A DNA stretch of 64,000 nucleotides from Terriglobus roseus (GTDB lineage: Bacteria; Acidobacteriota; Terriglobia; Terriglobales; Acidobacteriaceae), in NCBI RefSeq assembly GCF_900105625.1, contig NZ_FNSD01000001.1, forward strand, positions 620,001 through 684,000, given 5' to 3'. A program made the translations under genes and the position numbers. The notes beneath the pieces were generated by a model. That model searched no databases. It had not been told where the DNA came from and was given only the letters and a program-made list of their open reading frames with translations. Positions 1 through 64,000 of the stretch are shown piece after piece (the first letter of the stretch is position 1; every line of letters begins with the position of its first letter).

Positions 1-2
1 TC

Positions 3-338
3 CGCCTCGATCCCGCGCTATTTCGGATGGTACTTGTGCAATTGTTCGAGAACGCGCTGAAGTACAGCACGGATGGTACGAATATCCGTGTTCGTTTTGA
101 TGTTGCAAAGGGATCTCTCACCATGTCTGTCCACAATGAAGGATCGTTTATCCCCGCAGCCGAACAGTCGCTCGTCTTCCAGAGGTACTACCGTACAGAA
201 GCCATGCAGCATCGTGCTCCGGGTACGGGTATTGGATTGTCCGTGGCAAAACAGGCCGTCGAATCGCACGGCGGTCGCATCTGGGTCCAGAGCGATAAAG
301 ATCGCGGCACTACCTTCTACATCACACTGCCGGTTTAA
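3..338 (+). CDS. Sensor histidine kinase, C-terminal fragment (5' end outside window)
   Basis: The reading frame is open from the first bases, so only the last 111 residues are present. They form the ATP-binding catalytic domain of a two-component sensor kinase: an N-box (FENALKYS), a G1-like stretch (VHNEG) and a G2 box (GTGIGLSVAKQAV). The end HGGRIWVQSDKDRGTTFYITLPV-type tail resembles KdpD-like and other membrane kinases, but the sensing part is not visible, so the signal cannot be named. The response regulator gene begins 11 bp downstream on the same strand and is its likely partner. Confidence 0.9.
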   Translation, partial: RLDPALFRMVLVQLFENALKYSTDGTNIRVRFDVAKGSLTMSVHNEGSFIPAAEQSLVFQRYYRTEAMQHRAPGTGIGLSVAKQAVESHGGRIWVQSDKDRGTTFYITLPV

Positions 339-349
339 GGAGAGAACTC

Positions 350-1042
350 ATGCACCAGGGTTCGGTGTTAATCGTCGAAGATGATACGGCCCTGCGCCAC
401 ACCGTTGCGAGCACGCTCGGTGCACTTGGCTTTGAAGTGCGTGGGGCATCAAATGGCGAAATCGCGCTCGATGAGCTTCGCAACCGGATAGCAGAAGTCG
501 TTTTGCTCGATCTGAATATGCCGGGCATGGGAGGAATGCAAACTGCGGCGAAGATGCGAAGCCTCTTCCCGAGCCTGGGCATTATCGTGTTGACGGTGCG
601 CGATCGCGATGAAGATAAGATCCAGGCTCTCGACGCCGGCGCAGACGACTACGTCACGAAGCCGTTTCGACTGCCGGAACTGGCCGCACGCATCCGTGCC
701 GCAGTGCGCCGCGCCCGCAAGCCGGCGGACGAAGCCGCCAGACGCATCGACATAGGCGAGATAAGCCTTGATCTCGTAGGCTACCGCGTGACCAAGGCGG
801 AACAGGAAGTCCACCTGACCCCAAAGGAGTTTGAACTACTGCATGTGTTGATGCAGCACGCGGGGAGTCCCATGACACATCAGAAGCTGCTATCGACCGT
901 GTGGGGGCCTGAATACGGTAATGAGCGGGAGTACCTGAGGACGTACATCAGTCAGCTGCGTCGCAAACTGGAAGACAATCCTTCGACTCCCCAATACCTG
1001 TTGACGGAGAATTACATCGGCTACCGATTTCAACTGTCTTAG
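350..1042 (+). CDS. OmpR/PhoB-family response regulator
   Basis: The 230-residue protein has a receiver domain (residues about 5-115) followed by a winged-helix DNA-binding domain (about 130-228). Acidic pocket residues D11/D12, the phospho-acceptor D54 in VLLDLNMPGM and the conserved lysine in VTKPF are all present. The C-terminal part has the OmpR pattern LTPKEFELL and YLRTYISQLRRKLE. An AAGGAGAG ribosome-binding site lies 6-8 bases before the ATG. It follows the kinase fragment by 11 bp, so the two form a two-component operon. A KdpE-like role is possible, but no kdp genes are seen here. Confidence 0.93.
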   Translation: MHQGSVLIVEDDTALRHTVASTLGALGFEVRGASNGEIALDELRNRIAEVVLLDLNMPGMGGMQTAAKMRSLFPSLGIIVLTVRDRDEDKIQALDAGADDYVTKPFRLPELAARIRAAVRRARKPADEAARRIDIGEISLDLVGYRVTKAEQEVHLTPKEFELLHVLMQHAGSPMTHQKLLSTVWGPEYGNEREYLRTYISQLRRKLEDNPSTPQYLLTENYIGYRFQLS

Positions 1043-1045
1043 GCG

Positions 1046-3622
1046 TTACTCTTCGCGCAGAACCTCCAACGGCTTCTGACCCAGCACACGGAAGCTGGCA
1101 AGCCATCCGGTCACTACGGTGAGCAACGCGACACCAAACAGTGCAAGAACATTGATCAACTTCAGGAAGTGATAGTCGAGGTCGAGTTTTCCGAGCACGA
1201 TCCGCGCTGTCAGATTCGCGAAGATTAATCCGACAAAGCCCGCGATCAGGCCGAGCGTCGCGAACTCGATCGAGAAGATAGTCGCAATGCGTGATCGTGT
1301 GGCACCCAGTGTCTTCAGCACCACAACTTCACGAATGCGTCGGTAACGCGTGCCAGCAATGGCGCTTGCGAGAATCACAAGGCCGGCGAAGATCGAGAAG
1401 CCCGCCAGAAACTGCACGACCAGCGAGACCTGCAGAAGGATGCCGCGCAACGTCTCCATGGCCTGCGCTACATTGATAACCGTGACCGTCGGATACTTCG
1501 CGTACAGGGCACGCTGCAACTCACCAACGTGACTTGGATCTGCATGTACGCCGCCGTACCAAACTGTCGGCAACAAAGCTAGCGGAGCACGCGGCAGCAG
1601 GAACTCCGCGCGCGAATAGGCGTGCTGACCATCTGACTTAATGATCGCGCCAACCGTTGCGTCGACCGGGTGGTCGGGATCGCCCGGCGCGGCAAAGACA
1701 ATGTGAGATCCAACATCGACGCCAAGCCGCTGCGCCATACGCTGGCCAATCGCAAGCTGTGTGCGCTGCTCACCCGGTTGCCAGAAGCTGCCGCGCACGA
1801 TCTTGGTGCCGGGTGGCATGCTCTCGATCCACGTGAGGGAGATGGACTGCAGCATGCGCTTCGGGAAATTCTGCAGCTTTAAGTCCGCGGCGGCCGTACC
1901 GTTCACGGACAGAATGCGCGACGCGATCACGGGTAGCATCTCCGGTGTGCCACGCACGGAACTTTGTGTCTTCAGCAGGGCACTCACACCTTCGATCTCA
2001 CTCGGTGCAATGTCGATCAGGAAGACATTCGGCAGGGTCGGTTGCGTGGAAAGCTTCAGTTCACTGATCAGCGCGTGCGACAGGAAAAAGACAGTCGCAA
2101 TCTGCATCACACCGAGGCCAACAGCGGCGAGCAGTGCCGCCGAAGGATTCCCAGGGCGATAGAGGTTCGCCAGGCCGTGGCGCACAACCGGTGTCATCGA
2201 AGCCCTGGTCCTGCGCAGGAAGAGTCGCAACGCAGCCAGAACCAACGTCGACGTGATCAGCAGGACAAGCAGAACAGCGGCAAGTCCGCCCGTGAAAACC
2301 CGACCGACTTCTTTCGAATCGGAAAGCGTTGTGGCAATGAGCGTGATGCCCGCCAGAATCAGGATGCCCGCAATGATCTGCGCGCCCGAGCGACGAATCT
2401 TCGCGAGGTATCCGCCGATCGCACTGCCATCTCCCGCATCATCCACGGTGCGGCGAAGAATGAGGATAGGCCGCACATTCCGGATGTCCAGCAGCGGCGG
2501 CATCGTAAAGAGCAACGTGGTGACCAGACCGGTCGCGAGTCCGGCGAAGATGGCGGATGCGGCGATGTGCAGGTCCGGCGTTACGCCTAACAGCCTGGCG
2601 AGCAACAGCGGCAGCACCAACTGCACGCCGACACCCAGCGCCACGCCCACAATTCCGCCGAGCAGGCCAAGCAGCAGCGTCTGCAATAGATAGATACGCA
2701 GGATGTGCGACGATCTCGCGCCCAGCGACTTCATGATGGCGATGGAGTCCATGCGCTGCAGCAGGTGCGTGCGCATAGCCATGGCAACGCCCACCGCGCC
2801 AAGCACCAGCGCGACCAGCGACACAAGCGAAAGCACTCCCGTCGCACGGTCCAGCGCCATCGTCACAGCAGGGTTGGTCTCGCGATAATCCGTCACTTGC
2901 GATTCAGGCAGGATCGTCTCAAGCTGCGACTTCAGCCGCGCGACATCGCGGTCATTCTTGACCGGCAGCTTGAACAGGTAGCGCTGACCGGCGCGCGACC
3001 CGGGCGCCAGCAGGTGCGTGCTCTCAAGCTGATCCTGCGTCATCAAGATGCGTGGCCCTGCAGCAAACGATCCTGAGAGGCGATCCGGCTCACTCAGGAC
3101 AATGGCCGAGACGCGTAGTGTGGCGTCACCAAGCTGAATACGATCCCCCGTATGCAGCTTCAGGCGGATGAGGAGATCTTCTCCCACCGCAACATTGTTG
3201 CCGCCAACGGCTTGCGCCAGCGGCATGGATGGCTGCAGCTCGACCGTGCCGTAGAAGGGATACTCAGCCGTGTCGATGGCCTTGAGCGCAACGAGTAACG
3301 GATCGAGAGAATTGGCAGCGGTCGCCATGCCGGCCATCTCGGTGATGGGCGTCATCCGAACACCACCGGTCTTCAGAGCGTCGAGCTTTGCGACCTGGGA
3401 GGCGTCGGGCTGCTGGAACATGCGCGCAGAAAGATCGCCCGCAAGGATGGAACGAGCGCGCACCAGCAACGTTTGTCGGAATGCCGAAGAGAAGCCGCGA
3501 ACACCCGTCAGTGCCGCCACGCCGATCGCAACAGAGAGGATGACGAAGAAGAATTTGCCGCGTGACGATCGCAGTTCGCGCGATGCAATGCGGCCGGCAG
3601 TTGTCCATGAGAGCGCGGCCAC
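1046..3622 (-). CDS. ABC transporter permease, FtsX/MacB type (YbbP-like)
   Basis: This 858-residue inner-membrane protein has the organisation of YbbP-type permeases: an N-terminal anchor (residues about 20-45), a large periplasmic domain, a first FtsX block (about 265-400), a central hydrophobic segment, a second periplasmic domain and a last FtsX block with three helices (about 735-845). Proteins of this kind pair with an ATPase and work in envelope lipid or lipoprotein processes rather than classic import; the substrate is not known. The ATPase gene ends 3 bp upstream on the same strand, so they are one operon. The adjacent divergent esterase reproduces the E. coli tesA-ybbA-ybbP layout. 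Confidence 0.88.
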   Translation of the reverse strand: MAALSWTTAGRIASRELRSSRGKFFFVILSVAIGVAALTGVRGFSSAFRQTLLVRARSILAGDLSARMFQQPDASQVAKLDALKTGGVRMTPITEMAGMATAANSLDPLLVALKAIDTAEYPFYGTVELQPSMPLAQAVGGNNVAVGEDLLIRLKLHTGDRIQLGDATLRVSAIVLSEPDRLSGSFAAGPRILMTQDQLESTHLLAPGSRAGQRYLFKLPVKNDRDVARLKSQLETILPESQVTDYRETNPAVTMALDRATGVLSLVSLVALVLGAVGVAMAMRTHLLQRMDSIAIMKSLGARSSHILRIYLLQTLLLGLLGGIVGVALGVGVQLVLPLLLARLLGVTPDLHIAASAIFAGLATGLVTTLLFTMPPLLDIRNVRPILILRRTVDDAGDGSAIGGYLAKIRRSGAQIIAGILILAGITLIATTLSDSKEVGRVFTGGLAAVLLVLLITSTLVLAALRLFLRRTRASMTPVVRHGLANLYRPGNPSAALLAAVGLGVMQIATVFFLSHALISELKLSTQPTLPNVFLIDIAPSEIEGVSALLKTQSSVRGTPEMLPVIASRILSVNGTAAADLKLQNFPKRMLQSISLTWIESMPPGTKIVRGSFWQPGEQRTQLAIGQRMAQRLGVDVGSHIVFAAPGDPDHPVDATVGAIIKSDGQHAYSRAEFLLPRAPLALLPTVWYGGVHADPSHVGELQRALYAKYPTVTVINVAQAMETLRGILLQVSLVVQFLAGFSIFAGLVILASAIAGTRYRRIREVVVLKTLGATRSRIATIFSIEFATLGLIAGFVGLIFANLTARIVLGKLDLDYHFLKLINVLALFGVALLTVVTGWLASFRVLGQKPLEVLREE

Positions 3623-3625
3623 GGA

Positions 3626-4462
3626 TTACGCCTGCTCCGGCATTTTGTAGATGTCGGAGATCACTTCCCCGTCACGAACCGTCAGCACCCGCGTTGCGTG
3701 CGCTGCGACCGCTGGATCATGCGTGACGAGCACAAGTGTGGTGCCCTCCTGCCGATTCAGATCAAGGAGCAACTGCATGATGTGCGCACCGTTGTGCGTG
3801 TCGAGATTACCGGTCGGCTCGTCTGCGAGGACGATAGGTGGACGTAGGATGAAGGCGCGCGCAAGTGCGACACGCTGCTGCTCGCCGCCGGATAACTGCA
3901 CGGGATAATGGTCGGCACGTTCCGCCAAACCAACGGCTGCGAGAAGGTCTTTAGCGCGCGCGATGCCTGCGGCCTGCTCCATCGAGGGGGCATTCAGTTC
4001 GTGGGGTAGCAGCACATTCTCGAGCGCGGTCAGTGTTGGGATCAGTTGGTAGCTCTGAAAGACGAAGCCAATCAGCCTGCCACGGACCTCGGCCAGTTTG
4101 TCCTCAGCCAGATAGCTAATGGCTGTCCCCTGCAGGGTCACATTGCCCTCTGTGGGCGTGTCCAGGCCAGCCAGCAGGCCCAGCAGAGTACTTTTGCCCG
4201 AACCCGAGGAGCCGACGATAGCGACAAACTCGCCCGGGGTGACATCAAACGTAATGCCGCGCAAAATTTCGATCGTGCGTGGGCCATTGCGGATCGACTT
4301 GCGAAGGCCTGCCACACGGATGCTGGGTGCGGCGCTGCTGGCGGTTGAGGTCTCGGGGTTCAGGCTCGCACTCGCTTTCAGAAACTTTGCTACGTTGGAC
4401 GGATGATGCAGGGATATTGTTCCGGATTGAGCACGATGATACAGCGCCTGCCGCTGAGGCAC
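3626..4462 (-). CDS. ABC transporter ATP-binding protein (YbbA/LolD-like)
   Basis: An ABC ATPase of the MacB/LolD/YbbA class. Walker A is GSSGSGKST, the Q-loop is FVFQSYQLIPTL, the signature is QLSGGEQQRVALARA, Walker B is PIVLADEPTGNLD, and the H-loop is VLVTHD. It should energise the permease encoded 3 bp downstream. The start is uncertain. The longest frame (278 residues) begins inside the region used by the divergent esterase, and its first 45 or so residues show no similarity to the family. The conserved part begins near SIRVAGLRKS, so a non-ATG start between about 4313 and 4380 is likely. Confidence 0.9.
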   Translation of the reverse strand: MPQRQALYHRAQSGTISLHHPSNVAKFLKASASLNPETSTASSAAPSIRVAGLRKSIRNGPRTIEILRGITFDVTPGEFVAIVGSSGSGKSTLLGLLAGLDTPTEGNVTLQGTAISYLAEDKLAEVRGRLIGFVFQSYQLIPTLTALENVLLPHELNAPSMEQAAGIARAKDLLAAVGLAERADHYPVQLSGGEQQRVALARAFILRPPIVLADEPTGNLDTHNGAHIMQLLLDLNRQEGTTLVLVTHDPAVAAHATRVLTVRDGEVISDIYKMPEQA

Positions 4463-5185
4463 AGCAGCAAGGCAGCCGCAATGATGACCGCGTGCGCCCT
4501 GCTGATGATCTCAGGTTGCCAGCCGGGACGTGCCGAATCGGCAAGCGATACCAACAACGGAGGCGCGAAAGCTTTGCCATCCATCACCACTCATGCGGCT
4601 CCGGTTGCTACCGACGACGCTGCCGCCACGGACGCGCGGCCCGTCATCGCCTGCTTTGGCGATAGCCTCACCGCAGGCTACGGTGTCGACGTCGAAAGCA
4701 GCTATCCCGCCGACCTGCAGCGCGACCTGGACAGTGCAGGCTATCGCTATCGCGTCGTCAACATGGGCATCAGTGGCGAAACGACGAAGGACGGACTGGC
4801 TCGCGTGGACCGCGTCCTGGCCATGAAGCCCGCGGTCGTTGTAGTGGAGTTCGGCGGCAACGACGGCTTACGCGGCGTGCCGGTAGCCAGCTCGCGCTCA
4901 AACCTCGACAGCATCGTCAGCAAATTACAGAACAGCGGCACGCAGGTGGCCATGGCCGGCATCACGCTGCCTCCGCAATACAGCCAGCCCTATATCAAGA
5001 GCTTCAACGAGACGTATACGGTCCTTGCGAAAAAGCACAAAGTGCCGCTTCTGCCGTTCGTGCTGCAAGGCGTCTACGGCGTTCCCGGCAGTATTCAGCA
5101 GGACGGCATCCACCCCACAGCACAAGGCTGCAAGCAGGTCTCAAGGAATATTTTTGGCCTAATCAAGCCGTTGCTAAAGAAGTAG
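4436..5185 (+). CDS. tesA: GDSL-family esterase/lysophospholipase, lipoprotein
   Basis: From the ATG at 4436 the product is 249 residues with a lipoprotein signal: basic start, hydrophobic stretch and lipobox LMISGC with Cys28. All SGNH hydrolase blocks are present: block I FGDSLTAGYG (nucleophile S77), block II with the conserved Gly in NMGISGET, block III FGGNDGLRG, and block V DGIHPTAQG carrying the catalytic Asp/His. This matches TesA, acyl-CoA thioesterase I/arylesterase, which cleaves acyl esters in the periplasm. An in-frame ATG at 4403 is also possible. It is divergent from the ABC pair, as in E. coli. Confidence 0.88.
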   Translation: MIQRLPLRHSSKAAAMMTACALLMISGCQPGRAESASDTNNGGAKALPSITTHAAPVATDDAAATDARPVIACFGDSLTAGYGVDVESSYPADLQRDLDSAGYRYRVVNMGISGETTKDGLARVDRVLAMKPAVVVVEFGGNDGLRGVPVASSRSNLDSIVSKLQNSGTQVAMAGITLPPQYSQPYIKSFNETYTVLAKKHKVPLLPFVLQGVYGVPGSIQQDGIHPTAQGCKQVSRNIFGLIKPLLKK

Positions 5186-5189
5186 CCGC

Positions 5190-6065
5190 TCAGGCAAGAT
5201 TCACAAAGGGCTGTATCAAAGTACCTGCCACTCGGCGACCGATGCCCAGCAGCTCGTTGCGGTCCTTGAATATCCGCACGAGCGGAGCATCAGAAAACTC
5301 CGGCAGGTTGACTGCCATGCCGTTTCGGAGCTTGTTCTGCGAACCTTCATCCGCCGTCACGGCGGGCATGCCCGGCAAAACGGTACGCGCATGGGGCAAG
5401 AGCGTCTCGACGTTGCCAGCGTTGACTGCTGCGATCAGTTGCTCCCGCGTGATCGCTTCGGCCAACGTAAAGGGACCAGCCTGCACGCGGCGCAGTGCAC
5501 TCAGGTGCGCGCCGCAGCCTGCCAGTTGGCCAAGCTCATGCGCTACGGACCGCACGTAGCCGCCAGCCGACACATGCATGGTAAAGCTCGCCGTGTCTCC
5601 AACGAGCCCCGTGAGTTCGAAGCCGTGGATGGTGATCCGCGCGGGCTTCACAGTCACTTCCTTGCCCTGCCGTGCCAGCTTGTGCGCAGGCACACCGCCA
5701 ATCTTCTTTGCGGAGAAGACAGGCGGCACCTGGTCGAGTTCGCCGTGGAAGCGCTTTCCTAGTTCGCGCAGCTGGTCCAGCGTGCAGGTTAGTGGTTGCG
5801 CTTCGCCTGCGGGCTCGCCTTCGGCATCGTAGGTGTCGGTCGCGAAGCCGAAGCGGATGGTGCCGGTGTAGTGCTTCTCCGCAGCGTTAAAGAACTGGGC
5901 CAAGCGCGTCCACTTGCCTAGCAGCAACGGAAGGACGCCGGTTGCCATTGGATCCAGTGTGCCCAGATGGCCAACGGACTTTTCCCCCGTGGCGCGGCGA
6001 ACGAGAGAAACAACATCGTGCGAGGTGAGACCGGGGGGCTTATCGAAGATCAGGAGTCCATTCAT
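5190..6065 (-). CDS. truB: tRNA pseudouridine(55) synthase TruB
   Basis: The 291-residue protein converts U55 of the tRNA T-loop to pseudouridine. It begins with the family signature GLLIFDKPPGLTSHDVV and carries the catalytic aspartate (D39) in GHLGTLDPMATGVLP. The downstream elements VPPVFSAKKIGG and GGYVRSVAHELG are also typical, and a short C-terminal domain follows. Length matches bacterial TruB. It is the last gene of a leftward run after folE, separated from it by 147 bp, and converges with tesA with only 4 bp between stop codons. Confidence 0.97.
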   Translation of the reverse strand: MNGLLIFDKPPGLTSHDVVSLVRRATGEKSVGHLGTLDPMATGVLPLLLGKWTRLAQFFNAAEKHYTGTIRFGFATDTYDAEGEPAGEAQPLTCTLDQLRELGKRFHGELDQVPPVFSAKKIGGVPAHKLARQGKEVTVKPARITIHGFELTGLVGDTASFTMHVSAGGYVRSVAHELGQLAGCGAHLSALRRVQAGPFTLAEAITREQLIAAVNAGNVETLLPHARTVLPGMPAVTADEGSQNKLRNGMAVNLPEFSDAPLVRIFKDRNELLGIGRRVAGTLIQPFVNLA

Positions 6066-6212
6066 TGCAGTCTTCGATTAGACCACCGATTGCGCCTGCT
6101 CGTGATGGTTTGCCGCTGCCGGATTCGGCAATGCCCGTGCCGAAGACGTGCTATCAACCAATTGAGCATTGCAGGTGCACGCACTTCACCGCGTCGCGAA
6201 TGGTGCGAGGCA

Positions 6213-6836
6213 CTAGAAGCCGCTGGGTCTGCGGATGAGCGACAGAAATTCGTTGCGGGTCTGCGCGCTCTCACGGAAGCAGCCGAGCATGGCCGATGTG
6301 GAGGTCATGCTGCCCTGCTTCTCCACTCCACGCATCATCATGCACAGGTGCTGTGCCTCAAGGATGACGGCCACGCCCATCGGGTGGATGGCCTCAACGA
6401 CCGCGTCGGCGATCTCGCGCGTCATGCGCTCCTGCACCTGCAGGCGGCGTGCAAAAACATCGACCAGGCGGGCGACCTTGCTGAGGCCAATGACCTTGCC
6501 CTTCGGGATGTAGGCGACGTGCGCCTTGCCGAAGAAGGGCAGCATGTGGTGCTCGCACAACGAGTAGAACTCGATGTCGCGCACGATCACCATCTCGTCA
6601 TAGTCAACATCGAAGAGCGCGCCGCGCAGGATGTCCGTCGGATTCTGCTCATAACCGCGCGTCAGGAAGGTCATCGCCTTCTCCATGCGCTCCGGCGTCT
6701 TCAGCAGGCCATCCCGCGCAGGATCCTCGCCGACACGCTGTAACAACTCGCGGTAAAGCTCTGCGGTGGTCGCATCGTGAAGTGTTACTTCTGGTTCGGC
6801 AATAGCAGTATTCGTTTCCAGTCGACTGTCTTTCAT
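6213..6836 (-). CDS. folE: GTP cyclohydrolase I
   Basis: FolE converts GTP to 7,8-dihydroneopterin triphosphate, the entry to folate, biopterin and queuosine pterins. The core [20 protein letters not shown] with its Cys-Glu-His-His zinc/active-site cluster, followed by [14 protein letters not shown], identifies it. The ATG at 6836 is chosen because AAGAAG stands just upstream; a longer in-frame ATG at 6866 lacks this. The product is then 207 residues, normal for the family. Two pterin synthase genes lie immediately upstream on the same strand, so its product probably feeds them. Confidence 0.96.
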
Positions 6837-6885
6837 AATTCTTCTTTCAGACGCGCGGCTATGCAATCGGTTGCAGGGCGTGCAT

Positions 6886-7347
6886 TTATTGCGCTGGAAT
6901 CAAGGCATCGGACTGGCCCGGAGCCAAAAGATCGAAGCTGTTGTTCTTTGTCTCTTCAATGCGTACACGATGTAGCTGGAGACGGCCCATGGAATCCAGC
7001 AGTGGCACCTCGCGGCGGAACACCCGCTCCACTTCGACGCTTAGGTTCTCAGTCGATGGAACAAAGTCGCCACTGAAGACCGAATCGGCATTCATGTGCT
7101 GCGCGTCGAAGCGGTCGGTCAGTTCGCGCTTCGCAAGCTCATCCAGCTTCACCATGTCGACCACGAATCCCGTCTCCGGATCGATGGGACCAGCTACCGT
7201 AATCTCAATGAAGTAATTGTGGCCGTGCCCAAACGGGTTGTTGCACTTGCCGTAGGTGTCGCGGTTTTGCTCCTCCGAGAGGCAGGGCGCATGCAGCCGA
7301 TGAGAGGCCGACAAGCGGTAGCGGCGAGTGAAATGAGCGATCGGCAT
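6886..7347 (-). CDS. 6-pyruvoyl-tetrahydropterin synthase/QueD-family protein (copy 1)
   Basis: A 153-residue T-fold enzyme acting on dihydroneopterin triphosphate. Zinc ligands are H16, H41 and H43 (GHGHNY) and the catalytic Cys is C35 in [11 protein letters not shown] Cys with this spacing followed by GHGHNY is the eukaryote-like biopterin-type motif rather than the shorter QueD CxxxHGH. Its ATG directly follows the TAG of the neighbouring paralogue with no bases between, and folE lies 49 bp downstream. Whether the product serves queuosine, a tetrahydropterin cofactor or folate cannot be told from sequence alone. Confidence 0.92.
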
Positions 7348-7803
7348 CTAGGCCACCAACTCTGGCGCGACACGATCCGCAGGCAGATCGTTCACGCCCT
7401 CGCCGTAGAAGTCGGCGAAGAGATCGTCCATTTCGTAGACACGCACACGCTGCAGTTTCGCGTTCGGGATCTTGCCATCGAGGCGCCGCCAGATCGCGAC
7501 CGCGATGTTCTCCGTAGTCGGCACGACATTCGCAAACTCTGGAACTTCGTGGTTCAGGTGGCGATGGTCATAGACGCTGACCACCTCCTGTTCCAGGATG
7601 TCCTTCAGCAGCTTCAGGTCGACGACAAAGCCGGTGACGGGATCGACTTCGCCGCCGACCGTGACTTCGAGCGTGTAGTTGTGGCCGTGCCCGTTCGTGT
7701 TGGCACACTTGCCAAACACTTCGCGGTTCTTCTCCTCGCTCCACGCGGGGTTGCGATAGAAGTGGGCGGAGGAGAACTCGGCTTTGCGTGTCAGGTAAAT
7801 CAT
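7348..7803 (-). CDS. 6-pyruvoyl-tetrahydropterin synthase/QueD-family protein (copy 2)
   Basis: A second member of the same family. It is 151 residues from the ATG at 7803, chosen because the conserved beta-strand MIYLTRKAEFSSAHF starts there; an upstream ATG at 7866 would run into the preceding gene. It has H14, H39 and H41 as zinc ligands, C33 as catalytic Cys (GKCANTNGHGHNY), and the family motifs DPVTGFVVDL, DHRHLN and PTTENIAVAIW. It is clearly diverged from copy 1, so it is not a recent duplication. Keeping both next to folE suggests two successive or alternative pterin reactions. Confidence 0.92.
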   Translation of the reverse strand: MIYLTRKAEFSSAHFYRNPAWSEEKNREVFGKCANTNGHGHNYTLEVTVGGEVDPVTGFVVDLKLLKDILEQEVVSVYDHRHLNHEVPEFANVVPTTENIAVAIWRRLDGKIPNAKLQRVRVYEMDDLFADFYGEGVNDLPADRVAPELVA

Positions 7804-7838
7804 TGTCGTATTGGATGAGTCTACGGCCCCAAGGGTCG

Positions 7839-9035
7839 CTAGGTCGTGTACTCTCTTCCCTTCCACGTGACTGCCTTCGCGATCTTCACGTTCTGCCAGG
7901 AGCGGAACAACAGGGCCGCGAATAAAGGCAGTGCCATGACCGTAAGGATGCGATCAAGAAAGGGCGCGTGCGATTGTCCGACTCGTGAGAAGTAGCGCAG
8001 CAGCACGCGCAGCCAGACGATGAAGACGGCGAGCGCCTGCCAGACGACGAGATTCGGCATCAGGAGTGGCAACAGTGGCAGGCCCAGAAGGAGAACGAAG
8101 TTCAGCAATGCGATGGCTGCCATCATCAGCGGATTGCCGAAGAGCAGTGCGAGGTTCTTCGTCCAGCCCTCGATCATCTCCGGTGTGGACGCATACATTC
8201 TGGCGCTGACCGCCTCCGGTGCATAGCGCAGGCGGATGGGGTGGCGACGCTTCAACAGCCTGGCGAGTGCTACGTCCTCCAGCACGGACGAGCCCACAGC
8301 CATGTGCCCTCCCACATCAAAATAGGCCTGCCGACGGACGAGCAGGAACTGGCCGTTTGCCGCGGCGATGGGATTCGATGGGTCGCTGACCTTCTTTGGT
8401 GGATAGGTGCTTGCGAGCTCGGAGAAGATAAGTGGCATCAGCGCTCGCTGCGCGAAGTTGGCAACGAGCTGTCGTGGCGAGTAGCTCAGCATGGCGAGCT
8501 CGTGGCGCTCGGCTTCGACTATGGCTCGGCTGGTGCTGCCCGGCTCATGCAGGGTGTCGGCATCGGTGAAGAGGAGCCATTTCGCAGTGTGCGCCAGTGG
8601 CTGCGAGGCGCCAAACCAGAGTGCAGCATTTTTGCCTGTGAGACCGCGGGTAGCGCTCTTCAGCGAAGGAGCGCTTAAAGCCATGATACCATTACACTTA
8701 TCGGCAAATGTCGCTATAATTTGAGACGTTTCATCCGATGAATTATCGTCAATGACCAGGATGTGCCACTGCTCCCCCAGAACGAATCCAGGTTCGGATT
8801 GCCTGACCAGAGAGTCCAGGCAGCCAGGCAGGTTGTGAGCCTCATTGCGAGCCGGAATCAGGACGGTCAGGGTGTGCGTTGACGGCTCGTCCTCCTCGAT
8901 GTGGAGGACGGGTGCGGTCCGCCGCAAGCTGGAGGCAGAGGGGCTGCCGTCAAAACGAAGGTCAAGTTCCGGCGCTGGAGCGACGCGGTCGGTGGTCTGG
9001 TGCTCGGGTTGGGAAGTGCTGGACTCGTCTGGCAT
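7839..9035 (-). CDS. Glycosyltransferase family 2, membrane-associated
   Basis: From the ATG at 9035 (GGAGG seven bases upstream) the protein has 398 residues. The GT2 fold starts at TLTVLIPARNEAHN; nucleotide-binding DDNSSDET follows, then the DxD metal motif FTDADT (158-160) and an acidic SSVLEDVALA that supplies the general base. The last third has three hydrophobic helices and a short tail, giving a membrane-bound enzyme of the CrtQ/HpnB-like group, which glycosylate lipids such as carotenoids or hopanoids. No hopanoid or carotenoid gene is in view, so the acceptor is unknown. Its start codon overlaps that of the divergent thioredoxin gene. Confidence 0.85.
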   Translation of the reverse strand: MPDESSTSQPEHQTTDRVAPAPELDLRFDGSPSASSLRRTAPVLHIEEDEPSTHTLTVLIPARNEAHNLPGCLDSLVRQSEPGFVLGEQWHILVIDDNSSDETSQIIATFADKCNGIMALSAPSLKSATRGLTGKNAALWFGASQPLAHTAKWLLFTDADTLHEPGSTSRAIVEAERHELAMLSYSPRQLVANFAQRALMPLIFSELASTYPPKKVSDPSNPIAAANGQFLLVRRQAYFDVGGHMAVGSSVLEDVALARLLKRRHPIRLRYAPEAVSARMYASTPEMIEGWTKNLALLFGNPLMMAAIALLNFVLLLGLPLLPLLMPNLVVWQALAVFIVWLRVLLRYFSRVGQSHAPFLDRILTVMALPLFAALLFRSWQNVKIAKAVTWKGREYTT

Positions 9036-9549
9036 GCGCCTCCGTATTATAGGAAGCGTGAGAGTTTCTGCGACGCTGCGTTTTGCTTTGGCCGCTGCCC
9101 TGCTGTTGACGGGCTGCAATCGTGGTGACCATCCGCAGCAGATTGCGGAAACTGCGCCCGACTTCACCATCCAGGACGGATCGCAAAGCGTCCGCCTAAG
9201 CCAGTTCCGGGGCAAGGTGGTTGTCCTGAACTTCTGGGCAACGTGGTGTGCGCCCTGCATCGATGAACTGCCTAGTCTGCAGGCCCTTCAGAGAGCCCGG
9301 CCCGACGTACAGGTTCTTGCCGTCTCGATCGACGACGATCCGGCAGCTTACGCCAAATTCCTGAAACAGTACGACATGAGCATCCTCAGCATCCGTACCG
9401 GTATGGAAGGCGCGAACCTGAAATATGGATCGGTCCGCCCGCCCGAGACCTTCCTGATCGACCGGGGCGGGATGATTCGCCGGAAGTTCATTGGGCCCCA
9501 GCAGTGGACGAACCCTGAGATTCTTGGGTACTTGCAGAAGATTTCTTAA
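9034..9549 (+). CDS. TlpA/ResA-like thioredoxin-fold lipoprotein
   Basis: The 171-residue product has a lipoprotein signal (lipobox LLLTGC, Cys28) and a thioredoxin fold with the redox motif FWATWCAPC, then the cis-proline loop RPPETFLID. Such proteins reduce disulfides on the outer face of the membrane, often for cytochrome c or envelope protein maturation. The ATG at 9034 gives a good signal peptide; an in-frame GTG at 9058 is an alternative with a shorter leader. It is alone on its strand and divergent from the glycosyltransferase. Confidence 0.88.
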   Translation: MRLRIIGSVRVSATLRFALAAALLLTGCNRGDHPQQIAETAPDFTIQDGSQSVRLSQFRGKVVVLNFWATWCAPCIDELPSLQALQRARPDVQVLAVSIDDDPAAYAKFLKQYDMSILSIRTGMEGANLKYGSVRPPETFLIDRGGMIRRKFIGPQQWTNPEILGYLQKIS

Positions 9550-9572
9550 AATCCTCTTCAGGCACCGCCAAA

Positions 9573-9726
9573 TCCTGAGCGGAGTGCAGCGGAGTCGCAA
9601 GACCTGCATTTCCGTTTTCGGTGCCACAGACCTGGGTCGGACTGCCGATCGGTTTTGTGGCGCCGTCGGCGAAATGCGGTCCTTGACTGCACTCCGCTGC
9701 GCTTCGTTTCGCCCAGGATGACGGGG
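9573..9726. repeat. Dispersed palindromic repeat, copy A
   Basis: The left arm (CTGAGCGGAGTGCAGCGGAG then AAGACCTGCAT) is followed about 85 bp later by its approximate inverse (ATGCGGTCCTTGACTGCAC, then CTCCGCTGCG and CCAGGATGACGG). It matches the arms at 25729-25880 and 30103-30288, but is more degenerate. It sits between the convergent thioredoxin and ThuA genes. Confidence 0.75.
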
Positions 9727-9730
9727 TTGG

Positions 9731-10783
9731 CTACTTCACGCTTGGGCTGTCATCTGCTGGCAGATCGCCAAGTGCGTACTGGATGCCGGCGAGGACGTGT
9801 TCCATGATCGGCGTTGTGGCGTAGATGTGTTCGCTGTGGCCGAGTGCCTCGTAGAAGACGCGGCCCTTGCCTTCGTGGCGGATCCAGCTCAGCGCGTAGT
9901 CGCCGTCCGTACGCTTGGTCGCCGGCGTCTCCTTTGCCTTGTCGACGTCGCTCATCTTTGCGTAGTCCAGGCTGGTGAGAACGTGAACCCGCTTGCGTGA
10001 GAAGGAGTCCTGCACGAAGGTGTAGATCTCGTCATGCACGGTGAACTCCTGGCCGTGGAACATGGCGGTCAGGGGACTTTTCGGATCGTCGATCTTCACG
10101 GTGATGGGCTGCGGGAAGAGCCAGTGAAATTTGAAGTAGCCACCGATCATGGTGTCAAAGTCCTGCCATGTGCCAGTCGGTGCTTCGGTCGAACCGCGTG
10201 GCGGAGACGTATGGTACGAGTCTCCCGCCGCATGAATGCCCGCCAGACCTTTGCCGTCACGCACAAAGTCCAGCAGCGCCTTCTTGCGCGCCTCCGTCGC
10301 TGCAGCATCCTTCGGGTCATCGAGGAAATTCAGCGTTGTGCTGTCGAGGAAGATCAAGTCATAGTTCGCCAGGTTCGCCGCGTTGATGTCCGCGGGATCG
10401 AAGGTGATGGTGGTGCTATACGCGCCGGTAGCCTCGCCCATCGCCTTCACGGCCTCTGCCGCGATCGGAATCGACGAGTGCACAAAGCCGGCCGCATGCG
10501 CCAGCAGCAGCACCTTTCTTGGCTTTTTCGGCTTTGCCAGTGCGTGACGTGGAATGTTGTCGAGCATGGCCACATAGTCCTGTAGCTGTGGCTTCTGGAG
10601 CTGCACGCCATCCTTGATACTCTGCGGGCGCGTGTCCGGACTGGGTACGGTCTTTTCTCTCAGCTCAGCCGTCGAGCCGGTGTCCGGCCGGGGTGCTGGA
10701 CGCGGTGGAGCTGCGGGTGCCTGCGCGACGGCGGCTGTGCTGGTCAGGACAAGGGCTAGGGGCAGGGCGAAGCGAAGGCTCAT
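9731..10783 (-). CDS. Secreted ThuA-domain (trehalose-utilisation-like) protein
   Basis: A 350-residue exported protein: signal peptide MSLRFALPLALVLTSTAAVA, a proline-rich linker, then a glutamine-amidotransferase-like ThuA fold from about residue 85 to 340. Family hallmarks are VLLLAHAAGFVHSS, LIFLDSTTLNF, KGLAGIHAAGDSYH and FHWLFPQPI. ThuA domains occur in disaccharide metabolism and in many secreted proteins of soil bacteria; their reaction is poorly defined. The region between it and glgX holds a strong hairpin, so the two genes may be separate transcripts despite sharing a strand. Confidence 0.85.
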   Translation of the reverse strand: MSLRFALPLALVLTSTAAVAQAPAAPPRPAPRPDTGSTAELREKTVPSPDTRPQSIKDGVQLQKPQLQDYVAMLDNIPRHALAKPKKPRKVLLLAHAAGFVHSSIPIAAEAVKAMGEATGAYSTTITFDPADINAANLANYDLIFLDSTTLNFLDDPKDAAATEARKKALLDFVRDGKGLAGIHAAGDSYHTSPPRGSTEAPTGTWQDFDTMIGGYFKFHWLFPQPITVKIDDPKSPLTAMFHGQEFTVHDEIYTFVQDSFSRKRVHVLTSLDYAKMSDVDKAKETPATKRTDGDYALSWIRHEGKGRVFYEALGHSEHIYATTPIMEHVLAGIQYALGDLPADDSPSVK

Positions 10784-10893
10784 CTTTTGGAAACTCCCGG
10801 CGCTGCTGGTGGGCTGCCGTCATACGGTAACTGCGGTGCGGAGGATCGTCAACGGTTCGCGGAATCCCCCACGTTCGGTTCGCGTAGGGACAG

Positions 10894-10930
10894 GGCACCC
10901 GCTCTATCGTTGCTGCCGAGAGCGGGTGCC
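10894..10930. terminator. GC-rich hairpin between glgX and the ThuA gene
   Basis: Arms GGCACCCGCTCT (10894-10905) and AGAGCGGGTGCC (10919-10930) pair perfectly around a 13-base loop. There is no T-run on either side, so it is a weak intrinsic terminator at best. It shares the GGGTGCC/GGCACCC core with the hairpin at 23206-23250, which suggests a second dispersed hairpin family. Confidence 0.55.
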
Positions 10931-10981
10931 GCACTCCTGACAGCTTCACCGTCATGAGTGGGATCCTCACTGCGCTTGCCT

Positions 10982-13102
10982 CTACGGCTTGCCGTCGCGG
11001 AAGACACGCATCGATCGGCCGCCCAGGATCACCTTCTCGCCGAGGGTCTCCGGCGCGAACGGGTCATCGATGTTCTGGGTATCCAATACCTGGTGCCAGG
11101 GTGTGTCGGAGGGCGGCGGTGGCAGCGTGAATTCCACGCCATCGTGTGCGGCGTTCACCATCAGCAGGAAGCTGTTGTCGGTGACGGGGTTTCCATCGTC
11201 ATCGCTGACACCCAGTGTCCGTCCGTTCAGCATGAACGCCAGCGACCTCTGCCAGTCGGCATTCCAGTCCTCGTCGCGGAACTCGTCACCGCCCGTGCCG
11301 TACCAGGCAATGTCCTTTACCAGGGAGCCACGAATGGTGCGGTCCTGGAAGAACTTCTTGCGGCGCAGGTTCGGATGCTTGGCACGCAGTTCAATCAGCC
11401 TGGTTGTGAATTCCATGAGGCGCTGCCGGGGCGGGTCCAGCTTCCAGTCATACCAGGTGATCTCATTGTCCTGACAGTAGCCGTTGTTGTTTCCGCGTTG
11501 CGAACGGCCAACTTCGTCTCCACCGCAGATCATCGGAACACCCTGAGACAAGATCAACGTTGTGAGAAAGTTACGCGTTTGACGTTCACGTAATTCATTA
11601 ATGGCCGGATCGTCCGTCGGACCTTCCGCACCCATGTTCCAGCTGTCGTTGTTATCGGCGCCATCCGTGTTGTTGTCGCCGTTGTTCTCGTTGTGCTTCT
11701 CGTTGAAGCTGACCAGGTCCGTCAGCGTGAAGCCGTCGTGAGCGGTGATGAAGTTGATGGAGGCATACGGCTTGCGCCCGTCGTTCTGGTACAGATCGCT
11801 GGAGCCGGTAATGCGATAGGCGAAGTCCGACAGCAAGCCCTCGTCGCCCTTCCAGAAGCGACGCACCGTGTCGCGGTACTTGCCATTCCACTCTGCCCAC
11901 AGCACCGGGAAGTTGCCGACCTGGTAGCCACCCTCGCCCACATCCCACGGCTCTGCAATCAGCTTCACGGACTGCAGGATGGGATCCTGGTGGATGACGT
12001 TGAAGAAGCTTGAGAGCTTCTGGACGCCCTCTTCGTCGCGGGCCAGCGTGCTTGCCAGATCGAAGCGGAAGCCGTCGACGTGCATCTCCGTAACCCAGTA
12101 ACGCAGCGAATCCATCACCAGCATCAGCACCTGCGGATGAGACACGTTGAGTGTGTTTCCAGTACCGGTGTAATCCATGTAGTAGCGGGGACTGTCCGCA
12201 ACCTGCCGGTAGTAGGTCGTGTTGTCGATGCCTTCCATCGACAGCATCGGCCCTTTCTCGTTGCCTTCACAGGTGTGGTTATAGACCACGTCCAGGATGA
12301 CTTCGATGCCCTCCTTGTGCAGGGTCTTCACCATCTCCTTGAACTCGCGCACCTGCTCGCCGGTGGTTCCGGTAGAACTGAATCGAGACATGGGCGCGAA
12401 GTAGCCGAGGGTGTTATAGCCCCAGTAGTCGCGAAGGCCGCGGTCGACCAGATGGCCTTCATCGATGAAGTGATGGACTGGTAGCAGTTCAACGGCGGTG
12501 ACGCCCAGCATCTTCAGGTACTTGATGCTGGGTTCGGAGGCAAGACCCGCGTAGGTACCGCGGAGCTTTTCAGGGATTGCCGTGTTTTGCATGGTGAAGC
12601 CGCGAACACTCAACTCGTAGATGATGGAATCGGAGAGCGGCAGGTCTGGAGGACAGTCATCCTCCCAATCGAAACGGCTGTCGATGACCACACTCTTCGG
12701 CACGCCTGCGGCGGAATCCTGGGTATCCAGCTTGAGGTCGTCACCGCTCATAACGTCATACGGGAAGACAGGCGCTTTCCAGTCCACGTCGCCAGTGATG
12801 GCCTTGGCGTAGGGATCGACAAGCAGCTTTGCCTTATTGAAGCGAAGTCCCTTCTCCGGCTCCCAGGGCCCGTCTACACGAAAGCCGTAACGCTGCCCGG
12901 GCTTGATGTTGCGCACCAGGCCGTGCCAGACGAAGGCAGTTCTTTCCTTCAGCTCAACGCAATCGATCTGCTGGTCATTTTCGTCGAAGAAGCAGACCGA
13001 GACGGCTGTGGCGTTTTCGCTGTAGAGTGCAAAATTTGTGCCCTTTGAGGACGCTGTAGCGCCCAGCGGGTAGGGCCTTCCGGGCAGAACGGTGCGTGTC
13101 AT
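10982..13102 (-). CDS. glgX: Glycogen debranching enzyme GlgX (GH13)
   Basis: The 706-residue protein removes alpha-1,6 branches from glycogen. It has an N-terminal CBM48-type beta-sandwich (residues about 8-100: PLGATASSKGTNFALYSENA) and a GH13 barrel with all catalytic regions: VVYNHTCEGN, VDGFRFDLAST (nucleophile Asp), LIAEPWDVGEGGYQVG (acid Glu) and FITAHDGFTLTDL (HD). QRGNNNGYCQDNEITWYDW is the usual GlgX/TreX block. Length is typical. Glycogen synthase is encoded about 8 kb to the right, so the glycogen genes are in the same neighbourhood but not in one operon. Confidence 0.97.
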   Translation of the reverse strand: MTRTVLPGRPYPLGATASSKGTNFALYSENATAVSVCFFDENDQQIDCVELKERTAFVWHGLVRNIKPGQRYGFRVDGPWEPEKGLRFNKAKLLVDPYAKAITGDVDWKAPVFPYDVMSGDDLKLDTQDSAAGVPKSVVIDSRFDWEDDCPPDLPLSDSIIYELSVRGFTMQNTAIPEKLRGTYAGLASEPSIKYLKMLGVTAVELLPVHHFIDEGHLVDRGLRDYWGYNTLGYFAPMSRFSSTGTTGEQVREFKEMVKTLHKEGIEVILDVVYNHTCEGNEKGPMLSMEGIDNTTYYRQVADSPRYYMDYTGTGNTLNVSHPQVLMLVMDSLRYWVTEMHVDGFRFDLASTLARDEEGVQKLSSFFNVIHQDPILQSVKLIAEPWDVGEGGYQVGNFPVLWAEWNGKYRDTVRRFWKGDEGLLSDFAYRITGSSDLYQNDGRKPYASINFITAHDGFTLTDLVSFNEKHNENNGDNNTDGADNNDSWNMGAEGPTDDPAINELRERQTRNFLTTLILSQGVPMICGGDEVGRSQRGNNNGYCQDNEITWYDWKLDPPRQRLMEFTTRLIELRAKHPNLRRKKFFQDRTIRGSLVKDIAWYGTGGDEFRDEDWNADWQRSLAFMLNGRTLGVSDDDGNPVTDNSFLLMVNAAHDGVEFTLPPPPSDTPWHQVLDTQNIDDPFAPETLGEKVILGGRSMRVFRDGKP

Positions 13103-13270
13103 ATGTGTCGTTCGTTTCCTATTCCGATTGAGTCTTCGGTGGTGGGATGCATGGGCGCGACGGGAGGATGGGCTGCGCGAACGATCGCTTCTGCGCTATG
13201 ACTGGTATCCAGCGCAGAATGGCGCGCACGTTCGCCCTCGCTCGATATCGGGCGTATTCTTGAAGGCGGC

Positions 13271-14038
13271 ATGATGTTGCGACTTACGTCTTACACGATC
13301 CTTGCGGGCCTCGCCCTGGCGTTGCCCATCCACGCCCAGAAGGCTGAGCCTGGCACGCCACCGGAGACTCCGGCACCGGCACAGCAGACCAAACCCGCCG
13401 CACCGGTGGACGATCTGCCTGACTCTCCCGGAGCATCGGAGGGCCTGGGTATCCCACCAATGCCAAACGGTCCGACGGCCATCATCGACACCAGCATGGG
13501 CCGCCTGACCTGCCACTTCTTTGCGAACGAATCACCCAAAACGGTTGAGAACTTTGTCGGCCTTGCAACTGGAACGAAAGCCTTCACCGATCCAATCACC
13601 GACAAGCCGATGAAGGGTGTGCGCTTTTACGATGGCACCACATTTCACCGGGTGATTGCGAACTTCATGATCCAGGGTGGCGACCGCGCCGGCACCGGCG
13701 CCGGGGATGCGGGTTACTACATTCCGGAAGAGCGCTCGCCAGGACTGAGGTTTGACCGGGAAGGCCGTCTTGCGATGGCAAACGCCGGGCCGGGTACGGG
13801 CAGCACACAGTTCTTCATCACCGAAGCGCCCGTGCCGGAACTGAATGGGAAGCACACCATCTTCGGTCAGTGCGATGCGCACTCCGTCCTGATCGTGCAG
13901 TCGATCGCACGCGTCGAAAAGAACTCAAACGACAAGCCTGTAACGCCGGTGACCATCAACAAGGTCACCATCGTGCCGGAAGGCCAGCCACTGCCGGCCG
14001 ATCCTGCAGCCCCTGCCGCAGTCCCCGCGGCGAAGTAG
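13271..14038 (+). CDS. Secreted peptidyl-prolyl cis-trans isomerase (cyclophilin)
   Basis: A 255-residue protein with signal peptide (MMLRLTSYTILAGLALALPIHAQ), a Pro/Ala-rich linker (residues about 24-70) and a cyclophilin domain. FHRVIANFMIQGGD carries the catalytic Arg, ANAGPGTGSTQFFI the substrate-binding Gln/Phe, and HTIFGQC the His. It should assist proline isomerisation of exported proteins. The tail is Ala/Pro-rich. A second, cytoplasmic cyclophilin gene begins 66 bp downstream, so the two are a tandem pair, probably one transcript ended by the hairpin at 14648. Confidence 0.93.
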   Translation: MMLRLTSYTILAGLALALPIHAQKAEPGTPPETPAPAQQTKPAAPVDDLPDSPGASEGLGIPPMPNGPTAIIDTSMGRLTCHFFANESPKTVENFVGLATGTKAFTDPITDKPMKGVRFYDGTTFHRVIANFMIQGGDRAGTGAGDAGYYIPEERSPGLRFDREGRLAMANAGPGTGSTQFFITEAPVPELNGKHTIFGQCDAHSVLIVQSIARVEKNSNDKPVTPVTINKVTIVPEGQPLPADPAAPAAVPAAK

Positions 14039-14104
14039 ATTTCACACGCCGTTTTCATGGCGAAGGCATCACACAGAACGGCACCAAAGAAGGAGAACGA
14101 AACC

Positions 14105-14626
14105 ATGGCAGAACGCACACCGGGAACCTACGCGATCTTCAATACCAGTGAAGGCACCATTGTCACCAAGCTGTATGAGAAGGACGCGCCGGAGACCGTC
14201 GCCAACTTCATCGGACTGGCCGAGGGCACGAAGTCCTGGGAGAGCCGCAGCAAGAAGGGCGACAAGCTGTATGACGGCACCGTCTTTCACCGCGTGATTC
14301 CTGAGTTCATGATCCAGGGCGGAGATCCGGAAGGCACCGGCATGGGCGGCCCCGGCTACAAGTTTGCCGATGAGACCAAGGGTTCGCCGCACGGCTTCCA
14401 GACCACCGGCAAGCTGGCCATGGCGAACGCCGGCCCCAACACGAACGGCTCGCAGTTCTTCATCACGGTCGCTCCTACCACATGGCTGACCGGCCGCCAC
14501 ACCATCTTCGGTGAAGTGGTCGAGGGCTACGACATTGTGGAGAAGATCAGCAAGGCTCCGCGCGACGGCATGGACCGCCCGAAGAAGGCCATCACGCTGG
14601 ATACCGTTGTGATCGAGCGCGTCTAA
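14105..14626 (+). CDS. Cytoplasmic cyclophilin-type peptidyl-prolyl isomerase
   Basis: From the ATG at 14105 (AAGGAGA ten bases upstream) the protein is 173 residues with no signal peptide. Cyclophilin active-site segments are intact: FHRVIPEFMIQGGDPEGTG, MANAGPNTNGSQFFITVA and HTIFGEVVEGYD. It is close to the PpiB group but somewhat longer because of an N-terminal insertion (SWESRSKKGDKLYDG). The preceding gene encodes an exported member of the same family. Confidence 0.94.
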   Translation: MAERTPGTYAIFNTSEGTIVTKLYEKDAPETVANFIGLAEGTKSWESRSKKGDKLYDGTVFHRVIPEFMIQGGDPEGTGMGGPGYKFADETKGSPHGFQTTGKLAMANAGPNTNGSQFFITVAPTTWLTGRHTIFGEVVEGYDIVEKISKAPRDGMDRPKKAITLDTVVIERV

Positions 14627-14647
14627 TTCGAATCAGCAGCAGACAAG

Positions 14648-14690
14648 ACGACGCCAGCGCCCTTCGGTGCTGGCGTCGTTTCCTTTGTTT
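14648..14690 (+). terminator. Rho-independent terminator after the cyclophilin pair
   Basis: Arms ACGACGCCAGC (14648-14658) and GCTGGCGTCGT (14669-14679) form a perfect 11-bp stem with a ten-base loop, followed by TTCCTTTGTTT. It lies 21 bp after the stop codon of the second cyclophilin. Confidence 0.9.
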
Positions 14691-14729
14691 GCGGCGACGC
14701 CCAGTCGGGCTTGGAATTACAGTGTGCTG

Positions 14730-16208
14730 ATGACGCAAAGCTCAAGCGGCGGCCTGCGCCGGTTCTCCCGCGCAGAGGTAGTCTTCGTCACCGCCATTGT
14801 GATGCTGTACGTCCTGCTGTTCGACCACTTCCGCACCTTTCAGGTGGATGATCCCTGGTTCGCGAGCTTCAGCTACAACTACTGGAACGATGGCATCGTG
14901 ACAGACACGCTCTATAAGCGTCATTTCCCGCGAGGGATGGGCGGAGTAGAGGCCTTTGGGAAGCTGGCCGCCTGTGTGCAGGCGCCCCTGATGAATGCGT
15001 TGGGCTGGTCACTGCGGGGACTCGCGGCTCTGAGTACCTGCTTCGTGGCCGCCTCGCTGGCACTGCTGGCGGACGTCTGCCGGCGGCTGAGGCATTCTGT
15101 CCACTTCACGCTTTGCGTGATCGCCGTTGCTGGTCTTACGGAGCCGTTTGTTGTCGTAAGTCAAGGAACGCGATTTGAATTCCTGGCGCTGTTCCTGTTG
15201 ATAGCGGCGCTGTGGTGTGCCGTTCGCGGATGGGTCTTCTCTGCCGCGCTGATCGCGTGCGTCAGCGTTGAGATTGAACCTGCCGCGATTGTCGTGGTGC
15301 TGGGCGTCTTCACTGCCCTATTGATGATGCCGGGTACGCGGTACGCACGCCTGCGTCGATTGCCGTGGATGGCACTTGCCGCAGGACTTGCCGTCGCCGT
15401 CTACTTCGCGCTGCATCCTCATGCTGTCAGCACCTTTTATCACGCCGACTGGTCGTCGGTGGACGCCTCCGCCGGCACGCATGGTTTTGTCTTTCAGTAC
15501 CTGTTCCTCTACAAGCGACATTGGCCCGAGATGATCGCGCTTATCACCGCAACAGTGATCAGCGTACGTACGCGGCAACATCTATTGAAGGAATGGCCAG
15601 CAGTGGCGATCGCCGTGACCGTCGTGGCATCAGTGGTTCTCAAGTGGGGCAACCCACGCTACTTCGTCCTGATCATGCCATTCTTCGCGTTGTTTGTTAC
15701 AGGTGCATTCTTCACGGAACGTCGATGGAAGCTCATCGTCCTGGCAGTGCTTGCGATCATGCTGCCGCAATATGCTTACCGCTACTCGATATCCATTCGG
15801 CAGGCTCCGGCACTGACAAGTGCGGACCAGCGCGAAATAGGCTGGGCTATCGATCGCACCGCACGAAGCGAGGGTCTTCGCATCGCTGATGCCAGCGTGT
15901 TGGGCAACAGCAACGTCTGGTTCGCGCACCCGGGGCATTTCGTGGCACTTGACCGAAGAGTGTTGCAGACGGGCAGGACCGTCTCGGGGGATGTCATCGT
16001 CTGCTTCGAAAATAAGCTCGACCCAACCCTGCGTGAGATGGGCAGCGAATTGAAGTGCTCGGAGCTTAGGGGCCTCCCAAACCCGGTCGAACGGATAACG
16101 GTGCATGGCTATCCGTTGCAGGTCATTGCAGCGACCGGCAAGCCAATCACTGCACCGCTACCAGATTGGCTCTTGAGAAGACTCAAAACCCGGGACGCGC
16201 TGCAATAA
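14730..16208 (+). CDS. Polytopic membrane protein, GT-C glycosyltransferase-like
   Basis: About 492 residues from the ATG at 14730 (earlier in-frame starts at 14667 overlap the terminator and are unlikely). There is one hydrophobic helix near the start, then a loop with an acidic pair (FQVDDPWFASF) and eight or more further membrane helices up to about residue 370, with a soluble C-terminal domain. The acidic residues after the first helix are what GT-C enzymes (PMT/ArnT type) use to bind a lipid-phosphate sugar donor, so a membrane glycosyltransferase is plausible. No specific family is recognised, and no cell-envelope cluster adjoins. Confidence 0.65.
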   Translation: MTQSSSGGLRRFSRAEVVFVTAIVMLYVLLFDHFRTFQVDDPWFASFSYNYWNDGIVTDTLYKRHFPRGMGGVEAFGKLAACVQAPLMNALGWSLRGLAALSTCFVAASLALLADVCRRLRHSVHFTLCVIAVAGLTEPFVVVSQGTRFEFLALFLLIAALWCAVRGWVFSAALIACVSVEIEPAAIVVVLGVFTALLMMPGTRYARLRRLPWMALAAGLAVAVYFALHPHAVSTFYHADWSSVDASAGTHGFVFQYLFLYKRHWPEMIALITATVISVRTRQHLLKEWPAVAIAVTVVASVVLKWGNPRYFVLIMPFFALFVTGAFFTERRWKLIVLAVLAIMLPQYAYRYSISIRQAPALTSADQREIGWAIDRTARSEGLRIADASVLGNSNVWFAHPGHFVALDRRVLQTGRTVSGDVIVCFENKLDPTLREMGSELKCSELRGLPNPVERITVHGYPLQVIAATGKPITAPLPDWLLRRLKTRDALQ

Positions 16209-16210
16209 GG

Positions 16211-17704
16211 CTAGGCCAGTTGCAGCAGGCGATTCGTCTTCGCGGTCATCTCCGTCAGCAATTCTGGATCGTTATTCATGGACCGGCCATAGCTTGGGAC
16301 CAGGTCGCGCAGGCGTTCGGCGGAACCTTCTTCGGCTGACAGCACCGGCGTTCCCTTCATGATCAGCTCCAGCATGATGGAGACGGCGGTGGATGCTCCG
16401 GGAGACGCGCCCAGAAGCGCGGCGAGCGAGCCGTCGGCGCTGCGGACGATCTCGGTCCCAAACTCCAGTTTGCCGCCCATCTTTGGATCGGGCTTGATGA
16501 TCTGCACGCGCTGACCAGCGATCTCCAGCACCCAGTCTTCGCCGCGAGCCGTTGGGACGAACTCGCGCAGGGCGTTGATGCGATCTTCCTGCGACTGCAG
16601 CACCTGGCCGATGAGGTACTTGGTTAGCTCCAGATTGGTTGCGCCTGCGCCCAGCATGCTGACCAGATTGCCTGGACCAACGGAGCCCGGCAGATCCAGG
16701 AACGACCCGGTCTTGAGGAACTTCGTCGTGAAGCCAGCGAAGGGTCCGAACAATAGCTCACGCTTGCCGTCGATGACGCGTGTATCCAGATGCGGCACAG
16801 ACATCGGCGGAGCGCCCAGCGCGGGCTTGCCGTAGACCTTAGCCGCATGCTGCTCGATGACCGCGCGGTTGGTGCAGCGCAGCCACTGGCCGCTGACCGG
16901 GAAGCCGCCATAGCCGCGACCTTCGGGGATGCCGGACTGCTGCAGCAGCGGCAGGGCGCCTCCACCAGCGCCCAGAAAGATGAAGCGCGTGGTGATGCGT
17001 GTCCGCTTCTTCGTCGCGAGATTCTCGACCTCGACGTACCATCGGGTGTCCGGCAGTTTCGTCAGACCGGTCACCTTGTGGCGCATGAAGATGCCGCTGC
17101 CCTGCTGCTGCAGCGAACCGAGCATTAGGCGCGTCAGCGCGCCGAAGTTCAGGTCTGTTCCCTCTTCCGAGCGCGTCGCAGCAACGGGTTCGGAGGCGTC
17201 GCGCGAGGCCATCATCAGCGGGATCCACTCGCGCACCTGTGCGGGGTTGTCGCTGAACTGCATGCTGCGGAAGAGCGGGCTCACCTGCATGGCAGCGAAA
17301 CGGCGACGCAGGAAATCGACTGCCGGTGCGCCGGAGACGAAGCTCATGTGCGGAATGCGATTGATGAACTGCCTCGGGTCGGCCAACAGCCCGCGCTGCA
17401 CCAGCGATGCCCAGAATTGGCGCGAATGCTGGAACTGTTCATTAATCTTGATCGCGCGATCGATCGCGATCGTGCCGTCCGGACCTTCCGGCGTGTAGTT
17501 CAGTTCGCACAGCGCAGCGTGTCCGGTACCCGCGTTATTCCAGGCATCCGAGCTCTCAATGGCAGGCTGTTCGAGGGCATCGACGACCGTGATGCGCAAC
17601 GAGGGCGCGAGCGTCTTCAGCAGCGTCCCCAACGTGGCCGACATGATACCGGCACCAACCAGAAGAACATCGGTTTCAGCGGGAAGAGAAGCTACGTCAG
17701 ACAT
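16211..17704 (-). CDS. mqo: Malate:quinone oxidoreductase
   Basis: This 497-residue FAD enzyme oxidises malate to oxaloacetate at the membrane and passes electrons to quinone. The N-terminal dinucleotide fold (VLLVGAGIMSATLGTLL) and the Mqo-specific stretch AWNNAGTGHAALCELNYTPE are clear, and the protein is of normal family length. FLGAGGGALPLLQQSGIPE and GKRELLFGPFAGFTTKFLK-type blocks support the call over L-2-hydroxyglutarate oxidase. It is encoded downstream of thrC on the same strand, separated by a 182-bp gap with a large hairpin. Confidence 0.95.
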   Translation of the reverse strand: MSDVASLPAETDVLLVGAGIMSATLGTLLKTLAPSLRITVVDALEQPAIESSDAWNNAGTGHAALCELNYTPEGPDGTIAIDRAIKINEQFQHSRQFWASLVQRGLLADPRQFINRIPHMSFVSGAPAVDFLRRRFAAMQVSPLFRSMQFSDNPAQVREWIPLMMASRDASEPVAATRSEEGTDLNFGALTRLMLGSLQQQGSGIFMRHKVTGLTKLPDTRWYVEVENLATKKRTRITTRFIFLGAGGGALPLLQQSGIPEGRGYGGFPVSGQWLRCTNRAVIEQHAAKVYGKPALGAPPMSVPHLDTRVIDGKRELLFGPFAGFTTKFLKTGSFLDLPGSVGPGNLVSMLGAGATNLELTKYLIGQVLQSQEDRINALREFVPTARGEDWVLEIAGQRVQIIKPDPKMGGKLEFGTEIVRSADGSLAALLGASPGASTAVSIMLELIMKGTPVLSAEEGSAERLRDLVPSYGRSMNNDPELLTEMTAKTNRLLQLA

Positions 17705-17833
17705 TTAAAAAGCCTAGCAGGGCAAGATTACGACTCGCAATCCGATGTTCGCCCAAGTGGGCGGCTATCGCACGGCTCATCCGCATAGGTCGACTGCCCG
17801 ATCACGTACTTTGCACGGGCAGAAGGATTGTTT

Positions 17834-17866
17834 CGCGGCTCGGGGATCCGTATCCCCGCAGCCGCG
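17834..17866 (-). terminator. Long two-part hairpin between thrC and mqo
   Basis: Outer arms CGCGGCT (17834-17840) and AGCCGCG (17860-17866) enclose inner arms GGGGAT (17842-17847) and ATCCCC (17852-17857). The structure begins 21 bp beyond the thrC stop and ends about 130 bp before the mqo start. No T-run follows in either direction, so it may be a Rho-linked terminator, an RNA-stabilising hairpin or a repeat. Confidence 0.5.
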
Positions 17867-17886
17867 TGCGGATAAGGCCAAAAGCT

Positions 17887-19062
17887 CTAGGCAGGCTCCG
17901 CGATTGCCCGGTGTGCTCGCTGCATGGTGCTCAGGACGTCCGTGTACTTGTTGCCGGTGCCAGTGTTGAAGATGACGACCCGATCGCTCGGGCTCAGGAA
18001 TTCGCTCTCAATCAGGCGGTCGTAGGCTGCGGTGGCGGCGGCGCCTTCCGGCGAGAGCAGGATGCCTTCGCTGGCTCCCCAGTCCTGGATGGAGGCGAAG
18101 ATCTGGTCGTCCGTCTGCGAGATGACGGTACCGCCGCTCTGACGAACGACGTCGAGGATGATGTAGTCGCCATACGGCTTGGGCACGCGCAGGCCGCTGG
18201 CCAGCGTGTGAGCGTTCTGGAACATCTCGGACGCGTCCGCGCCCTCGCGGTAGGCCTTGGTGACAGGCTCACAGCCCGCAGCCTGTACGGCGATCATCTT
18301 CGGTCGCTTGCCGGTAACCCAGCCAAGCTCTTCCATCTCGAGGAAGGCCTTCCACATGCCGATGAGGCCGACGCCACCGCCGGTGGGGTAAAAGACCGCG
18401 TCGGGGTAGGTCCAGCCGCACTGCTCGACCAGTTCGTAGCCCATGGTCTTCTTGCCTTCGACGCGGAAGGGCTCCTTCAGTGTGGAAACGTCAAACCAGC
18501 CCTCCTCTTCCTTGCGCGCTGCGACGATCTTGGCGCAGTCGCTGATCAGGCCGTCGACCAGTGTCATGTGCGCGCCGTAGGCGATGCACTCCACCTGGTT
18601 GGCCAGAGGGACATCCTGCGGCATGAAGACGTGCGCTTCAATGCCGGCAGCAGCTGCATACGCAGCGCATGCGCCGCCGGCGTTGCCCGCGCTGGGCACG
18701 GCGACCTTGCCGATGCCGTAGTGCTTCATCATCGTCATGCACATGCTCATGCCGCGCGCCTTGAAGGTGCCGGTCGGGTTGGCACCCTCCTCTTTCAGAA
18801 GCACATTAGGATTGCGCCGGGACGGAAGGATCGGCGTCCAGCCCTCGGCCAGCGTGACAGGAGCGACATCCGGCAGGACAGGGGTGTAGCGCCACATGCT
18901 ATCGATCTGCGGCAGGTTGTTCCGCACCTGCGTGCCACGGGCAGCCGAAAGGTCGTAGCGGACATAGAACGTACCCGCACAGACGGGACAGACGGTCTTC
19001 GGCGTTTCAGCACTCTCGCGATGATGGCAACGCGAACATTCCAGGTGATCGATCTTGGGCAT
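17887..19062 (-). CDS. thrC: Threonine synthase with N-terminal zinc ribbon
   Basis: A 391-residue PLP enzyme of fold type II. Residues 9-28 form a small zinc ribbon (C9, C12, C25, C28), common in bacterial and archaeal ThrC of this branch. The PLP lysine is K101 in NPTGTFKARGMS, the phosphate loop is PTGGGVGLIGMWKAF, and SAGNAGGACAAYAA is the Asn/Ser substrate loop. It converts O-phosphohomoserine to threonine. Related fold type II lyases (cysteate or diaminopropionate synthases) share these motifs, so the substrate is inferred from overall resemblance. Confidence 0.88.
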   Translation of the reverse strand: MPKIDHLECSRCHHRESAETPKTVCPVCAGTFYVRYDLSAARGTQVRNNLPQIDSMWRYTPVLPDVAPVTLAEGWTPILPSRRNPNVLLKEEGANPTGTFKARGMSMCMTMMKHYGIGKVAVPSAGNAGGACAAYAAAAGIEAHVFMPQDVPLANQVECIAYGAHMTLVDGLISDCAKIVAARKEEEGWFDVSTLKEPFRVEGKKTMGYELVEQCGWTYPDAVFYPTGGGVGLIGMWKAFLEMEELGWVTGKRPKMIAVQAAGCEPVTKAYREGADASEMFQNAHTLASGLRVPKPYGDYIILDVVRQSGGTVISQTDDQIFASIQDWGASEGILLSPEGAAATAAYDRLIESEFLSPSDRVVIFNTGTGNKYTDVLSTMQRAHRAIAEPA

Positions 19063-19373
19063 AGATCTTCAGGATAGAAGATTTTGCTTCTGGTTGGAGG
19101 CGTTGACGTACATCGATACATCGAGTCAGGTCGGCAGAAGGATTGCCGGTGATGCGGAGGTCAAGGCTTCCGATATCCCGATACGACCTTATGAGGTGAG
19201 GCTCAACTTCATAGGATTTGGGCCTTCGCCCTCGGAACGGACAAGAAAGCGGACCTCAGCGGCTAAAGCCTTCTTTCATTTTGAGTGGCGGTTGGCACAG
19301 CTGAAGCGGTGCCCTTCCGCACGCCGTCTTCCCGCAACGGGTACTTACCGTAAGCCTCCTCTACACTTGTGCG
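19063..19373. other. Intergenic region between thrC and the HipA-like gene
   Basis: These 311 bases must hold both divergent promoters. No convincing promoter pair, riboswitch, inverted repeat or small gene with a ribosome-binding site was recognised. A TTGACG hexamer occurs near 19103 but has no matching -10 element at normal distance. Confidence 0.5.
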
Positions 19374-20177
19374 ATGCGGTCTGTCCTTGCCACCCGATAC
19401 GTTCTGGCCCTACGCGAGGGCGGTTCGCTGCCCGCAATCGTCGAGGCGGACGACCTCGGCATGTATGTCGTGAAGTTTCGTGGGGCGGGTCAGGGCGCAC
19501 TGGCGCTCACGGCAGAGATCATCGCCGGCGAGATCGGACGCGCACTTGGCCTGAGCGTGCCGGAGCTGGTGCTGGTAGAGGTTGATCCTGCACTTGGCCG
19601 CAACGATCCCGATGCGGAGATCCGGCACCTGCTGAAGGCGAGTGTCGGCACAAACGTTGGGCTGGACTATCTGCCCGGCTCTACGGACTTCAACGCGGCA
19701 GCAGGCGATCTCATCTCTGCGGAGACGGCTTCCATGGCTGTCTGGTTCGACAGCTTTGTGCAGAACGTCGACCGCACGCCGCGCAATCCAAACCTGCTGA
19801 TGTGGCATCGCGAGGTGCGCTTCATCGACCACGGCGCGGCGATGTTCTTCCATCACAACTGGGAGACGATGCCGGCGAAGGCTCAGTCAACCTTTACGCC
19901 GATTGAACACCACGTGCTGCTGCCGTTTGCGAGTGACCTTGTGACGGCGTCAAGGCGCGCACATGCTGCGTTGAACGCAACGGTGCTGCGCGAGATCGTT
20001 GCGATGGTGCCGGATGCTTTTCTTGCGGCTGCGATGGTCGACAGGGGCGATGCGGAAGCGATTCGTGCCGAGGCAACCGCGAAGCGCGAGGCATACGTGC
20101 GCTTCTTTGCCGAGCGACTGGCGCACTCATCTATCTTCGAAGAGGAGGCCGACCGTGCACGCCAACGCCAGCTTTGA
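19374..20177 (+). CDS. Short HipA-like kinase (HipA_2 type)
   Basis: The 267-residue protein resembles the kinase core of HipA but lacks the N-terminal subdomain of the 440-residue toxin. Visible elements are FVVKF-like MYVVKFRGAGQG near the start (nucleotide-binding lysine), the catalytic loop DSFVQNVDRTPRNPNLL and the metal-binding FIDHGAAMFF. No HipB-like antitoxin gene is next to it. The next gene overlaps by 23 bp and encodes a DUF3037 protein, a pairing I know from many genomes but whose role is undetermined. Toxin, signalling kinase or sugar kinase remain open. Confidence 0.8.
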   Translation: MRSVLATRYVLALREGGSLPAIVEADDLGMYVVKFRGAGQGALALTAEIIAGEIGRALGLSVPELVLVEVDPALGRNDPDAEIRHLLKASVGTNVGLDYLPGSTDFNAAAGDLISAETASMAVWFDSFVQNVDRTPRNPNLLMWHREVRFIDHGAAMFFHHNWETMPAKAQSTFTPIEHHVLLPFASDLVTASRRAHAALNATVLREIVAMVPDAFLAAAMVDRGDAEAIRAEATAKREAYVRFFAERLAHSSIFEEEADRARQRQL

Positions 20178-20565
20178 TTACGCAACGCTGCGCGTCGTGC
20201 CGCGCGTGGAGCGTGAGGAGTTCGTCAACGCCGGCGTCATCCTCTTCTGCCTGGAGCGGCGCTATCTCAAGTGCCGCATCGAGTTCGATGAAGAGCGAGC
20301 ACTTGCGCTGGCTCCATCGCTGGACGTTGCGACGATCCGCCAGCATCTGCGCGCGGCGGAACTTGTCTGCAACGGCGATCCAGCGGGCGGCCCGATTGCA
20401 AAGCTGTCACAACGCGAGCGCTTTCACTGGCTCACGGCGCCGCGGAGCACGGTATTGCAGACGTCACCAGTGCGCACGGGTGTCTGTACCCGGGAGAATG
20501 GCGACTGCCGGGATCTGGACAGCCGCCTCCGGGAGATCGCCGCGATGATGTTGGGGACGAAGTAG
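20155..20565 (+). CDS. DUF3037-family protein
   Basis: The GTG at 20155 is chosen because AGAGGAGG stands about nine bases upstream and the homologous sequence begins at once (FDYATLRVVPRVEREEFVNAGVILFC, quoted here in part as the family signature). The product is 136 residues, soluble, with a conserved RGPARG-like region replaced by ERFHWLTAPRSTVLQTSPV. It overlaps the HipA-like gene by 23 bp, which implies translational coupling and joint function. The biochemical role of the family is unknown. Confidence 0.82.
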   Translation: MHANASFDYATLRVVPRVEREEFVNAGVILFCLERRYLKCRIEFDEERALALAPSLDVATIRQHLRAAELVCNGDPAGGPIAKLSQRERFHWLTAPRSTVLQTSPVRTGVCTRENGDCRDLDSRLREIAAMMLGTK

Positions 20566-20885
20566 AGCGAGTTGCGCTTCGCGCAAATGAGTGCCGAGGC
20601 ACCGGCTCATGTATTAAAAGCGGTACATGGGGCACCTCATCCGTGTCATGGGCTGCGTCCGCGCCCTGTTCTCGGAGGTCCATGGCTTCAGCCATGCCAT
20701 CTTTCTTGCTGAAGTGATCGGACCTTCAGCCCCTGAGGGAGTTCGCCTAAGCGGCTGAAGCCGTTTCTTTTTTTCGATTCGAAATGGCACGGCTCAAGCC
20801 GTGCCCCTCCGAAGGCCAGCGCCACACCTCGGAAACAGAACCTTAGCTTCGGGCGCAGGTAAAGCTGCTCGGTAGAAACAGAGCC
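20566..20885. terminator. Convergent intergenic region with several hairpins
   Basis: This 320-bp gap separates convergent genes. CGGCT-GA-AGCCG at 20752-20763 followed by TTTCTTTTTTT is a plausible intrinsic terminator for the rightward DUF3037 transcript. GGCACGGCT (20786-20794) and AGCCGTGCC (20797-20805) form a perfect 9-bp hairpin that could serve glgA on the other strand. CATGGCTTCAGCCATG near 20685 is a further palindrome. No gene is seen. Confidence 0.6.
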
Positions 20886-22340
20886 TCAACTCCAGGCGCG
20901 CGCTTCGATGACTCGCTGGTAGACCTTCAGGTACTCTTCGGCCGGCTTGTTCCAGGAGAAGTCCTGTTCCATGCCGCGCTTCATCATGCCCTCCCACTGT
21001 TCCTTGTTCTGGAAGGTGGCGACGGCACGGCGGATGGCATCGAGGAAGTCCCACTGGTTGTAGCCGTGGAACTTGAAGCCGTTCCCCTGCCCTTCGTGCA
21101 GCTCGACGATGGTGTCTTCCAGGCCGCCGGTTGAGCGGACGACCGGCACCGTGCCGTAACGCAGGCTGTACATCTGGTTCAAGCCGCTGGGCTCATAGCG
21201 CGATGGCATCAGAAAGATGTCGCTACCCGCCTCGACCTTGTGTGCGGTGGTGTTGTCGTAGCGGATGTCGACGCGTACCTTGTCCGGATATTTCGAGGCG
21301 AGTTCGCTCAGCAGGCGCTCGTAGTATTCCTCTCCCGTGCCCAACGCGATCAGGACAATGTCATCCTTGACCAGTTCATGCAGGATGCCCGCGAGGAGGT
21401 CGAAGCCCTTCTGTGTGGCGAAGCGTGAGACGATGCCAAGCACTGCCGTCGTGTCCTCAACATGATCGAGGCCGAAGGCATGCAGCAGATCGCGGCGGCA
21501 CTCCTTCTTACCCTTCAGGTTGTCGGCACAGTAGTGCGCGGCGATGTGCGCATCATGCAAAGGATCCCACTCGGCGTAGTCCACGCCGTTCAGGATGCCG
21601 AAGAGGTCACCACTCCGCCTGCGGAAGATGTCGTCCAGGCCATTGCCGAACTCGGACGTCTGGATCTCTTCGGCATAACGTTTGCTCACCGTTGTCAGGG
21701 CGTCCGCGTAAACAAGGCCGCCCTTGAGCAGGTTGACGCTATCGAACGCCTCCAGCTTTTCAAAGGTGAACATGTCCCATGGCAGCATCAGGCGAGGCAT
21801 CGTGTCCGACGGAAACCAACCCTGGTAGCCCGCGTTGTGAATGGTAAAGACAGACGGCACCTTGCGCAGAACCGGATCGAAAAAGTAGATCGAGCGCAGG
21901 TAGATCGGGATCAGCGCGGTTTGCCAGTCGTGTGCGTGGAAGACATCGGGTACACCAAGGATCTTGCTCGCCTCAATCACCGCACGGCTGAAGAGAGCGA
22001 AGCGCTCCCAGTTATCCATGTAGTCGCCGCTGGGCGTTGCATAGAAGCTCTCGCGATCGAACATCTCCGGACAGTCAAGGAAGTAGACCTGCACACCATC
22101 GTGCACGCCGCCGTCCAGTACGCGAACGTAGCGCTGGTAAGTCGGGAATGGAATCGTGATGCTGGGTAGCACGGTCGGCAGATCCGGCAACTTGCGCGCG
22201 ACCTGCCGATAGTACGGGACAAACGTGGTGACGCGGTGGCCCATACGGACCAGGACGGGCGGCAACGCACCGACAACGTCTGCCAGGCCACCGGTCTTGG
22301 CCCAGGGCACACACTCCGATGCTGCGAAAACTATATGCAT
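20886..22340 (-). CDS. glgA: Glycogen synthase (GT5)
   Basis: From the ATG at 22340 (AGGAG eight bases upstream) the protein has 484 residues. The ADP-glucose binding start ASECVPWAKTGGLADVVGALP with KTGGL is diagnostic; VFHAHDWQTALIP, TIHNAGYQGWFP, GILNGVDYAEWDP and the C-terminal EPSGLNQMYSLRYGTVPVVR with the catalytic Glu are all in place. It elongates alpha-1,4 glucan from ADP-glucose. The divergent gene is rsmA, 74 bp away. glgX lies about 8 kb to the left. Confidence 0.97.
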   Translation of the reverse strand: MHIVFAASECVPWAKTGGLADVVGALPPVLVRMGHRVTTFVPYYRQVARKLPDLPTVLPSITIPFPTYQRYVRVLDGGVHDGVQVYFLDCPEMFDRESFYATPSGDYMDNWERFALFSRAVIEASKILGVPDVFHAHDWQTALIPIYLRSIYFFDPVLRKVPSVFTIHNAGYQGWFPSDTMPRLMLPWDMFTFEKLEAFDSVNLLKGGLVYADALTTVSKRYAEEIQTSEFGNGLDDIFRRRSGDLFGILNGVDYAEWDPLHDAHIAAHYCADNLKGKKECRRDLLHAFGLDHVEDTTAVLGIVSRFATQKGFDLLAGILHELVKDDIVLIALGTGEEYYERLLSELASKYPDKVRVDIRYDNTTAHKVEAGSDIFLMPSRYEPSGLNQMYSLRYGTVPVVRSTGGLEDTIVELHEGQGNGFKFHGYNQWDFLDAIRRAVATFQNKEQWEGMMKRGMEQDFSWNKPAEEYLKVYQRVIEARAWS

Positions 22341-22414
22341 CCAAACTCCTGCAAATGTGCAGACCTCACAATACCGCACGCGCAGGCGCGGTAACCTAAA
22401 GATCTAGTCATCGG

Positions 22415-23203
22415 ATGCAGCCACGCAAGCCAAAGCTCGGACAAAATTTTCTCGTCGACGACAACGCGCGTCATCGCATCGCGGATGCGCTTGGCGATGT
22501 GTCGCAGCGTACGGTTATCGAAATCGGACCGGGGCATGGTGCCATCACGACGATTCTTGCGGAACGCGCGAAGCGGCTGGTGTGCATCGAGCTCGATCGA
22601 TCGCTGGCGCCGGAGCTGCGCTTCAAGTTCCGGAACCATCCGAATGTTGAGATCATCGAAGCCGACGTGCTGCAGACCGATCTGACAGCCCTTGTCCCTG
22701 CGGGCGAGAAGGCACTCCTGATCGGTAACCTGCCGTACTACATCACCAGCGACATTCTCCTGCATTTGTTCGCCCATGAAGCCGCGCTGGAACTGGCCGT
22801 GGTGATGATGCAGCGCGAAGTAGCCGACCGTGTGGCGGCAGAGCCGGGCACACGCGACTTCGGCCTCCTAGGGGCTACCGCGCAGATGCACGCGCAGGCG
22901 AACGCGCTGTTCACGCTGCCTCCTGCTGCATTCGATCCGCCGCCGGACGTCTATTCCACCGTGCTGCGGCTCGCCTTCGCACCGCGATTCGACGATCTGG
23001 GCATCACCGACCGCAAAGGCTTCGATCGCTTCCTGAAGCTGTCATTCCAGCAGAAGCGCAAGACTCTCAGCAACAATCTGCGCGCCGCCGGCTACACACC
23101 AGACCAGATCGCCGCAGCCTGCGCAGCCGCCGGGATCGAATCGTCGACGCGTGCTGAGGCGTTACCGCTGGACCGATTCGCAAAGCTCTTCCAGGCGATC
23201 TAG
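22415..23203 (+). CDS. rsmA: 16S rRNA dimethyladenosine transferase RsmA (KsgA)
   Basis: A 262-residue SAM-dependent enzyme that dimethylates two adjacent adenines in helix 45 of 16S rRNA. The N-terminal LGQNFLVDDNARHRI, motif I EIGPGHGAITTIL, the acidic ribose-binding IELDRSLAPEL and motif IV NLPYYITSDIL are complete, and the small C-terminal helical domain (FLKLSFQQKRKTLSNNLR) is present. The A-minor family distinction from ErmB-type resistance methylases is based on this C-terminal block and the housekeeping context. Confidence 0.97.
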   Translation: MQPRKPKLGQNFLVDDNARHRIADALGDVSQRTVIEIGPGHGAITTILAERAKRLVCIELDRSLAPELRFKFRNHPNVEIIEADVLQTDLTALVPAGEKALLIGNLPYYITSDILLHLFAHEAALELAVVMMQREVADRVAAEPGTRDFGLLGATAQMHAQANALFTLPPAAFDPPPDVYSTVLRLAFAPRFDDLGITDRKGFDRFLKLSFQQKRKTLSNNLRAAGYTPDQIAAACAAAGIESSTRAEALPLDRFAKLFQAI

Positions 23204-23205
23204 AA

Positions 23206-23250
23206 CGCCGGGTGCCCCATTCCCTGCGCCGCAAGGTGCGGCACCCGGCG
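23206..23250. terminator. Bidirectional hairpin between rsmA and the convergent gene
   Basis: CGCCGGGTGCC (23206-23216) and GGCACCCGGCG (23240-23250) give a perfect 11-bp stem with a 23-base loop starting 3 bp after the rsmA stop. There is no clear T-run. The GGGTGCC core recurs in the hairpin at 10894-10930. Confidence 0.65.
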
Positions 23251-23261
23251 TCTCGGAGAAT

Positions 23262-23948
23262 TTATTTGCTTGCGGTTTCCTGATCGACCATGGTCAGCAA
23301 CTGCTGAGCGCGGGTGCGTACGCGTTCCAACACGGCGACGTCTGTCGCCAGGCTCTCCAGTGTCGGCCGAATGGCGCCGAGTTCCGCGGCGCGCCCCGTC
23401 TTCACATCTTCTGTAAGGCGGATCATCACCGGATCAAGCCCGAGGCGGTCATACCGATGCAGCCGGTCGAGTTCCAGGCCTGCCTGCACGGTTCCTGCGA
23501 TGGCGAGCATGTAATCCAGCGCGTCGCTGAGCGGCTTGTTGTCCGTAAAGTTGAACGCACAGCGTACCGGCGTACCGTCCGCAGCAGCGTACTCCACTTC
23601 CTTGGTGCCCATGTTGGCGATGCCCTTGGAGTGCGTCTCGCATGGCTGCAGGTTGTGCGTGCGGCCCATCAGTGTGCCCAGTCGTGCGCGGCCTGTGCCG
23701 GAGAGTCGAAACAGGACCTGCCCGGGGTCACTGCCCTTCACAGGCTTGCCGGTGTACTCCGCCATGCCATGCAGCGGGACCGTGATTTGCCAGTGCGGCA
23801 CCTGCAGACCCGGTCGGTCATAGCGGACCACCAGGCGAAAGGGCGCTGTCTCCGAAGCTGTTTCGGACGCCGCTTCAGGCGCAGCGTCCTGTGCCTGGGC
23901 CAGAAGGGCGAATGCGAGCAGCGGACCGGCGATGAACAGAGGTTTCAA
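23262..23948 (-). CDS. Exported protein of unknown function
   Basis: The 228-residue product has a signal peptide (MKPLFIAGPLLAFALLAQA, cleavage likely after AQA). The mature part is soluble with a lysine/glycine-poor N-terminus and two cysteines (EPCETH-like QPCETH and VRCAF) that could form a disulfide. I do not recognise a family. Its start overlaps the ruvC stop by 4 bp (ATGA), so the two are co-translated even though a role shared with Holliday-junction resolution is unlikely. Confidence 0.75.
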   Translation of the reverse strand: MKPLFIAGPLLAFALLAQAQDAAPEAASETASETAPFRLVVRYDRPGLQVPHWQITVPLHGMAEYTGKPVKGSDPGQVLFRLSGTGRARLGTLMGRTHNLQPCETHSKGIANMGTKEVEYAAADGTPVRCAFNFTDNKPLSDALDYMLAIAGTVQAGLELDRLHRYDRLGLDPVMIRLTEDVKTGRAAELGAIRPTLESLATDVAVLERVRTRAQQLLTMVDQETASK

Positions 23949-24451
23949 CGGACACCCATACCAAAGTGTGTTTGTGCGGTATGCACATGGCAGATCGCAA
24001 TCGCCAGAGCGTCGGCTGCGTCCGCTGGCTCGGGCGCTTTTTCCAGATCAAGCAGCCGCGCAACCATGAACTGTACCTGTTCCTTCGCGGCAAGGCCATA
24101 GCCCACAACGGCGCTCTTAATGGATAGCGGAGCGTACTCACTCACCTGGAGATTGCAGGTCGCCGCGGCGAGCATGGCGACTCCGCGCACATGGCCCAGC
24201 TTCAGTGCGCTCTTCGCATTGGCGGCGAAAAAGACATCTTCAATAGCCACACAGTCGGGTTCGTACATCACCATGAGGCCGGTCAGCTCCGCGAAGACCT
24301 GTTGCAGGCGAAGCGGCGTCTTCTGCTTCTTGTCGAGTTTGATGGCACCTGCGGCGATGGGAACCAGACGGCGTTCCCGCGCAGTCTCTTCTACCTGCAC
24401 TACGCCCCAGCCGGTGTATTCCGTGCCGCAGTCGATCCCGAAGACGCGCAT
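23945..24451 (-). CDS. ruvC: Crossover junction endodeoxyribonuclease RuvC
   Basis: From the ATG at 24451 the protein has 168 residues, the normal size. It resolves Holliday junctions. The catalytic acidic residues can be placed: D7 in GIDCGTEYTGWG, Glu in CVAIEDVFFA, and the two Asp in the DAADALAIAICH block near the C-terminus. KSAVVGYGLAAKEQVQFMV is the family's DNA-binding region. A longer frame to 24502 exists but adds nothing conserved. ruvA and ruvB are not in the window. Confidence 0.96.
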   Translation of the reverse strand: MRVFGIDCGTEYTGWGVVQVEETARERRLVPIAAGAIKLDKKQKTPLRLQQVFAELTGLMVMYEPDCVAIEDVFFAANAKSALKLGHVRGVAMLAAATCNLQVSEYAPLSIKSAVVGYGLAAKEQVQFMVARLLDLEKAPEPADAADALAIAICHVHTAQTHFGMGVR

Positions 24452-24664
24452 AGAAGGAGTGTACCGGCAATATCCGTCGCCGGGCAGCCCCGAATCCTGC
24501 ACGCCACTGCCACGCCAAAGTACGCTGAGAAACTCCGAAAGCGCTGTTTCCGCAGGCTTTCAGCGCTCGTCCGATGGGCTTACAGAACTGTTACACACAG
24601 GTCGGGGGACTTCACGATAGCTTTGGTGGTGAGGCGGACCAAGACCGCCAGAAACGAGAGTCAC

Positions 24665-25654
24665 ATGTCTCCTGTTGTTGATCAATCCGCTGCGGAACAG
24701 ACTCGCAGCGCCCCCGTTGCAACTGCGCCTGTGCGCCTTGTTGCGGCAGCCGTTGAGGCTCGCGAGAAGGTCAAGATGGACCTCCGCATGGGCCGTGAGC
24801 ACCAGCAAGGCCGTATCAACTGGATCACCCTGATCGCCTTCGGCGCGTTTCACGCCCTCGCTGTTGTCGCTCTCTTCTTCTGGTCGTGGAAGTACGTTGC
24901 CTGCTTTGCCGTCATGTATTTCCTGGCGATCAACGTCGGCATTGGCATGACGTACCATCGTCTGCTGACGCACCGCGGGTACCGTGTACCCCGCTGGCTT
25001 GAGATCTTCATGACCGCCTGCGGCACCATGGCCCTTGAGGGCGGACCCATCTTCTGGGTGGCCACGCACCGCGTGCACCATCAGCACAGCGACCAGGAAG
25101 GCGATCCGCATACGCCGCACGACGGAACCTGGTGGGCGCACGTGGGCTGGATCATCACCGGCCGCGCCATGCACAGCGAGACTGCCCTGCTGGGCCGTTA
25201 CGCTCCCGATCTTACCCGTGACCCTGCACAGCGCTGGCTCAGCAAGTACCACTGGCTGCCGCTTACCATTACCGGTTTCCTCCAGATGGGCCTTGGCTAC
25301 TATCTGGGCGGCGTCCACGACATGCTTGGCATGGTTCTCTGGGGCACCTTCCTCCGCGTCGTCGTCGGTGTAAACGCAACCTGGTTCGTGAACTCGGCTT
25401 CGCACATGTTCGGCCGTCGTCGCTTCGAGACCAAGGACGACAGCCGCAACAACTGGTGGGTCGCAATCCTCACCGGTGGCGAAGGCTGGCACAACAATCA
25501 CCATGCCCATCCCGTCAGCGCTCGTCACGGCCTGGTCTGGTACGAGTTCGACATCAACTACTACGGCATCCTGCTGCTGAAGAAGCTGGGCATCGCGAAG
25601 AAGGTTCAGGTCGCGAACTGGGATCCGGCAAATCCCAAGCCTGCTGGCGCTTAA
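24665..25654 (+). CDS. Membrane fatty-acid (acyl-CoA/acyl-lipid) desaturase
   Basis: The 329-residue integral membrane di-iron enzyme has the three histidine boxes of delta-9 desaturases: HRLLTHR, HRVHHQHSD and HNNHHAHP. Four membrane helices surround them. It should introduce a cis double bond in membrane acyl chains, as in cold or envelope adaptation. The ATG at 24665 follows GAGAG weakly, and the frame upstream of it (to 24191) is antisense to ruvC and not part of the gene. A strong terminator follows 20 bp after the stop, so it is monocistronic. Confidence 0.94.
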   Translation: MSPVVDQSAAEQTRSAPVATAPVRLVAAAVEAREKVKMDLRMGREHQQGRINWITLIAFGAFHALAVVALFFWSWKYVACFAVMYFLAINVGIGMTYHRLLTHRGYRVPRWLEIFMTACGTMALEGGPIFWVATHRVHHQHSDQEGDPHTPHDGTWWAHVGWIITGRAMHSETALLGRYAPDLTRDPAQRWLSKYHWLPLTITGFLQMGLGYYLGGVHDMLGMVLWGTFLRVVVGVNATWFVNSASHMFGRRRFETKDDSRNNWWVAILTGGEGWHNNHHAHPVSARHGLVWYEFDINYYGILLLKKLGIAKKVQVANWDPANPKPAGA

Positions 25655-25674
25655 TTCTGTCGCACGCATCCCTG

Positions 25675-25710
25675 AAAGGCCCGGTGAAAGCCGGGCCTTT
25701 CTGTTTCTAT
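25675..25710 (+). terminator. Rho-independent terminator after the desaturase gene
   Basis: AAAGGCCCGG (25675-25684) and CCGGGCCTTT (25691-25700) form a perfect 10-bp stem with loop TGAAAG, followed by CTGTTTCTAT. Confidence 0.88.
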
Positions 25711-25728
25711 CTATCACCGCGCTTATTA

Positions 25729-25880
25729 TCTGAGCGAACGCAGCACAGCGGAGTGCAGTCGAAGGACCTGCATCCCGGTTGCGGGGCACACCACGGTGCG
25801 CGGTATTCCCCATCACATTTCTGGCGCGATCAGCAGGATGCAGGTCCTTCGACTTCGCTGCGCTTTGCTCAGGATGACAA
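25729..25880. repeat. Dispersed palindromic repeat, copy B
   Basis: The left part ends with AGTCGAAGGACCTGCATCC (25758-25776 region) and the right part has GATGCAGGTCCTTCGACTTC then GCTTTGCTCAGGATGACAA. The arms are inverted copies about 60 bp apart. Same family as 9573-9726 and 30103-30288, and its final CTCAGGATGACA is the sequence duplicated at the island ends. Confidence 0.85.
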
Positions 25881-25951
25881 ATCTGTGGATAGGGCGAGTA
25901 AGACGTTCCCATCGACGACTGGGCCGCCATAGGTGAAAGAATGATCACGCC

Positions 25952-26905
25952 ATGAACATCACCCGCCGCCGTGGCGCCATCGCCTTCTACACCACACTCG
26001 GCATCTGCCTGGTTGGGCTGGCCGTTGCGCTGAATGTTGGATGGATCATTGTCAACGTGACGGAGCGACGCATCGCCATGCTGGTGGCTGGTGTCGTCTT
26101 TTTCGCCGTAATCATTGCCGGCATGGTTCTGAACACCATCTTCCTGGTGCGGGAGATCCGCCGGAACGAGCGGCAGGACAGCTTTCTGAATGCCGTCACG
26201 CATGAACTCAAGACGCCCATCGCATCGATCCGCCTCTACCTCGATACGCTGCAGCGACGTCCGCTGGAAGAGTCGCAGCGGCAGGAGTTCTATACGCGCA
26301 TGCGCGAGGACAACGACCGTCTGCTGGGGACGGTGGAACAGATTCTGCGAGCGGGCGAGGCGGGCGCCAAGGGCCTGCAGCGCAATGGCAAAGGACTTTT
26401 GCCGGTCGACATCCGTGCGCTGATCCGAGCATGCCTGGACGAGACGGTGCGGCGTCACCACCTGCCCGAAGACGCCGTGAAGATGGAGGATGAGACCACA
26501 GGCGCGGACCTCGCCGTCAACGGGGATGCCGAGGGCCTGCGGACCGCGATCCTGAACATCCTGGACAACGCCGTAAAGTATTCGCCGGGCGGTGTACACA
26601 TTACGGCGGAGCTCAATACAGTGCGGCACGGCTTCGTGATGCTGCGATTTACGGACACCGGAATGGGGATACCGCCCGGCCAGCTAGGCCGCGTCTTCCA
26701 TCGCTTCTACCGGGTGGGCGGCAGTGCATCGGCCAAGGTCAAGGGGACGGGCCTGGGCCTGTTCATCGTGCGCGCCATCGCGCGGCAGCATGGCGGAGAC
26801 GTGACCGCGCAGAGTCACGGAGAAGGCCGCGGCACGACCATTACGCTTCAGTTGCCGCTGATGACCGCAGACACCACCACGAAGACATCGAGGAGACTGG
26901 CTTGA
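25952..26905 (+). CDS. Sensor histidine kinase with minimal sensor region
   Basis: A 317-residue kinase with two membrane helices (residues about 10-33 and 42-65) separated by only a few residues, so there is virtually no periplasmic domain; it may sense the membrane itself or a partner protein. H84 in the H-box VTHELKTPIASI is the phosphorylated histidine. ATP-binding boxes are ILDNAVKYSPGG (N), DTGMGIPPG (G1) and GTGLGLFIVRAIARQHGG (G2). The response regulator gene overlaps its end by 4 bp, an operon for phosphotransfer. Confidence 0.93.
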   Translation: MNITRRRGAIAFYTTLGICLVGLAVALNVGWIIVNVTERRIAMLVAGVVFFAVIIAGMVLNTIFLVREIRRNERQDSFLNAVTHELKTPIASIRLYLDTLQRRPLEESQRQEFYTRMREDNDRLLGTVEQILRAGEAGAKGLQRNGKGLLPVDIRALIRACLDETVRRHHLPEDAVKMEDETTGADLAVNGDAEGLRTAILNILDNAVKYSPGGVHITAELNTVRHGFVMLRFTDTGMGIPPGQLGRVFHRFYRVGGSASAKVKGTGLGLFIVRAIARQHGGDVTAQSHGEGRGTTITLQLPLMTADTTTKTSRRLA

Positions 26906-27639
26906 GCGACTCACCCCTGATAGCGCTGGTCGAGGACGAGGAGCACCTCGCCGATGCCCTGCTCTTCAACCTGAAGGCTGAGGGCTTTCGCGTGCACCAC
27001 GAAGCGGACGGCGAGGCCGCGCTGAAGTGGCTGCTGAATGCCCCGGAACGCCCGCGTGCGGTCCTGCTGGACGTGATGCTGCCGGGCATGGACGGCTTCG
27101 CCATCGCACGTGCGCTGCGATCCGCGAACAACTACGTTCCTATCCTGATGTTGACGGCGCGTGACCGCCCGGAGGACGTGCTGGAGGGTTTCGAGTCTGG
27201 TGCGGACGACTACCTGAACAAGCCCTTCGATCTGTCGATCTTGCTGGCCCGGCTGAACAGCCTGCTGCGCCGCATGCAGTGGCAACAGGAGTCGGTGCCT
27301 GCGGAACCGATCCCCGAGCCGGAAGAAGTCCGCGACATCTACGAGTTCGACGGCAAGACCATCAACTTCGACACGCTGGAGATACACGCCAGCGGCAAAG
27401 TCACCCGGCTGACGCTGATGGAAGCGGACCTGCTGCGCTACCTGCTGGTCCGTGAAGGACGCGTCGTCTCGCGCAAGGAGATTCTGGAAGAGGTCTGGCG
27501 CGTCCGCGAAGACACCGATACACGCGCCATCGACAACTTCATCGTGCGTCTGCGCCGCTACCTTGAAGACGATCCCGTGCGGCCGAAGCACCTGCTGACC
27601 GTCCGCGGGGTCGGATACCGCTTCGTCATTGGAGAGTAG
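26902..27639 (+). CDS. OmpR-family response regulator
   Basis: The 245-residue regulator starts at a TTG whose last bases overlap the kinase stop (TTGA); GAGGAG lies seven bases upstream, which supports this unusual start. The receiver domain has E11/D12, phospho-acceptor D57 (VLLDVMLPGMDG) and the lysine in LNKPFD. The winged-helix domain ends ... TVRGVGYRFVIGE. It is the cognate partner of the preceding kinase. The lptFG gene follows after 88 bp, so envelope genes may be among the targets, which is only an inference from position. Confidence 0.93.
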   Translation: MSDSPLIALVEDEEHLADALLFNLKAEGFRVHHEADGEAALKWLLNAPERPRAVLLDVMLPGMDGFAIARALRSANNYVPILMLTARDRPEDVLEGFESGADDYLNKPFDLSILLARLNSLLRRMQWQQESVPAEPIPEPEEVRDIYEFDGKTINFDTLEIHASGKVTRLTLMEADLLRYLLVREGRVVSRKEILEEVWRVREDTDTRAIDNFIVRLRRYLEDDPVRPKHLLTVRGVGYRFVIGE

Positions 27640-27727
27640 TCAGGCTGCTCTTGCGGTCCTGCGAACCTTTCAGGCGACGGATCGCGTCCAATCACTACAC
27701 TTAGGTACATGAGGAACCGTTGACACC

Positions 27728-30088
27728 GTGCGAATTCTGACGCGTTACATTCTGCGCGAGGTGCTGTCGCATGCGGTGCTGGGCGGTGTGCTGTTTACCT
27801 TCGTTCTGTTCATGCGCGACCTCGGTCGCATCCTGGAGTTGCTGGTGCGCGGCTCCGCGTCGCTGCACTCGGTCATGCTGGTCTTTTTCTATACGCTGCC
27901 GACGACGCTGATCCTGACCATTCCGATGACGGTCCTCGTCGGCATCCTGCTGGGGTTGTCCCGGCTATCGGCGGACAGCGAAGTCACAGCCATGCGTGCC
28001 GCGGGCTTCGGCGTCATGCAATTTGTGGGAGTCGTCTCCTACGCCGCAGTGGCTGCGCTGCTGCTGGGCCTGTTCAATTCGATGTACGTTGCTCCGCGGT
28101 CGGCGGCAGCGCTGTTGCGCCTGGAAGCCAACCTGAAGACGCAGCAGGCCAGCTTTGAAGTCCAGCCGCGTGTCTTCTACGAAGACTTTAAGAACTACGT
28201 CCTTTACGTGCAGGACACGCGCCCTGCGCAGGGCGCAACGCTCTGGCGTCATGTCTTCCTTGCCGACCTGACGGAGCCCGCCACGCCTGCGATCACCACT
28301 GCCGAGCAGGCCGTGGTGCTGCCCGGTCCGGGCGCATCGCTCCGGCTGCACTTCCGCGATGGATCGAAGCATGAGATCTCGCCAAAAGACCCGAACCAGT
28401 ACGACATCTCCACCTTTTCCGAGACCGACACACCCATTCAGACCGGCGCGCAGGAAGACCTGAAGCTGGGCCATGCGGACACGCCACTGGTCGCCATGTC
28501 ATTCAGTGAACTGTGGCACCGCCGCTTTGAGCCGCAGGGCCGCGTCTACATGATCGAGTTACACAAGCGCATCAGCTATCCGGTCGCATGCATCGTGCTG
28601 ATGCTGGTAGGTGTGCCGCTCGGATTATCATCACGGCGTGGCGGCAAAAGTACCGGCTTTGTGCTGACGGTGGCGCTTGTCTTCGTGTACTACTTCCTGT
28701 CGAGCATTGGCGTCGCCATGGCCAAGCAGGGCAAGCTATCCCCCGGCGCCGGTGTGTGGATCGCCAATATCGTCTTCGCAGTCGTCGGCCTGCTCCTGCT
28801 GCGGCAGATGGCACGGGGCGATGTCGGTATGCGCGGCACCGCGCTCGTCCGTGCTCTGTCACCGGTCGGCATCTGGCTCGAACGACGCCTGCCCGCGCGT
28901 TTCCGGTCCGCAGGCACAACGTCACAGGCCGCGAAGAGCGAACGCCCGGCAAGCTATCGTCCGCTCCGCAACAACCGCTTTCCCCTGATCTTCGATGACT
29001 ACGTCATGCGCCAGTTCCTGTCGACCTTCGCGCTGGTGCTGGTCTCATTCGTCGCGCTGTCCATCATCTTCAACTTCTTCGAACTCATCGGCGACATCTT
29101 CCGCAATCGCACGCCGCTGATCACCGTTGGCGACTACCTGCTGAACCTGATCCCGTACATGCTCTACAACCTGACGCCGCTGTGTGCGCTGCTGGGCGTC
29201 CTGGTCACGCTCGGTTCCCTGTCGCGCACCAGTGAACTGACGGCGATGAAGGCCAGCGGCGTGAGCCTTTACCGCCTGATCGCGCCTTTGCTGTTAATCG
29301 CCACCCTCCTCGCCGTAGGCCTCTATGCCTTCGGCGACTTTTACCTGCCGGGTGCCAATCGCCGTCAGGAATCGCTACGCTCCGAGATCAAGGGCAAGCC
29401 CGCGCAGACGTTCCTGCGCCCCGACCGTAAGTGGATCAGCGGACAGCAGGACACGGTTGGCGAACCGGCCCGCATCTTCTACTACCAGTTCTTCGATCCG
29501 GACAAGGACGTCTTCGCGAACCTGACGGTCTTCGAATTCCAGCCGGGAAGTTTCCATCTCAGCCGCCGCATCTTCGCCAGCTCCGCGCACTGGGACGCCA
29601 AGGTACAGCGCTGGGTGCTGGAAAACGGTTGGCAACGGACCTTCCAGGGCGAAGCCATCTCAGACTACAAACCGTTTGCACTCTCCGTCTTCCCGGAGAT
29701 CCACGAGCAGCCTTCCTACTTCAAGAAAGAAACCCGCCAGTCGCAGGAGATGAGTTTCGGCGAACTGGACAACTACATCACCAACCTGCAGCAGAGCGGC
29801 TTCGAAACCATGCGGCTGCGCGTCCAGTTGAACCGCAAGCTGGCGTACCCGCTTATTACGCTGGTCATGGCCATCTTCGCCGTGCCGTTTGCGCTGACGA
29901 TGGGCAAGCGGGGCTCGCTGGCCGGCATTGCCACAGCCATCGGGATGGCGGTGGCATACACGGTCGTCGCCAGCATCTTTGAAGCAATGGGGAATGTCAA
30001 CGCACTGCCGCCCATGCTGGCGGCGTGGTCCCCAGACCTGCTGTTCGGCATGGCTGGCGGCTACCTGCTGTTGAAGGCGCAAACTTAG
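27728..30088 (+). CDS. Fused LptF-LptG lipopolysaccharide export permease
   Basis: The 786-residue protein contains two complete YjgP/YjgQ-type permeases in one chain. Module 1 (residues about 1-370) starts ILTRYILREVLSHAV and has LSADSEVTAMRAAGF; module 2 (about 420-786) starts FDDYVMRQFLSTFALVL and has LSRTSELTAMKASGV. Each has three helices, a periplasmic beta-jellyroll and three more helices. In E. coli LptF and LptG are separate proteins that form the inner-membrane LPS extractor with LptB2. A basic 45-residue linker (about 375-420) joins the modules. The start is GTG. No lptB or lptC is adjacent. Confidence 0.9.
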   Translation: MRILTRYILREVLSHAVLGGVLFTFVLFMRDLGRILELLVRGSASLHSVMLVFFYTLPTTLILTIPMTVLVGILLGLSRLSADSEVTAMRAAGFGVMQFVGVVSYAAVAALLLGLFNSMYVAPRSAAALLRLEANLKTQQASFEVQPRVFYEDFKNYVLYVQDTRPAQGATLWRHVFLADLTEPATPAITTAEQAVVLPGPGASLRLHFRDGSKHEISPKDPNQYDISTFSETDTPIQTGAQEDLKLGHADTPLVAMSFSELWHRRFEPQGRVYMIELHKRISYPVACIVLMLVGVPLGLSSRRGGKSTGFVLTVALVFVYYFLSSIGVAMAKQGKLSPGAGVWIANIVFAVVGLLLLRQMARGDVGMRGTALVRALSPVGIWLERRLPARFRSAGTTSQAAKSERPASYRPLRNNRFPLIFDDYVMRQFLSTFALVLVSFVALSIIFNFFELIGDIFRNRTPLITVGDYLLNLIPYMLYNLTPLCALLGVLVTLGSLSRTSELTAMKASGVSLYRLIAPLLLIATLLAVGLYAFGDFYLPGANRRQESLRSEIKGKPAQTFLRPDRKWISGQQDTVGEPARIFYYQFFDPDKDVFANLTVFEFQPGSFHLSRRIFASSAHWDAKVQRWVLENGWQRTFQGEAISDYKPFALSVFPEIHEQPSYFKKETRQSQEMSFGELDNYITNLQQSGFETMRLRVQLNRKLAYPLITLVMAIFAVPFALTMGKRGSLAGIATAIGMAVAYTVVASIFEAMGNVNALPPMLAAWSPDLLFGMAGGYLLLKAQT

Positions 30089-30102
30089 TCCCCAGAACGA
30101 CT

Positions 30103-30288
30103 CGTCATCCCGAGCGAAGCGCAAGAGTTGTCATCCTGAGCGAAGCGCAGCGAAGTCGAAGGACCTGCATTCCGGTGGCGGCTGCAGAAAGGTCTACGGC
30201 AATCCCTGCCACTTTTGTGGCGTGACCGGCTGCATGCAGGTCCTTCGACTTCACTTCGCTTTGCTTCGTTCCGCTCAGGATGACAATT
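30103..30288. repeat. Dispersed palindromic repeat, copy C (island insertion context)
   Basis: TCATCCTGAGCGAAGCGCAG, CGAAGTCGAAGGACCTGCAT and their inverse (TGCAGGTCCTTCGACTTCAC, CGTTCCGCTCAGGATGACAA) form a long imperfect palindrome. The terminal sequence GCGTTCCGCTCAGGATGACA is repeated 50 bp further at 30317-30335, where the island begins. Confidence 0.85.
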
Positions 30289-30320
30289 TCTATCGGTGAA
30301 GGGCTGTATTCCACTGCGTT

Positions 30321-30338
30321 CCGCTCAGGATGACAGAT
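30321..30338 (+). repeat. Putative attL, 18-bp direct repeat
   Basis: CCGCTCAGGATGACAGAT, identical to 58206-58223. It is the terminus of a dispersed palindromic repeat and lies 143 bp before the integrase start codon. Confidence 0.75.
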
Positions 30339-30393
30339 GTATAGCAAATAATTCTTATATCTATACTTAGCATTTCTGATTATTCTGTACGAG

Positions 30394-30456
30394 TCCTGCA
30401 CAGATTCGCAGATTCAATAACTTGTAGCGAAAACCTACACAGAATCTGCACAGAAC
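30394..30456 (+). promoter_or_regulatory. Cluster of CTGCACAG/CTACACAG motifs at the left end (candidate integrase arm sites)
   Basis: CTGCACAGATTC at 30396, CTACACAGAATC at 30435 and CTGCACAGAAC at 30446, all in the same orientation, the last two 11 bp apart. Three similar motifs lie just inside the right end (58118, 58131, 58142). Repeated short direct motifs inside both ends are what arm-type sites of tyrosine integrases look like. Confidence 0.55.
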
Positions 30457-30480
30457 GCGTCTTAGTACATGGAGGCGATC

Positions 30481-31908
30481 ATGGCATTCGTCACCGATAA
30501 ATCGGAACTCAAGCCGGGATTGGTGATCTTCCGGCGTGGCGACGTGGAGCATCGCATGTGGTACTGCCGGATGAAGATTCCGAAGGCAGACCGCTACAAA
30601 ACCGTCTCTCTCAAGACAACCGATATCGAAGTGGCGCGGGAACGCGCCTTCGACCAAGATGCAGACATACGGTTCCGGCTGAAGCATGATGTCCCGGTGT
30701 TCAACCATCCGTTTCGCGAGGTCGGCAGAGAGTATCTGCTAACGCAGGAAGCCCGAGCGCAACGGGGGGAGATCAGTGCGGCGCGTCCAAAAAAGATTCG
30801 CGCCGTCATCGAAGGAGCCTTAGATCGGTATGTAGGTTCCACTCAAGTGCATTTGATCGGCGATGAACTGTGGGGCGGCTATCCGGCTTGGCGAAGAGTG
30901 AACGGCGCAGGACGCCTTAAGCGGAACGGCGTCCGCGAAGTCAGCGATGAGATGGCGCAGAACTTCGCGAATAAGGAAGCGGAGCGTCGCACCAAGACCC
31001 TGAACTCTCTTGGTATTCGAGTCTTGAAACCGATCAAGGTGGAACCGTCTGCGGAGCGGACTGTTCCCTTCATGAGTGATTCCACTATCCGCTTCGAGAT
31101 GTCCATCTTCGGAGCGGTGATGAACTTTGCGATCAAGAAGCGTTACGTTCCTGCCAGTCAGCGTTACGACGAGCGCCCGAAGCTCAAGACAATGCGGCGG
31201 GATGAGTTCACGTTGGAGGAGTACCGCAAGCTTCATACGGTCGGTAGGAAATGGATCGCGGAAGCGGATAAGCCTGCAAGCACCTGGTATCGCACGGTCA
31301 CATACAACATGATTCTGATTGCCTGTAATACAGGCATGCGGCCAATCGAGATGAAAAATCTACGCTGGCGAGACATCATGCCCGCAAAGGATCGTGAAGG
31401 GCGTGAAATCACTGTCTTGTTCGTGCAGGGCAAAGATAAGTCGCGGAGGTTGGTTGCGCCCAAGAGCGTCGGGGGGTATTTGGAACGTGTCCGCGCGATC
31501 TCCAAGAGAGCAACGTTGGAGGATCGAGTCTTTACTACGGTGAACGGCAAGCCTGCCAAGACGCTCTATGTATCCTTGATCGCTGATCTCTTGGACAAAG
31601 CAAACCTGCGCGAAGGCACGCAGGGCGTGCCGAGATCGACGTATCGCTTTCGGCATACCTATGCCACCCTGCGCTTACAGGAAGGCGTGGACGTGTACTT
31701 TCTTGCTGAGCAGATGGGAACGTCCGTGCAGATGATCGAGCAGCACTACGGCCATGTGAACACGATCAAGCACGCGGATCGCGTGCTACAAGGTATGACG
31801 GGATGGGAGCTGCCGCACGCGGAAGTGGACGTCATTAAGGCTAAGGCATCGAAGGCGGCGCAGACGCACGATAAATCCAGGAGAGGTCAGCACCGCAGGA
31901 CAGGCTGA
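30481..31908 (+). CDS. Tyrosine site-specific recombinase (integrase)
   Basis: From the ATG at 30481 (GGAGG five bases upstream; an ATG at 30469 is less likely) the protein has 475 residues: an N-terminal arm and core-binding region and a C-terminal catalytic domain. Catalytic residues visible are R287 in NTGMRPIEMKN, R391 in YRFRHTYATLRL and nucleophile Y423 in EQHYGHV, with a lysine in GKDKSRR. The His of the HxxR box is replaced by Tyr388, and the usual LGH is MGT, deviations seen in divergent phage-type integrases. Its place beside the 18-bp repeat makes it the enzyme that mobilises the island. Confidence 0.9.
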   Translation: MAFVTDKSELKPGLVIFRRGDVEHRMWYCRMKIPKADRYKTVSLKTTDIEVARERAFDQDADIRFRLKHDVPVFNHPFREVGREYLLTQEARAQRGEISAARPKKIRAVIEGALDRYVGSTQVHLIGDELWGGYPAWRRVNGAGRLKRNGVREVSDEMAQNFANKEAERRTKTLNSLGIRVLKPIKVEPSAERTVPFMSDSTIRFEMSIFGAVMNFAIKKRYVPASQRYDERPKLKTMRRDEFTLEEYRKLHTVGRKWIAEADKPASTWYRTVTYNMILIACNTGMRPIEMKNLRWRDIMPAKDREGREITVLFVQGKDKSRRLVAPKSVGGYLERVRAISKRATLEDRVFTTVNGKPAKTLYVSLIADLLDKANLREGTQGVPRSTYRFRHTYATLRLQEGVDVYFLAEQMGTSVQMIEQHYGHVNTIKHADRVLQGMTGWELPHAEVDVIKAKASKAAQTHDKSRRGQHRRTG

Positions 31909-32211
31909 CCGTGATTTTCCCGAAGCCGTCTTTCGCCGGAGCCGTGGCGGAGGCGGGCGCAGGGATTCTCGATATCAATGACCGCTCCGGATATGGGGTG
32001 GATTTGCCGGGCCCCGCTGGGGCGTTCTTAGCGGCAGTCCCGCGCACTAGCCGCCGCTGGCGGCTGTTTGTGCGCGCAGACCATAGCTAACCGAGCAGGC
32101 TTGTGCGCTCTTCATGTTCGCGCCCACCCGAATACAAGTCGCAGGCATCTATTTCCATCCAGCCATCGAAAAGTTGGCGGTGAAAGAGTGGGCTGGACGG
32201 ACTGCCTTCTA
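31909..32211. other. Gene-free region after the integrase
   Basis: About 300 bp with no credible gene. A short leftward stretch at 32110-32130 reads RVGANMK, resembling the middle of XerC-like integrases, so the region is probably the decayed rest of the pseudogene that follows. Confidence 0.5.
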
Positions 32212-32724
32212 CTACTGGTTCACGACCTTCCGAGCTGCTGCGTGACGCCAGGAACTTCTATTGTCACTTCTACATAACAGCTTGGTAGTAGCCTTGATCT
32301 CATGCGGTTCGATCACATTAGAAATCGTCCTGATCATGACGATTGCGGCCAAAAGATCGTGCATCTCCGCGCGGCCGAGAGCACGGAGTCTTGCCTTTGC
32401 GGACGCTGTGCCGTGGTCCCCGTACCCATGGGCTGCATTGGTCTGCGTGACATGCCCCGTCACCAGCCAGTCGAACAGCATCCGGATCGCGGCCAGGTGC
32501 TGCTTAACGGTCGGCTTCGAGTTCGTGCAGCCGAGTGCTGAATATATGCGGCGACGTGGATCGGCGTCACCACCGACAGATCCTCCAGCCCCTTTTCTTT
32601 TCACACCAGACTGCGAACGCTCAACGGCTTTGAAGTAGGCGCGACGGGTGTTCGGATTGCGGATATCGACGGTGAAGAACTCCCGAAACCGCCGACCACC
32701 ATCGGAGACAGTCCGGAAGAGCAC
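32212..32724 (-). pseudogene. Decayed second tyrosine recombinase
   Basis: The frame encodes an N-terminal core-binding (SAM-like) domain: FFTVDIRNPNTRRAYFKAVE and PTVKQHLAAIRMLFDWLVTG are typical of a widespread plasmid/island integrase group. There is no catalytic domain in frame; after AEMHDLLAAI the sequence diverges, and there is no ATG or ribosome-binding site at the 5' end although the frame continues upstream (SLKPPDRLP). The loss of the C-terminal half and a garbled middle (KRKGAGGSVGGDADPRRR) show frameshifts. It is a relic of an earlier insertion. Confidence 0.75.
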
Positions 32725-32768
32725 CGGTAGGCGATCGGGCGGCTTGAGAGAAACAAGTGTACTCTTGC

Positions 32769-33104
32769 CTAGCTCGGGGCCGTGTCGCCCGCAGCGGCAT
32801 TAGGAGAAGCCGATACAGTCGTGAACTTCCCAGGTACGTGCGCAATGAGCATTTCGATGAAGCGGCCGTGATAAACGGCATAGACTTCCCGCGAAAGGCC
32901 AGCTTGTGTGCCCATGATCGTCAACCGCAACTTGTCGTCTTGGACTTCCGGCCTAAGCCAGGCTTTGTTCTTCCACTGCGTCGGCGAATGCGTGAAGTCA
33001 CCGTCACTGTCGTATTCCCATGTTTCGATGTGCCCTGATTTGATCAAGGCCTTTATCCTTGCGAGAAGTGAGGCTGGATCATCTGAGAACGCACGAATCG
33101 ACAT
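32769..33104 (-). CDS. Small protein of unknown function
   Basis: The 111-residue protein starts at ATG 33104 with AGGAG five bases upstream (good). It is soluble, with a Trp-rich centre (IETWEYDSDGDFTHSP, WKNKAWLRPE) and a C-terminal segment YAVYHGRFIEMLIAHV. I recall similar small proteins on mobile islands but no function. It is divergent from the helicase gene, and a perfect 9-bp inverted repeat lies in the shared promoter region, so the two may be co-regulated. Confidence 0.75.
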   Translation of the reverse strand: MSIRAFSDDPASLLARIKALIKSGHIETWEYDSDGDFTHSPTQWKNKAWLRPEVQDDKLRLTIMGTQAGLSREVYAVYHGRFIEMLIAHVPGKFTTVSASPNAAAGDTAPS

Positions 33105-33122
33105 AAGGGCTCCTGTACATAT

Positions 33123-33149
33123 ATCTGATAACGTCCTTTATTATCAGAT
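33123..33149. promoter_or_regulatory. Perfect inverted repeat (9-9-9) between divergent genes; candidate operator
   Basis: Arms ATCTGATAA (33123-33131) and TTATCAGAT (33141-33149) around a nine-base spacer. It lies 19 bp before the leftward start and 123 bp before the helicase start. No T-run, so an operator is more likely than a terminator. Confidence 0.55.
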
Positions 33150-33271
33150 GCAAAGCAGCCGGTGCGTCGTGCACTAAAAGGAAAAAGGCATGGTCAAGCG
33201 GCCGCACTAGAACAACCACGCACCGTAGCAGTACTGCAGTAATCTTCACAATATGTGATTGGGAGAAGGTC

Positions 33272-35788
33272 TTGGATTTCACGAAGAAATTAGGCAAACC
33301 GCAAGTTCAGAAGATCCTGGATCCACGCGCTCTTTATGAAACCTTAGACCGCGCGAGTGATAAGGGCCCTCTCCGCCCAGCGCAAGATTACATTCTCAGA
33401 ACCTGGCATGAGACGCGTCGCAAGGAACGGGATCTAATCATCAAACTTCAGACTGGCCAAGGAAAAACTCTGATTGGGCTTCTGATGCTACAAGCCCGAT
33501 TGAACGAAGGATTGGGACCGGCAGTTTATCTTTGCGCGAACAACTTTCTGGCGGATCAAACAAAAAAACAAGCTAGGGAGTTTGGGATTACTAACGTCTG
33601 TGATGACCCTGACGACTCAGAGTTTATAGCTGGCCGCGCCATACTCATCAACAACGTAAGCAAGCTCTTTAACGGAATGACGCGATTCGAGTTGGGACCT
33701 CAGTCACATCCTGTGGGGACTTTGCTGCTGGATGACTCTCATGCATGCGCCGACTCAATACGTTCAACCTTCAGCATCTCTCTAAAGGCGGGTTCTTCCC
33801 TCTATGCGGCTCTACGCGATTTGTTCGAACCAGATCTGGAATACCAGGGTTTAGGCTCCTATGCCGATATTAAGTTGGGCAAGTTTGACTCCGTTCTTCC
33901 TGTTCCATATTGGGCTTGGCGGGATCGGCTAAGCGACGTTACGCGCTTCATCGCTAAGGCCGCCGACAGTGAGGACCTCAAATACACTTGGCCTCTTTTG
34001 AAGGATTCGTTGGCAGATTGTGCCTGTGTGTTCTCAGGGACAGGCCTTGAAATCGCTCCTTATCTCCCCGACCTCTCTCTATTTGGCTCTTATTGGAAAG
34101 CAAAACATCGCATCTTCATGTCAGCTACCGTCACGAATGATGCTTTTCTCGTAAAGGGGCTTAATCTCTCCCCAGAAGTGATCCGCAATCCGCTCACTTA
34201 CGATGGTGAAAAGTGGTACGGAGAGAAGATGGTTCTGATTCCGTCTCTAATCGACGGATCCCTGAGTCGGTCAGCAATCATCGGCGGTTTCGCGGGAGCC
34301 TCCACCAAGAAAAAATCTGGCGTAGTCGCATTGGTCCCGGGTACTAAGCAATCTCGAGAGTGGAAAGCTAAAGGAGCTCATGCCGTAGACCGCTACTCGA
34401 TTATCGAGGGGGTGAAAAAGCTTCGAGAGAAGCAGTTTTCCGAGACCCTGGTTATAGCGAATTACTACGATGGAATAGATCTGCCCGACGACACTTGCCG
34501 CGTCTTGATCCTCGACTCAAAGCCCTTTGCAAACGGACTGACTGATACCTATGCGGACTCCTGTAGAGCCTCCAGCGAGGTTACGTCGCTCAAACTGGCC
34601 CGAACCATAGAGCAGGGCCTCGGACGCGCAGTACGAGGACAAAAAGACTATTGCGTGGTGCTCCTGATTGGCGCAAGTCTGGTCAGAGCAATCCGAAGCG
34701 GTAAATCCCGACTTCAATTTTCAGAACAGACACAGCAACAAGTTTCGATAGGTTTGAGTGTCTCAGAAGACGCGAAAGGGGAAGTCGGAGAAGGCGTCGA
34801 TCCAGTAAGCGTCTTGAACGCCTTGATCCGCCAATGCCTCGGAAGAGATGAGGGCTGGAAGGCCTACTATGCGCAGGAGATGGACAGCTTGACGGTCGTG
34901 GCATCTGAACCGAAGCTGCTAGACATCTTCGCAGCAGAGCTTAAGGCGGAACAGCTCTATCGCGACGGATCGTTTGAGGAAGCGAAGCGTACGACTCAGA
35001 ACCTGGTAGACACTCATTACACACAGGAGGACATTGAAGATCGTGCTTGGTACCTACAAGAAATGGCTCGTTACATGTTGCCGGTGAGCGCTACGGAGTC
35101 CAACGATCTTCAAGTCAAAGCCCACAAACGTAACAAATACCTTCTCAAGCCAAAATCGGGATTCGTGTTTGAACGCCTTGTTATCTCCGAGAAGCGCATT
35201 TCTGCCATCAAAACATGGATGAGGTCGTTCGAAAGCAATGAAGCAATGATCCTAGGAGGCGAAGAGATCATCGCCGACTTGGCTTTTGGAGCGGCGGCCA
35301 GTGACTTTGAAGAAGCCTTAAGGAAGCTTGGTGTAGCGCTGGGATTGGCTTCACAGCGGCCTGACAAAGAGTGGAAGGAAGGCCCTGACAACTTGTGGGG
35401 ACTGCGCGAAGGCGAATACCTCTTGATAGAGGCTAAAAACGAGGTCGATACTGAACGCAAGGAGATCCACAAGGACGAAACTGGCCAGATGAACAACGCT
35501 TGCGCGTGGTTCAAAAAGAACTATCCCGGTGCAAAAGTCAAAAACATCATGGTTATTTCGACCAAAAATATAGCCAAGGCGGCAGGTTTTAACGATCCCG
35601 TTCAGATCATGCAGAAGAAACAGTTGAATGAACTAAAGACTCGTTTTCGTCAGTTCCTACTAGAGTTTAAGCAGGCGGATCTTCACGATTTGGACGACGA
35701 AAGTTTGCAGAGAGCCTTGCAAAAGCATTGGCTCAATAATGATGATCTAGTTTCCAAGTATGCTGTAGATCCTTTATCAGCTGTCTGA
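33272..35788 (+). CDS. SF2 helicase fused to a C-terminal PD-(D/E)xK nuclease; likely defence protein
   Basis: The 838-residue protein starts at TTG (GGGAGAAGG just upstream). Helicase motifs: Q/Walker A LQTGQGKT (residues 59-66), Walker B DDSH (154-157) instead of DEAD/DEAH, motif III SAT (284-286), and motif VI QGLGRAVRG (448-456). The last part is a restriction-endonuclease-like domain: FEEALRKLG, then GPDNLW with D706 and LLIEAKNEV with E720 and K722, plus a following GQ. An ATP-driven DNA translocase with its own nuclease fits anti-phage activity. It converges with the restriction-modification operon. No close named family is recognised. Confidence 0.85.
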   Translation: MDFTKKLGKPQVQKILDPRALYETLDRASDKGPLRPAQDYILRTWHETRRKERDLIIKLQTGQGKTLIGLLMLQARLNEGLGPAVYLCANNFLADQTKKQAREFGITNVCDDPDDSEFIAGRAILINNVSKLFNGMTRFELGPQSHPVGTLLLDDSHACADSIRSTFSISLKAGSSLYAALRDLFEPDLEYQGLGSYADIKLGKFDSVLPVPYWAWRDRLSDVTRFIAKAADSEDLKYTWPLLKDSLADCACVFSGTGLEIAPYLPDLSLFGSYWKAKHRIFMSATVTNDAFLVKGLNLSPEVIRNPLTYDGEKWYGEKMVLIPSLIDGSLSRSAIIGGFAGASTKKKSGVVALVPGTKQSREWKAKGAHAVDRYSIIEGVKKLREKQFSETLVIANYYDGIDLPDDTCRVLILDSKPFANGLTDTYADSCRASSEVTSLKLARTIEQGLGRAVRGQKDYCVVLLIGASLVRAIRSGKSRLQFSEQTQQQVSIGLSVSEDAKGEVGEGVDPVSVLNALIRQCLGRDEGWKAYYAQEMDSLTVVASEPKLLDIFAAELKAEQLYRDGSFEEAKRTTQNLVDTHYTQEDIEDRAWYLQEMARYMLPVSATESNDLQVKAHKRNKYLLKPKSGFVFERLVISEKRISAIKTWMRSFESNEAMILGGEEIIADLAFGAAASDFEEALRKLGVALGLASQRPDKEWKEGPDNLWGLREGEYLLIEAKNEVDTERKEIHKDETGQMNNACAWFKKNYPGAKVKNIMVISTKNIAKAAGFNDPVQIMQKKQLNELKTRFRQFLLEFKQADLHDLDDESLQRALQKHWLNNDDLVSKYAVDPLSAV

Positions 35789-35833
35789 TTCTCTCTCGGT
35801 GGCTGCGCGTGTATGTAAGGCGCAGTCGTCGGA

Positions 35834-36532
35834 TTAGGCTTCGTCTGCTGCTTCTTCGGCTTCGGCCTGCTCGGCGGCTTCTTGCTCCGCAAGAGCCTTC
35901 GGGAGCTTGGCTAGAGGCTTACCAGCAAAGTAATCCTCGATTCGCTGAATCAGAAACTCTGCTGATGCTGGCGCCTCCGCGAGTTTCTCCGCAAACTGCC
36001 TACCCGGATGCACGACGTCCCAAGGCGACTTGTACTGCGTTGCTCTTCGTCTGCCAGGATCTTTATTGCCAAACCCATCAAGAGCCACGTTCCATACGGG
36101 CTTGAAGGATTCGATGAGCATGTTCTCGCCCAGCGGGATCCAGATGTCATCCAGTACCAAATGTCGAACACTGAAATCAGCAAGCTCAAGGTTGGAGGCT
36201 TCGGTTATCGAGCTCGCATGCTGCCGAAGACGATCAGCAAGGGCTTTCCCTGATGCTGAGACATCACGACTCAAACCGCCTTTGCGACCGCCCTTTGGTA
36301 TCGCTTTGCCAACGTAGATAGGCTTGGAATTCAATCCATCCGCGTTTGCTGAAGCGATCGGGCCATAGGCCTGGAAAGGCCCAGAGTAGTAAATGACATA
36401 GACTCCAGCACCCGTGATGGCATCGACTTCGGAGAGCGCCATCCCAGGACGGCCGAGGAGTTCCGTCTCAATGCTCTTCGCCAAGTTCAGCTTGTCTAGT
36501 GGATTGTAGGGCTGCGATTGGGGCGTGCTCAT
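35834..36532 (-). CDS. Eco29kI-like type II restriction endonuclease (GIY-YIG)
   Basis: The 232-residue protein has the GIY-YIG nuclease pattern: GVYVIYYSG (43-51), PIYVGKA (71-77), RLRQH (101-105), then GENMLIESFKPVWN with a catalytic Glu (E141) and Asn (N148). This spacing and the ALSEVDAITGAGVY start match the Eco29kI family, whose founder cuts CCGCGG. The last 25 residues are Glu/Ala-rich (EQEAAEQAEAEEAADEA). Its start overlaps the methylase stop by 4 bp, so it is translated after, and dependent on, the protective methylase. Confidence 0.88.
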   Translation of the reverse strand: MSTPQSQPYNPLDKLNLAKSIETELLGRPGMALSEVDAITGAGVYVIYYSGPFQAYGPIASANADGLNSKPIYVGKAIPKGGRKGGLSRDVSASGKALADRLRQHASSITEASNLELADFSVRHLVLDDIWIPLGENMLIESFKPVWNVALDGFGNKDPGRRRATQYKSPWDVVHPGRQFAEKLAEAPASAEFLIQRIEDYFAGKPLAKLPKALAEQEAAEQAEAEEAADEA

Positions 36533-37686
36533 ACGTTCAGCTTCTCCATGACAGCGCTACCCACGCAGTGAGCAAGCTCCACGGGTACCGCGTTCCCGAG
36601 CTGGCGCATTGCTTCGCTCCATGAGCCATGGAAGACGTAGTTATCGGGGAACGTCTGAAGCCGAGCACTTTCTCTCACCGAGAAGTAGCGAACCGAGCCA
36701 TCCGGACGAGCGAGCATGTTCTCGCCACCAGGTACACCATGAACACCCGCCTTCAATGTCTTCGCCGGCTCGTCCAACGGGCTACCAGTGTGACCAGGGT
36801 ATGCCTTGGCTCCTGGCTGAAACTGATGATTCCAGATTTCCGCCGCCTGCCGCGGAGATTTCTCCGGATCAGGTAGGCCGACGAGAGCGTCTCTAACTGT
36901 ACGCCACGCTGAGGTCGAAGGCTTCTCCTCAATGCCTCGGGCTCTCTCCAACATCCGCAGTGACACATGGCGAGCCCCCTTAGATACGCGGTTCCGTTCC
37001 CAGTACGTTGACTCCATGACCTGCTCCCAAGCAAGAGCGTCAAGAGAGTGCGTCTCCTGGGGGAAACTCCAGGAAATTTTTAGATCATCCCGGAAACCTA
37101 CAAAGAAGACCCGCTCACGGCGTTGGGGGATGCCGAAATTTGCGGAGTTCAAGACCTGAGCAACTACCTTGTAGTGGAGATCTTCTCGTTTTCCGCTCGT
37201 GTGGTGTCTTTCCAAGCGGGCGAGGTGATCCATCCAGCACTCGCCTTTTTTTCGAGCAATGGTAGGATGTTCCATCTGGAGCTTGATGTACTCGTAGTAA
37301 TTGCGAAACGTCGTCCGGGTAAGGCCCTTAACATTTTCAAAAACGAATGCTTTCGGTCTAGCTTCACGGACCGCTCGCACGGCCTCTGGGAACATGTCAC
37401 GGCTATCGTTGTAGGCCTGGTGCTTGCCACCGACAGAAAATGGCTGGCAAGGTGGCCCTCCCGAAACGAGGTCGAGCTTCCCCTCATACTCTTTGAAGTC
37501 GATCGTGCGAACGTCACAGCGGAGAACATCCCAGTCTTTGACGGCTTCCACTTTGAGGCTTTGATTCTGCCGAATGGTGTCGCAGCAGTAGAGATCACGC
37601 TCAATAACGTTGACGGGCCTGAAGCCCGCTTCGTGGAGGCCAATTCCCAGCCCTCCCGCACCCGCGAATAGCTCTATCGATTTCAT
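36529..37686 (-). CDS. DNA (cytosine-5) methyltransferase
   Basis: From the ATG at 37686, which overlaps the vsr stop by 4 bp, the enzyme has 385 residues (a longer frame to 37767 would overlap vsr by 85 bp). Motif I is ELFAGAGGLGIGL, motif IV GGPPCQPFS with the catalytic Cys80, motif VI ENVKGL, motif VIII QRRERVFFVGF, and motif X NAVPVELAHCVG. The target-recognition region between VIII and IX is short. It should protect the sites cut by the adjoining endonuclease, predicted CCGCGG. The gene itself contains one CCGCGG (36850-36855). Confidence 0.94.
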   Translation of the reverse strand: MKSIELFAGAGGLGIGLHEAGFRPVNVIERDLYCCDTIRQNQSLKVEAVKDWDVLRCDVRTIDFKEYEGKLDLVSGGPPCQPFSVGGKHQAYNDSRDMFPEAVRAVREARPKAFVFENVKGLTRTTFRNYYEYIKLQMEHPTIARKKGECWMDHLARLERHHTSGKREDLHYKVVAQVLNSANFGIPQRRERVFFVGFRDDLKISWSFPQETHSLDALAWEQVMESTYWERNRVSKGARHVSLRMLERARGIEEKPSTSAWRTVRDALVGLPDPEKSPRQAAEIWNHQFQPGAKAYPGHTGSPLDEPAKTLKAGVHGVPGGENMLARPDGSVRYFSVRESARLQTFPDNYVFHGSWSEAMRQLGNAVPVELAHCVGSAVMEKLNV

Positions 37687-38099
37687 CTGTCCAGAAACGA
37701 TCTTACCGTTTCGGCGACGCTGGGCATAGCGGTAAGTTGGCACTCCCAAATCGTCAAGGCTTGCCAACCCTGTTCTGCCAGTTCCCTAGCGACTTGCTCA
37801 TCCCTTTGCCGATTCCTCTCCAGCTTGGGACCCCAAAAATCCAGTCGGCTCTTTGGCATACGGGCCAACTTGCACGTTATATCCGGGTGGCGATGCCAAA
37901 AGCAGCCGTGAACAAAAATTGCCTTCTTCCGACCGACGAACACAAGGTCGGGCTTCCCGGGAATCCGTTTGTCATGAAGTCGGTACCGGTACCCCATGCC
38001 GTAGATCATCTTTCGAACGGCGAGTTCGGGGCCAGTGTCCTTTCCATGGATGAGGGCCATTCTCTGGCTGCGCTCTGTCTCGGTGAGGGTATCGGCCAT
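37683..38099 (-). CDS. vsr: Very short patch repair endonuclease (Vsr)
   Basis: The 138-residue protein nicks next to T:G mismatches that arise by deamination of 5-methylcytosine. Catalytic positions are intact and even numbered as in E. coli Vsr: D51 in GKPDLVF, H64 in FVHGCFWHRH and H69, with the Zn-binding His71 and Cys66. It is the first gene of the three-gene operon vsr-methylase-endonuclease, each overlapping the next by 4 bp, which links repair to the methylation it accompanies. The start ATG at 38099 has no strong ribosome-binding site. Confidence 0.95.
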   Translation of the reverse strand: MADTLTETERSQRMALIHGKDTGPELAVRKMIYGMGYRYRLHDKRIPGKPDLVFVGRKKAIFVHGCFWHRHPDITCKLARMPKSRLDFWGPKLERNRQRDEQVARELAEQGWQALTIWECQLTAMPSVAETVRSFLDR

Positions 38100-38391
38100 G
38101 TTTTTTAGATGTTGATCCGCTCAAGATATGCAGAACAGTGCGTCCGCGTGACGTGTTGAAACCTTACGCCCCTCAGAGCCTCGCGACGGACCTTTCTTGC
38201 CTTCGACTTCGCGATGATGCTGTTACCCCTCGACGAAGCTGACGACTCATTCTGGTATCGATGAATCGCTATAGTTTGGGTATCAATAAGGAATCGTTTT
38301 AAGACGATTGCCCTGGCTCAGTAACGAGCTACGAGAGAGGCGAATCCGTATTGTATGGGCACAAGAGAACCATCTGTGGGAGAGTCGAGTG

Positions 38392-41300
38392 ATGAGTGAG
38401 GTGCAGCAAAGGAATGTGTCACCTCAGAGGGGTGGGGGAGATGGCTTGGTTGGCTATGAGTATCAGGTCGATGTGTCCGTCTGGCTCGCTCTCGATCTGT
38501 TGGTTGCGAACAAGCTCGGCCATGAAGTCACTCTCGAACCGGCAAGCCATGAGGATCTTGAGGCGGAACTCGAAGAAGCGGAACCAGGTCGCGCTACGAG
38601 TGTCTTGCAGATCAAGAACATGCGGCTTGTCGTCCAGGCAAAGCTCCGGACGGGAGATGCGTGGACTGCACCGGCAATCAAAGCACTCTTGGAACATGGC
38701 GGCCCTTCACGGCCTTCTGCCGCGACACGCCTTGCAGATGCCGACGTTCGTTATCTCTTGGTGACGAGCGCAGGCCTCAATGGTGAAGCACGAGGGCTAC
38801 AGGTGAGAAAGCCTGGTGCATGGCCGAATCCTGCGAATATGTCTGTGTCGATAGCCAGTGCGTTGCCTGAGGGTTCCGCTGGACGCGTAGCGGTTATCGC
38901 CAACGAGGACTTCGAACGTTTGGCCACCGATATCAAAGAAATTTTGGTGGAGTATGCTCGGGTTCCGGCCGCAGACTGGGAAGCCTGCCGCCAGGCGCTC
39001 CGAGAGGAGGCCCGCGCCCGCATGTCGGGTGCAGGTGGGGGACGTTGGCGTCGCGAGGAGATCGAAAGTGTGATCTGTCGGCATGACGGCTATCTTGCCA
39101 GTTCACCTGAGCTGGCCGATTACGTAAAGCCCACAAACTGGCAAGATTTGCGCCGAGCGATGAGCACCAATCATGCGGCACTCATCATGGGACAATCGGG
39201 AACCGGAAAGACAATGGCAACGCAGAAGCTCTACGAGGAGCTGCGCGCCGAGATCCCAGCATTGAAGCGAGTGTTGATTACTCGAGGGCCCTCCGAACTT
39301 GCAGCAGACCGGACCGAACGTCCGGTGCTCTACGACATTTCCGACCCATGGGGAAAGTTCCGCTTTGAGCCCGAGAGCCGCGAGTGGAACGACGAACTCG
39401 CGAAAGCATTTGCTCGTGCAACGCATGATCGGATGTTCGTTGCCACCACCCGGAAAGACGTCGCGGATTCCGCGAACGTTCTCAAAGTCGTGAACCGTTG
39501 GGTCGTACCTCTCGAAGCAGAGGACTATGGCGACGTGGAGAGGGAGCAGCTCTACACGTCGCGGATTCGTGCGTTGCCGTGGAATATGAGGATTCCGGTA
39601 GGCAAAGCCCAAATCAGAGTTCTCAAGGAATTGAAGACCCCTCTCGAAATCCAGAAATATTTCGATGCTGTTCCCACGCTTGATAGTGTGCGGTACGGCA
39701 ACAGTGATCTTCTGATTACCGAGGCCATACGATCCGCTCACCAGAATTCCATTGAACAGACGGTCGTGGATCAAATCGCCGCGCGTAGCGATGTCTTGGC
39801 AGCCGCCGTGGTCTGGGCGGTACTTAAGATCTCAGGGAGACTCTCCCTCTCAAATCTTCGACAGTTGGAAGAGGAGCTTGCGATCCGCAATCCCCAGATG
39901 GTCCGGGGCGTTGCGCCACTGGTCCAATTTTTCATTGCCGCACGCAATCTCCGTCAAAACGAAGATATCGTCACGTATTACCATCCACGCGTCGAGGCGG
40001 GAATCGAGCAAGCTCTTGCCCAGGGAAGATTGCTCTCCGCACAAGGCCTTAGGACTCTCATCGAGTGCTGGGTCCTTTCGGGTGATGACGGCCCAACCAA
40101 GGGGGCTGGGATGGCCGCGCACCTCCTCGCTTCAATTCCACGGAAGACGGATATCCGCGTTCGTTTGGATCAGCAGTCTATCAGCGTGATCGACGCATGG
40201 CTTCACAGCCTTTTCGCCGAGCCCGAGAGGAAGTTTGTTGACGATCTTCAACTAGCGGCTGCCGCTGGCTCCGTGGCAAGCCACCAAGCAGAAATTGCTC
40301 GTTATCTCCTCCATCGCGGAGAACGAACACGAAGCTTCGCGCTCGATACGTGGGAGCGGCCAGATAAGAGCAATGAATGGTATGAGCTTCACCGCACTGC
40401 ACCATCGACGAGACCGCTCGTCGAGCGGTTTGTGCGCGAGGTGTTGCCATGGGAACACGACTGGTATCGCACCGATTTCGGGCGTGATGTCACCCGCCTT
40501 GTCCCGGAAATCACGCTAGCGTTCCTCGATGCTGCCCACAGCATCGTGAGCTGTGGCGTGATGCGGTCCGATGACGCGATTGCAGAGGGAGCTCTGGAGG
40601 ACCTTGAAGGCTTCGAGCGGGTGGTAGATGAGGCCGTCCAAGCTCTGATCCCCACGGCCGAACAGAACGCTGAAAATCGAGGGATCAATCTTGCGCTCGC
40701 GAATTGTGAATACAACGAGGAATATGCGGACCACCTTTGCGATAGCAACGAGGATGGATATACAGCCGCTCAATTTTTGGAAGCCTACACCGTCCGCGTT
40801 CGTTCGGCGGGAGACTGGCAGCGTCTAGCAGGGCACCGTCACATAGAAACCCTCTTGCGCTACTGGCTACTTGATCTCGTTCGTGCGGCAACGCCGAGAT
40901 TTCGGCGTGAAGAAGACGATGATGCTCAGAGAACAGCTATCTCCTTCGATCCGGCAGAACTCGACGGAGCACTCGCGTGTTCGCGCGGCACGAAGGACGA
41001 AGCTGAATTCTGGATCTTGCAACGAGAAGTGTGGGAGGAGCGTTACCGAGCGCCGCTCACCATGCGAGTCGAAGAGGGCAGCGAATTCGCCCTGGTTCGA
41101 CTCGAGGCAACAGCCTGCCTTGTAGAGAAAGACCTCGAGACTTTTAAGGAGGTCGTCGGCAGACTTGATCTCGCGGGACGGAACTCTCGTCTCGTCGAGA
41201 TCGCCCTCGACCTCGCTCACTTGGCGGAAAGGCGGCAAAGACCACAGTCCGATCATGATCCGGCGATGATCGCCGCGATTTCCACGCTGTCAGCACCGCA

Positions 41301-42411
41301 CTCTGAGCTCGGATCCGCATACTACGAGCACTTGAAAGGCCGTAGGCAGGCGCTTAACGAGGCTGCGTGCACTCTCATTCAGACTGTCGAACCCAGAACG
41401 GAGGACATACGCCGCTTGGCAGCGTCTCTTGGTAACCCATCCGACGAGAGTTGGCTGAAGGACGTCCAGTGGCTTCTGGAGCATGATACTGATGATGTGG
41501 TCGCGGCAGAGGGAGCGCAAGCTCTCGCCCGAGAGAGCCAGTGGGATTTGCTGACTCCCCTGTTGAATCATAAGTTCGCCAAGGTCAAACGAGTTGCTCT
41601 CGTTGCGTTGGGAGAGCATGCAGACCTGCCATTACCTGATGTTCTTTTGGAGATGTCGAACGATAAAGGAAGCGGTGTCAGGAAGGCCCTGGCAAAATTG
41701 CTCGGAGAACGAGTCCATCCATCACACCTTCCAACCGTCATGCGTCTCATTGGGGATAAGTACACTGAGCGGTCCAGATATCTGGGGGAGCAGGGGGAAC
41801 ACCCTGTTGCCCAACTCGCCGTCGATGCCTTGGGGAAATACGGACCATTCGGCGGCCAGATAGTGGAGGACTTCATGGTGTCTTCCCAAGAGACCAATGA
41901 TCGTCAGGTGCGACGAGGAATCTTTGAGGTTCTGGCTACCGAGTGTCAGGTGGAAGGTCAACAGTTATTATTCGATCTCGCGACTCAGCCAGGGAGAGTC
42001 GGTATGAAACGTGATGCGGCATTGTCGCTCTGGCAGCTTTCGGGAACGATCGCGCCTGAAGTCATTGCGCAAATTTCTCCAGCCGTCCTTCTGTCACAGA
42101 ACGCTTCAGTCGCGGTGCGACTGACTAACGTGTTGGCCTGCGAAGGAAGCCTGGAAGCGGTTCGCGTTGCGGCGCATGCATTGGCAGTCAGCCAGACACG
42201 AAAAGCGTTGATCTTGCTGCTCATTCGCTACGTCTCTAAGCGAAACACCGAGGTCGCTGAATCGTTGGCAACATTGTTACCCACCGACCACCCGGCTCTC
42301 ACGTGGGCGATGGGAGGAGAGATTGCTTGGACTGATGATGAGGCTCTTTCAGATCTCGCGTCTCCAGAGGTGTGCAGAGAAATCTTTGTATTCATGAAAC
42401 CATCCCAATAG
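38392..42411 (+). CDS. Large STAND-like NTPase with N-terminal nuclease-like domain and C-terminal helical repeats
   Basis: From ATG 38392 (GGGAGAG upstream) the product has 1339 residues. The N-terminal part (about 12-190) resembles the dsDNA-nuclease domain of Cap4/DUF4297 type: GGGDGLVGYEYQVDVSVWLAL, an acidic segment near 53-60 and VVQAK (Q82-x-K84). The P-loop is GQSGTGKT (267-274), followed by VLYDISDPWGKF and RMFVATTRKDV, close to nSTAND3-type NTPases. The last 300 or so residues are HEAT-like repeats (VAAEGAQALARES, KVKRVALVALGEHADL, VRKALAKLLGERV). This three-part plan is that of prokaryotic immune receptors: sensor repeats, switch, nuclease effector. An HNH protein gene follows 141 bp downstream. 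Confidence 0.8.
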   Translation: MSEVQQRNVSPQRGGGDGLVGYEYQVDVSVWLALDLLVANKLGHEVTLEPASHEDLEAELEEAEPGRATSVLQIKNMRLVVQAKLRTGDAWTAPAIKALLEHGGPSRPSAATRLADADVRYLLVTSAGLNGEARGLQVRKPGAWPNPANMSVSIASALPEGSAGRVAVIANEDFERLATDIKEILVEYARVPAADWEACRQALREEARARMSGAGGGRWRREEIESVICRHDGYLASSPELADYVKPTNWQDLRRAMSTNHAALIMGQSGTGKTMATQKLYEELRAEIPALKRVLITRGPSELAADRTERPVLYDISDPWGKFRFEPESREWNDELAKAFARATHDRMFVATTRKDVADSANVLKVVNRWVVPLEAEDYGDVEREQLYTSRIRALPWNMRIPVGKAQIRVLKELKTPLEIQKYFDAVPTLDSVRYGNSDLLITEAIRSAHQNSIEQTVVDQIAARSDVLAAAVVWAVLKISGRLSLSNLRQLEEELAIRNPQMVRGVAPLVQFFIAARNLRQNEDIVTYYHPRVEAGIEQALAQGRLLSAQGLRTLIECWVLSGDDGPTKGAGMAAHLLASIPRKTDIRVRLDQQSISVIDAWLHSLFAEPERKFVDDLQLAAAAGSVASHQAEIARYLLHRGERTRSFALDTWERPDKSNEWYELHRTAPSTRPLVERFVREVLPWEHDWYRTDFGRDVTRLVPEITLAFLDAAHSIVSCGVMRSDDAIAEGALEDLEGFERVVDEAVQALIPTAEQNAENRGINLALANCEYNEEYADHLCDSNEDGYTAAQFLEAYTVRVRSAGDWQRLAGHRHIETLLRYWLLDLVRAATPRFRREEDDDAQRTAISFDPAELDGALACSRGTKDEAEFWILQREVWEERYRAPLTMRVEEGSEFALVRLEATACLVEKDLETFKEVVGRLDLAGRNSRLVEIALDLAHLAERRQRPQSDHDPAMIAAISTLSAPHSELGSAYYEHLKGRRQALNEAACTLIQTVEPRTEDIRRLAASLGNPSDESWLKDVQWLLEHDTDDVVAAEGAQALARESQWDLLTPLLNHKFAKVKRVALVALGEHADLPLPDVLLEMSNDKGSGVRKALAKLLGERVHPSHLPTVMRLIGDKYTERSRYLGEQGEHPVAQLAVDALGKYGPFGGQIVEDFMVSSQETNDRQVRRGIFEVLATECQVEGQQLLFDLATQPGRVGMKRDAALSLWQLSGTIAPEVIAQISPAVLLSQNASVAVRLTNVLACEGSLEAVRVAAHALAVSQTRKALILLLIRYVSKRNTEVAESLATLLPTDHPALTWAMGGEIAWTDDEALSDLASPEVCREIFVFMKPSQ

Positions 42412-42552
42412 GGCTCTTAGGCTGGTTGTAGCTGCAGGCCAAGAATGCTGAGCAGAGACTAAATCGGCGAGGCAAGAATGATCTGGTTACGAAGCGGTAT
42501 AGTCCTTGAGGACGGTCGCACAACTAGCGAGTAAGAGTAACATTGGGGCGTT

Positions 42553-43620
42553 ATGAAGAAGATCAACCCTCACAACCGTTGCGTTTATACCTCGCCCGCA
42601 GGACTCTGTTCCGGAAGTTCTCGGCTGCATCCCAAAGAACATTATCTTCCTGCCGGATTCGGCAATTTCAACAACGATCTCCGGCTGAAGGACTATATCT
42701 GTAACGAATGCCAGCGCCGGTTTTCGAAGCCGGAGGAAGTGTTTCTTCGCAATAGTACTGAAGCGTTCTTCCGAAGCATTCTCGACTTCAAGGGCCGTCG
42801 CAGCCATGAGGGCAAGAACATTTTTGTCGAACCCACTCTGGGCCTGCCGCCGTTGACGGTCAAAGGACTGCACCCAGCTTTGCAACACGAGCTGCTATGG
42901 CAACCCACGTCAAGCGATGAAGCGTTCCTACTGCACCAGTTGGTATTCCGCAAACCGGATGGAACCCTGCAGCACATGGCTATCCGTCCCGGATTGATCG
43001 CCCAAGATCTCGCCCGCTGGGCGGGAGAATGGAAGGGATGGCAGTTGGTGGTCTGCATTGCGGGTGATGCCGAGGAGCCGGAGTTGCAAAGCATATTGGG
43101 GTCCGCGCTGGAAACGATGGGGGATGCGCCGATGGATGTCATGCCTGGCCAGGAGCTTGAGGCCCGGATGGACGCGCCGATCTCATTGCCGTATCTACAG
43201 GCCATGGCGAAGATCGCATTTCATTTCGTTCTGGCAAGGTTCCACTTTTCTGGTTTCGAAACGGAGTTTGACGAAGTCAAGCGATTCATCTATCAGGGAA
43301 CCGGGAAACCTCCCGTAAAAACTGTCGACGACGTGATCATGCCGGAGCTCGTTCCCGAGGAAGCACGGCTACGTCAGTGGAATCACATCCTGACCGCAGA
43401 GTTCAATCGAGACGGGTTCTTTGCCAGGATGCAGTTCTTTGCCGGTTCGCGCCTCAAGCCCATCACTTGGCGCGTCTACTTAGGCCAGAATCCTTCCCGC
43501 ATCCTCGAAGAACAGGGTGTGGGATTTCGCTACCCCTACTACGATCAACCGGACAGGTCCGGGTATGTAGGTGAGGTCATCGAGATGCAACAAGGGCCGA
43601 GGGTATTGGCTAAGCTCTAA
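42553..43620 (+). CDS. HNH-nuclease-like protein downstream of the NTPase
   Basis: A 355-residue protein. Residues 10-58 look like a zinc-bound HNH fold: C10, then KEHYLP with E29/H30, an Asn-rich turn and CNEC-type C50xxC53 (YICNECQRRFS). The rest is a soluble domain with Trp/Phe-rich parts (residues about 130-350) that I cannot assign. It lies on the same strand 141 bp after the NTPase gene and could be a second effector or an independent island gene. Without the missing catalytic His being proven, nuclease activity is an inference. Confidence 0.7.
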   Translation: MKKINPHNRCVYTSPAGLCSGSSRLHPKEHYLPAGFGNFNNDLRLKDYICNECQRRFSKPEEVFLRNSTEAFFRSILDFKGRRSHEGKNIFVEPTLGLPPLTVKGLHPALQHELLWQPTSSDEAFLLHQLVFRKPDGTLQHMAIRPGLIAQDLARWAGEWKGWQLVVCIAGDAEEPELQSILGSALETMGDAPMDVMPGQELEARMDAPISLPYLQAMAKIAFHFVLARFHFSGFETEFDEVKRFIYQGTGKPPVKTVDDVIMPELVPEEARLRQWNHILTAEFNRDGFFARMQFFAGSRLKPITWRVYLGQNPSRILEEQGVGFRYPYYDQPDRSGYVGEVIEMQQGPRVLAKL

Positions 43621-43670
43621 TCAAGTCCTATTCACATCGGACTCGGGTGAGAAGCGGAGTCCGAAACAAG

Positions 43671-43949
43671 CTAAGGCATGATCTCCGCATGAGTATCTGA
43701 CAAACAGACGCAAAGAGTTGAAGCAGCGCCAACAACAAGCCTGGCCTGTCTGGCGCCAATTTCACCACCACCTGCTGCCTTGCCATGTCCGGTTCCATGT
43801 AGATTCCGAAGCTCGGCGAGCCCATTAATCAGAGTCGCCAGAGCCATGGAGACGGTCTTATTGGCTTCAACGACTCCGCTTGACTGAGGAAACGGATCAA
43901 ACCCCCGCGCCGCTCTTTCAGACCATGCTTGCGCATGGGGTTTAGGCAT
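43671..43949 (-). pseudogene. Fragment of an abortive-infection family protein (Abi C-terminal domain)
   Basis: The 92-residue frame ends with ING LAELRNLHGTGHGK and then ARQARLVVGAASTLCVCLSDTH, which is the hallmark of the Abi_C domain (LRN..G.GHG, then LAV..A......L..TH). Full proteins are usually 250 residues or more and have another N-terminal domain, absent here. The first 25 residues show no similarity, and no clear ribosome-binding site precedes the ATG. It is best read as a truncated remnant of a further defence gene. Confidence 0.65.
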
Positions 43950-44193
43950 GACACGTCACCCCAGAATGGGAGCTGCAGGGTAACCTGCGGTTACCGTCTG
44001 GGAACTCGTTGAAAAGACTCGTTCAATAGAAAATCCTCAATAAAAACGCTATTCTTAGAGCCGAACGCAGGTTGCTGATGGGGAACGCTATGAGCTCCAG
44101 CCCTTTAGCCCGCTTCCGGCCACGTTGCGCGAACCTGAGCAGCGCAGAATTCTTATGTGGCCTCCAGGTCCTCCCCGGCATGGACGGTGTCCG
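43950..44193. other. Region before the mobilisation genes; candidate oriT area
   Basis: No gene is seen. Transfer origins of MobF elements usually lie next to the accessory-protein gene, and this is the only sizeable gap beside it. A perfect 7-bp inverted repeat at 43979-43995 and an A/T-rich stretch (GAAAATCCTCAATAAAAACG) are present, but no nic sequence is recognised. Confidence 0.4.
43979..43995. repeat. Inverted repeat GGTAACC-TGC-GGTTACC
   Basis: A perfect 7-bp inverted repeat with a three-base spacer, 199 bp before the MobC-like gene. It could be part of oriT or an operator of the mobilisation operon. Confidence 0.5.
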
Positions 44194-44577
44194 ATGAAGC
44201 CGCCCGTCCGTACGAAGTCCGTTGGAACGAAAGTCAGCGAGGCTGAGTTTGCCGTGCTCGACGAACGTGCACGTGCAGACGGTCTCACTTTGAGCGAGTG
44301 GGTGCGAGCCGCCCTGCTTGCCTCCTCGGCGGAGCCGTCCGCTGATTTTGGCAGCGAACTGATCTTGGCGGAACTGCTCGCGATCCGATCTCTGTTTCTG
44401 AATCTCCAATTTCGCGCAGGTCGCGACCCGCTTACCGAAGCCGAGCTTCGTGGGTTGATCGAGCGAGCAGATGCGACAAAGTTGGCACGGGCGCGCGAAC
44501 GCCTGCAGGCCGTTCATGCGATCCCGTCGGAGACCCAGCCGGAGGAGGTATCAGAGGATGGCGGATTGGGGACGTAA
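44194..44577 (+). CDS. MobC-like ribbon-helix-helix relaxosome accessory protein
   Basis: From ATG 44194 the protein is 127 residues. RTKSVGTKVSEAEFAVLDER followed by GLTLSEWVRAALLA is a ribbon-helix-helix DNA-binding motif of the type found in plasmid accessory proteins that load relaxases at oriT. The middle (ELLAIRSLFLNLQF) and the acidic C-terminus are also typical. It is the first gene of the mobilisation operon, and its end overlaps the coupling-protein start by 20 bp. Confidence 0.8.
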   Translation: MKPPVRTKSVGTKVSEAEFAVLDERARADGLTLSEWVRAALLASSAEPSADFGSELILAELLAIRSLFLNLQFRAGRDPLTEAELRGLIERADATKLARARERLQAVHAIPSETQPEEVSEDGGLGT

Positions 44578-46558
44578 GAAGTATTCAAAAGCGTGGCCAA
44601 GCAGGACACCGGTATGGACCCTGACGGCGATCCTGCTGTCGTTCCTGTTCTTCGCTGCGGCAATCACCGTGCAGTACGAACAGAGCTGGACAGCGGCAGA
44701 GCGCCTCTATCTTTCGGACTACCTGAAGAGCGGAATGCTGGGTGAGGCCTCAGCGACATCGTCGAGCAAATACGTGCTGCTCGAGGCCGTGATCGCCAAG
44801 GGGCAACAGCGGCTCGTGCTGGGTAATGAAATCGAGCAAGCTTCGGATGACAACGGCAGGCCGGGCTATCGACTCACGGCCGAAGGAGTGAGGAACGGGA
44901 TCTCCCGGCTCACCTGGGTAACCGGCATCTTCAGAGACAGGACGCTGCACCGGGTGATGAGTGAAGCCATCTATGCGAATCACGAAGCCTGGGAGGCTTG
45001 CCAGAAGCCGTTCTATGCGACTGCCATGTTTTTTGCACTATCCCTAATCGTGGGAGTTCGGCAAGACCGGCAACGGCGAACGATTTGGAAACATGGTCGC
45101 CGTCTACGCGGACCGGAACTCGTCACGACAGCTGAGTTCAATAGAAAGCTCGGCAAAGCCAAGACCCTAGGGTTGCGACCGCCCGATGGCGTTGCGTTCA
45201 TTAACGAAGAGATCGGTTGGTACGACAAACTCTTCCGTAAAGCTCGGAGTCGCTGGGCGCGAATTCCGCGTGATCGCGAGGCTATGCACTTCCTGATCGT
45301 GGGTGACAGCGGCACTGGTAAGAGCGCGGCTATACGGCAAGTCCTTAGCCAAGTTTCCGATCGGGGTGAGGCAGCCATCGTGTACGACCCTGCGATGGAG
45401 TACCTGCCCCAGTTCTACAACGCTGCGCGCGGCGACGTGATTCTGAACCCGCTCGATGCAAGATGCCCGTTCTGGATGCCCGGCGACGAAGTTCCGCACG
45501 AAGCCGAGGCCCTGACACTGGCAGTCAGCCTGTTTCCTGACCAGGGCCGTGAAAACCGCTTCTTCGTCGAAGCTCCGCGCAAGATCTTCGCGCACTTGAT
45601 CAACCTCAGGCCGACACCGCAAGAACTCACGTACTGGATGAGTAACGCCGAGGAGATCGACAAACGAATCGAAGGCACGGAGATGGCGGCCATGATCGAC
45701 CGTGGGGCTGCGAACCAGCGGAGTGGTGTGCTTGGATCACTGAACATGGTCGCGGATGCGTTCAAGCTGCTTCCTCCAGAGCGCGAGACTAGGCAACGGT
45801 GGAGCACCGTTGAATGGGCCAAAGAGCGTAAAGGCTGGGTCTTCATCACATCGAAGCCAACGATGCGCGAGCGCATGCGGCCACTGGTGAGTTTGTGGCT
45901 TGATCTCCTCGTGCTCCGGATGATGAACGACGACAATACCCGGCGCAAGACCTGGTTCGTCCTCGACGAGTTGGCCAGCTTGCAGCACCTGCCTCAACTG
46001 AAAACGGCGGTGACCGAAAACCGTAAGTCAGATAATCCGATTGTCATGGGCTTTCAGGGGAAGGCGCAGGTGGAGGCGATCTATGGACATGTCGCCGAGG
46101 CAATGCTGAGCCAGCCTGCTACGAAGATCTTCTTGAAGACGAGCGAGCCGAACGCTTCGGAATGGATATCGAAAGCCATTGGGGAGGTCGAAGTCGAACG
46201 TTTTCGCGAATCACGCACGAAGAGTATGTTTCCTCGTGGACGCGAGAGTGAACAGCGTGACATCACACGTGAGCCCCTTGTGATGGCATCCGAGGTTGGT
46301 GGCCTCGCTCCATTGCACGGTTTCCTCAAGCACGGCAACCTCGTCGTGCAAATGCGTTTTCCTTATATCGAGCTGCCGAACCACACTGAAAAGTTTGTAG
46401 AGCGGAAGATCAAGACGGCTCAGGCAGAGTCAACGCATGGATCGGTTGTCGATCAGGAACAGACCGCACAGCCGGTCCCACGACGAACAGCGCCACGGAG
46501 GGTATCGACGGCCCACTCTCAGGCAGAACTGAACGAGCAGCATCCATACTTCGAGTGA
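44558..46558 (+). CDS. Type IV coupling protein (TraD/TrwB-like)
   Basis: From ATG 44558 (GGAGGAGG about ten bases upstream) the ATPase has 666 residues. There are two membrane helices (about 20-42 and 150-168) with a periplasmic loop, Walker A GDSGTGKSAAI near 248, Walker B TWFVLDELASL, and a TraG/TrwB RecA-like core (NPIVMGFQGKAQVEAIYG). Such proteins bring the relaxase-DNA complex to a type IV secretion channel. No channel genes are in the island, so it must use a helper's. It sits between the MobC-like and relaxase genes (7-bp gap). Confidence 0.92.
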   Translation: MADWGRKKYSKAWPSRTPVWTLTAILLSFLFFAAAITVQYEQSWTAAERLYLSDYLKSGMLGEASATSSSKYVLLEAVIAKGQQRLVLGNEIEQASDDNGRPGYRLTAEGVRNGISRLTWVTGIFRDRTLHRVMSEAIYANHEAWEACQKPFYATAMFFALSLIVGVRQDRQRRTIWKHGRRLRGPELVTTAEFNRKLGKAKTLGLRPPDGVAFINEEIGWYDKLFRKARSRWARIPRDREAMHFLIVGDSGTGKSAAIRQVLSQVSDRGEAAIVYDPAMEYLPQFYNAARGDVILNPLDARCPFWMPGDEVPHEAEALTLAVSLFPDQGRENRFFVEAPRKIFAHLINLRPTPQELTYWMSNAEEIDKRIEGTEMAAMIDRGAANQRSGVLGSLNMVADAFKLLPPERETRQRWSTVEWAKERKGWVFITSKPTMRERMRPLVSLWLDLLVLRMMNDDNTRRKTWFVLDELASLQHLPQLKTAVTENRKSDNPIVMGFQGKAQVEAIYGHVAEAMLSQPATKIFLKTSEPNASEWISKAIGEVEVERFRESRTKSMFPRGRESEQRDITREPLVMASEVGGLAPLHGFLKHGNLVVQMRFPYIELPNHTEKFVERKIKTAQAESTHGSVVDQEQTAQPVPRRTAPRRVSTAHSQAELNEQHPYFE

Positions 46559-46565
46559 GGCGGCC

Positions 46566-49325
46566 ATGGTCACCCTCTCCAAACCGATCAGCTCAGGCCA
46601 GGCGCAGGCGTATCACCGTGAGGAATTCTCCAATGCCAAAGAGAACTACTACACCGATGGCGAACGTGTGCGTGGCGAGTGGCAGGGTAAGCTCGCGGAG
46701 CAATGGGGACTGTCAGGCGAGGTGCAGGAACAACAGTTCGCCTTCCTTTCGGAAGGTCAACATCCCGTAAGCGGCGAGCAGCTTGTGCGTCACCAGACAC
46801 CACGCGAATACCAGAACGAGCGCGGCGACAAGGTGCAATCCATGGAACACCGAGCAGGTTGGGATGCGACTTTCAGCGCCCCGAAGTCAGTATCACTGAC
46901 CGCATTGGTCGGTGGCGATGTTCGCGTCCGCGAAGCACATCGAGAAAGCGTGCGAACTGCCCTCAATGAGATGGAGAATTACGTGCAGGCTCGGATCGGT
47001 GGCAATGCGCCCGCGCAGACGACAGGCGCGTGGGCCGTCGCCAAATTTGAACACGATAGCAGCCGCCCGGTTGATGGTTATGCAGCGCCGCAGCTCCACA
47101 CACACGCCGTCGTCTTCAACGTAACGGAAGCAGCTGACGGCAACGCCCGCGCATTGCAACCCCAAGAGCTTTACAAAACCCAGCAGTATGCCACTGCGGT
47201 GTATCGCTCGGAGCTGGCAGCACATCTCCAGGAGCTTGGCTACGAAATCGAACGCGGCGAACATGGGCAACCGGAAATTAAGGGCTACTCACGTGAATAT
47301 CTAGAAGCGTCGAGTCCACGCCGCAAACAAATCCAAGAACACTTGGAGGCTGCCGGGCGCAGTGGTGCAGGAGCCGCACAGATCGCGGCACACCAAACCC
47401 GCGATGCGAAGCAACCGCTGTCTCATGATGAGGTGCGAACCCAGCATCGGGTAATGGCTGCAGAACATGGCCAGCAACCGCAGCGCGTGTTGCATGAAGC
47501 CGCGCATCGCGCGGGAACCGTGCTGATACCGGAGGAAGCTCAACGTGCGGCTCATGAGGGGATGAGCTATGCACGCGAGCGTGGCATGGAGCGTGAAGCG
47601 GTTGTGGATGAGCGCTCTCTGATCCGTGACGCGCTCAAACACACGATGGGCGAAGCTCGTTTGCCAGAGGTCCGCTCTGAGTTCGATAGACGTGTAACGG
47701 CTGGAAATCTGATTGAGCTGGAGGGCAGGGCTGGATCCGCATCACGCGCATACACCACGCGCGAGATGCAGCGGTACGAGGGCGAACTTATTGAGCGCAT
47801 GAAGGAGGGACAAGGCACACGCGAGGTCCTAGTCGACGGCAACATCCGCCAACAGGTCATGCAAGAACATCGGCATCTGAGCGTAAGCCAGCGGGATGCG
47901 GTCGAGGCAGTCCTCACCAATCGTGATCAGATGATGGCGTTGGAGGGTGTCGCGGGCGCTGGAAAGACCACATCTCTCACAGCCGTCCGAGAAGCTGCAG
48001 AACGCGGAGGATTCCGAATCGAGGGTCTCGCCCCAACCTCGCGAGCTGCACAGAAGCTGGCCGAATCTGGAATTGAGACGCAAACTTTACAGCGTCATCT
48101 CGCACGTGGCGAATCGTCTGAGGATGGGCGGAAGCGGCTCTATGTGGTGGATGAATCCAGCATGGCTAGCACCCAGCAGCTTCACACTTTCGTCGAGCGG
48201 CTTAAGGCGGAGGACCGCGTGCTGTTCGTGGGTGACACTAGACAGCATGAGGCTGTCGATGCCGGTCGACCTTACGCGCAGTTGCAGGACGCTGGTCTGC
48301 GCTCAGCACAACTCGACCAGATTATTCGCCAGAAAGATCTGGCATTGAGAGAAGTAGTCGAACAGCTTGCACGCGGTGAGGTGCGCACTGCGATCGGGAA
48401 TCTCGACCAGCAGGGCCGAGTCATCGAGATCAAAGATCGCTCTGAGCGCATTGATGAGATCGCTCATGAATACGTACGCTCTCCAGAGCAGACGTTGGTT
48501 GTTTCACCGGACAATGAATCTCGACGTGAGATCAATCAGCGCATCCATACGGAGATGCAGGCGCAGGGCAAAGTTAGTGGCGAGGAGTATCGCGTCCATG
48601 TGCTGCATGCGCGGCAAGACATGACAGGTGCTGATCGGCAATACGCGCAAAACTATGTAGAAGGCGATGTCATCCGATACGCGAAAGGAAGCAGGCCTCT
48701 CGGAATCCAAGCCGGAGAGTATGCCCGCGTTATCGGTTCCAACCGAGAGACGAACACGGTAACGGTGAAGCATCATGGCGGCGTTGAACTCAGCTACGAT
48801 CCCCGGCGTCTACAAGGTGTCACAGTCTATCGCGATCATGAACGCAGCTTCGCCCAAGGTGACCGCATCCAGATGACTGCACCATTCCATGAACAGAAGC
48901 TTGCGAACCGCGAACTCGGCACGGTGGAGAAGATTGACAAAGATGGCAACCTGACACTGAAGATGGATTCGGGACGCAGGGTAGCCTTCATTGCGAAACA
49001 GCATCCGCATCTTGACTACGGGTATGCGGTGACGAGTCATAGCAGTCAAGGACAGACAGCCGACCGTGTACTGATCCATGTGGACTCTTCGCAGTCGCAC
49101 GGCGAGTTGTTGAATAGCCGCATGGCCTACGTGTCCGTCTCCCGTGCTCAGTTCGACGTCAAAATATACACGAATAATGCTCGGGCGATGGATCGGGAAC
49201 TGAGTAGGAACTTGACCAAATCCACGGCGCTTCACGAATCCCAGGGATCGGCTACTCCTGAATGGGAGGGGATAGCCCGTCCGGCTTCGACTCAGGAAAG
49301 ATCACACAGTTTCGGCTTGAACTAG
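46566..49325 (+). CDS. MobF-family conjugative relaxase with helicase domain (TrwC-like)
   Basis: A 919-residue protein. The relaxase domain (1-300) has candidate nicking tyrosines Y16 and Y28/Y29, the string EWQGKLAEQWGLSGEV shared with TrwC, the SAPKSVS block, and metal-binding His in FEHD (H163) and QLHTHAV (H178, H180). From about 430 an SF1 RecD-like helicase follows: Walker A EGVAGAGKTTSL, Walker B YVVDESSMAS, motif III FVGDTRQHEAVDAG and motif V/VI TSHSSQGQTADRV. It nicks oriT, stays bound to the 5' end and unwinds the strand for transfer. The family call MobF is firm. Confidence 0.95.
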   Translation: MVTLSKPISSGQAQAYHREEFSNAKENYYTDGERVRGEWQGKLAEQWGLSGEVQEQQFAFLSEGQHPVSGEQLVRHQTPREYQNERGDKVQSMEHRAGWDATFSAPKSVSLTALVGGDVRVREAHRESVRTALNEMENYVQARIGGNAPAQTTGAWAVAKFEHDSSRPVDGYAAPQLHTHAVVFNVTEAADGNARALQPQELYKTQQYATAVYRSELAAHLQELGYEIERGEHGQPEIKGYSREYLEASSPRRKQIQEHLEAAGRSGAGAAQIAAHQTRDAKQPLSHDEVRTQHRVMAAEHGQQPQRVLHEAAHRAGTVLIPEEAQRAAHEGMSYARERGMEREAVVDERSLIRDALKHTMGEARLPEVRSEFDRRVTAGNLIELEGRAGSASRAYTTREMQRYEGELIERMKEGQGTREVLVDGNIRQQVMQEHRHLSVSQRDAVEAVLTNRDQMMALEGVAGAGKTTSLTAVREAAERGGFRIEGLAPTSRAAQKLAESGIETQTLQRHLARGESSEDGRKRLYVVDESSMASTQQLHTFVERLKAEDRVLFVGDTRQHEAVDAGRPYAQLQDAGLRSAQLDQIIRQKDLALREVVEQLARGEVRTAIGNLDQQGRVIEIKDRSERIDEIAHEYVRSPEQTLVVSPDNESRREINQRIHTEMQAQGKVSGEEYRVHVLHARQDMTGADRQYAQNYVEGDVIRYAKGSRPLGIQAGEYARVIGSNRETNTVTVKHHGGVELSYDPRRLQGVTVYRDHERSFAQGDRIQMTAPFHEQKLANRELGTVEKIDKDGNLTLKMDSGRRVAFIAKQHPHLDYGYAVTSHSSQGQTADRVLIHVDSSQSHGELLNSRMAYVSVSRAQFDVKIYTNNARAMDRELSRNLTKSTALHESQGSATPEWEGIARPASTQERSHSFGLN

Positions 49326-49647
49326 AAGTGAAAAGATCGAGATCAGTCGCCTCAAGTAGTTCAACCTCATCCCCACCGCAAATCCCAGACATCGTCGCGC
49401 CCTTGATTGCGGTGGGCGAAGAGTGCGTCTTGTGTAGTGGATGATCCGATCATCGCCTCTTCCAAGATGAACGTCTATCAACACACGCGATCAAAACGGA
49501 TACAAGCTCAGTTCGACGACCGATAGGCCTTTGACACCAGCCTACAAACGTAGGGCAAGCTCCAGTACGGAATTGCTGATTTAAGCCTCAGACAGATTCC
49601 CGCACTGGCCTCGCCGGGTTCTATTCATGTACTTGCTGCTCCCACTC
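49326..49647. other. Gene-free region after the relaxase
   Basis: About 320 bp with no supported gene. It contains a 10-bp perfect inverted repeat, CCCACCGCAA (49372-49381) and TTGCGGTGGG (49407-49416), with a 25-base spacer and no T-run. This may act as a terminator-like structure or protein site. Confidence 0.5.
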
Positions 49648-49887
49648 CTAATTTTGCGGCGGCGTGGGAGACGGAGGCGGCGTTGGAGTAGGGGGAGGTG
49701 TCGGGCTCGGCGGCGGCGTGGGTTCAGGATGAGGCGTCGGCAGCGGTGCTTGGCGCTCTGTTGGATCTCTGGGTGTATTGCCGCAAGTCGCGCAATCAGT
49801 GTTGCGCTGCGGTGGGCCCGACGTGTTGAGAGGCTGAGCGATAGGTTGTAAGGTCGACAGGATAAGGAGCGACACTGCGAATAGCAT
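49648..49887 (-). CDS. Small secreted proline-rich protein
   Basis: The 79-residue product starts at ATG 49887 with GGAGG eight bases upstream. It has a short signal peptide (MLFAVSLLILSTLQPIAQ), a CATC pair (TDCATCGN) in the middle, and a C-terminal run of Thr-Pro repeats (TPPPSPTPPPTP and similar, about 30 residues). The repeat region makes it intrinsically extended. Entry-exclusion, surface or envelope-spanning functions are all possible; I do not recognise a family. Confidence 0.65.
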   Translation of the reverse strand: MLFAVSLLILSTLQPIAQPLNTSGPPQRNTDCATCGNTPRDPTERQAPLPTPHPEPTPPPSPTPPPTPTPPPSPTPPQN

Positions 49888-50028
49888 GGGTTACCTCCGG
49901 TGTGCGGAATGCTATGAGCCAAGAATTGATATTGTCAATCTTTTTTGAAAAACACGTGCTAAGGAACAGGATTCTACCGCCAGGGGCGAGCCTTGCTTCG
50001 CTTAGGAGCGATGCAACCTCCTCCATGG

Positions 50029-50709
50029 CTACCTGACCTTTGCGCTTGCAGTCTTTTCTTTGATTTTTTGCGGGGATACTTTCTTCCACGCCGTGTCACT
50101 GAATCTGTGAAGTTCTTCAGACCGGATCGCCAAGAATGACGGAGTATATCCGGGGTAGCCATTTTCTAAATCCCTAGCTGCTTGCACAGCTTGCGCTGTG
50201 TCCACGCCAAATCCCAAAGTGTCTAGCTGAATAGCCAAGCCTGCCCAATGGACATTTCGGTAGTCCGGGAGCGCTGGTTGAAAAGCTTGATCACCGCGCG
50301 CGACTCTCCATACATAGGTACGCTGGATGTCCACACCAGCTTGCGGACCTCTCACTATATTGCCGATCCGGAAATCGAGTTCATTTAAGCGGAAGTCGAA
50401 CTCTGCGAGAAGTTTTCTAGCGTTTTCATACTTTGCTTCCTTCTCATGTTGCGCTTGATTCCAGTATGTGATCGCGCCGCCCAACCCTGAAACAAAGATC
50501 GCTCCGAGGAGGAACAACGCGAACTGGGAGTTCAGAAAGCTCCAGAGAGTCAATGGTTGCGCTGCTTTTGATTTCTGTTCTGCAGCCAACTCTTCCCTTA
50601 TCAGGAGCCTGGCTTTTTCCTCTAAATAAATCGCTTCCCTTGTGCTCTTAGAGATGACCGGTTTATGCAAAGTTGGCATTCGAACGTTCTCCGCAGGAGT
50701 TTTGCTCAA
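50029..50709 (-). CDS. Single-pass membrane protein of unknown function
   Basis: The 226-residue protein has a charged, helical N-terminal region (residues about 20-48, rich in Glu/Lys), one membrane helix (LWSFLNSQFALFLLGAIFVSG, about 55-76), and a soluble domain of 150 residues with a helical start (EKEAKYENARKLLAEFDFRL). No family is recognised. It lies between a small Pro-rich protein and an excisionase-like gene, all leftward, and may be part of the island's accessory functions. Confidence 0.65.
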   Translation of the reverse strand: MSKTPAENVRMPTLHKPVISKSTREAIYLEEKARLLIREELAAEQKSKAAQPLTLWSFLNSQFALFLLGAIFVSGLGGAITYWNQAQHEKEAKYENARKLLAEFDFRLNELDFRIGNIVRGPQAGVDIQRTYVWRVARGDQAFQPALPDYRNVHWAGLAIQLDTLGFGVDTAQAVQAARDLENGYPGYTPSFLAIRSEELHRFSDTAWKKVSPQKIKEKTASAKVR

Positions 50710-50969
50710 AGTGGGGCGTGGTTGACCGCTTGGTAACAGTTGTAAATCGACAGCCTATCCTACACAATCAATCACCGTGACACCTAGCAGTAACTGGCCT
50801 GTCGAGGTGGCCTGATAGCTCTATCTCCTGTGCCCAACGGGCGCGTAGTTCGTTTGCGAGTTCTCTGACCAAGAAGTTGCTGCAACGCTGGGTATTCGCT
50901 AGATATGCTCCGCCCAAGAAGCTTCTGCAACGTGCTGTTTCCAGCTTCGAGATGGCCAAACGCGGTCCT

Positions 50970-51251
50970 TCAGTACGTTCTTCGCGTTCTCTTCGCTGTG
51001 CCTTTCTTCGCTGTATCTGTCTTCCCGGTGGTTTCCTTCGGCGGCCTGCCGCTGGGGTTCGCGACGAACGCTTCCACTTCAGAACGCCGCACAAGCTTGC
51101 GGCCCGCCACTTCCATACTTTGGAGTCGGCCACTTTGGACAAGCTGACGTATTCGCTCTTGGGATATTCCCCGGATGCGCGCAGCTTCGGCTTGGGAGAT
51201 CCAGTCCGTCAAATCTCCGTTCCCATCGCTATTTACTCTTGAACTATTCAA
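50970..51251 (-). CDS. Excisionase-like helix-turn-helix protein
   Basis: The 93-residue frame holds a MerR/Xis-type winged helix: WISQAEAARIRGISQERIRQLVQSGRLQS followed by VAGRKLVRRSEVEAFV (quoted in two parts). The tail is Lys/Thr/Arg-rich. Excisionases of this type bind near att sites and steer tyrosine integrases to excision, though such HTH proteins can also be plain regulators. The apparent start is TTG 51251 without a good ribosome-binding site and inside a perfect palindrome; the real start may be the TTG at 51212. Confidence 0.75.
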   Translation of the reverse strand: MNSSRVNSDGNGDLTDWISQAEAARIRGISQERIRQLVQSGRLQSMEVAGRKLVRRSEVEAFVANPSGRPPKETTGKTDTAKKGTAKRTRRTY

Positions 51252-51255
51252 GAGT
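51235..51255. promoter_or_regulatory. Perfect 21-bp palindrome at the divergent HTH promoters
   Basis: Arms ACTCTTGAA (51235-51243) and TTCAAGAGT (51247-51255) with spacer CTA. It lies between two divergent genes that both encode HTH proteins and is most simply an operator for one of them. Confidence 0.65.
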
Positions 51256-51370
51256 TATTGCTACGATCTTGGAGAGTTCGCTCACGGTTCAACTATAGCC
51301 GCGACGGCGCACCCTCGTGCGTCTACGCAAGCCCTTGTTTCCAAACAGCTCTCTTCTCTGGAGGTCTGGC

Positions 51371-52120
51371 ATGAAATGGGATTATCGGCATCACTTACTC
51401 CTGCAGATCGAGATGCTGCGCGGGGACGTATCGCACGAAGAACTGAGTGAGAGGTTGGGTGAGACGGCCGAGCGATGCCTTGCCCGATACCTTGCGGGGA
51501 AGCAACCCATCTACGAAAAAGATTTGATTCTCATCGCGAAAGCAGTTGACGTGGCTCCGCAGATGCTCGCCGAAGCCTGGGCGTCTTCCCTGGGTTTGCG
51601 GGTGTCCTCCACCGACGGTGTCGGTCAGATGTACCGCAGAGCATACGACCGCTGGCGGCACCATTCCCGAATCTGTGGTGTGCCATCAAGTCCTTCTCCA
51701 ATGGCCATCATTCGGGCAAAGTATGCCCATCGACTGCCAAGGAAGATTCCTTCTCTTTGGTGTGGCTCTCACTTCCTAAACCGATCGAGGAAGGACACGC
51801 TTGCAAATAGAGCGCGTTTCGCTCGCGCTTACAAGATGTTGTTGGAGTCCGTGCACGACAGGAAGTCCCACAGGGAAATAGGTGCCCGACACGGTATCAG
51901 CGGCGAGAGAGCACGACAACTGATGGTTGATGCGGCATATACATGGGCCAGAAGCGAGAAGATTGACCTCTCCGACAGATCTGTTGGCTTCAAGAAAGAG
52001 GGCGCGCTTATTCGGAATCTGTATGCGGCGTTGAGGTTCTTTGCCAGACAGGAATTCAATGCTCTCGCGGCCGAAGACTCCCTTCGCGGGATGCTTCCAA
52101 ACAGGGACAAGTCTCTCTGA
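51371..52120 (+). CDS. HTH regulator with sigma-like C-terminal helix-turn-helix
   Basis: From ATG 51371 (GGAGG eight bases upstream) the protein has 249 residues. The N-terminal 70 residues resemble a Cro/CI-type HTH (HEELSERLGETAERCLARYLAG, in two parts). Residues about 165-190 (SHREIGARHGISGERARQL) look like sigma-70 region 4. The middle contains basic and aromatic residues. It could be an island regulator acting at the palindrome upstream. I do not know a named family with this arrangement. Confidence 0.65.
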   Translation: MKWDYRHHLLLQIEMLRGDVSHEELSERLGETAERCLARYLAGKQPIYEKDLILIAKAVDVAPQMLAEAWASSLGLRVSSTDGVGQMYRRAYDRWRHHSRICGVPSSPSPMAIIRAKYAHRLPRKIPSLWCGSHFLNRSRKDTLANRARFARAYKMLLESVHDRKSHREIGARHGISGERARQLMVDAAYTWARSEKIDLSDRSVGFKKEGALIRNLYAALRFFARQEFNALAAEDSLRGMLPNRDKSL

Positions 52121-52338
52121 GACCCATCACGAAGTGGGCTGCTCTGGAGCGTTATAGGTGCGGGCTTGTCAGTTGAGGGACCGCTAAAGATGGTCTCGCG
52201 ATCCAAACGAAGAAGGGACGTCGCCTCCGGGCGGTGACCAAGTCGCCGCCGCCCTGACGTGGATCTCTTTGAATTCATCAACCGCGCGGCTAATGACGGC
52301 ACTTCCGTTATGAATCAAATCGAGGGAGGAAGGCAAGG

Positions 52339-52650
52339 ATGGCTAGCCGCAATCGTGCTGTAGTGGTCATTGATGAGGCCGCAGGGAAACGGATAAAGCA
52401 GCTCGCTCTAGAAGAGCCCTACCCAAGATCTGATCACGTCTACCTCACCGTTGAGTTTGATGATGCGACAGAGGTTCTGATTGAATTGAGCTGTGGCCTT
52501 CTCTTCGGGGTCATTCATCTTGATAAAGATGCCCGCGGAGATCTGGCGCCCACGAGCCGCAGAGTTCACGGATCGATTCAAGCACTCGAAAAGAGATCGA
52601 AACAAATCAAGGATCAGCAACAGAAGGTTGTCACCGAGGAACCCTCATGA
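52339..52650 (+). CDS. Small protein of unknown function
   Basis: A 103-residue soluble protein starting at ATG 52339 with GGGAGGAAGG upstream. It has a mixed alpha/beta middle (YLTVEFDDATEVLIELS) and a charged helical tail (EKRSKQIKDQQQKVV). No family is recognised. Its stop overlaps by 4 bp (ATGA) the start of a 35-codon frame, and a further small gene follows, so these form a small operon. Confidence 0.65.
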   Translation: MASRNRAVVVIDEAAGKRIKQLALEEPYPRSDHVYLTVEFDDATEVLIELSCGLLFGVIHLDKDARGDLAPTSRRVHGSIQALEKRSKQIKDQQQKVVTEEPS

Positions 52651-52754
52651 AACTGTCCGTAAGAGAGCTTCCAGAAGCGATTGCAGTCCGTTTCTATGCG
52701 GACTTCGACGTCAAGATTCAGCCCAAAGAGATTTCGCAGCTTACGAGAAGATAA
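52647..52754 (+). CDS. Possible 35-residue protein, translationally coupled
   Basis: The frame MKLSVRELPEAIAVRF... ends RR-stop at 52752-52754 and begins in the ATGA overlap with the preceding stop. The overlap favours real translation by re-initiation. The peptide is amphipathic and charged, with no known match. It could instead be the N-terminus of a gene broken by a frameshift before the next one at 52812. Confidence 0.4.
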   Translation: MKLSVRELPEAIAVRFYADFDVKIQPKEISQLTRR

Positions 52755-52811
52755 AGAGGGCTCCTACAGGCCATAGCCGCTTCCCCTGCGACTTTGCGGA
52801 GGATTGCTCGT

Positions 52812-53111
52812 ATGAGCTTGGAAACAGACCTTGCAGGGCTCACAGGCCGACACCTGAGCGGACTGTTTGACGGCCCAGACAATGAAGAGATACTGCAGTG
52901 CGTTCTGCTATGTCTCCCTGATGTCGAAAGAATCTATTGGCAAGAGCTGCAAAATGCCCCTGGCGATGTGCTTCACGACGCGATCACGCCTGTGTTCTTG
53001 GCATTCGAGGCGAGGCTGCGAGTCGCCGGAATTGAGGAACGGTCCACCGACGTTGAGCCATGCAAGAAGACAGTCGGTCCGATCCTTGATGTCCACGATC
53101 TAGGACAGTGA
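52812..53111 (+). CDS. Small protein of unknown function
   Basis: A 99-residue acidic protein from ATG 52812 (GGAGG nine bases upstream; an in-frame TTG at 52794 is less likely). Contains ERIYWQELQNAPGDVLHDAI and FEARLRVAGI. It is mostly helical by appearance. No family is recognised. It lies 167 bp before the recombinase gene on the same strand. Confidence 0.6.
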   Translation: MSLETDLAGLTGRHLSGLFDGPDNEEILQCVLLCLPDVERIYWQELQNAPGDVLHDAITPVFLAFEARLRVAGIEERSTDVEPCKKTVGPILDVHDLGQ

Positions 53112-53278
53112 ACAGAGCATCCTCAATGTGCATCGGTATTTGGAGCTCGCTTGGAGCCTCGGGCGGATCATGACCCCTCGCGTGCGATCAGATGAAAAAT
53201 CCTTAAATTTTCGGGAGGTGTTATAGCGAAAAGTTGAACGATGGGAGTACGCTCCACATGCCGTGGAGTACCCCTCCG

Positions 53279-54832
53279 ATGCTGACGCCACCTACCAAAC
53301 CGTTAGGTTCGATGAGGAGTGCGGCGCAGTATGTGCGAATGTCCACAGAGCATCAACAATATTCGCCGCAGAATCAGTCGGATGTAATCCAGAAGTTTGC
53401 AGCGACGCACGACATGGCGATCGTCACAACGTATGACGATCATGGCCGAAGCGGACTGAATCTCGCAGGCCGTACCGGCCTGCAACAACTTCTTAAAGAC
53501 GTGGAAAGTGGTGAGGCAAAATTCACAGAGCTACTCGTCTACGACGTGAGCCGGTGGGGCCGTTTTCAAGACGCGGATGAGAGCGCTTACTACGAATATG
53601 TTCTGAAGCGCGCAGGTATTACCGTTCACTACTGCGGCGAGCAGTTTGCAAATGACGGGAGTGTCGCCTCGGCATTGATGAAAACGCTCAAGCGGACGAT
53701 GGCCGGAGAGTACAGCCGCGAACTCTCGGTCAAGGTTTTTGCTGGGCAATGTCGCCTCATTGAACTGGGATTCCGACAGGGCGGTCCAGCCGGATACGGC
53801 CTGCGCCGCCAGCTCCTTGATCGAGATGGCAAGGAAAAAGGTTTACTCATTCGAGGTGAGCGGAAAAGTTTGCAGACGGATCGCGTTGTGCTGGTGCCGG
53901 GACCGGAGGCCGAAGTTTCCATAGTGCGAGAGCTGTTCTCGAGGTTCGTTACACAGGAGCGGTCGGAGAAGGATCTAGCGGAAAGCCTTAACGCAAGAGG
54001 TATTCTTTCGGACCTCCGAAGACCTTGGACACGGGCATCAATCCATCAGATCCTCACCAATCCCAAGTACGTTGGGGACAACGTCTATAACCGTCGCTCC
54101 TTCAAGTTAAAGATGAAGCGCCTCGTCAATCCGCCTGAAATGTGGGTGCGTAAGGACGATGCTTTTCAGCCCATCGTATCTCTCGAACTGTTCCTCCAGG
54201 CCCGTAAGCTTATTGAGGCGCGGCATATTCATCTCACCGATGAAGAGTTGCTGGACAGGCTCCGGACACTGCTGAATCGTTGCGGCAGACTCTCCGGATT
54301 CCTAATCGACGAAGCGGACGATATGCCATCTAGTTCGATCTACGCCGCTCGCTTCGGCGGCCTCCATCGAGCTTATGAGTTGATTGGGTGGAGCGGGAAG
54401 CGTGACTTCAGCTACATCGAAATCAATCGGATTCTCCGCGACCGTCATCGCGATCTTGTGGGAAGTATAACGGCTCAATTATGTGCAAACGGCGCGGAGG
54501 TGTCATCCGATGAACACTGCCCCTTGCTGACGGTCAACTCGGAAATCAAGATCTCCCTAGTACTAGCGCGCTGTCGCCAAACGCTGGCGGGATCTCAGCG
54601 CTGGCATATTCGGCTTGAATCCGCTTTAGACCCTGATATCACCATCGCCGTACGCCTAGCACCTGGAAATGAATCCGTGCAGGATTATTACCTTTTCCCC
54701 CGTATCGATATCTTACGCAGCCGCCTCAGCCTCGCTCCGAACAATGGTGTTTGTCTCGATCTTTATCGCTTCGACAGCCTCGACTATCTATACCGACTCA
54801 TGAAAAGAGTTCCCTTGAGGGATGTCGCATGA
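53279..54832 (+). CDS. Large serine recombinase (resolvase/invertase family)
   Basis: About 517 residues from ATG 53279 (GGAG ten bases upstream; ATG 53258 and TTG 53234 are alternatives). The N-terminal resolvase domain has YVRMSTEHQQ with catalytic S22, ELLVYDVSRWGRFQDADES and the Arg-rich AGEYSRELS. The recombinase domain follows (GFRQGGPAGYGLRR, RPWTRASIHQILTNPKYVG). The long C-terminal part (about 330-517) is specific to a subgroup that I recall next to two ParB-like genes in many Proteobacteria, as here. It may resolve multimers or shift a segment rather than integrate the island, as a tyrosine integrase does that. Confidence 0.92.
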   Translation: MLTPPTKPLGSMRSAAQYVRMSTEHQQYSPQNQSDVIQKFAATHDMAIVTTYDDHGRSGLNLAGRTGLQQLLKDVESGEAKFTELLVYDVSRWGRFQDADESAYYEYVLKRAGITVHYCGEQFANDGSVASALMKTLKRTMAGEYSRELSVKVFAGQCRLIELGFRQGGPAGYGLRRQLLDRDGKEKGLLIRGERKSLQTDRVVLVPGPEAEVSIVRELFSRFVTQERSEKDLAESLNARGILSDLRRPWTRASIHQILTNPKYVGDNVYNRRSFKLKMKRLVNPPEMWVRKDDAFQPIVSLELFLQARKLIEARHIHLTDEELLDRLRTLLNRCGRLSGFLIDEADDMPSSSIYAARFGGLHRAYELIGWSGKRDFSYIEINRILRDRHRDLVGSITAQLCANGAEVSSDEHCPLLTVNSEIKISLVLARCRQTLAGSQRWHIRLESALDPDITIAVRLAPGNESVQDYYLFPRIDILRSRLSLAPNNGVCLDLYRFDSLDYLYRLMKRVPLRDVA

Positions 54833-55692
54833 CTCAACAGACAATCTCAATGATCCCGCTTGCAGAGATACGAATAGCAAATCCCCGATCCCGCAATCAG
54901 ATCAAGTGGCGGATGGTCGTTCAGAGCATCGCAGCTGTCGGCCTAAAGCGACCCATCACAGTAGCGAAAAGGGCTGCACCGGATCCTAATGGCAAAGTTT
55001 ACGATCTCGTATGCGGACAAGGGAGAATGGAGGCATTCGCGGAACTTGGGGAAGAACGTATCCCGGCTGTCATCGTGGTCGCGCCCGAGCAGGAACGACA
55101 TCTTATGAGTCTGGTCGAGAACATCGCGCGCAGACCGGCCCTGAGTCACGCAATCTTGGCCGAGGTCCGTACACTCCGTGGACGAGGCCACAGCCCAGAG
55201 GCCATCGCCGGAAAATTGGGTGTGCACAAGTCGTATCTCTTCGGCATTTGCCACCTGATTGATAAAGGCGAAGACTTTCTCGTTACATCCGTGGAAGCCG
55301 GTCGGATTCCGCTGAGTGTTGCCGTTGAGATCGCGAGCGGAAACAACCAGGACGTATCCAAGGCTCTGACCGAGGCATACGAGAAGGGTGACTTGCGCGG
55401 TGCTCGCATAACAGCGGCTCGTCGGGTCATCACACAGAGACTCGAGAAACAGCGGCTTTCAGGGAAGATGGTACCTGTCCGGCGCAAGCTCACAGGGGAG
55501 GCGCTCGTTCAGGAATATAAGCAGAAGATTCGTGAGCAGAAGGCCCTTATACAAAGGGCGGACCGTACGAGAGAGCGATTGATTCTTCTCACCTCAGTCG
55601 CTCGTCTTCTATTCAAAGATGAGAACTTCCGCACTCTACTCCGGGCAGAAAATCTCCAAGACCTACCAGCGGAACTCGCAGAAAGGTTGTGA
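54829..55692 (+). CDS. ParB/RepB-like protein 1
   Basis: The 287-residue protein starts in a 4-bp overlap (ATGA) with the recombinase stop. It has the ParB N-terminal CTPase-like fold: IPLAEIRIANPRSRN, LKRPITVAKR, YDLVCGQGRMEAFAELG and LMSLVENIARR (the ENxxR box), then an HTH (SPEAIAGKLGVHKSYLFGI). The C-terminal half is helical and basic. ParB proteins bind centromere-like DNA for segregation, but no ParA gene accompanies it, so the role may be in the recombination complex. Confidence 0.88.
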   Translation: MTQQTISMIPLAEIRIANPRSRNQIKWRMVVQSIAAVGLKRPITVAKRAAPDPNGKVYDLVCGQGRMEAFAELGEERIPAVIVVAPEQERHLMSLVENIARRPALSHAILAEVRTLRGRGHSPEAIAGKLGVHKSYLFGICHLIDKGEDFLVTSVEAGRIPLSVAVEIASGNNQDVSKALTEAYEKGDLRGARITAARRVITQRLEKQRLSGKMVPVRRKLTGEALVQEYKQKIREQKALIQRADRTRERLILLTSVARLLFKDENFRTLLRAENLQDLPAELAERL

Positions 55693-55695
55693 TCC

Positions 55696-56601
55696 ATGGA
55701 CAAATCGAGGAAGCAGCTGCGGTCTGCTTTTCAGCGGGAAATCTTAACGCTGCCTTTAAGCTCCATCTTACCGCAAAAGAATACGGACCCCAAGGTACTC
55801 CGTTCGACTGTTTTCAAGCAAATTCTCGCGTCCGTCCGCGAGGTCGGACTGATCGAATCTCTTGTTGTTTACCCGCAGGACGGTAAAGGGTTTCTTTTGC
55901 TGGATGGCCACCTCAGACTCGAAGCTCTCAGAATGCTTGGTGTTAGTGAAGCGGCCTGCATCCTCTCGACGGATGATGAAAGCTATACATATAACAAGCG
56001 CGTCAACCACATTCCACCTGTCGCGCAGCACCTCATGCTCTTAGAGGCGATGAAGAGCGGGCTTACCGAAGATCGAATTGCAGCGGCGCTAAATATCGAC
56101 GTCGCAACAGTAAAGAATCGCGCTCAGATGTTAGACGGAATTTGCCCAGAAGTCGTTGAGATGCTGCGGAATCAGAAGCTGAGTGTCGAAGTCTTTCCCA
56201 TATTGCGGAAGATGAAGCCAATCGGACAGATCGCCACGGTAGAACTGATGATGCTGAGGAACGATTACAGCGTTTCGTTCGCGAAGACACGTCTCGCGAT
56301 CAGCCCGCCTTCACTGCTTTCCAAAGTAGTGAGCACCCGACAGTTAAAGGCTAATGCAGACGCGGCCGATGCTCTTTTGGCCGAAGATACCGAGAGCCTG
56401 ATACAGAACCTCCGTGCAGTAGAAGAAACCTACGGGATGGATGTTCTGACATTGACCGTCGCTTGCGCCTATTTCGAACGACTGTTTGCGGAGCCGACTA
56501 TCGTTCGGTATCTGAGTCAACATCACCAAGGGCCGATGGAAACCCTCAGGTCCATCGTCACAGATATCCGGGCACGTACAGCATCCGAGAGCGCTGCCTG
56601 A
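55696..56601 (+). CDS. ParB/RepB-like protein 2 (RepB C-terminal type)
   Basis: A 301-residue protein 3 bp after the first ParB gene. ParB-type core: LPLSSILPQKNTDP, REVGLIESLVVYP, GFLLLDGHLRLEALRMLG; then an HTH (TEDRIAAALNIDVATVKNRAQML) and a C-terminal RepB-like helical region. In place of the ENxxR box it has NKRVNHI. The recombinase and two distinct ParB-like proteins are encoded in one coupled operon without ParA. Annotators often call homologues plasmid partitioning protein RepB; a true partition role is not shown. Confidence 0.85.
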   Translation: MDKSRKQLRSAFQREILTLPLSSILPQKNTDPKVLRSTVFKQILASVREVGLIESLVVYPQDGKGFLLLDGHLRLEALRMLGVSEAACILSTDDESYTYNKRVNHIPPVAQHLMLLEAMKSGLTEDRIAAALNIDVATVKNRAQMLDGICPEVVEMLRNQKLSVEVFPILRKMKPIGQIATVELMMLRNDYSVSFAKTRLAISPPSLLSKVVSTRQLKANADAADALLAEDTESLIQNLRAVEETYGMDVLTLTVACAYFERLFAEPTIVRYLSQHHQGPMETLRSIVTDIRARTASESAA

Positions 56602-56792
56602 TGCCACCAGGCGGTACTACTTATGCCGGTCCGCTGTTTGTGACAAACCGTGCCCCACGCCCTGTCATTGATTGGAGTGCTATCGATTCCAATGTGGGAC
56701 GGGAGGAGGTCTCCTCCCACGCTCCAGCCGCCGTGCGTCTTTTGCTCCTACCTCTGCGGGCCGTTCCCGCCCGCAACGCCCACCCTTTGTGA
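56601..56792 (+). CDS. Possible 63-residue protein coupled to the ParB operon
   Basis: The ATG at 56601 overlaps the preceding stop (TGATG), a typical coupling arrangement. The frame gives 63 residues with PRPVIDWSAIDSN in the first half; the second half (VRLLLLPLRAVPARNAHPL) looks like translated GC-rich leader sequence. No family is recognised, and coding status is doubtful. Confidence 0.35.
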   Translation: MPPGGTTYAGPLFVTNRAPRPVIDWSAIDSNVGREEVSSHAPAAVRLLLLPLRAVPARNAHPL

Positions 56793-57004
56793 ACGAAGCG
56801 TGCGTCCGCACGCAGATACGGAAACCAAGCCTTCCTTGTGGGCTCCGCCCCCCGCGCGGCGCAAGGGCATCCCCAATCTTCCGCGCTTCGCTTGTGCAGA
56901 CCTCCGCTGCGCTCCGTCCTTTGCGCTCCAGCTTTGCTTCCGCTCCAAGGATGGGGAAACCCCTCCCTTGCACCTTGCTACCCCCGCCTTCGCCAGGAGG
57001 CGTT

Positions 57005-57033
57005 CGGCATGTACATGCCGCGTTTCAACGCGG
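57005..57033. promoter_or_regulatory. Two adjoining palindromes upstream of ardC
   Basis: CGGCATGTACATGCCG (57005-57020) is a perfect 16-bp palindrome. CCGCGTT-TC-AACGCGG (57018-57033) is a second inverted repeat sharing its last three bases. They end 34 bp before the ardC start codon and could be operators. GCGTGCG-TC-CGCACGC at 56798-56813 is a third palindrome in the same leader. Confidence 0.6.
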
Positions 57034-57067
57034 AAGTGCAAAAGCCGAAGCAGAAGGAGCAAACATC

Positions 57068-57961
57068 ATGAACATCACCAAGACCGTCGCCGCCATCGAC
57101 AGCAAGAAGCCCAACACGAAACAGGAACTGATCGCCGCCAACGTCAAGCTACTCATTGAGCAGTTGGAGGCCGGACACTCCGAAGCCCTTACCCACTACC
57201 TCACTGCCATGAGCCGATTCCATCAGTACAGCTTCGGGAACGTCCTGGAGATCGCGCGTCAAATGCCCACCGCGACGCGAGTCGCTGGTTTCTGGACGTG
57301 GAAGAACCTTGGCCGCAATGTGAAGGCCGGGCAGAAGGGCATCCGCATCCTTGCACCGATGGTTGGCGTTCGTCGCAAGAAGGACGAGGAGGCCAAGAAG
57401 GACATTACCAAGCAGAACGAGCGCGTCCTGTTGGGATTCCGCAATGCCTACGTGTTTGACATCAGCCAGACCGAGGGTGTCGACCTGCCCAACCTGCACG
57501 AAGTTTGCGGCGACCCCGGTGAGAACATTGACCGTCTAGCTGCGTTCCTCAAGGGCAAGGGCATCCAGCTTGTCTACAACGAGAAGATCGCACCGGCCCT
57601 CGGCTTGAGCTACGGCGGACGCATTGCCATTCTTCCCGGTCTCTCCAAGGCTGAGGAGTTTTCGACGCTGGTGCACGAGACGGCGCATGAACTCCTCCAC
57701 AAGGCCGAACGCAGGACAGTCACCACGAAGACCGTGCGGGAGACGGAGGCGGAGGCAGTAGCTTTCGTGGTCGGGAAGGCTGTTGGGTTGGTGACGGGTT
57801 CGGCATCCGCCGACTATATCCAGCTCTATCATGGCAACGCCTCACTCTTGGCGGAGAGCTTGGAAGTCATCCAGCAGACCGCAGCATCCATCCTTGCCGC
57901 ACTGGAACCACCCATAGCAGAGGACGTAACCAGCGAGGAACTGGAAGACGTTGCCGCGTGA
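57068..57961 (+). CDS. ArdC-type antirestriction protein
   Basis: The 297-residue protein starts at ATG 57068 with AAGGAG seven bases upstream. The N-terminal ArdC domain (SEALTHYLTAMSRFHQYSFGN, in part) binds single-stranded DNA in the founder protein of plasmid pSa; the C-terminal part is a zinc metallopeptidase-like domain with HETAHELLH near 203-211 and a downstream Glu in RETEAEAVAF. It protects incoming DNA from host restriction during transfer. It is the last gene before the right end of the island and has a 466-bp GC-rich leader. Confidence 0.9.
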   Translation: MNITKTVAAIDSKKPNTKQELIAANVKLLIEQLEAGHSEALTHYLTAMSRFHQYSFGNVLEIARQMPTATRVAGFWTWKNLGRNVKAGQKGIRILAPMVGVRRKKDEEAKKDITKQNERVLLGFRNAYVFDISQTEGVDLPNLHEVCGDPGENIDRLAAFLKGKGIQLVYNEKIAPALGLSYGGRIAILPGLSKAEEFSTLVHETAHELLHKAERRTVTTKTVRETEAEAVAFVVGKAVGLVTGSASADYIQLYHGNASLLAESLEVIQQTAASILAALEPPIAEDVTSEELEDVAA

Positions 57962-58116
57962 AGATCATGCCCACCACCATGTAACAATCGCACGACACCG
58001 AATCGGACGGACGGATGCAAATGCGCCCGTCTGCCGTTCTTCAGCGGCGCGGGAGACACCCTTGCGGGTTTCTCCCGACCCTCTTCCGCCGATGAAAAGC
58101 TGTCATTCAGGTGGAT

Positions 58117-58151
58117 TCTGCACATTCCGTCTGCACAGTTCCTACACAGCC
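58117..58151 (+). promoter_or_regulatory. Cluster of CTGCACAG/CTACACAG motifs at the right end (candidate integrase arm sites)
   Basis: CTGCACATTC at 58118, CTGCACAGTTC at 58131 and CTACACAGCC at 58142, same orientation, 13 and 11 bp apart. They mirror the left-end cluster and lie 55-90 bp inside the right repeat. Confidence 0.55.
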
Positions 58152-58205
58152 AAAATTTGGCCTTTTAGCTCAAATAAAATGAGAAACTTCTAAAATCTCT
58201 CTCAC

Positions 58206-58223
58206 CCGCTCAGGATGACAGAT
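58206..58223 (+). repeat. Putative attR, 18-bp direct repeat
   Basis: CCGCTCAGGATGACAGAT, identical to 30321-30338. Unlike the left copy, it has no palindromic-repeat arm beside it, as expected if the island split one repeat copy. Confidence 0.75.
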
Positions 58224-58305
58224 CTTGGGTGGAACGGGCGGGAGGGCGGTCCTCTCTATGCCTTCTCGCTCCATTCCGCATCGCGCGCCGCCCTCGTAGA
58301 ATCAA

Positions 58306-59013
58306 ATGCGAGGATTGTTCATGCGAAACCTTGCACCAGTGCTGCTCGCGACGCTTGCTCTTGCAGCTACCGCGCAGACCCCGAAGCCCGCAACCACCAC
58401 CGCTAAGCCTGCCGCGAAGACCACCACCGCGACGCACCGGCCGACCGCTCACGTTCCAAGGACGACCATGTCTGATCCCAAAGCAACGGAAGGCCTCGCT
58501 GCGGTCGGCACCATGCCCGCAGTAACTGGCACGCCAGCGCCGCTGTACGCGCTGAGGTACGTCGACACAAAGATTGGCGATGGCGACCTGGCGCGCATGT
58601 CCACGCCGCCGTCGAACGTCGTCTTTTACACCGTGCATTACACGGGCTGGACGCTGGACGGCAAGAAGTTCGATTCGTCCGTGGACCGCGGTCAACCCAT
58701 CGTCTTTCCTATCGGCCTGAAGCGCGTCATCTCCGGCTGGGACACGGGATTTGAGGGGATGCATGTTGGCGGTAAGCGCCGGCTCATCATTCCCTACCAG
58801 CTCGCCTACGGCGCTGCCGGTCATCCGCCCGACATCCCGGAGAAGGCAGACCTTGTCTTCGATATCGAGCTTGTCGGTCAGGGCAACACGCAACAGCCCG
58901 TCACCGGTTCGCACTTCGAGCCGCCAACCCCTGAGGCAGCACGTCCGACGCCGCCGCCCAGTGCCAGCCCGGCAGCCAAGCCGGCAGAACGTCCCGAAGA
59001 ACACCCGGAATAG
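58306..59013 (+). CDS. Exported FKBP-type peptidyl-prolyl isomerase
   Basis: The 235-residue protein starts at ATG 58306 or, less likely, 58321. It has a signal peptide (LAPVLLATLALAATAQ), a Thr/Ala/Lys-rich linker, an FKBP domain (about 90-195: VHYTGWTLDGKKFDSS, PIGLKRVISGWDTGFEGM, IPYQLAYGAAGHP) and a Pro-rich tail. FKBP active-site aromatics are present. It should assist folding in the periplasm. The ABC exporter gene follows after 12 bp and may be co-transcribed. Confidence 0.92.
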   Translation: MRGLFMRNLAPVLLATLALAATAQTPKPATTTAKPAAKTTTATHRPTAHVPRTTMSDPKATEGLAAVGTMPAVTGTPAPLYALRYVDTKIGDGDLARMSTPPSNVVFYTVHYTGWTLDGKKFDSSVDRGQPIVFPIGLKRVISGWDTGFEGMHVGGKRRLIIPYQLAYGAAGHPPDIPEKADLVFDIELVGQGNTQQPVTGSHFEPPTPEAARPTPPPSASPAAKPAERPEEHPE

Positions 59014-59025
59014 ACAGGATCAACC

Positions 59026-60774
59026 ATGTTGGAAAAGCTGAACCCGCTGCGTCCTTACCTGAAGCGATACCGCGCCCAACTGGCGCAGGGCGCAGTCGCG
59101 GTGCTGCTTTACAACGGCTCGAAGATCCTGATGCCGGTGCTGATCGGCCGCGCCGTGGATGGCATCGTCCACCACGGCGCGCCGACGGTCGTCACCCATA
59201 CGGTCTTCCTGCTGATCGCTGTCGCAGTCGTCGCTGCCGTGTGCCTGTATGCCACGCGATGGATCATCATCGGCGCCAGCCGCGAGATCGAATACGACCT
59301 GCGCAATGACCTGTTCGGGAATCTTGAGAAGCAATCGCTCTCGTTCTTTCACCAGCACCGCACGGGCGACATCATGGCCCGCGCGACGAACGACCTGAAC
59401 GCTGTCCGGCAACTGCTTGGGCCGGCCATCATGTACTCGGCCAACACGGTTGTCTTCACCGCAGCCGCGCTGCCGTTCATGTTGAAGATCTCGGGCAGAC
59501 TAACGTTGTTTGCCTTCCTTCCCCTGCCGATCGCCTCCGTCGTTGTGCAATTGATGGGTCGCAAGATTCACTCACGCTTCGAGCGTATCCAGGCCATGTT
59601 TTCTGAGATCAGCGCCAAGGCACAGGAAAACTTCAGTGGTGCACGCCTGGTCCGCGCCTTTGCGCAGGAAGAGGCGGAGATCAAGTCCTTCGAGACAGCG
59701 AACCATGAGTACATTCGCCGTTCGCTCTTCCTTGTTCGCATCATGGCCATGCTGTGGCCCACACTGGAGTTTGTGCTCGGCATGTCGATCATGCTGACGC
59801 TGCTGGTCGGTGGCCGAGAGGTCGTTGCGGGCCGCATTTCAGCCGGGCAGTTCGCCGAGTACATGGTCTTCATGGTGCAGCTCACCTTCCCCATGCTGGC
59901 CCTTGGCTATGTCATCAATCTCTTCCAGCGCGGCACCGCGTCAGTCGTCCGTATCGACGAACTGTTGCGCTGGGAACCGTCCATCAAGGATGAGAGCGGC
60001 CTGTCTGTGCCCATCGACGCTGTCCCGCGCGGCGACATCGAATTCCGCAACCTGACCTTCGGCTACGGCGATGGGCCGCGCATCCTGCAGGACGTGAACC
60101 TTTCCGTTCCCGCAGGCAGTTCGCTCGCGATTGTCGGGCCGACTGGCTCAGGCAAATCGACACTGGTGAACCTGATTCCACGCCTGCTGGACGCACCCGC
60201 GGGCGCAGTCCTGGTCGATGGGCTCCCCATCCGCGAATGGCCGCTGGCTGCCCTGCGCCGCGCCATCGGGTTCGTGCCACAGGAGACGTTCCTCTTCTCC
60301 ACCAGCATCCGCGACAACATCGCCTTCGGCGTAGAGAACGCAACCGACGCAGAGATTGAACGTGCCGCCTCTGTCGCCCATATTGCGAACGAGATTCTTG
60401 AGTTTCCTCACGGCTTCGACACGCTGGTGGGCGAACGTGGCGTAACGCTCTCTGGCGGCCAGAAGCAGCGGACTTCCATCGCTCGGGCCATCATGCGCGA
60501 TCCACGCATTCTGATCCTCGATGACGCACTGGCCTCCGTCGATACCTACACGGAAGAGCAGATCCTGCGTGGCCTGCGCGAGGTTATGACGGATCGTACG
60601 ACGATTCTCATCGCGCACCGCGTCTCCACCGCACGCAGCGCCGACCGCATCGCTGTCCTCATCAATGGCCGCATCACACAAATCGGCACGCACGAAGAAC
60701 TGCTCGCCAGCGGCGGCTACTATGCCGACCTGTTTGAGAAGCAGCAGCTGGAAGAAGAGATCGTAGCGAACTGA
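59026..60774 (+). CDS. ABC exporter, fused permease-ATPase (MsbA-like)
   Basis: The 582-residue half-transporter has six membrane helices (residues 1-315) and a nucleotide-binding domain. Walker A is GPTGSGKSTLVNL, the Q-loop is FVPQETFLF, the signature is TLSGGQKQRTSIARA, Walker B is ILILDDALASVD, and the H-loop is IAHRVS. It functions as a dimer exporting lipids, peptides or drugs. The MsbA likeness is general. LPS transport genes are in the same window (lptFG before the island), but no specific link can be seen. Confidence 0.92.
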   Translation: MLEKLNPLRPYLKRYRAQLAQGAVAVLLYNGSKILMPVLIGRAVDGIVHHGAPTVVTHTVFLLIAVAVVAAVCLYATRWIIIGASREIEYDLRNDLFGNLEKQSLSFFHQHRTGDIMARATNDLNAVRQLLGPAIMYSANTVVFTAAALPFMLKISGRLTLFAFLPLPIASVVVQLMGRKIHSRFERIQAMFSEISAKAQENFSGARLVRAFAQEEAEIKSFETANHEYIRRSLFLVRIMAMLWPTLEFVLGMSIMLTLLVGGREVVAGRISAGQFAEYMVFMVQLTFPMLALGYVINLFQRGTASVVRIDELLRWEPSIKDESGLSVPIDAVPRGDIEFRNLTFGYGDGPRILQDVNLSVPAGSSLAIVGPTGSGKSTLVNLIPRLLDAPAGAVLVDGLPIREWPLAALRRAIGFVPQETFLFSTSIRDNIAFGVENATDAEIERAASVAHIANEILEFPHGFDTLVGERGVTLSGGQKQRTSIARAIMRDPRILILDDALASVDTYTEEQILRGLREVMTDRTTILIAHRVSTARSADRIAVLINGRITQIGTHEELLASGGYYADLFEKQQLEEEIVAN

Positions 60775-60948
60775 CGCTCCCAGCGTTGCGGTTGTTAGCA
60801 GGAGACATGCGCCTTGTGTGATCTCCCACTCATCCGTGAGCCCCTTTTATGGCGACTGGATAAGCAGGGCGCTCCGGGCTCTCTTCCATTACACACAGCA
60901 CGCGTGAATGGACCACACGGCATGGTCGCGAAAGCGAGCGAAGGCTCA

Positions 60949-61674
60949 TTAGATCAGGCTCAGTCCACCATCGACCGCCATCACCTGCCCGGTGATGAAC
61001 GCCGGCGCCGTCGCGAAATAGAGGACAGCGCTCACGACATCTTCTGGTGCCCCGTCGCGGCCCATCGGCGTCTTCCCTGCCAGGCGCTCCGGCTCGTCCG
61101 GAAAACGGATCATGCCGGGTGCGACGCAGTTCACACTGACCTCTGGAGCCCACGCCTTCGCCATGGTCTGCGACAGCATGTGCAGCGCCGCTTTGCTGGC
61201 GCAGTAGTGGCCATGCGTCGTCCACGGCTTGATACCGCCGAGCGATCCGATGTTGATGATCCGACCGTGTCCGCAGGCACGCAGGTGTGGTAACGCCGCC
61301 TGCGCTACAAGGAACGGCCCGCGAGCATTGACCGAGTAGGCATCATCCCACTGTTCCGGTGTGAGTAATTCCAGGGGAGCCGACTCAAACATACCGGCGT
61401 TGTTGATCAGCAGATCCAGTCCGCCAAGAAAGTCCGCGGCTTCCGCGACCGAGCGTGTGACGGAGTCCGGAGAGCGGACATCGCACACGAGGCTATGCGC
61501 ACGAACTCCCATGCCGCGCATCTGCTGCAAGACTGCATCGGCGTCAGCATCCACGGACCTCGAAGTCACGACAACATCCGCGCCCGCGTCCGCTAAGGCC
61601 AGCGCAAAGGCGCGCCCCAGTCGTCGGACACCGCCGGTGACCAGCGCGCGCGTGCCGCTGAGTGGCAAGGTCAT
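60949..61674 (-). CDS. Short-chain dehydrogenase/reductase
   Basis: A 241-residue classical SDR. The cofactor loop is TGGVRRLGRAFA (the TGGxRRLG form common in pteridine-reductase-like and FabG-like members), then LLINNAGMFES, active Ser in NIGSLGG, and YCASK for the catalytic Tyr/Lys. The substrate is unknown; pteridine reductase or 3-oxoacyl-ACP reductase are the usual guesses. It starts 2 bp after the stop of the upstream secreted-protein gene, so the two are co-transcribed. Confidence 0.9.
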   Translation of the reverse strand: MTLPLSGTRALVTGGVRRLGRAFALALADAGADVVVTSRSVDADADAVLQQMRGMGVRAHSLVCDVRSPDSVTRSVAEAADFLGGLDLLINNAGMFESAPLELLTPEQWDDAYSVNARGPFLVAQAALPHLRACGHGRIINIGSLGGIKPWTTHGHYCASKAALHMLSQTMAKAWAPEVSVNCVAPGMIRFPDEPERLAGKTPMGRDGAPEDVVSAVLYFATAPAFITGQVMAVDGGLSLI

Positions 61675-61676
61675 AT

Positions 61677-62363
61677 TTAGTTCGAAGGTGAAGAGGTGCC
61701 CGGCGAGCCGTCTGTCACCGGCGTCGTATCGCCACTGGTGTTCTTCGGGGCCTTGGCGGGTGCACTTGGCGGCGGCGTAACGTTGTGATCCGCAGGTGCC
61801 ACGGTCGAGTCACCCTTGGCTTTGGGATTCTGCGGCAGCGCCGGCAGTTTGATGATGGGCGCGCTCGCCGGCAGAGGCTTCGGCGTAGACGTCGGTCCGG
61901 CATTCCGGATCGGCTCCTGTACGCCAACACTGCGGTTCATGTCCTTCGCTTCATTCTCGCCGTAGGCCGAGACCTGCGTGCTGGGCCGCTTCATCCGAAC
62001 GATCAACTGCTTTGAGGGGCCGTCCAGCAGCAGGGTTCCGGCGTACGTTGTGAAGCCGTTGGCGATGACCTGGACACCGACCTGCGATCCTGTCGGGATG
62101 ACGTCGATGAAGGCCTTGCCATCTGTCCCGGACTTGATCTCGAGGTTGCCCTCGTCGTTCCCATCCTTCGTCGGATGAAAGATAACGGCAGCGTTCTCCA
62201 GGATTTTGCCGTTCGAATCCTTCACGACCAGTACCTCAAGGTGACTGGTCTCCGGCGGCGCCTTGTATTTGCGGCCGTGGCGCTCATTTTGAGCAGGGGC
62301 CAGCGTAGCGGCCAGGGTAACAACACTTGCAACGGAGATGAGAAGCGAACGGCGGAACAGCAT
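61677..62363 (-). CDS. Secreted protein with carboxypeptidase-regulatory-like domain
   Basis: The 228-residue protein has a signal peptide (RSLLISVASVVTLAATLAPAQ) and a small beta-sandwich (about 40-130: VLVVKDSNGKILENAAVIFH, TDGKAFIDVIPTGSQVGVQV) of the CarboxypepD_reg type common in Acidobacteriota. The remaining 95 residues are Pro/Ser/Thr-rich and disordered. Function unknown; likely envelope-associated. It precedes the SDR gene by 2 bp. Confidence 0.78.
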   Translation of the reverse strand: MLFRRSLLISVASVVTLAATLAPAQNERHGRKYKAPPETSHLEVLVVKDSNGKILENAAVIFHPTKDGNDEGNLEIKSGTDGKAFIDVIPTGSQVGVQVIANGFTTYAGTLLLDGPSKQLIVRMKRPSTQVSAYGENEAKDMNRSVGVQEPIRNAGPTSTPKPLPASAPIIKLPALPQNPKAKGDSTVAPADHNVTPPPSAPAKAPKNTSGDTTPVTDGSPGTSSPSN

Positions 62364-62490
62364 GGGTGCATTCTACCGCTCCCTGCGCGCGCGTGTCTTT
62401 CCCAGCTGCCGGAGAGATGTCGCGATCTGACGCTCCTGGCACGCGCCGGTGGACCTTGAGCGACATTCACTCATATTTCATTGAGCGGCC

Positions 62491-62520
62491 TTGACTCGCG
62501 CCATGGCCGGGCCGTACATT
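62491..62520 (+). promoter_or_regulatory. Sigma70-type promoter of groES-groEL
   Basis: TTGACT (62491-62496) and TACATT (62515-62520) are separated by 18 bp. The CIRCE operator begins at the end of the -10 box, where bound HrcA would block transcription. Confidence 0.7.
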
Positions 62521-62545
62521 AGCAATCGGAGCGGCGGAGTGCTAA
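62519..62545 (+). promoter_or_regulatory. CIRCE operator (HrcA binding site)
   Basis: TTAGCAATC - 9 bases - GAGTGCTAA. The right arm is perfect, and the left differs from the TTAGCACTC consensus at one base. It lies 43 bp before the groES start codon. Confidence 0.92.
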
Positions 62546-62588
62546 AACGCCCTACCGCCCACCCACACATCAAGGAGAACGAAGAACC

Positions 62589-62882
62589 ATGGCATCGACA
62601 TTTACACCGCTGCACGACCGCATCCTGGTCCGTCGCCTGGAAGAAGGCGAAACGCTTCGCGGCGGGATCATCATCCCCGATTCTGCGAAGGAAAAGCCCC
62701 AGCAGGGCACAGTTATCAGCGTCGGCAAGGGTAAGAGCAACGACGAGGGCAAGGTATTCCCGCTCGACGTCAAGGCTGGCGACACGGTTCTCTTCGGCAA
62801 GTACTCCGGCACTGAGATCAAGCTGGAAGGCGAAGATCTGCTGATCATGCGCGAAGAAGAAGTCCTCGGAATCCTCAAGTAA
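62589..62882 (+). CDS. groES: Co-chaperonin GroES
   Basis: A 97-residue cap for the GroEL chamber. It has the usual opening [22 protein letters not shown], mobile loop [16 protein letters not shown] and the roof/C-terminal [27 protein letters not shown] precedes the start. Under CIRCE control with groEL 127 bp downstream. Confidence 0.98.
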
Positions 62883-62988
62883 GCATTGCATGCAGCGGAC
62901 GCGCTTCGCGCCTCCGTTGTCTGGAATGAGTCCACTGGCTTCCCTGCTGTCCTGCAGCAGATTAGAAATTCTGAACGACGCGCTTTGA

Positions 62989-64000
<1,012 letters not shown>

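Follow-up and report, generated by a model that had tools for sequence, protein, structure and literature searches.

Location and fine structure of the island ends

Which sequence does the integrase of a mobilisable island recognise when that island lies against a dispersed palindromic repeat, and where was the DNA joined? We addressed this question for an island in a 64,000-nucleotide stretch of the genome of Terriglobus roseus, family Acidobacteriaceae (the window), and consider it very probable that this 27.9-kb island is an IME whose tyrosine integrase uses repeat ends sharing a 7-bp overlap as landing sites. The original prediction had described one 18-bp sequence shared by both ends, and CCGCTCAGGATGACAGAT was indeed found, without mismatch, at 30321-30338 and 58206-58223. 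With up to three mismatches allowed, the window holds five matches (0.10 expected from shuffles), and with up to two allowed, the own genome (4.81 Mb) holds 43 matches, against 0 for a reversed control pattern, which identifies the left copy as the terminus of a repeat dispersed around the genome. This repeat comprises a 155-bp palindrome at 30130-30284 with extra terminal units extending to 30104 and 30334. Among 20 own-genome stretches fetched, 15 held complete copies of 133-173 bp, window copy included, so that two REP units in inverted order recur in many copies, as in a REPIN. No tRNA gene, the usual kind of target, was found within the window, and Rfam returned no match between 27000 and 60000.

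The crossover is narrower than the 18-bp match: the block of attL/attR identity is the heptamer CGCTCAG (30322-30328 and 58207-58213). The 16 bases past the right core, AGATCTTGGGTGGAAC, reached a repeat-tail score of 10.75 (median of 56 repeat-end tails in the genome, 7.85), a value matched at just 0.002% of positions in the window. Past the left core, the corresponding 16 bases scored 0.53, attained by 5.2% of window positions, and were at background (33% of window positions) once their first three bases were omitted. A repeat tail thus lies to the right of attR and not of attL, so that the island splits one repeat copy, with the end on its left and the tail on its right. The left copy had been assigned to a palindromic repeat, which holds, and the right copy was thought to stand alone, which does not, as the repeat's own tail follows attR. 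Recombination into a repeat end was likewise borne out, but the matched unit is the 7-bp overlap plus GATGAC and not the palindrome as such. The resulting features are:

30104..30334, no strand: dispersed palindromic repeat copy in the left chromosomal flank, with inner palindrome 30130-30284 and outer terminal units
30322..30328, plus strand: attL 7-bp overlap CGCTCAG (attL/attR identity block), followed by the GATGAC core arm at 30329-30334
30329..58213, no strand: integrated element, 27,885 bp with one overlap copy counted
58207..58213, plus strand: attR 7-bp overlap CGCTCAG, with element-side TCTCACC before and GATGAC (58214-58219) after
58220..58235, plus strand: tail of the split repeat copy, by match to the genome's repeat-end tails

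Target use by related elements

That the integrase could have many targets was confirmed in relatives. Searching for the tyrosine integrase itself, in records of which many are metagenome bins, yielded 44 distinct insertion sites with the left-end anatomy of the window and integrases 82-94% identical; the original prediction had proposed looking for integrase homologues next to this repeat end, and 44 distinct left ends adjoining an integrase were obtained. Judged by eye, 39 of the 43 sites with enough flank lay at a dispersed-repeat end, and a strict repeat-end motif was present at 30 of 43, compared with 15 of 840 controls. Four of the 43 sites (L020, L026, L031, L076) lay away from repeats, and the full palindrome was absent from most left flanks. 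Several left ends may occur in one genome, with six in one metagenome bin and two each in Terriglobus albidus DSM 26559, strain TAA 166 and G251.

TCAC on the element side, the 7-bp block and an ATGAC arm were present at 25 of 28 right-end loci examined and in two further stretches, at near-constant distance from TGCACAG-type boxes, and the right ends of relatives were alike up to one common point and divergent beyond it. At the right end of L119 (G224), CGCTCAG is followed by TGGCGC, not GATGAC, and continues directly into relaxase-coding sequence, an arrangement left either by one element inserting into another at a poorly suited site or by rearrangement.

We then compared attL and attR over the 7 bp in 23 element end pairs, 8 of them on different contigs and matched by genome alone, and found 156 of 161 letters identical against a permuted mean of 123.9, a level reached by 0 of 20,000 permutations. 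The 15 pairs that share a contig or are confirmed by the amtB insertion gave the same picture (100 of 105 against 78.9; 0 of 20,000 permutations). Identity in the 7 columns left of the block was at background (38 of 161 against 37.5 permuted), and right of it did not exceed shared conservation. Five of the 23 pairs carried single mismatches within the block. The block therefore has the 6-8 bp attL/attR overlap of lambda-type tyrosine recombinases; it varies among elements and tracks the class of repeat used (A, B or C). Class C elements do not form one clade.

The integrase and its predicted arm-type sites

The gene next to attL encodes a tyrosine integrase, and short repeated boxes lie near both ends of the element:

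30395..30453, plus strand: left arm-type sites (predicted role), CCTGCACAG at 30395-30403, CCTACACAG at 30434-30442 and TCTGCACAG at 30445-30453
30469..31908, plus strand: tyrosine integrase, 479 aa (PF00589), with invariant R291, K322, R395 and Y427
58117..58149, plus strand: right arm-type sites (predicted role), TCTGCACAT, TCTGCACAG and CCTACACAG

R291, K322, R395 and Y427 were invariant in 26 aligned integrase sequences, and we take them to be the catalytic R, K, R and Y from the pattern of the tyrosine recombinase family; the usual His of HxxR is Tyr392 in the window integrase. A structure model of the enzyme (mean pLDDT 46.6) was too low in confidence for use. Core and first left arm-type site are 65 nt apart in 43 of 43 left ends measured, and TGCACAG-type sites occur on both element sides at constant or near-constant spacing, suggesting from sequence that they may act as integrase arm sites. 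Plasmid and phage collections contained distant integrase relatives only (6 and 3 records, all below 60% identity), and viral contigs contained none.

Alternative explanations for the ends

The 7-bp direct repeats could instead be target-site duplications made by a transposase, and a duplicated block differing from element to element would look alike. We regard this as very unlikely: no DDE transposase was present among the Pfam-scanned island proteins (some small ORFs fell outside the scan), what stays constant is the tyrosine integrase, at a set distance from the core, GATGAC occurs on the chromosomal side too in nearly all right ends, and single mismatches separate attL from attR in 5 of 23 pairs. 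Still less credible is an integrase that reads the folded palindrome as a single-stranded hairpin, like integron integrases on attC. The window repeat is a long palindrome, but just two of 43 left flanks (controls: two of 840) contained an exact inverted arm of at least 13 nt within 400 nt, a count of exact arms that imperfect ones escape, and insertion into amtB (see below) requires a short core only. Palindrome folding as the signal is hence unsupported by either the arm counts or the amtB site.

The island also encodes a serine recombinase (53234-54832) with resolvase and recombinase domains, whose weak resemblance to Ccr recombinases scores far under their cut-offs. Integration by this enzyme ranks lower again and was rejected, as among 12 element stretches, two of which are partial, just three matched it, though the ends are alike throughout, whereas the tyrosine integrase adjoins attL at 44 of 44 sites, a set collected by integrase search. 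The least probable option is the one the original prediction had itself cautioned about, namely that a second repeat terminus yields the 18-bp match by chance; the island borders would then lie elsewhere. Repeat ends are common in the own genome, but the 25 of 28 right-end loci and two additional stretches agree in element-side sequence and spacing as far as one common point, beyond which they diverge, and the repeat tail is found right of attR; on these grounds a chance match was rejected as well. Site-specific recombination at a repeat end, in all likelihood performed by the tyrosine integrase, remains our preferred reading.

Empty sites in relatives

Separation of lptFG and the FKBP gene by other sequence in relatives had been named as evidence against the insertion. 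Instead, at 16 of 17 relative loci lptFG is followed by the FKBP gene after a gap of 8-219 bp, with no island. Fifteen of these 16 gaps carry no repeat end. The gap at L007 (G012) holds a 27-bp repeat remnant whose CTCAG end is oppositely oriented, a suggestive pointer, yet not the window's own site. The window's own repeat copy in empty form was seen at none of the 17 relative lptFG-FKBP loci.

Another locus supplied a precise empty site. One element is inserted within amtB, its joined flanks restore the reading frame, and amtB is intact in nine relatives of the genus; the empty-site pattern could be placed in one of these nine genes (L164), revealing the precise empty site in G231, and was unmatched in the other eight. 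A class A attP-like pattern, allowed up to three mismatches, revealed no recognisable attP junction among 398 family genomes. Its five matches comprise three known attL sites (G120, G164, G251), one resembling another attL (G371) and an ambiguous one (G354).

Gene content and proposed mechanism

Domain searches of the island identified mobilisation genes and candidate defence cargo:

33272..35788, plus strand: helicase, PADLOC candidate defence model PDC-S28 (PADLOC and domain search)
35834..36532, minus strand: Eco29kI-type restriction endonuclease
36529..37767, minus strand: C5 cytosine methyltransferase
37683..38099, minus strand: Vsr endonuclease
38308..42411, plus strand: nSTAND3 NTPase with HEAT repeats, a possible defence gene without PADLOC match
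44471..46558, plus strand: TrwB/TraD-type coupling protein
46566..49325, plus strand: TrwC / MOBF relaxase-helicase
53234..54832, plus strand: serine recombinase, accessory, matched in three of the 12 related element stretches, the window's among them
54751-55692 and 55696-56601, plus strand: two ParB/RepB-like proteins
57069..57961, plus strand: ArdC-like antirestriction protein (start chosen by us; the listed ORF begins at 56672)

The relaxase and coupling protein profiles PF08751, PF10412 and NF041492 scored above their cut-offs. Across 12 element stretches, two of which span just part of their island, the relaxase was matched in 12, the coupling protein in 11 (missing in G251) and the serine recombinase in three; the relaxase match in G064 is 136 aa long. 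VirB4 (PF03135), the sole mating-pore gene searched, was found between the ends of none of the 13 elements with both ends on a single contig (13 genomes searched), and the own genome's sole VirB4 match lies on a second contig. The island hence combines its own integrase and flanking att direct repeats with relaxase and coupling protein but no complete mating pore, as judged by PF03135 alone, which is the composition of an IME.

In the mechanism we propose, the island would form an attP, excise and be mobilised. The circular attP would read TCTCACC-CGCTCAG-GATGACA, with TGCACAG-type arm sites on both sides, and the integrase would join it with chromosomal sites that share its 7-bp overlap and, with few exceptions, continue into GATGAC. 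In these bacteria, overlap plus GATGAC forms the terminus of dispersed REP-like repeats, which would offer tens of equivalent landing sites in many genomes; in the window, insertion would have occurred between end and tail of one repeat, with lptFG on one side and the FKBP gene on the other. Excision there should produce the circle junction TCTCACC-CGCTCAG-GATGACAGATGTATAG and a resealed repeat ...CGCTCAG-GATGAC-AGATCTTGGG. Transfer would then rely on the island's MOBF relaxase and coupling protein, with the mating pore supplied by a helper.

Relation to known systems

As reviewed in PMC5704250, IMEs including SGI1, NBU1 and Tn4555 carry genes for an integrase and for mobilisation but lack a mating pore, and direct repeats flank them; secondary sites are used occasionally, Tn4555 is reported to favour sites beside a 207-bp repeat, and later IMEs are mostly highly site-specific, with some of low specificity. 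The window island and its family share the gene set without pore, the flanking direct repeats and the occasional secondary sites, but the usual target of the family is the end of a dispersed repeat, with a 7-bp overlap tracking repeat class. The insertion sequences ISPsy8, ISPa11, ISPpu9, ISPpu10 and ISRm22 target REP repeats (PMC1525189). They have dispersed palindromic repeats as landing sites in common with our family but are small transposase elements (IS3, IS110 and IS4 families), whereas ours is a 28-kb element with tyrosine integrase and defence cargo. The neisserial filamentous phage Nf1/MDA inserts at dRS3 repeats (PMC3898611). It, too, is a larger element targeting an abundant short dispersed repeat, though a filamentous phage and not a tyrosine-integrase IME. 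Its recombinase is of the Piv/IS110 kind, and it is not known to carry a relaxase. No report of an integrase or mobilisable element targeting REP-like repeat ends was found among the open-licence papers listed.

REPINs and REP repeats with RAYT transposases consist of paired inverted short units with a variable middle, in tens of copies per genome, and the window repeat is alike in all these respects. Y1_Tnp (RAYT) matches are present, three of them in G000. Inspection of four Y1_Tnp loci in other genomes revealed no exact repeat end beside any of them; a class A end within one mismatch was absent at three of the four, and L175 has GCTCAGAATGAC. A RAYT link to the repeat was thus found at none of them. 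In titles and abstracts of the open-licence papers listed we found no report of the repeat sequence in bacteria, and text matches look like unrelated primers. REP-like repeats are commonly regarded as selfish or structural. Here they appear as distributed landing sites for islands carrying candidate defence genes, among them restriction-modification and a Cas3-like protein, which would account for several islands coexisting in one genome.

Overlap variation and possible retargeting

We lean slightly towards the idea that the family retargets between repeat families by swapping only the 7-bp overlap, with integrase, arm sites and GATGAC kept nearly constant. If so, an island would acquire a new overlap from its latest host site through the single-base mismatches tolerated in 5 of 23 pairs, and such uptake would adapt it to the repeats of new hosts. 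The natural series of overlap variants lets the rule that overlap homology chooses the target be tested. G001 has 23 class A matches (up to one mismatch) and 23 class C matches (up to two mismatches; two are its own attL sites), and both its islands are at class C despite the class A supply. In G165, with 0 class A and 32 class C matches, a class-A-like island resides in amtB.

A dispersed repeat end at both island borders

The original prediction placed an 18-bp sequence at both ends of an integrated element (the island) and held that it recurs as a repeat around the genome (G000; 4.81 Mb, two contigs). Both points were borne out: the sequence is exact at 30321-30338 (attL, the left end) and 58206-58223 (attR, the right end), well beyond chance expectation, and gave 43 chromosomal matches versus 0 for a control. 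The 18-bp sequence is the end of a chromosomally dispersed repeat. Complete repeat copies (n = 15 in 20 fetched stretches) are 133-173 bp long, with inverted arms GTCATCC...GACCTGC and GCAGGTC...GGATGAC around a variable middle, and are frequently adjoined by additional terminal units. From 56 own-genome tails we derived the tail consensus AAATCTGTGGGG; the tail after GGATGAC was also seen to be conserved in own-genome repeats L183-L202, and the repeat unit is therefore longer than the palindrome. The proposed integrative and mobilisable element contains the following features.

30329-58213: island, between lptFG and an FKBP gene
Between the two 18-bp copies: tyrosine integrase
Inside the island: helicase matching PADLOC PDC-S28
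Inside the island: Eco29kI-type restriction-modification pair with Vsr
Inside the island: nSTAND3 protein
Inside the island: coupling protein
Inside the island: TrwC/MOBF relaxase
Inside the island: serine recombinase
Inside the island: two ParB/RepB-like proteins
Inside the island: ArdC-like protein

In 4-kb steps, G+C is 0.52-0.59 over 32-56 kb compared with 0.59-0.62 in the remaining steps, the 28-32 kb step being mixed (0.586). Just downstream of the integrase gene, a frame at 32212-32724 (minus strand) resembles, by eye, a partial second tyrosine recombinase; a Pfam scan of this frame gave no match, and it is possibly a remnant.

Comparison with island-free relatives showed lptFG preceding the FKBP gene in 16 of 17 genus loci, with gaps of 8-219 bp (genome G004 enters the count twice, through L002 and L018; the one exception, L012 in G003, shows no adjacent lptFG). 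The corresponding gap is 28 kb in the window, identifying the region as an insertion. A repeat end within two mismatches was absent from 15 of the 16 relatives' gaps. At the same gene junction, locus L007 (G012) is island-free but retains a 27-bp remnant of the repeat; it is not the same empty site because its CTCAG end faces lptFG, opposite to that of the window. The sequence right of attR fits AAATCTGTGGGG better than the median of the 56 tails, whereas that right of attL does not fit past the first bases, indicating that the island splits one repeat copy between end and tail. Of the predicted arrangement, the complete repeat at the left stood, while the right copy, thought to stand alone beside an unrelated gene, is in fact followed by a repeat tail.

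Integrase relatives occupy repeat ends of several classes

The integrase was matched in 128 of 300 genomes of the same family (which includes Terriglobus, Granulicella and Acidipila, judging from named integrase relatives), mostly distantly, the best matches reaching 83-94% over nearly the full length; a named collection yielded 45 loci, some distant. From close relatives we collected 61 left ends, of which 44 remained after duplicate removal and 43 had usable flanks, L025 being cut by a contig end. Each reads from its own chromosomal flank through a 7-bp block and GATGAC (or GATGAG/GATGAT) into an AT-rich element start, with an arm site lying 65 nt away from the core in every one of the 43 left ends measured; the core of L026, GGGTGAC, was positioned by hand. 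As anticipated, integrase homologues lie beside repeat ends, in 39 of 43 flanks by eye; a strict repeat-end motif was present in 30 of 43, compared with 15 of 840 control windows taken within those flanks. The four non-repeat sites are L026 (within amtB), L031 (within a short-chain-dehydrogenase-like frame, by eye), L076 (adjoining a glycosyltransferase-like frame, by eye) and L020.

The ends fall into class A (CGCTCAG-GATGAC and near variants), class B (CGGTCGG or TGGCCGG-GATGAC; L029, L059, L062, L063) and class C (CCTTCGG, CTGCGGG or CTTCGGG-GATGA; L032, L035, L038, L047, L066), and these classes are dispersed within the genomes whose islands use them. Among 24 genomes searched with at most one mismatch, the class A pattern occurred 65 times in G000, 149 in G241 and 103 in G267, and was scarce in G056 (2, one being its attL) and G155 (2) and absent from G165 (0). 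Class B counts were 12 in G064 and 33 in G148; class C counts were 55, 90, 17 and 23 in G187, G200, G242 and G001. Metagenome bin YP3.bin104 (G148) has six distinct left ends (L028, L055, L059, L062, L063, L081) at repeat ends of both class A and class B, possibly from a strain mixture.

A 7-bp block is shared by paired ends

With the window's right end as query, 25 of 30 genomes gave a match. In 25 of 28 right-end loci, together with the G001a and G148_60 ends, TGCACAG-type boxes are followed at near-constant spacing by TCAC on the element side, the 7-bp block and an ATGAC arm, beyond which the sequences diverge. A looser scan gave GTTCAG-GATGAC for L100, and L116 showed no right end of the shared type. 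In L119 (G224 C9, near match at 1501-1740), CGCTCAG is followed by TGGCGC, an exception to the GATGAC rule that directly abuts relaxase-coding sequence; it is perhaps one island inserted into another.

Across attL and attR of 23 elements, the seven block columns (CGCTCAG in the window, 30322-30328 and 58207-58213) were identical in 156 of 161 letters (permuted mean 123.9; 0 of 20,000 as high), with a single mismatch in each of 5 pairs. The seven columns to the left agreed in 38 of 161 letters versus 37.5 permuted; the six to the right agreed in 122 of 138, a value equal to the permuted mean, and hence reflect shared conservation only. Fifteen pairs lie on a single contig (G187 across the ends of one contig) or are proven by amtB (G165), and the other eight were paired by genome; the fifteen alone gave 100 of 105 versus 78.9 permuted (0 of 20,000 as high).

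Joining the island flanks in G165 restored an unbroken ammonium-transporter frame, and intact amtB occurs in same-genus relatives (nine matches, 77-96% identity, starting within the first seven residues). The one relative of the nine placed by pattern, G231, has the uninterrupted DNA CCCCGGTCAGCATGGCGAGTGG, which puts the crossover inside CCGGTCAG. GGTGAC of attL is then element-derived and CATGAC of attR chromosomal. G165 has no class A repeat ends and 32 class C pattern matches, so this class-A-like island bypassed available repeats. The G165 amtB match still covers residues 2-476 on the larger piece because the frame continues into the island, whose sequence takes the place of the first ~30 residues. 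The split gene (L165, C9:98448-99887) is open into the island end as a 487-aa frame, and the island may supply a new amtB start.

On the integrase tree, class B forms one clade. Class C takes three changes, two or more of which are made unavoidable by well-supported branches (counted without separating gains from losses); the full set of labels needs 7 changes versus 11.7 when shuffled (as low in 0 of 200). Overlap and repeat class shift in step, with little change in the integrase, a pattern that suggests retargeting by way of the overlap. A tyrosine recombinase of the lambda type that needs nearly matching 7-bp overlaps, and usually the GATGAC arm too, fits the evidence. Dispersed repeat ends provide both, often many times per genome, and the repeat's main body stays whole after insertion.

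Mobilisation genes and cargo

Among 12 element stretches scanned (G148_60 and G001b being partial islands), the relaxase was matched in every one (over just 136 aa in G064), the coupling protein in 11 (missing in G251), the serine recombinase in 3, and the tyrosine integrase in all 10 whose fetched part reaches it. VirB4 had no match inside the 13 elements whose two ends share a contig and was found elsewhere in 12 of those 13 genomes, in G000 on the second contig. This contig (C2, ~66 kb) bears the genome's only VirB4 match and is possibly a helper plasmid of the conjugative kind; we infer excision, transfer and such a helper role.

When ten larger cargo proteins, drawn from six other elements, were run against PADLOC, seven matched at 1e-10 or better and three did not. 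Matches comprised type IIG (two) and type I (two) restriction-modification, PDC-S06, a Cas3-type protein and a weak IetA match. At L144, L147, L149, L151 and L155, differing defence-type cargo (type IIG and type I restriction-modification, PDC-S06, Cas3-like) lies between integrase and mobilisation genes.

Two further observations concern the right part of the window's island. The serine recombinase gene and the two ParB/RepB-like genes after it (53234-56601) recur as a block in the G155 and G148 islands, reversed in G155; this block may be a mobile unit within islands. Close to the right end, a G+C-rich stretch resembling a hairpin (~58047-58088) has short, 85-88% identical matches in G001, G018 and G251 and a second own-genome place at C1:1220574-1220612.
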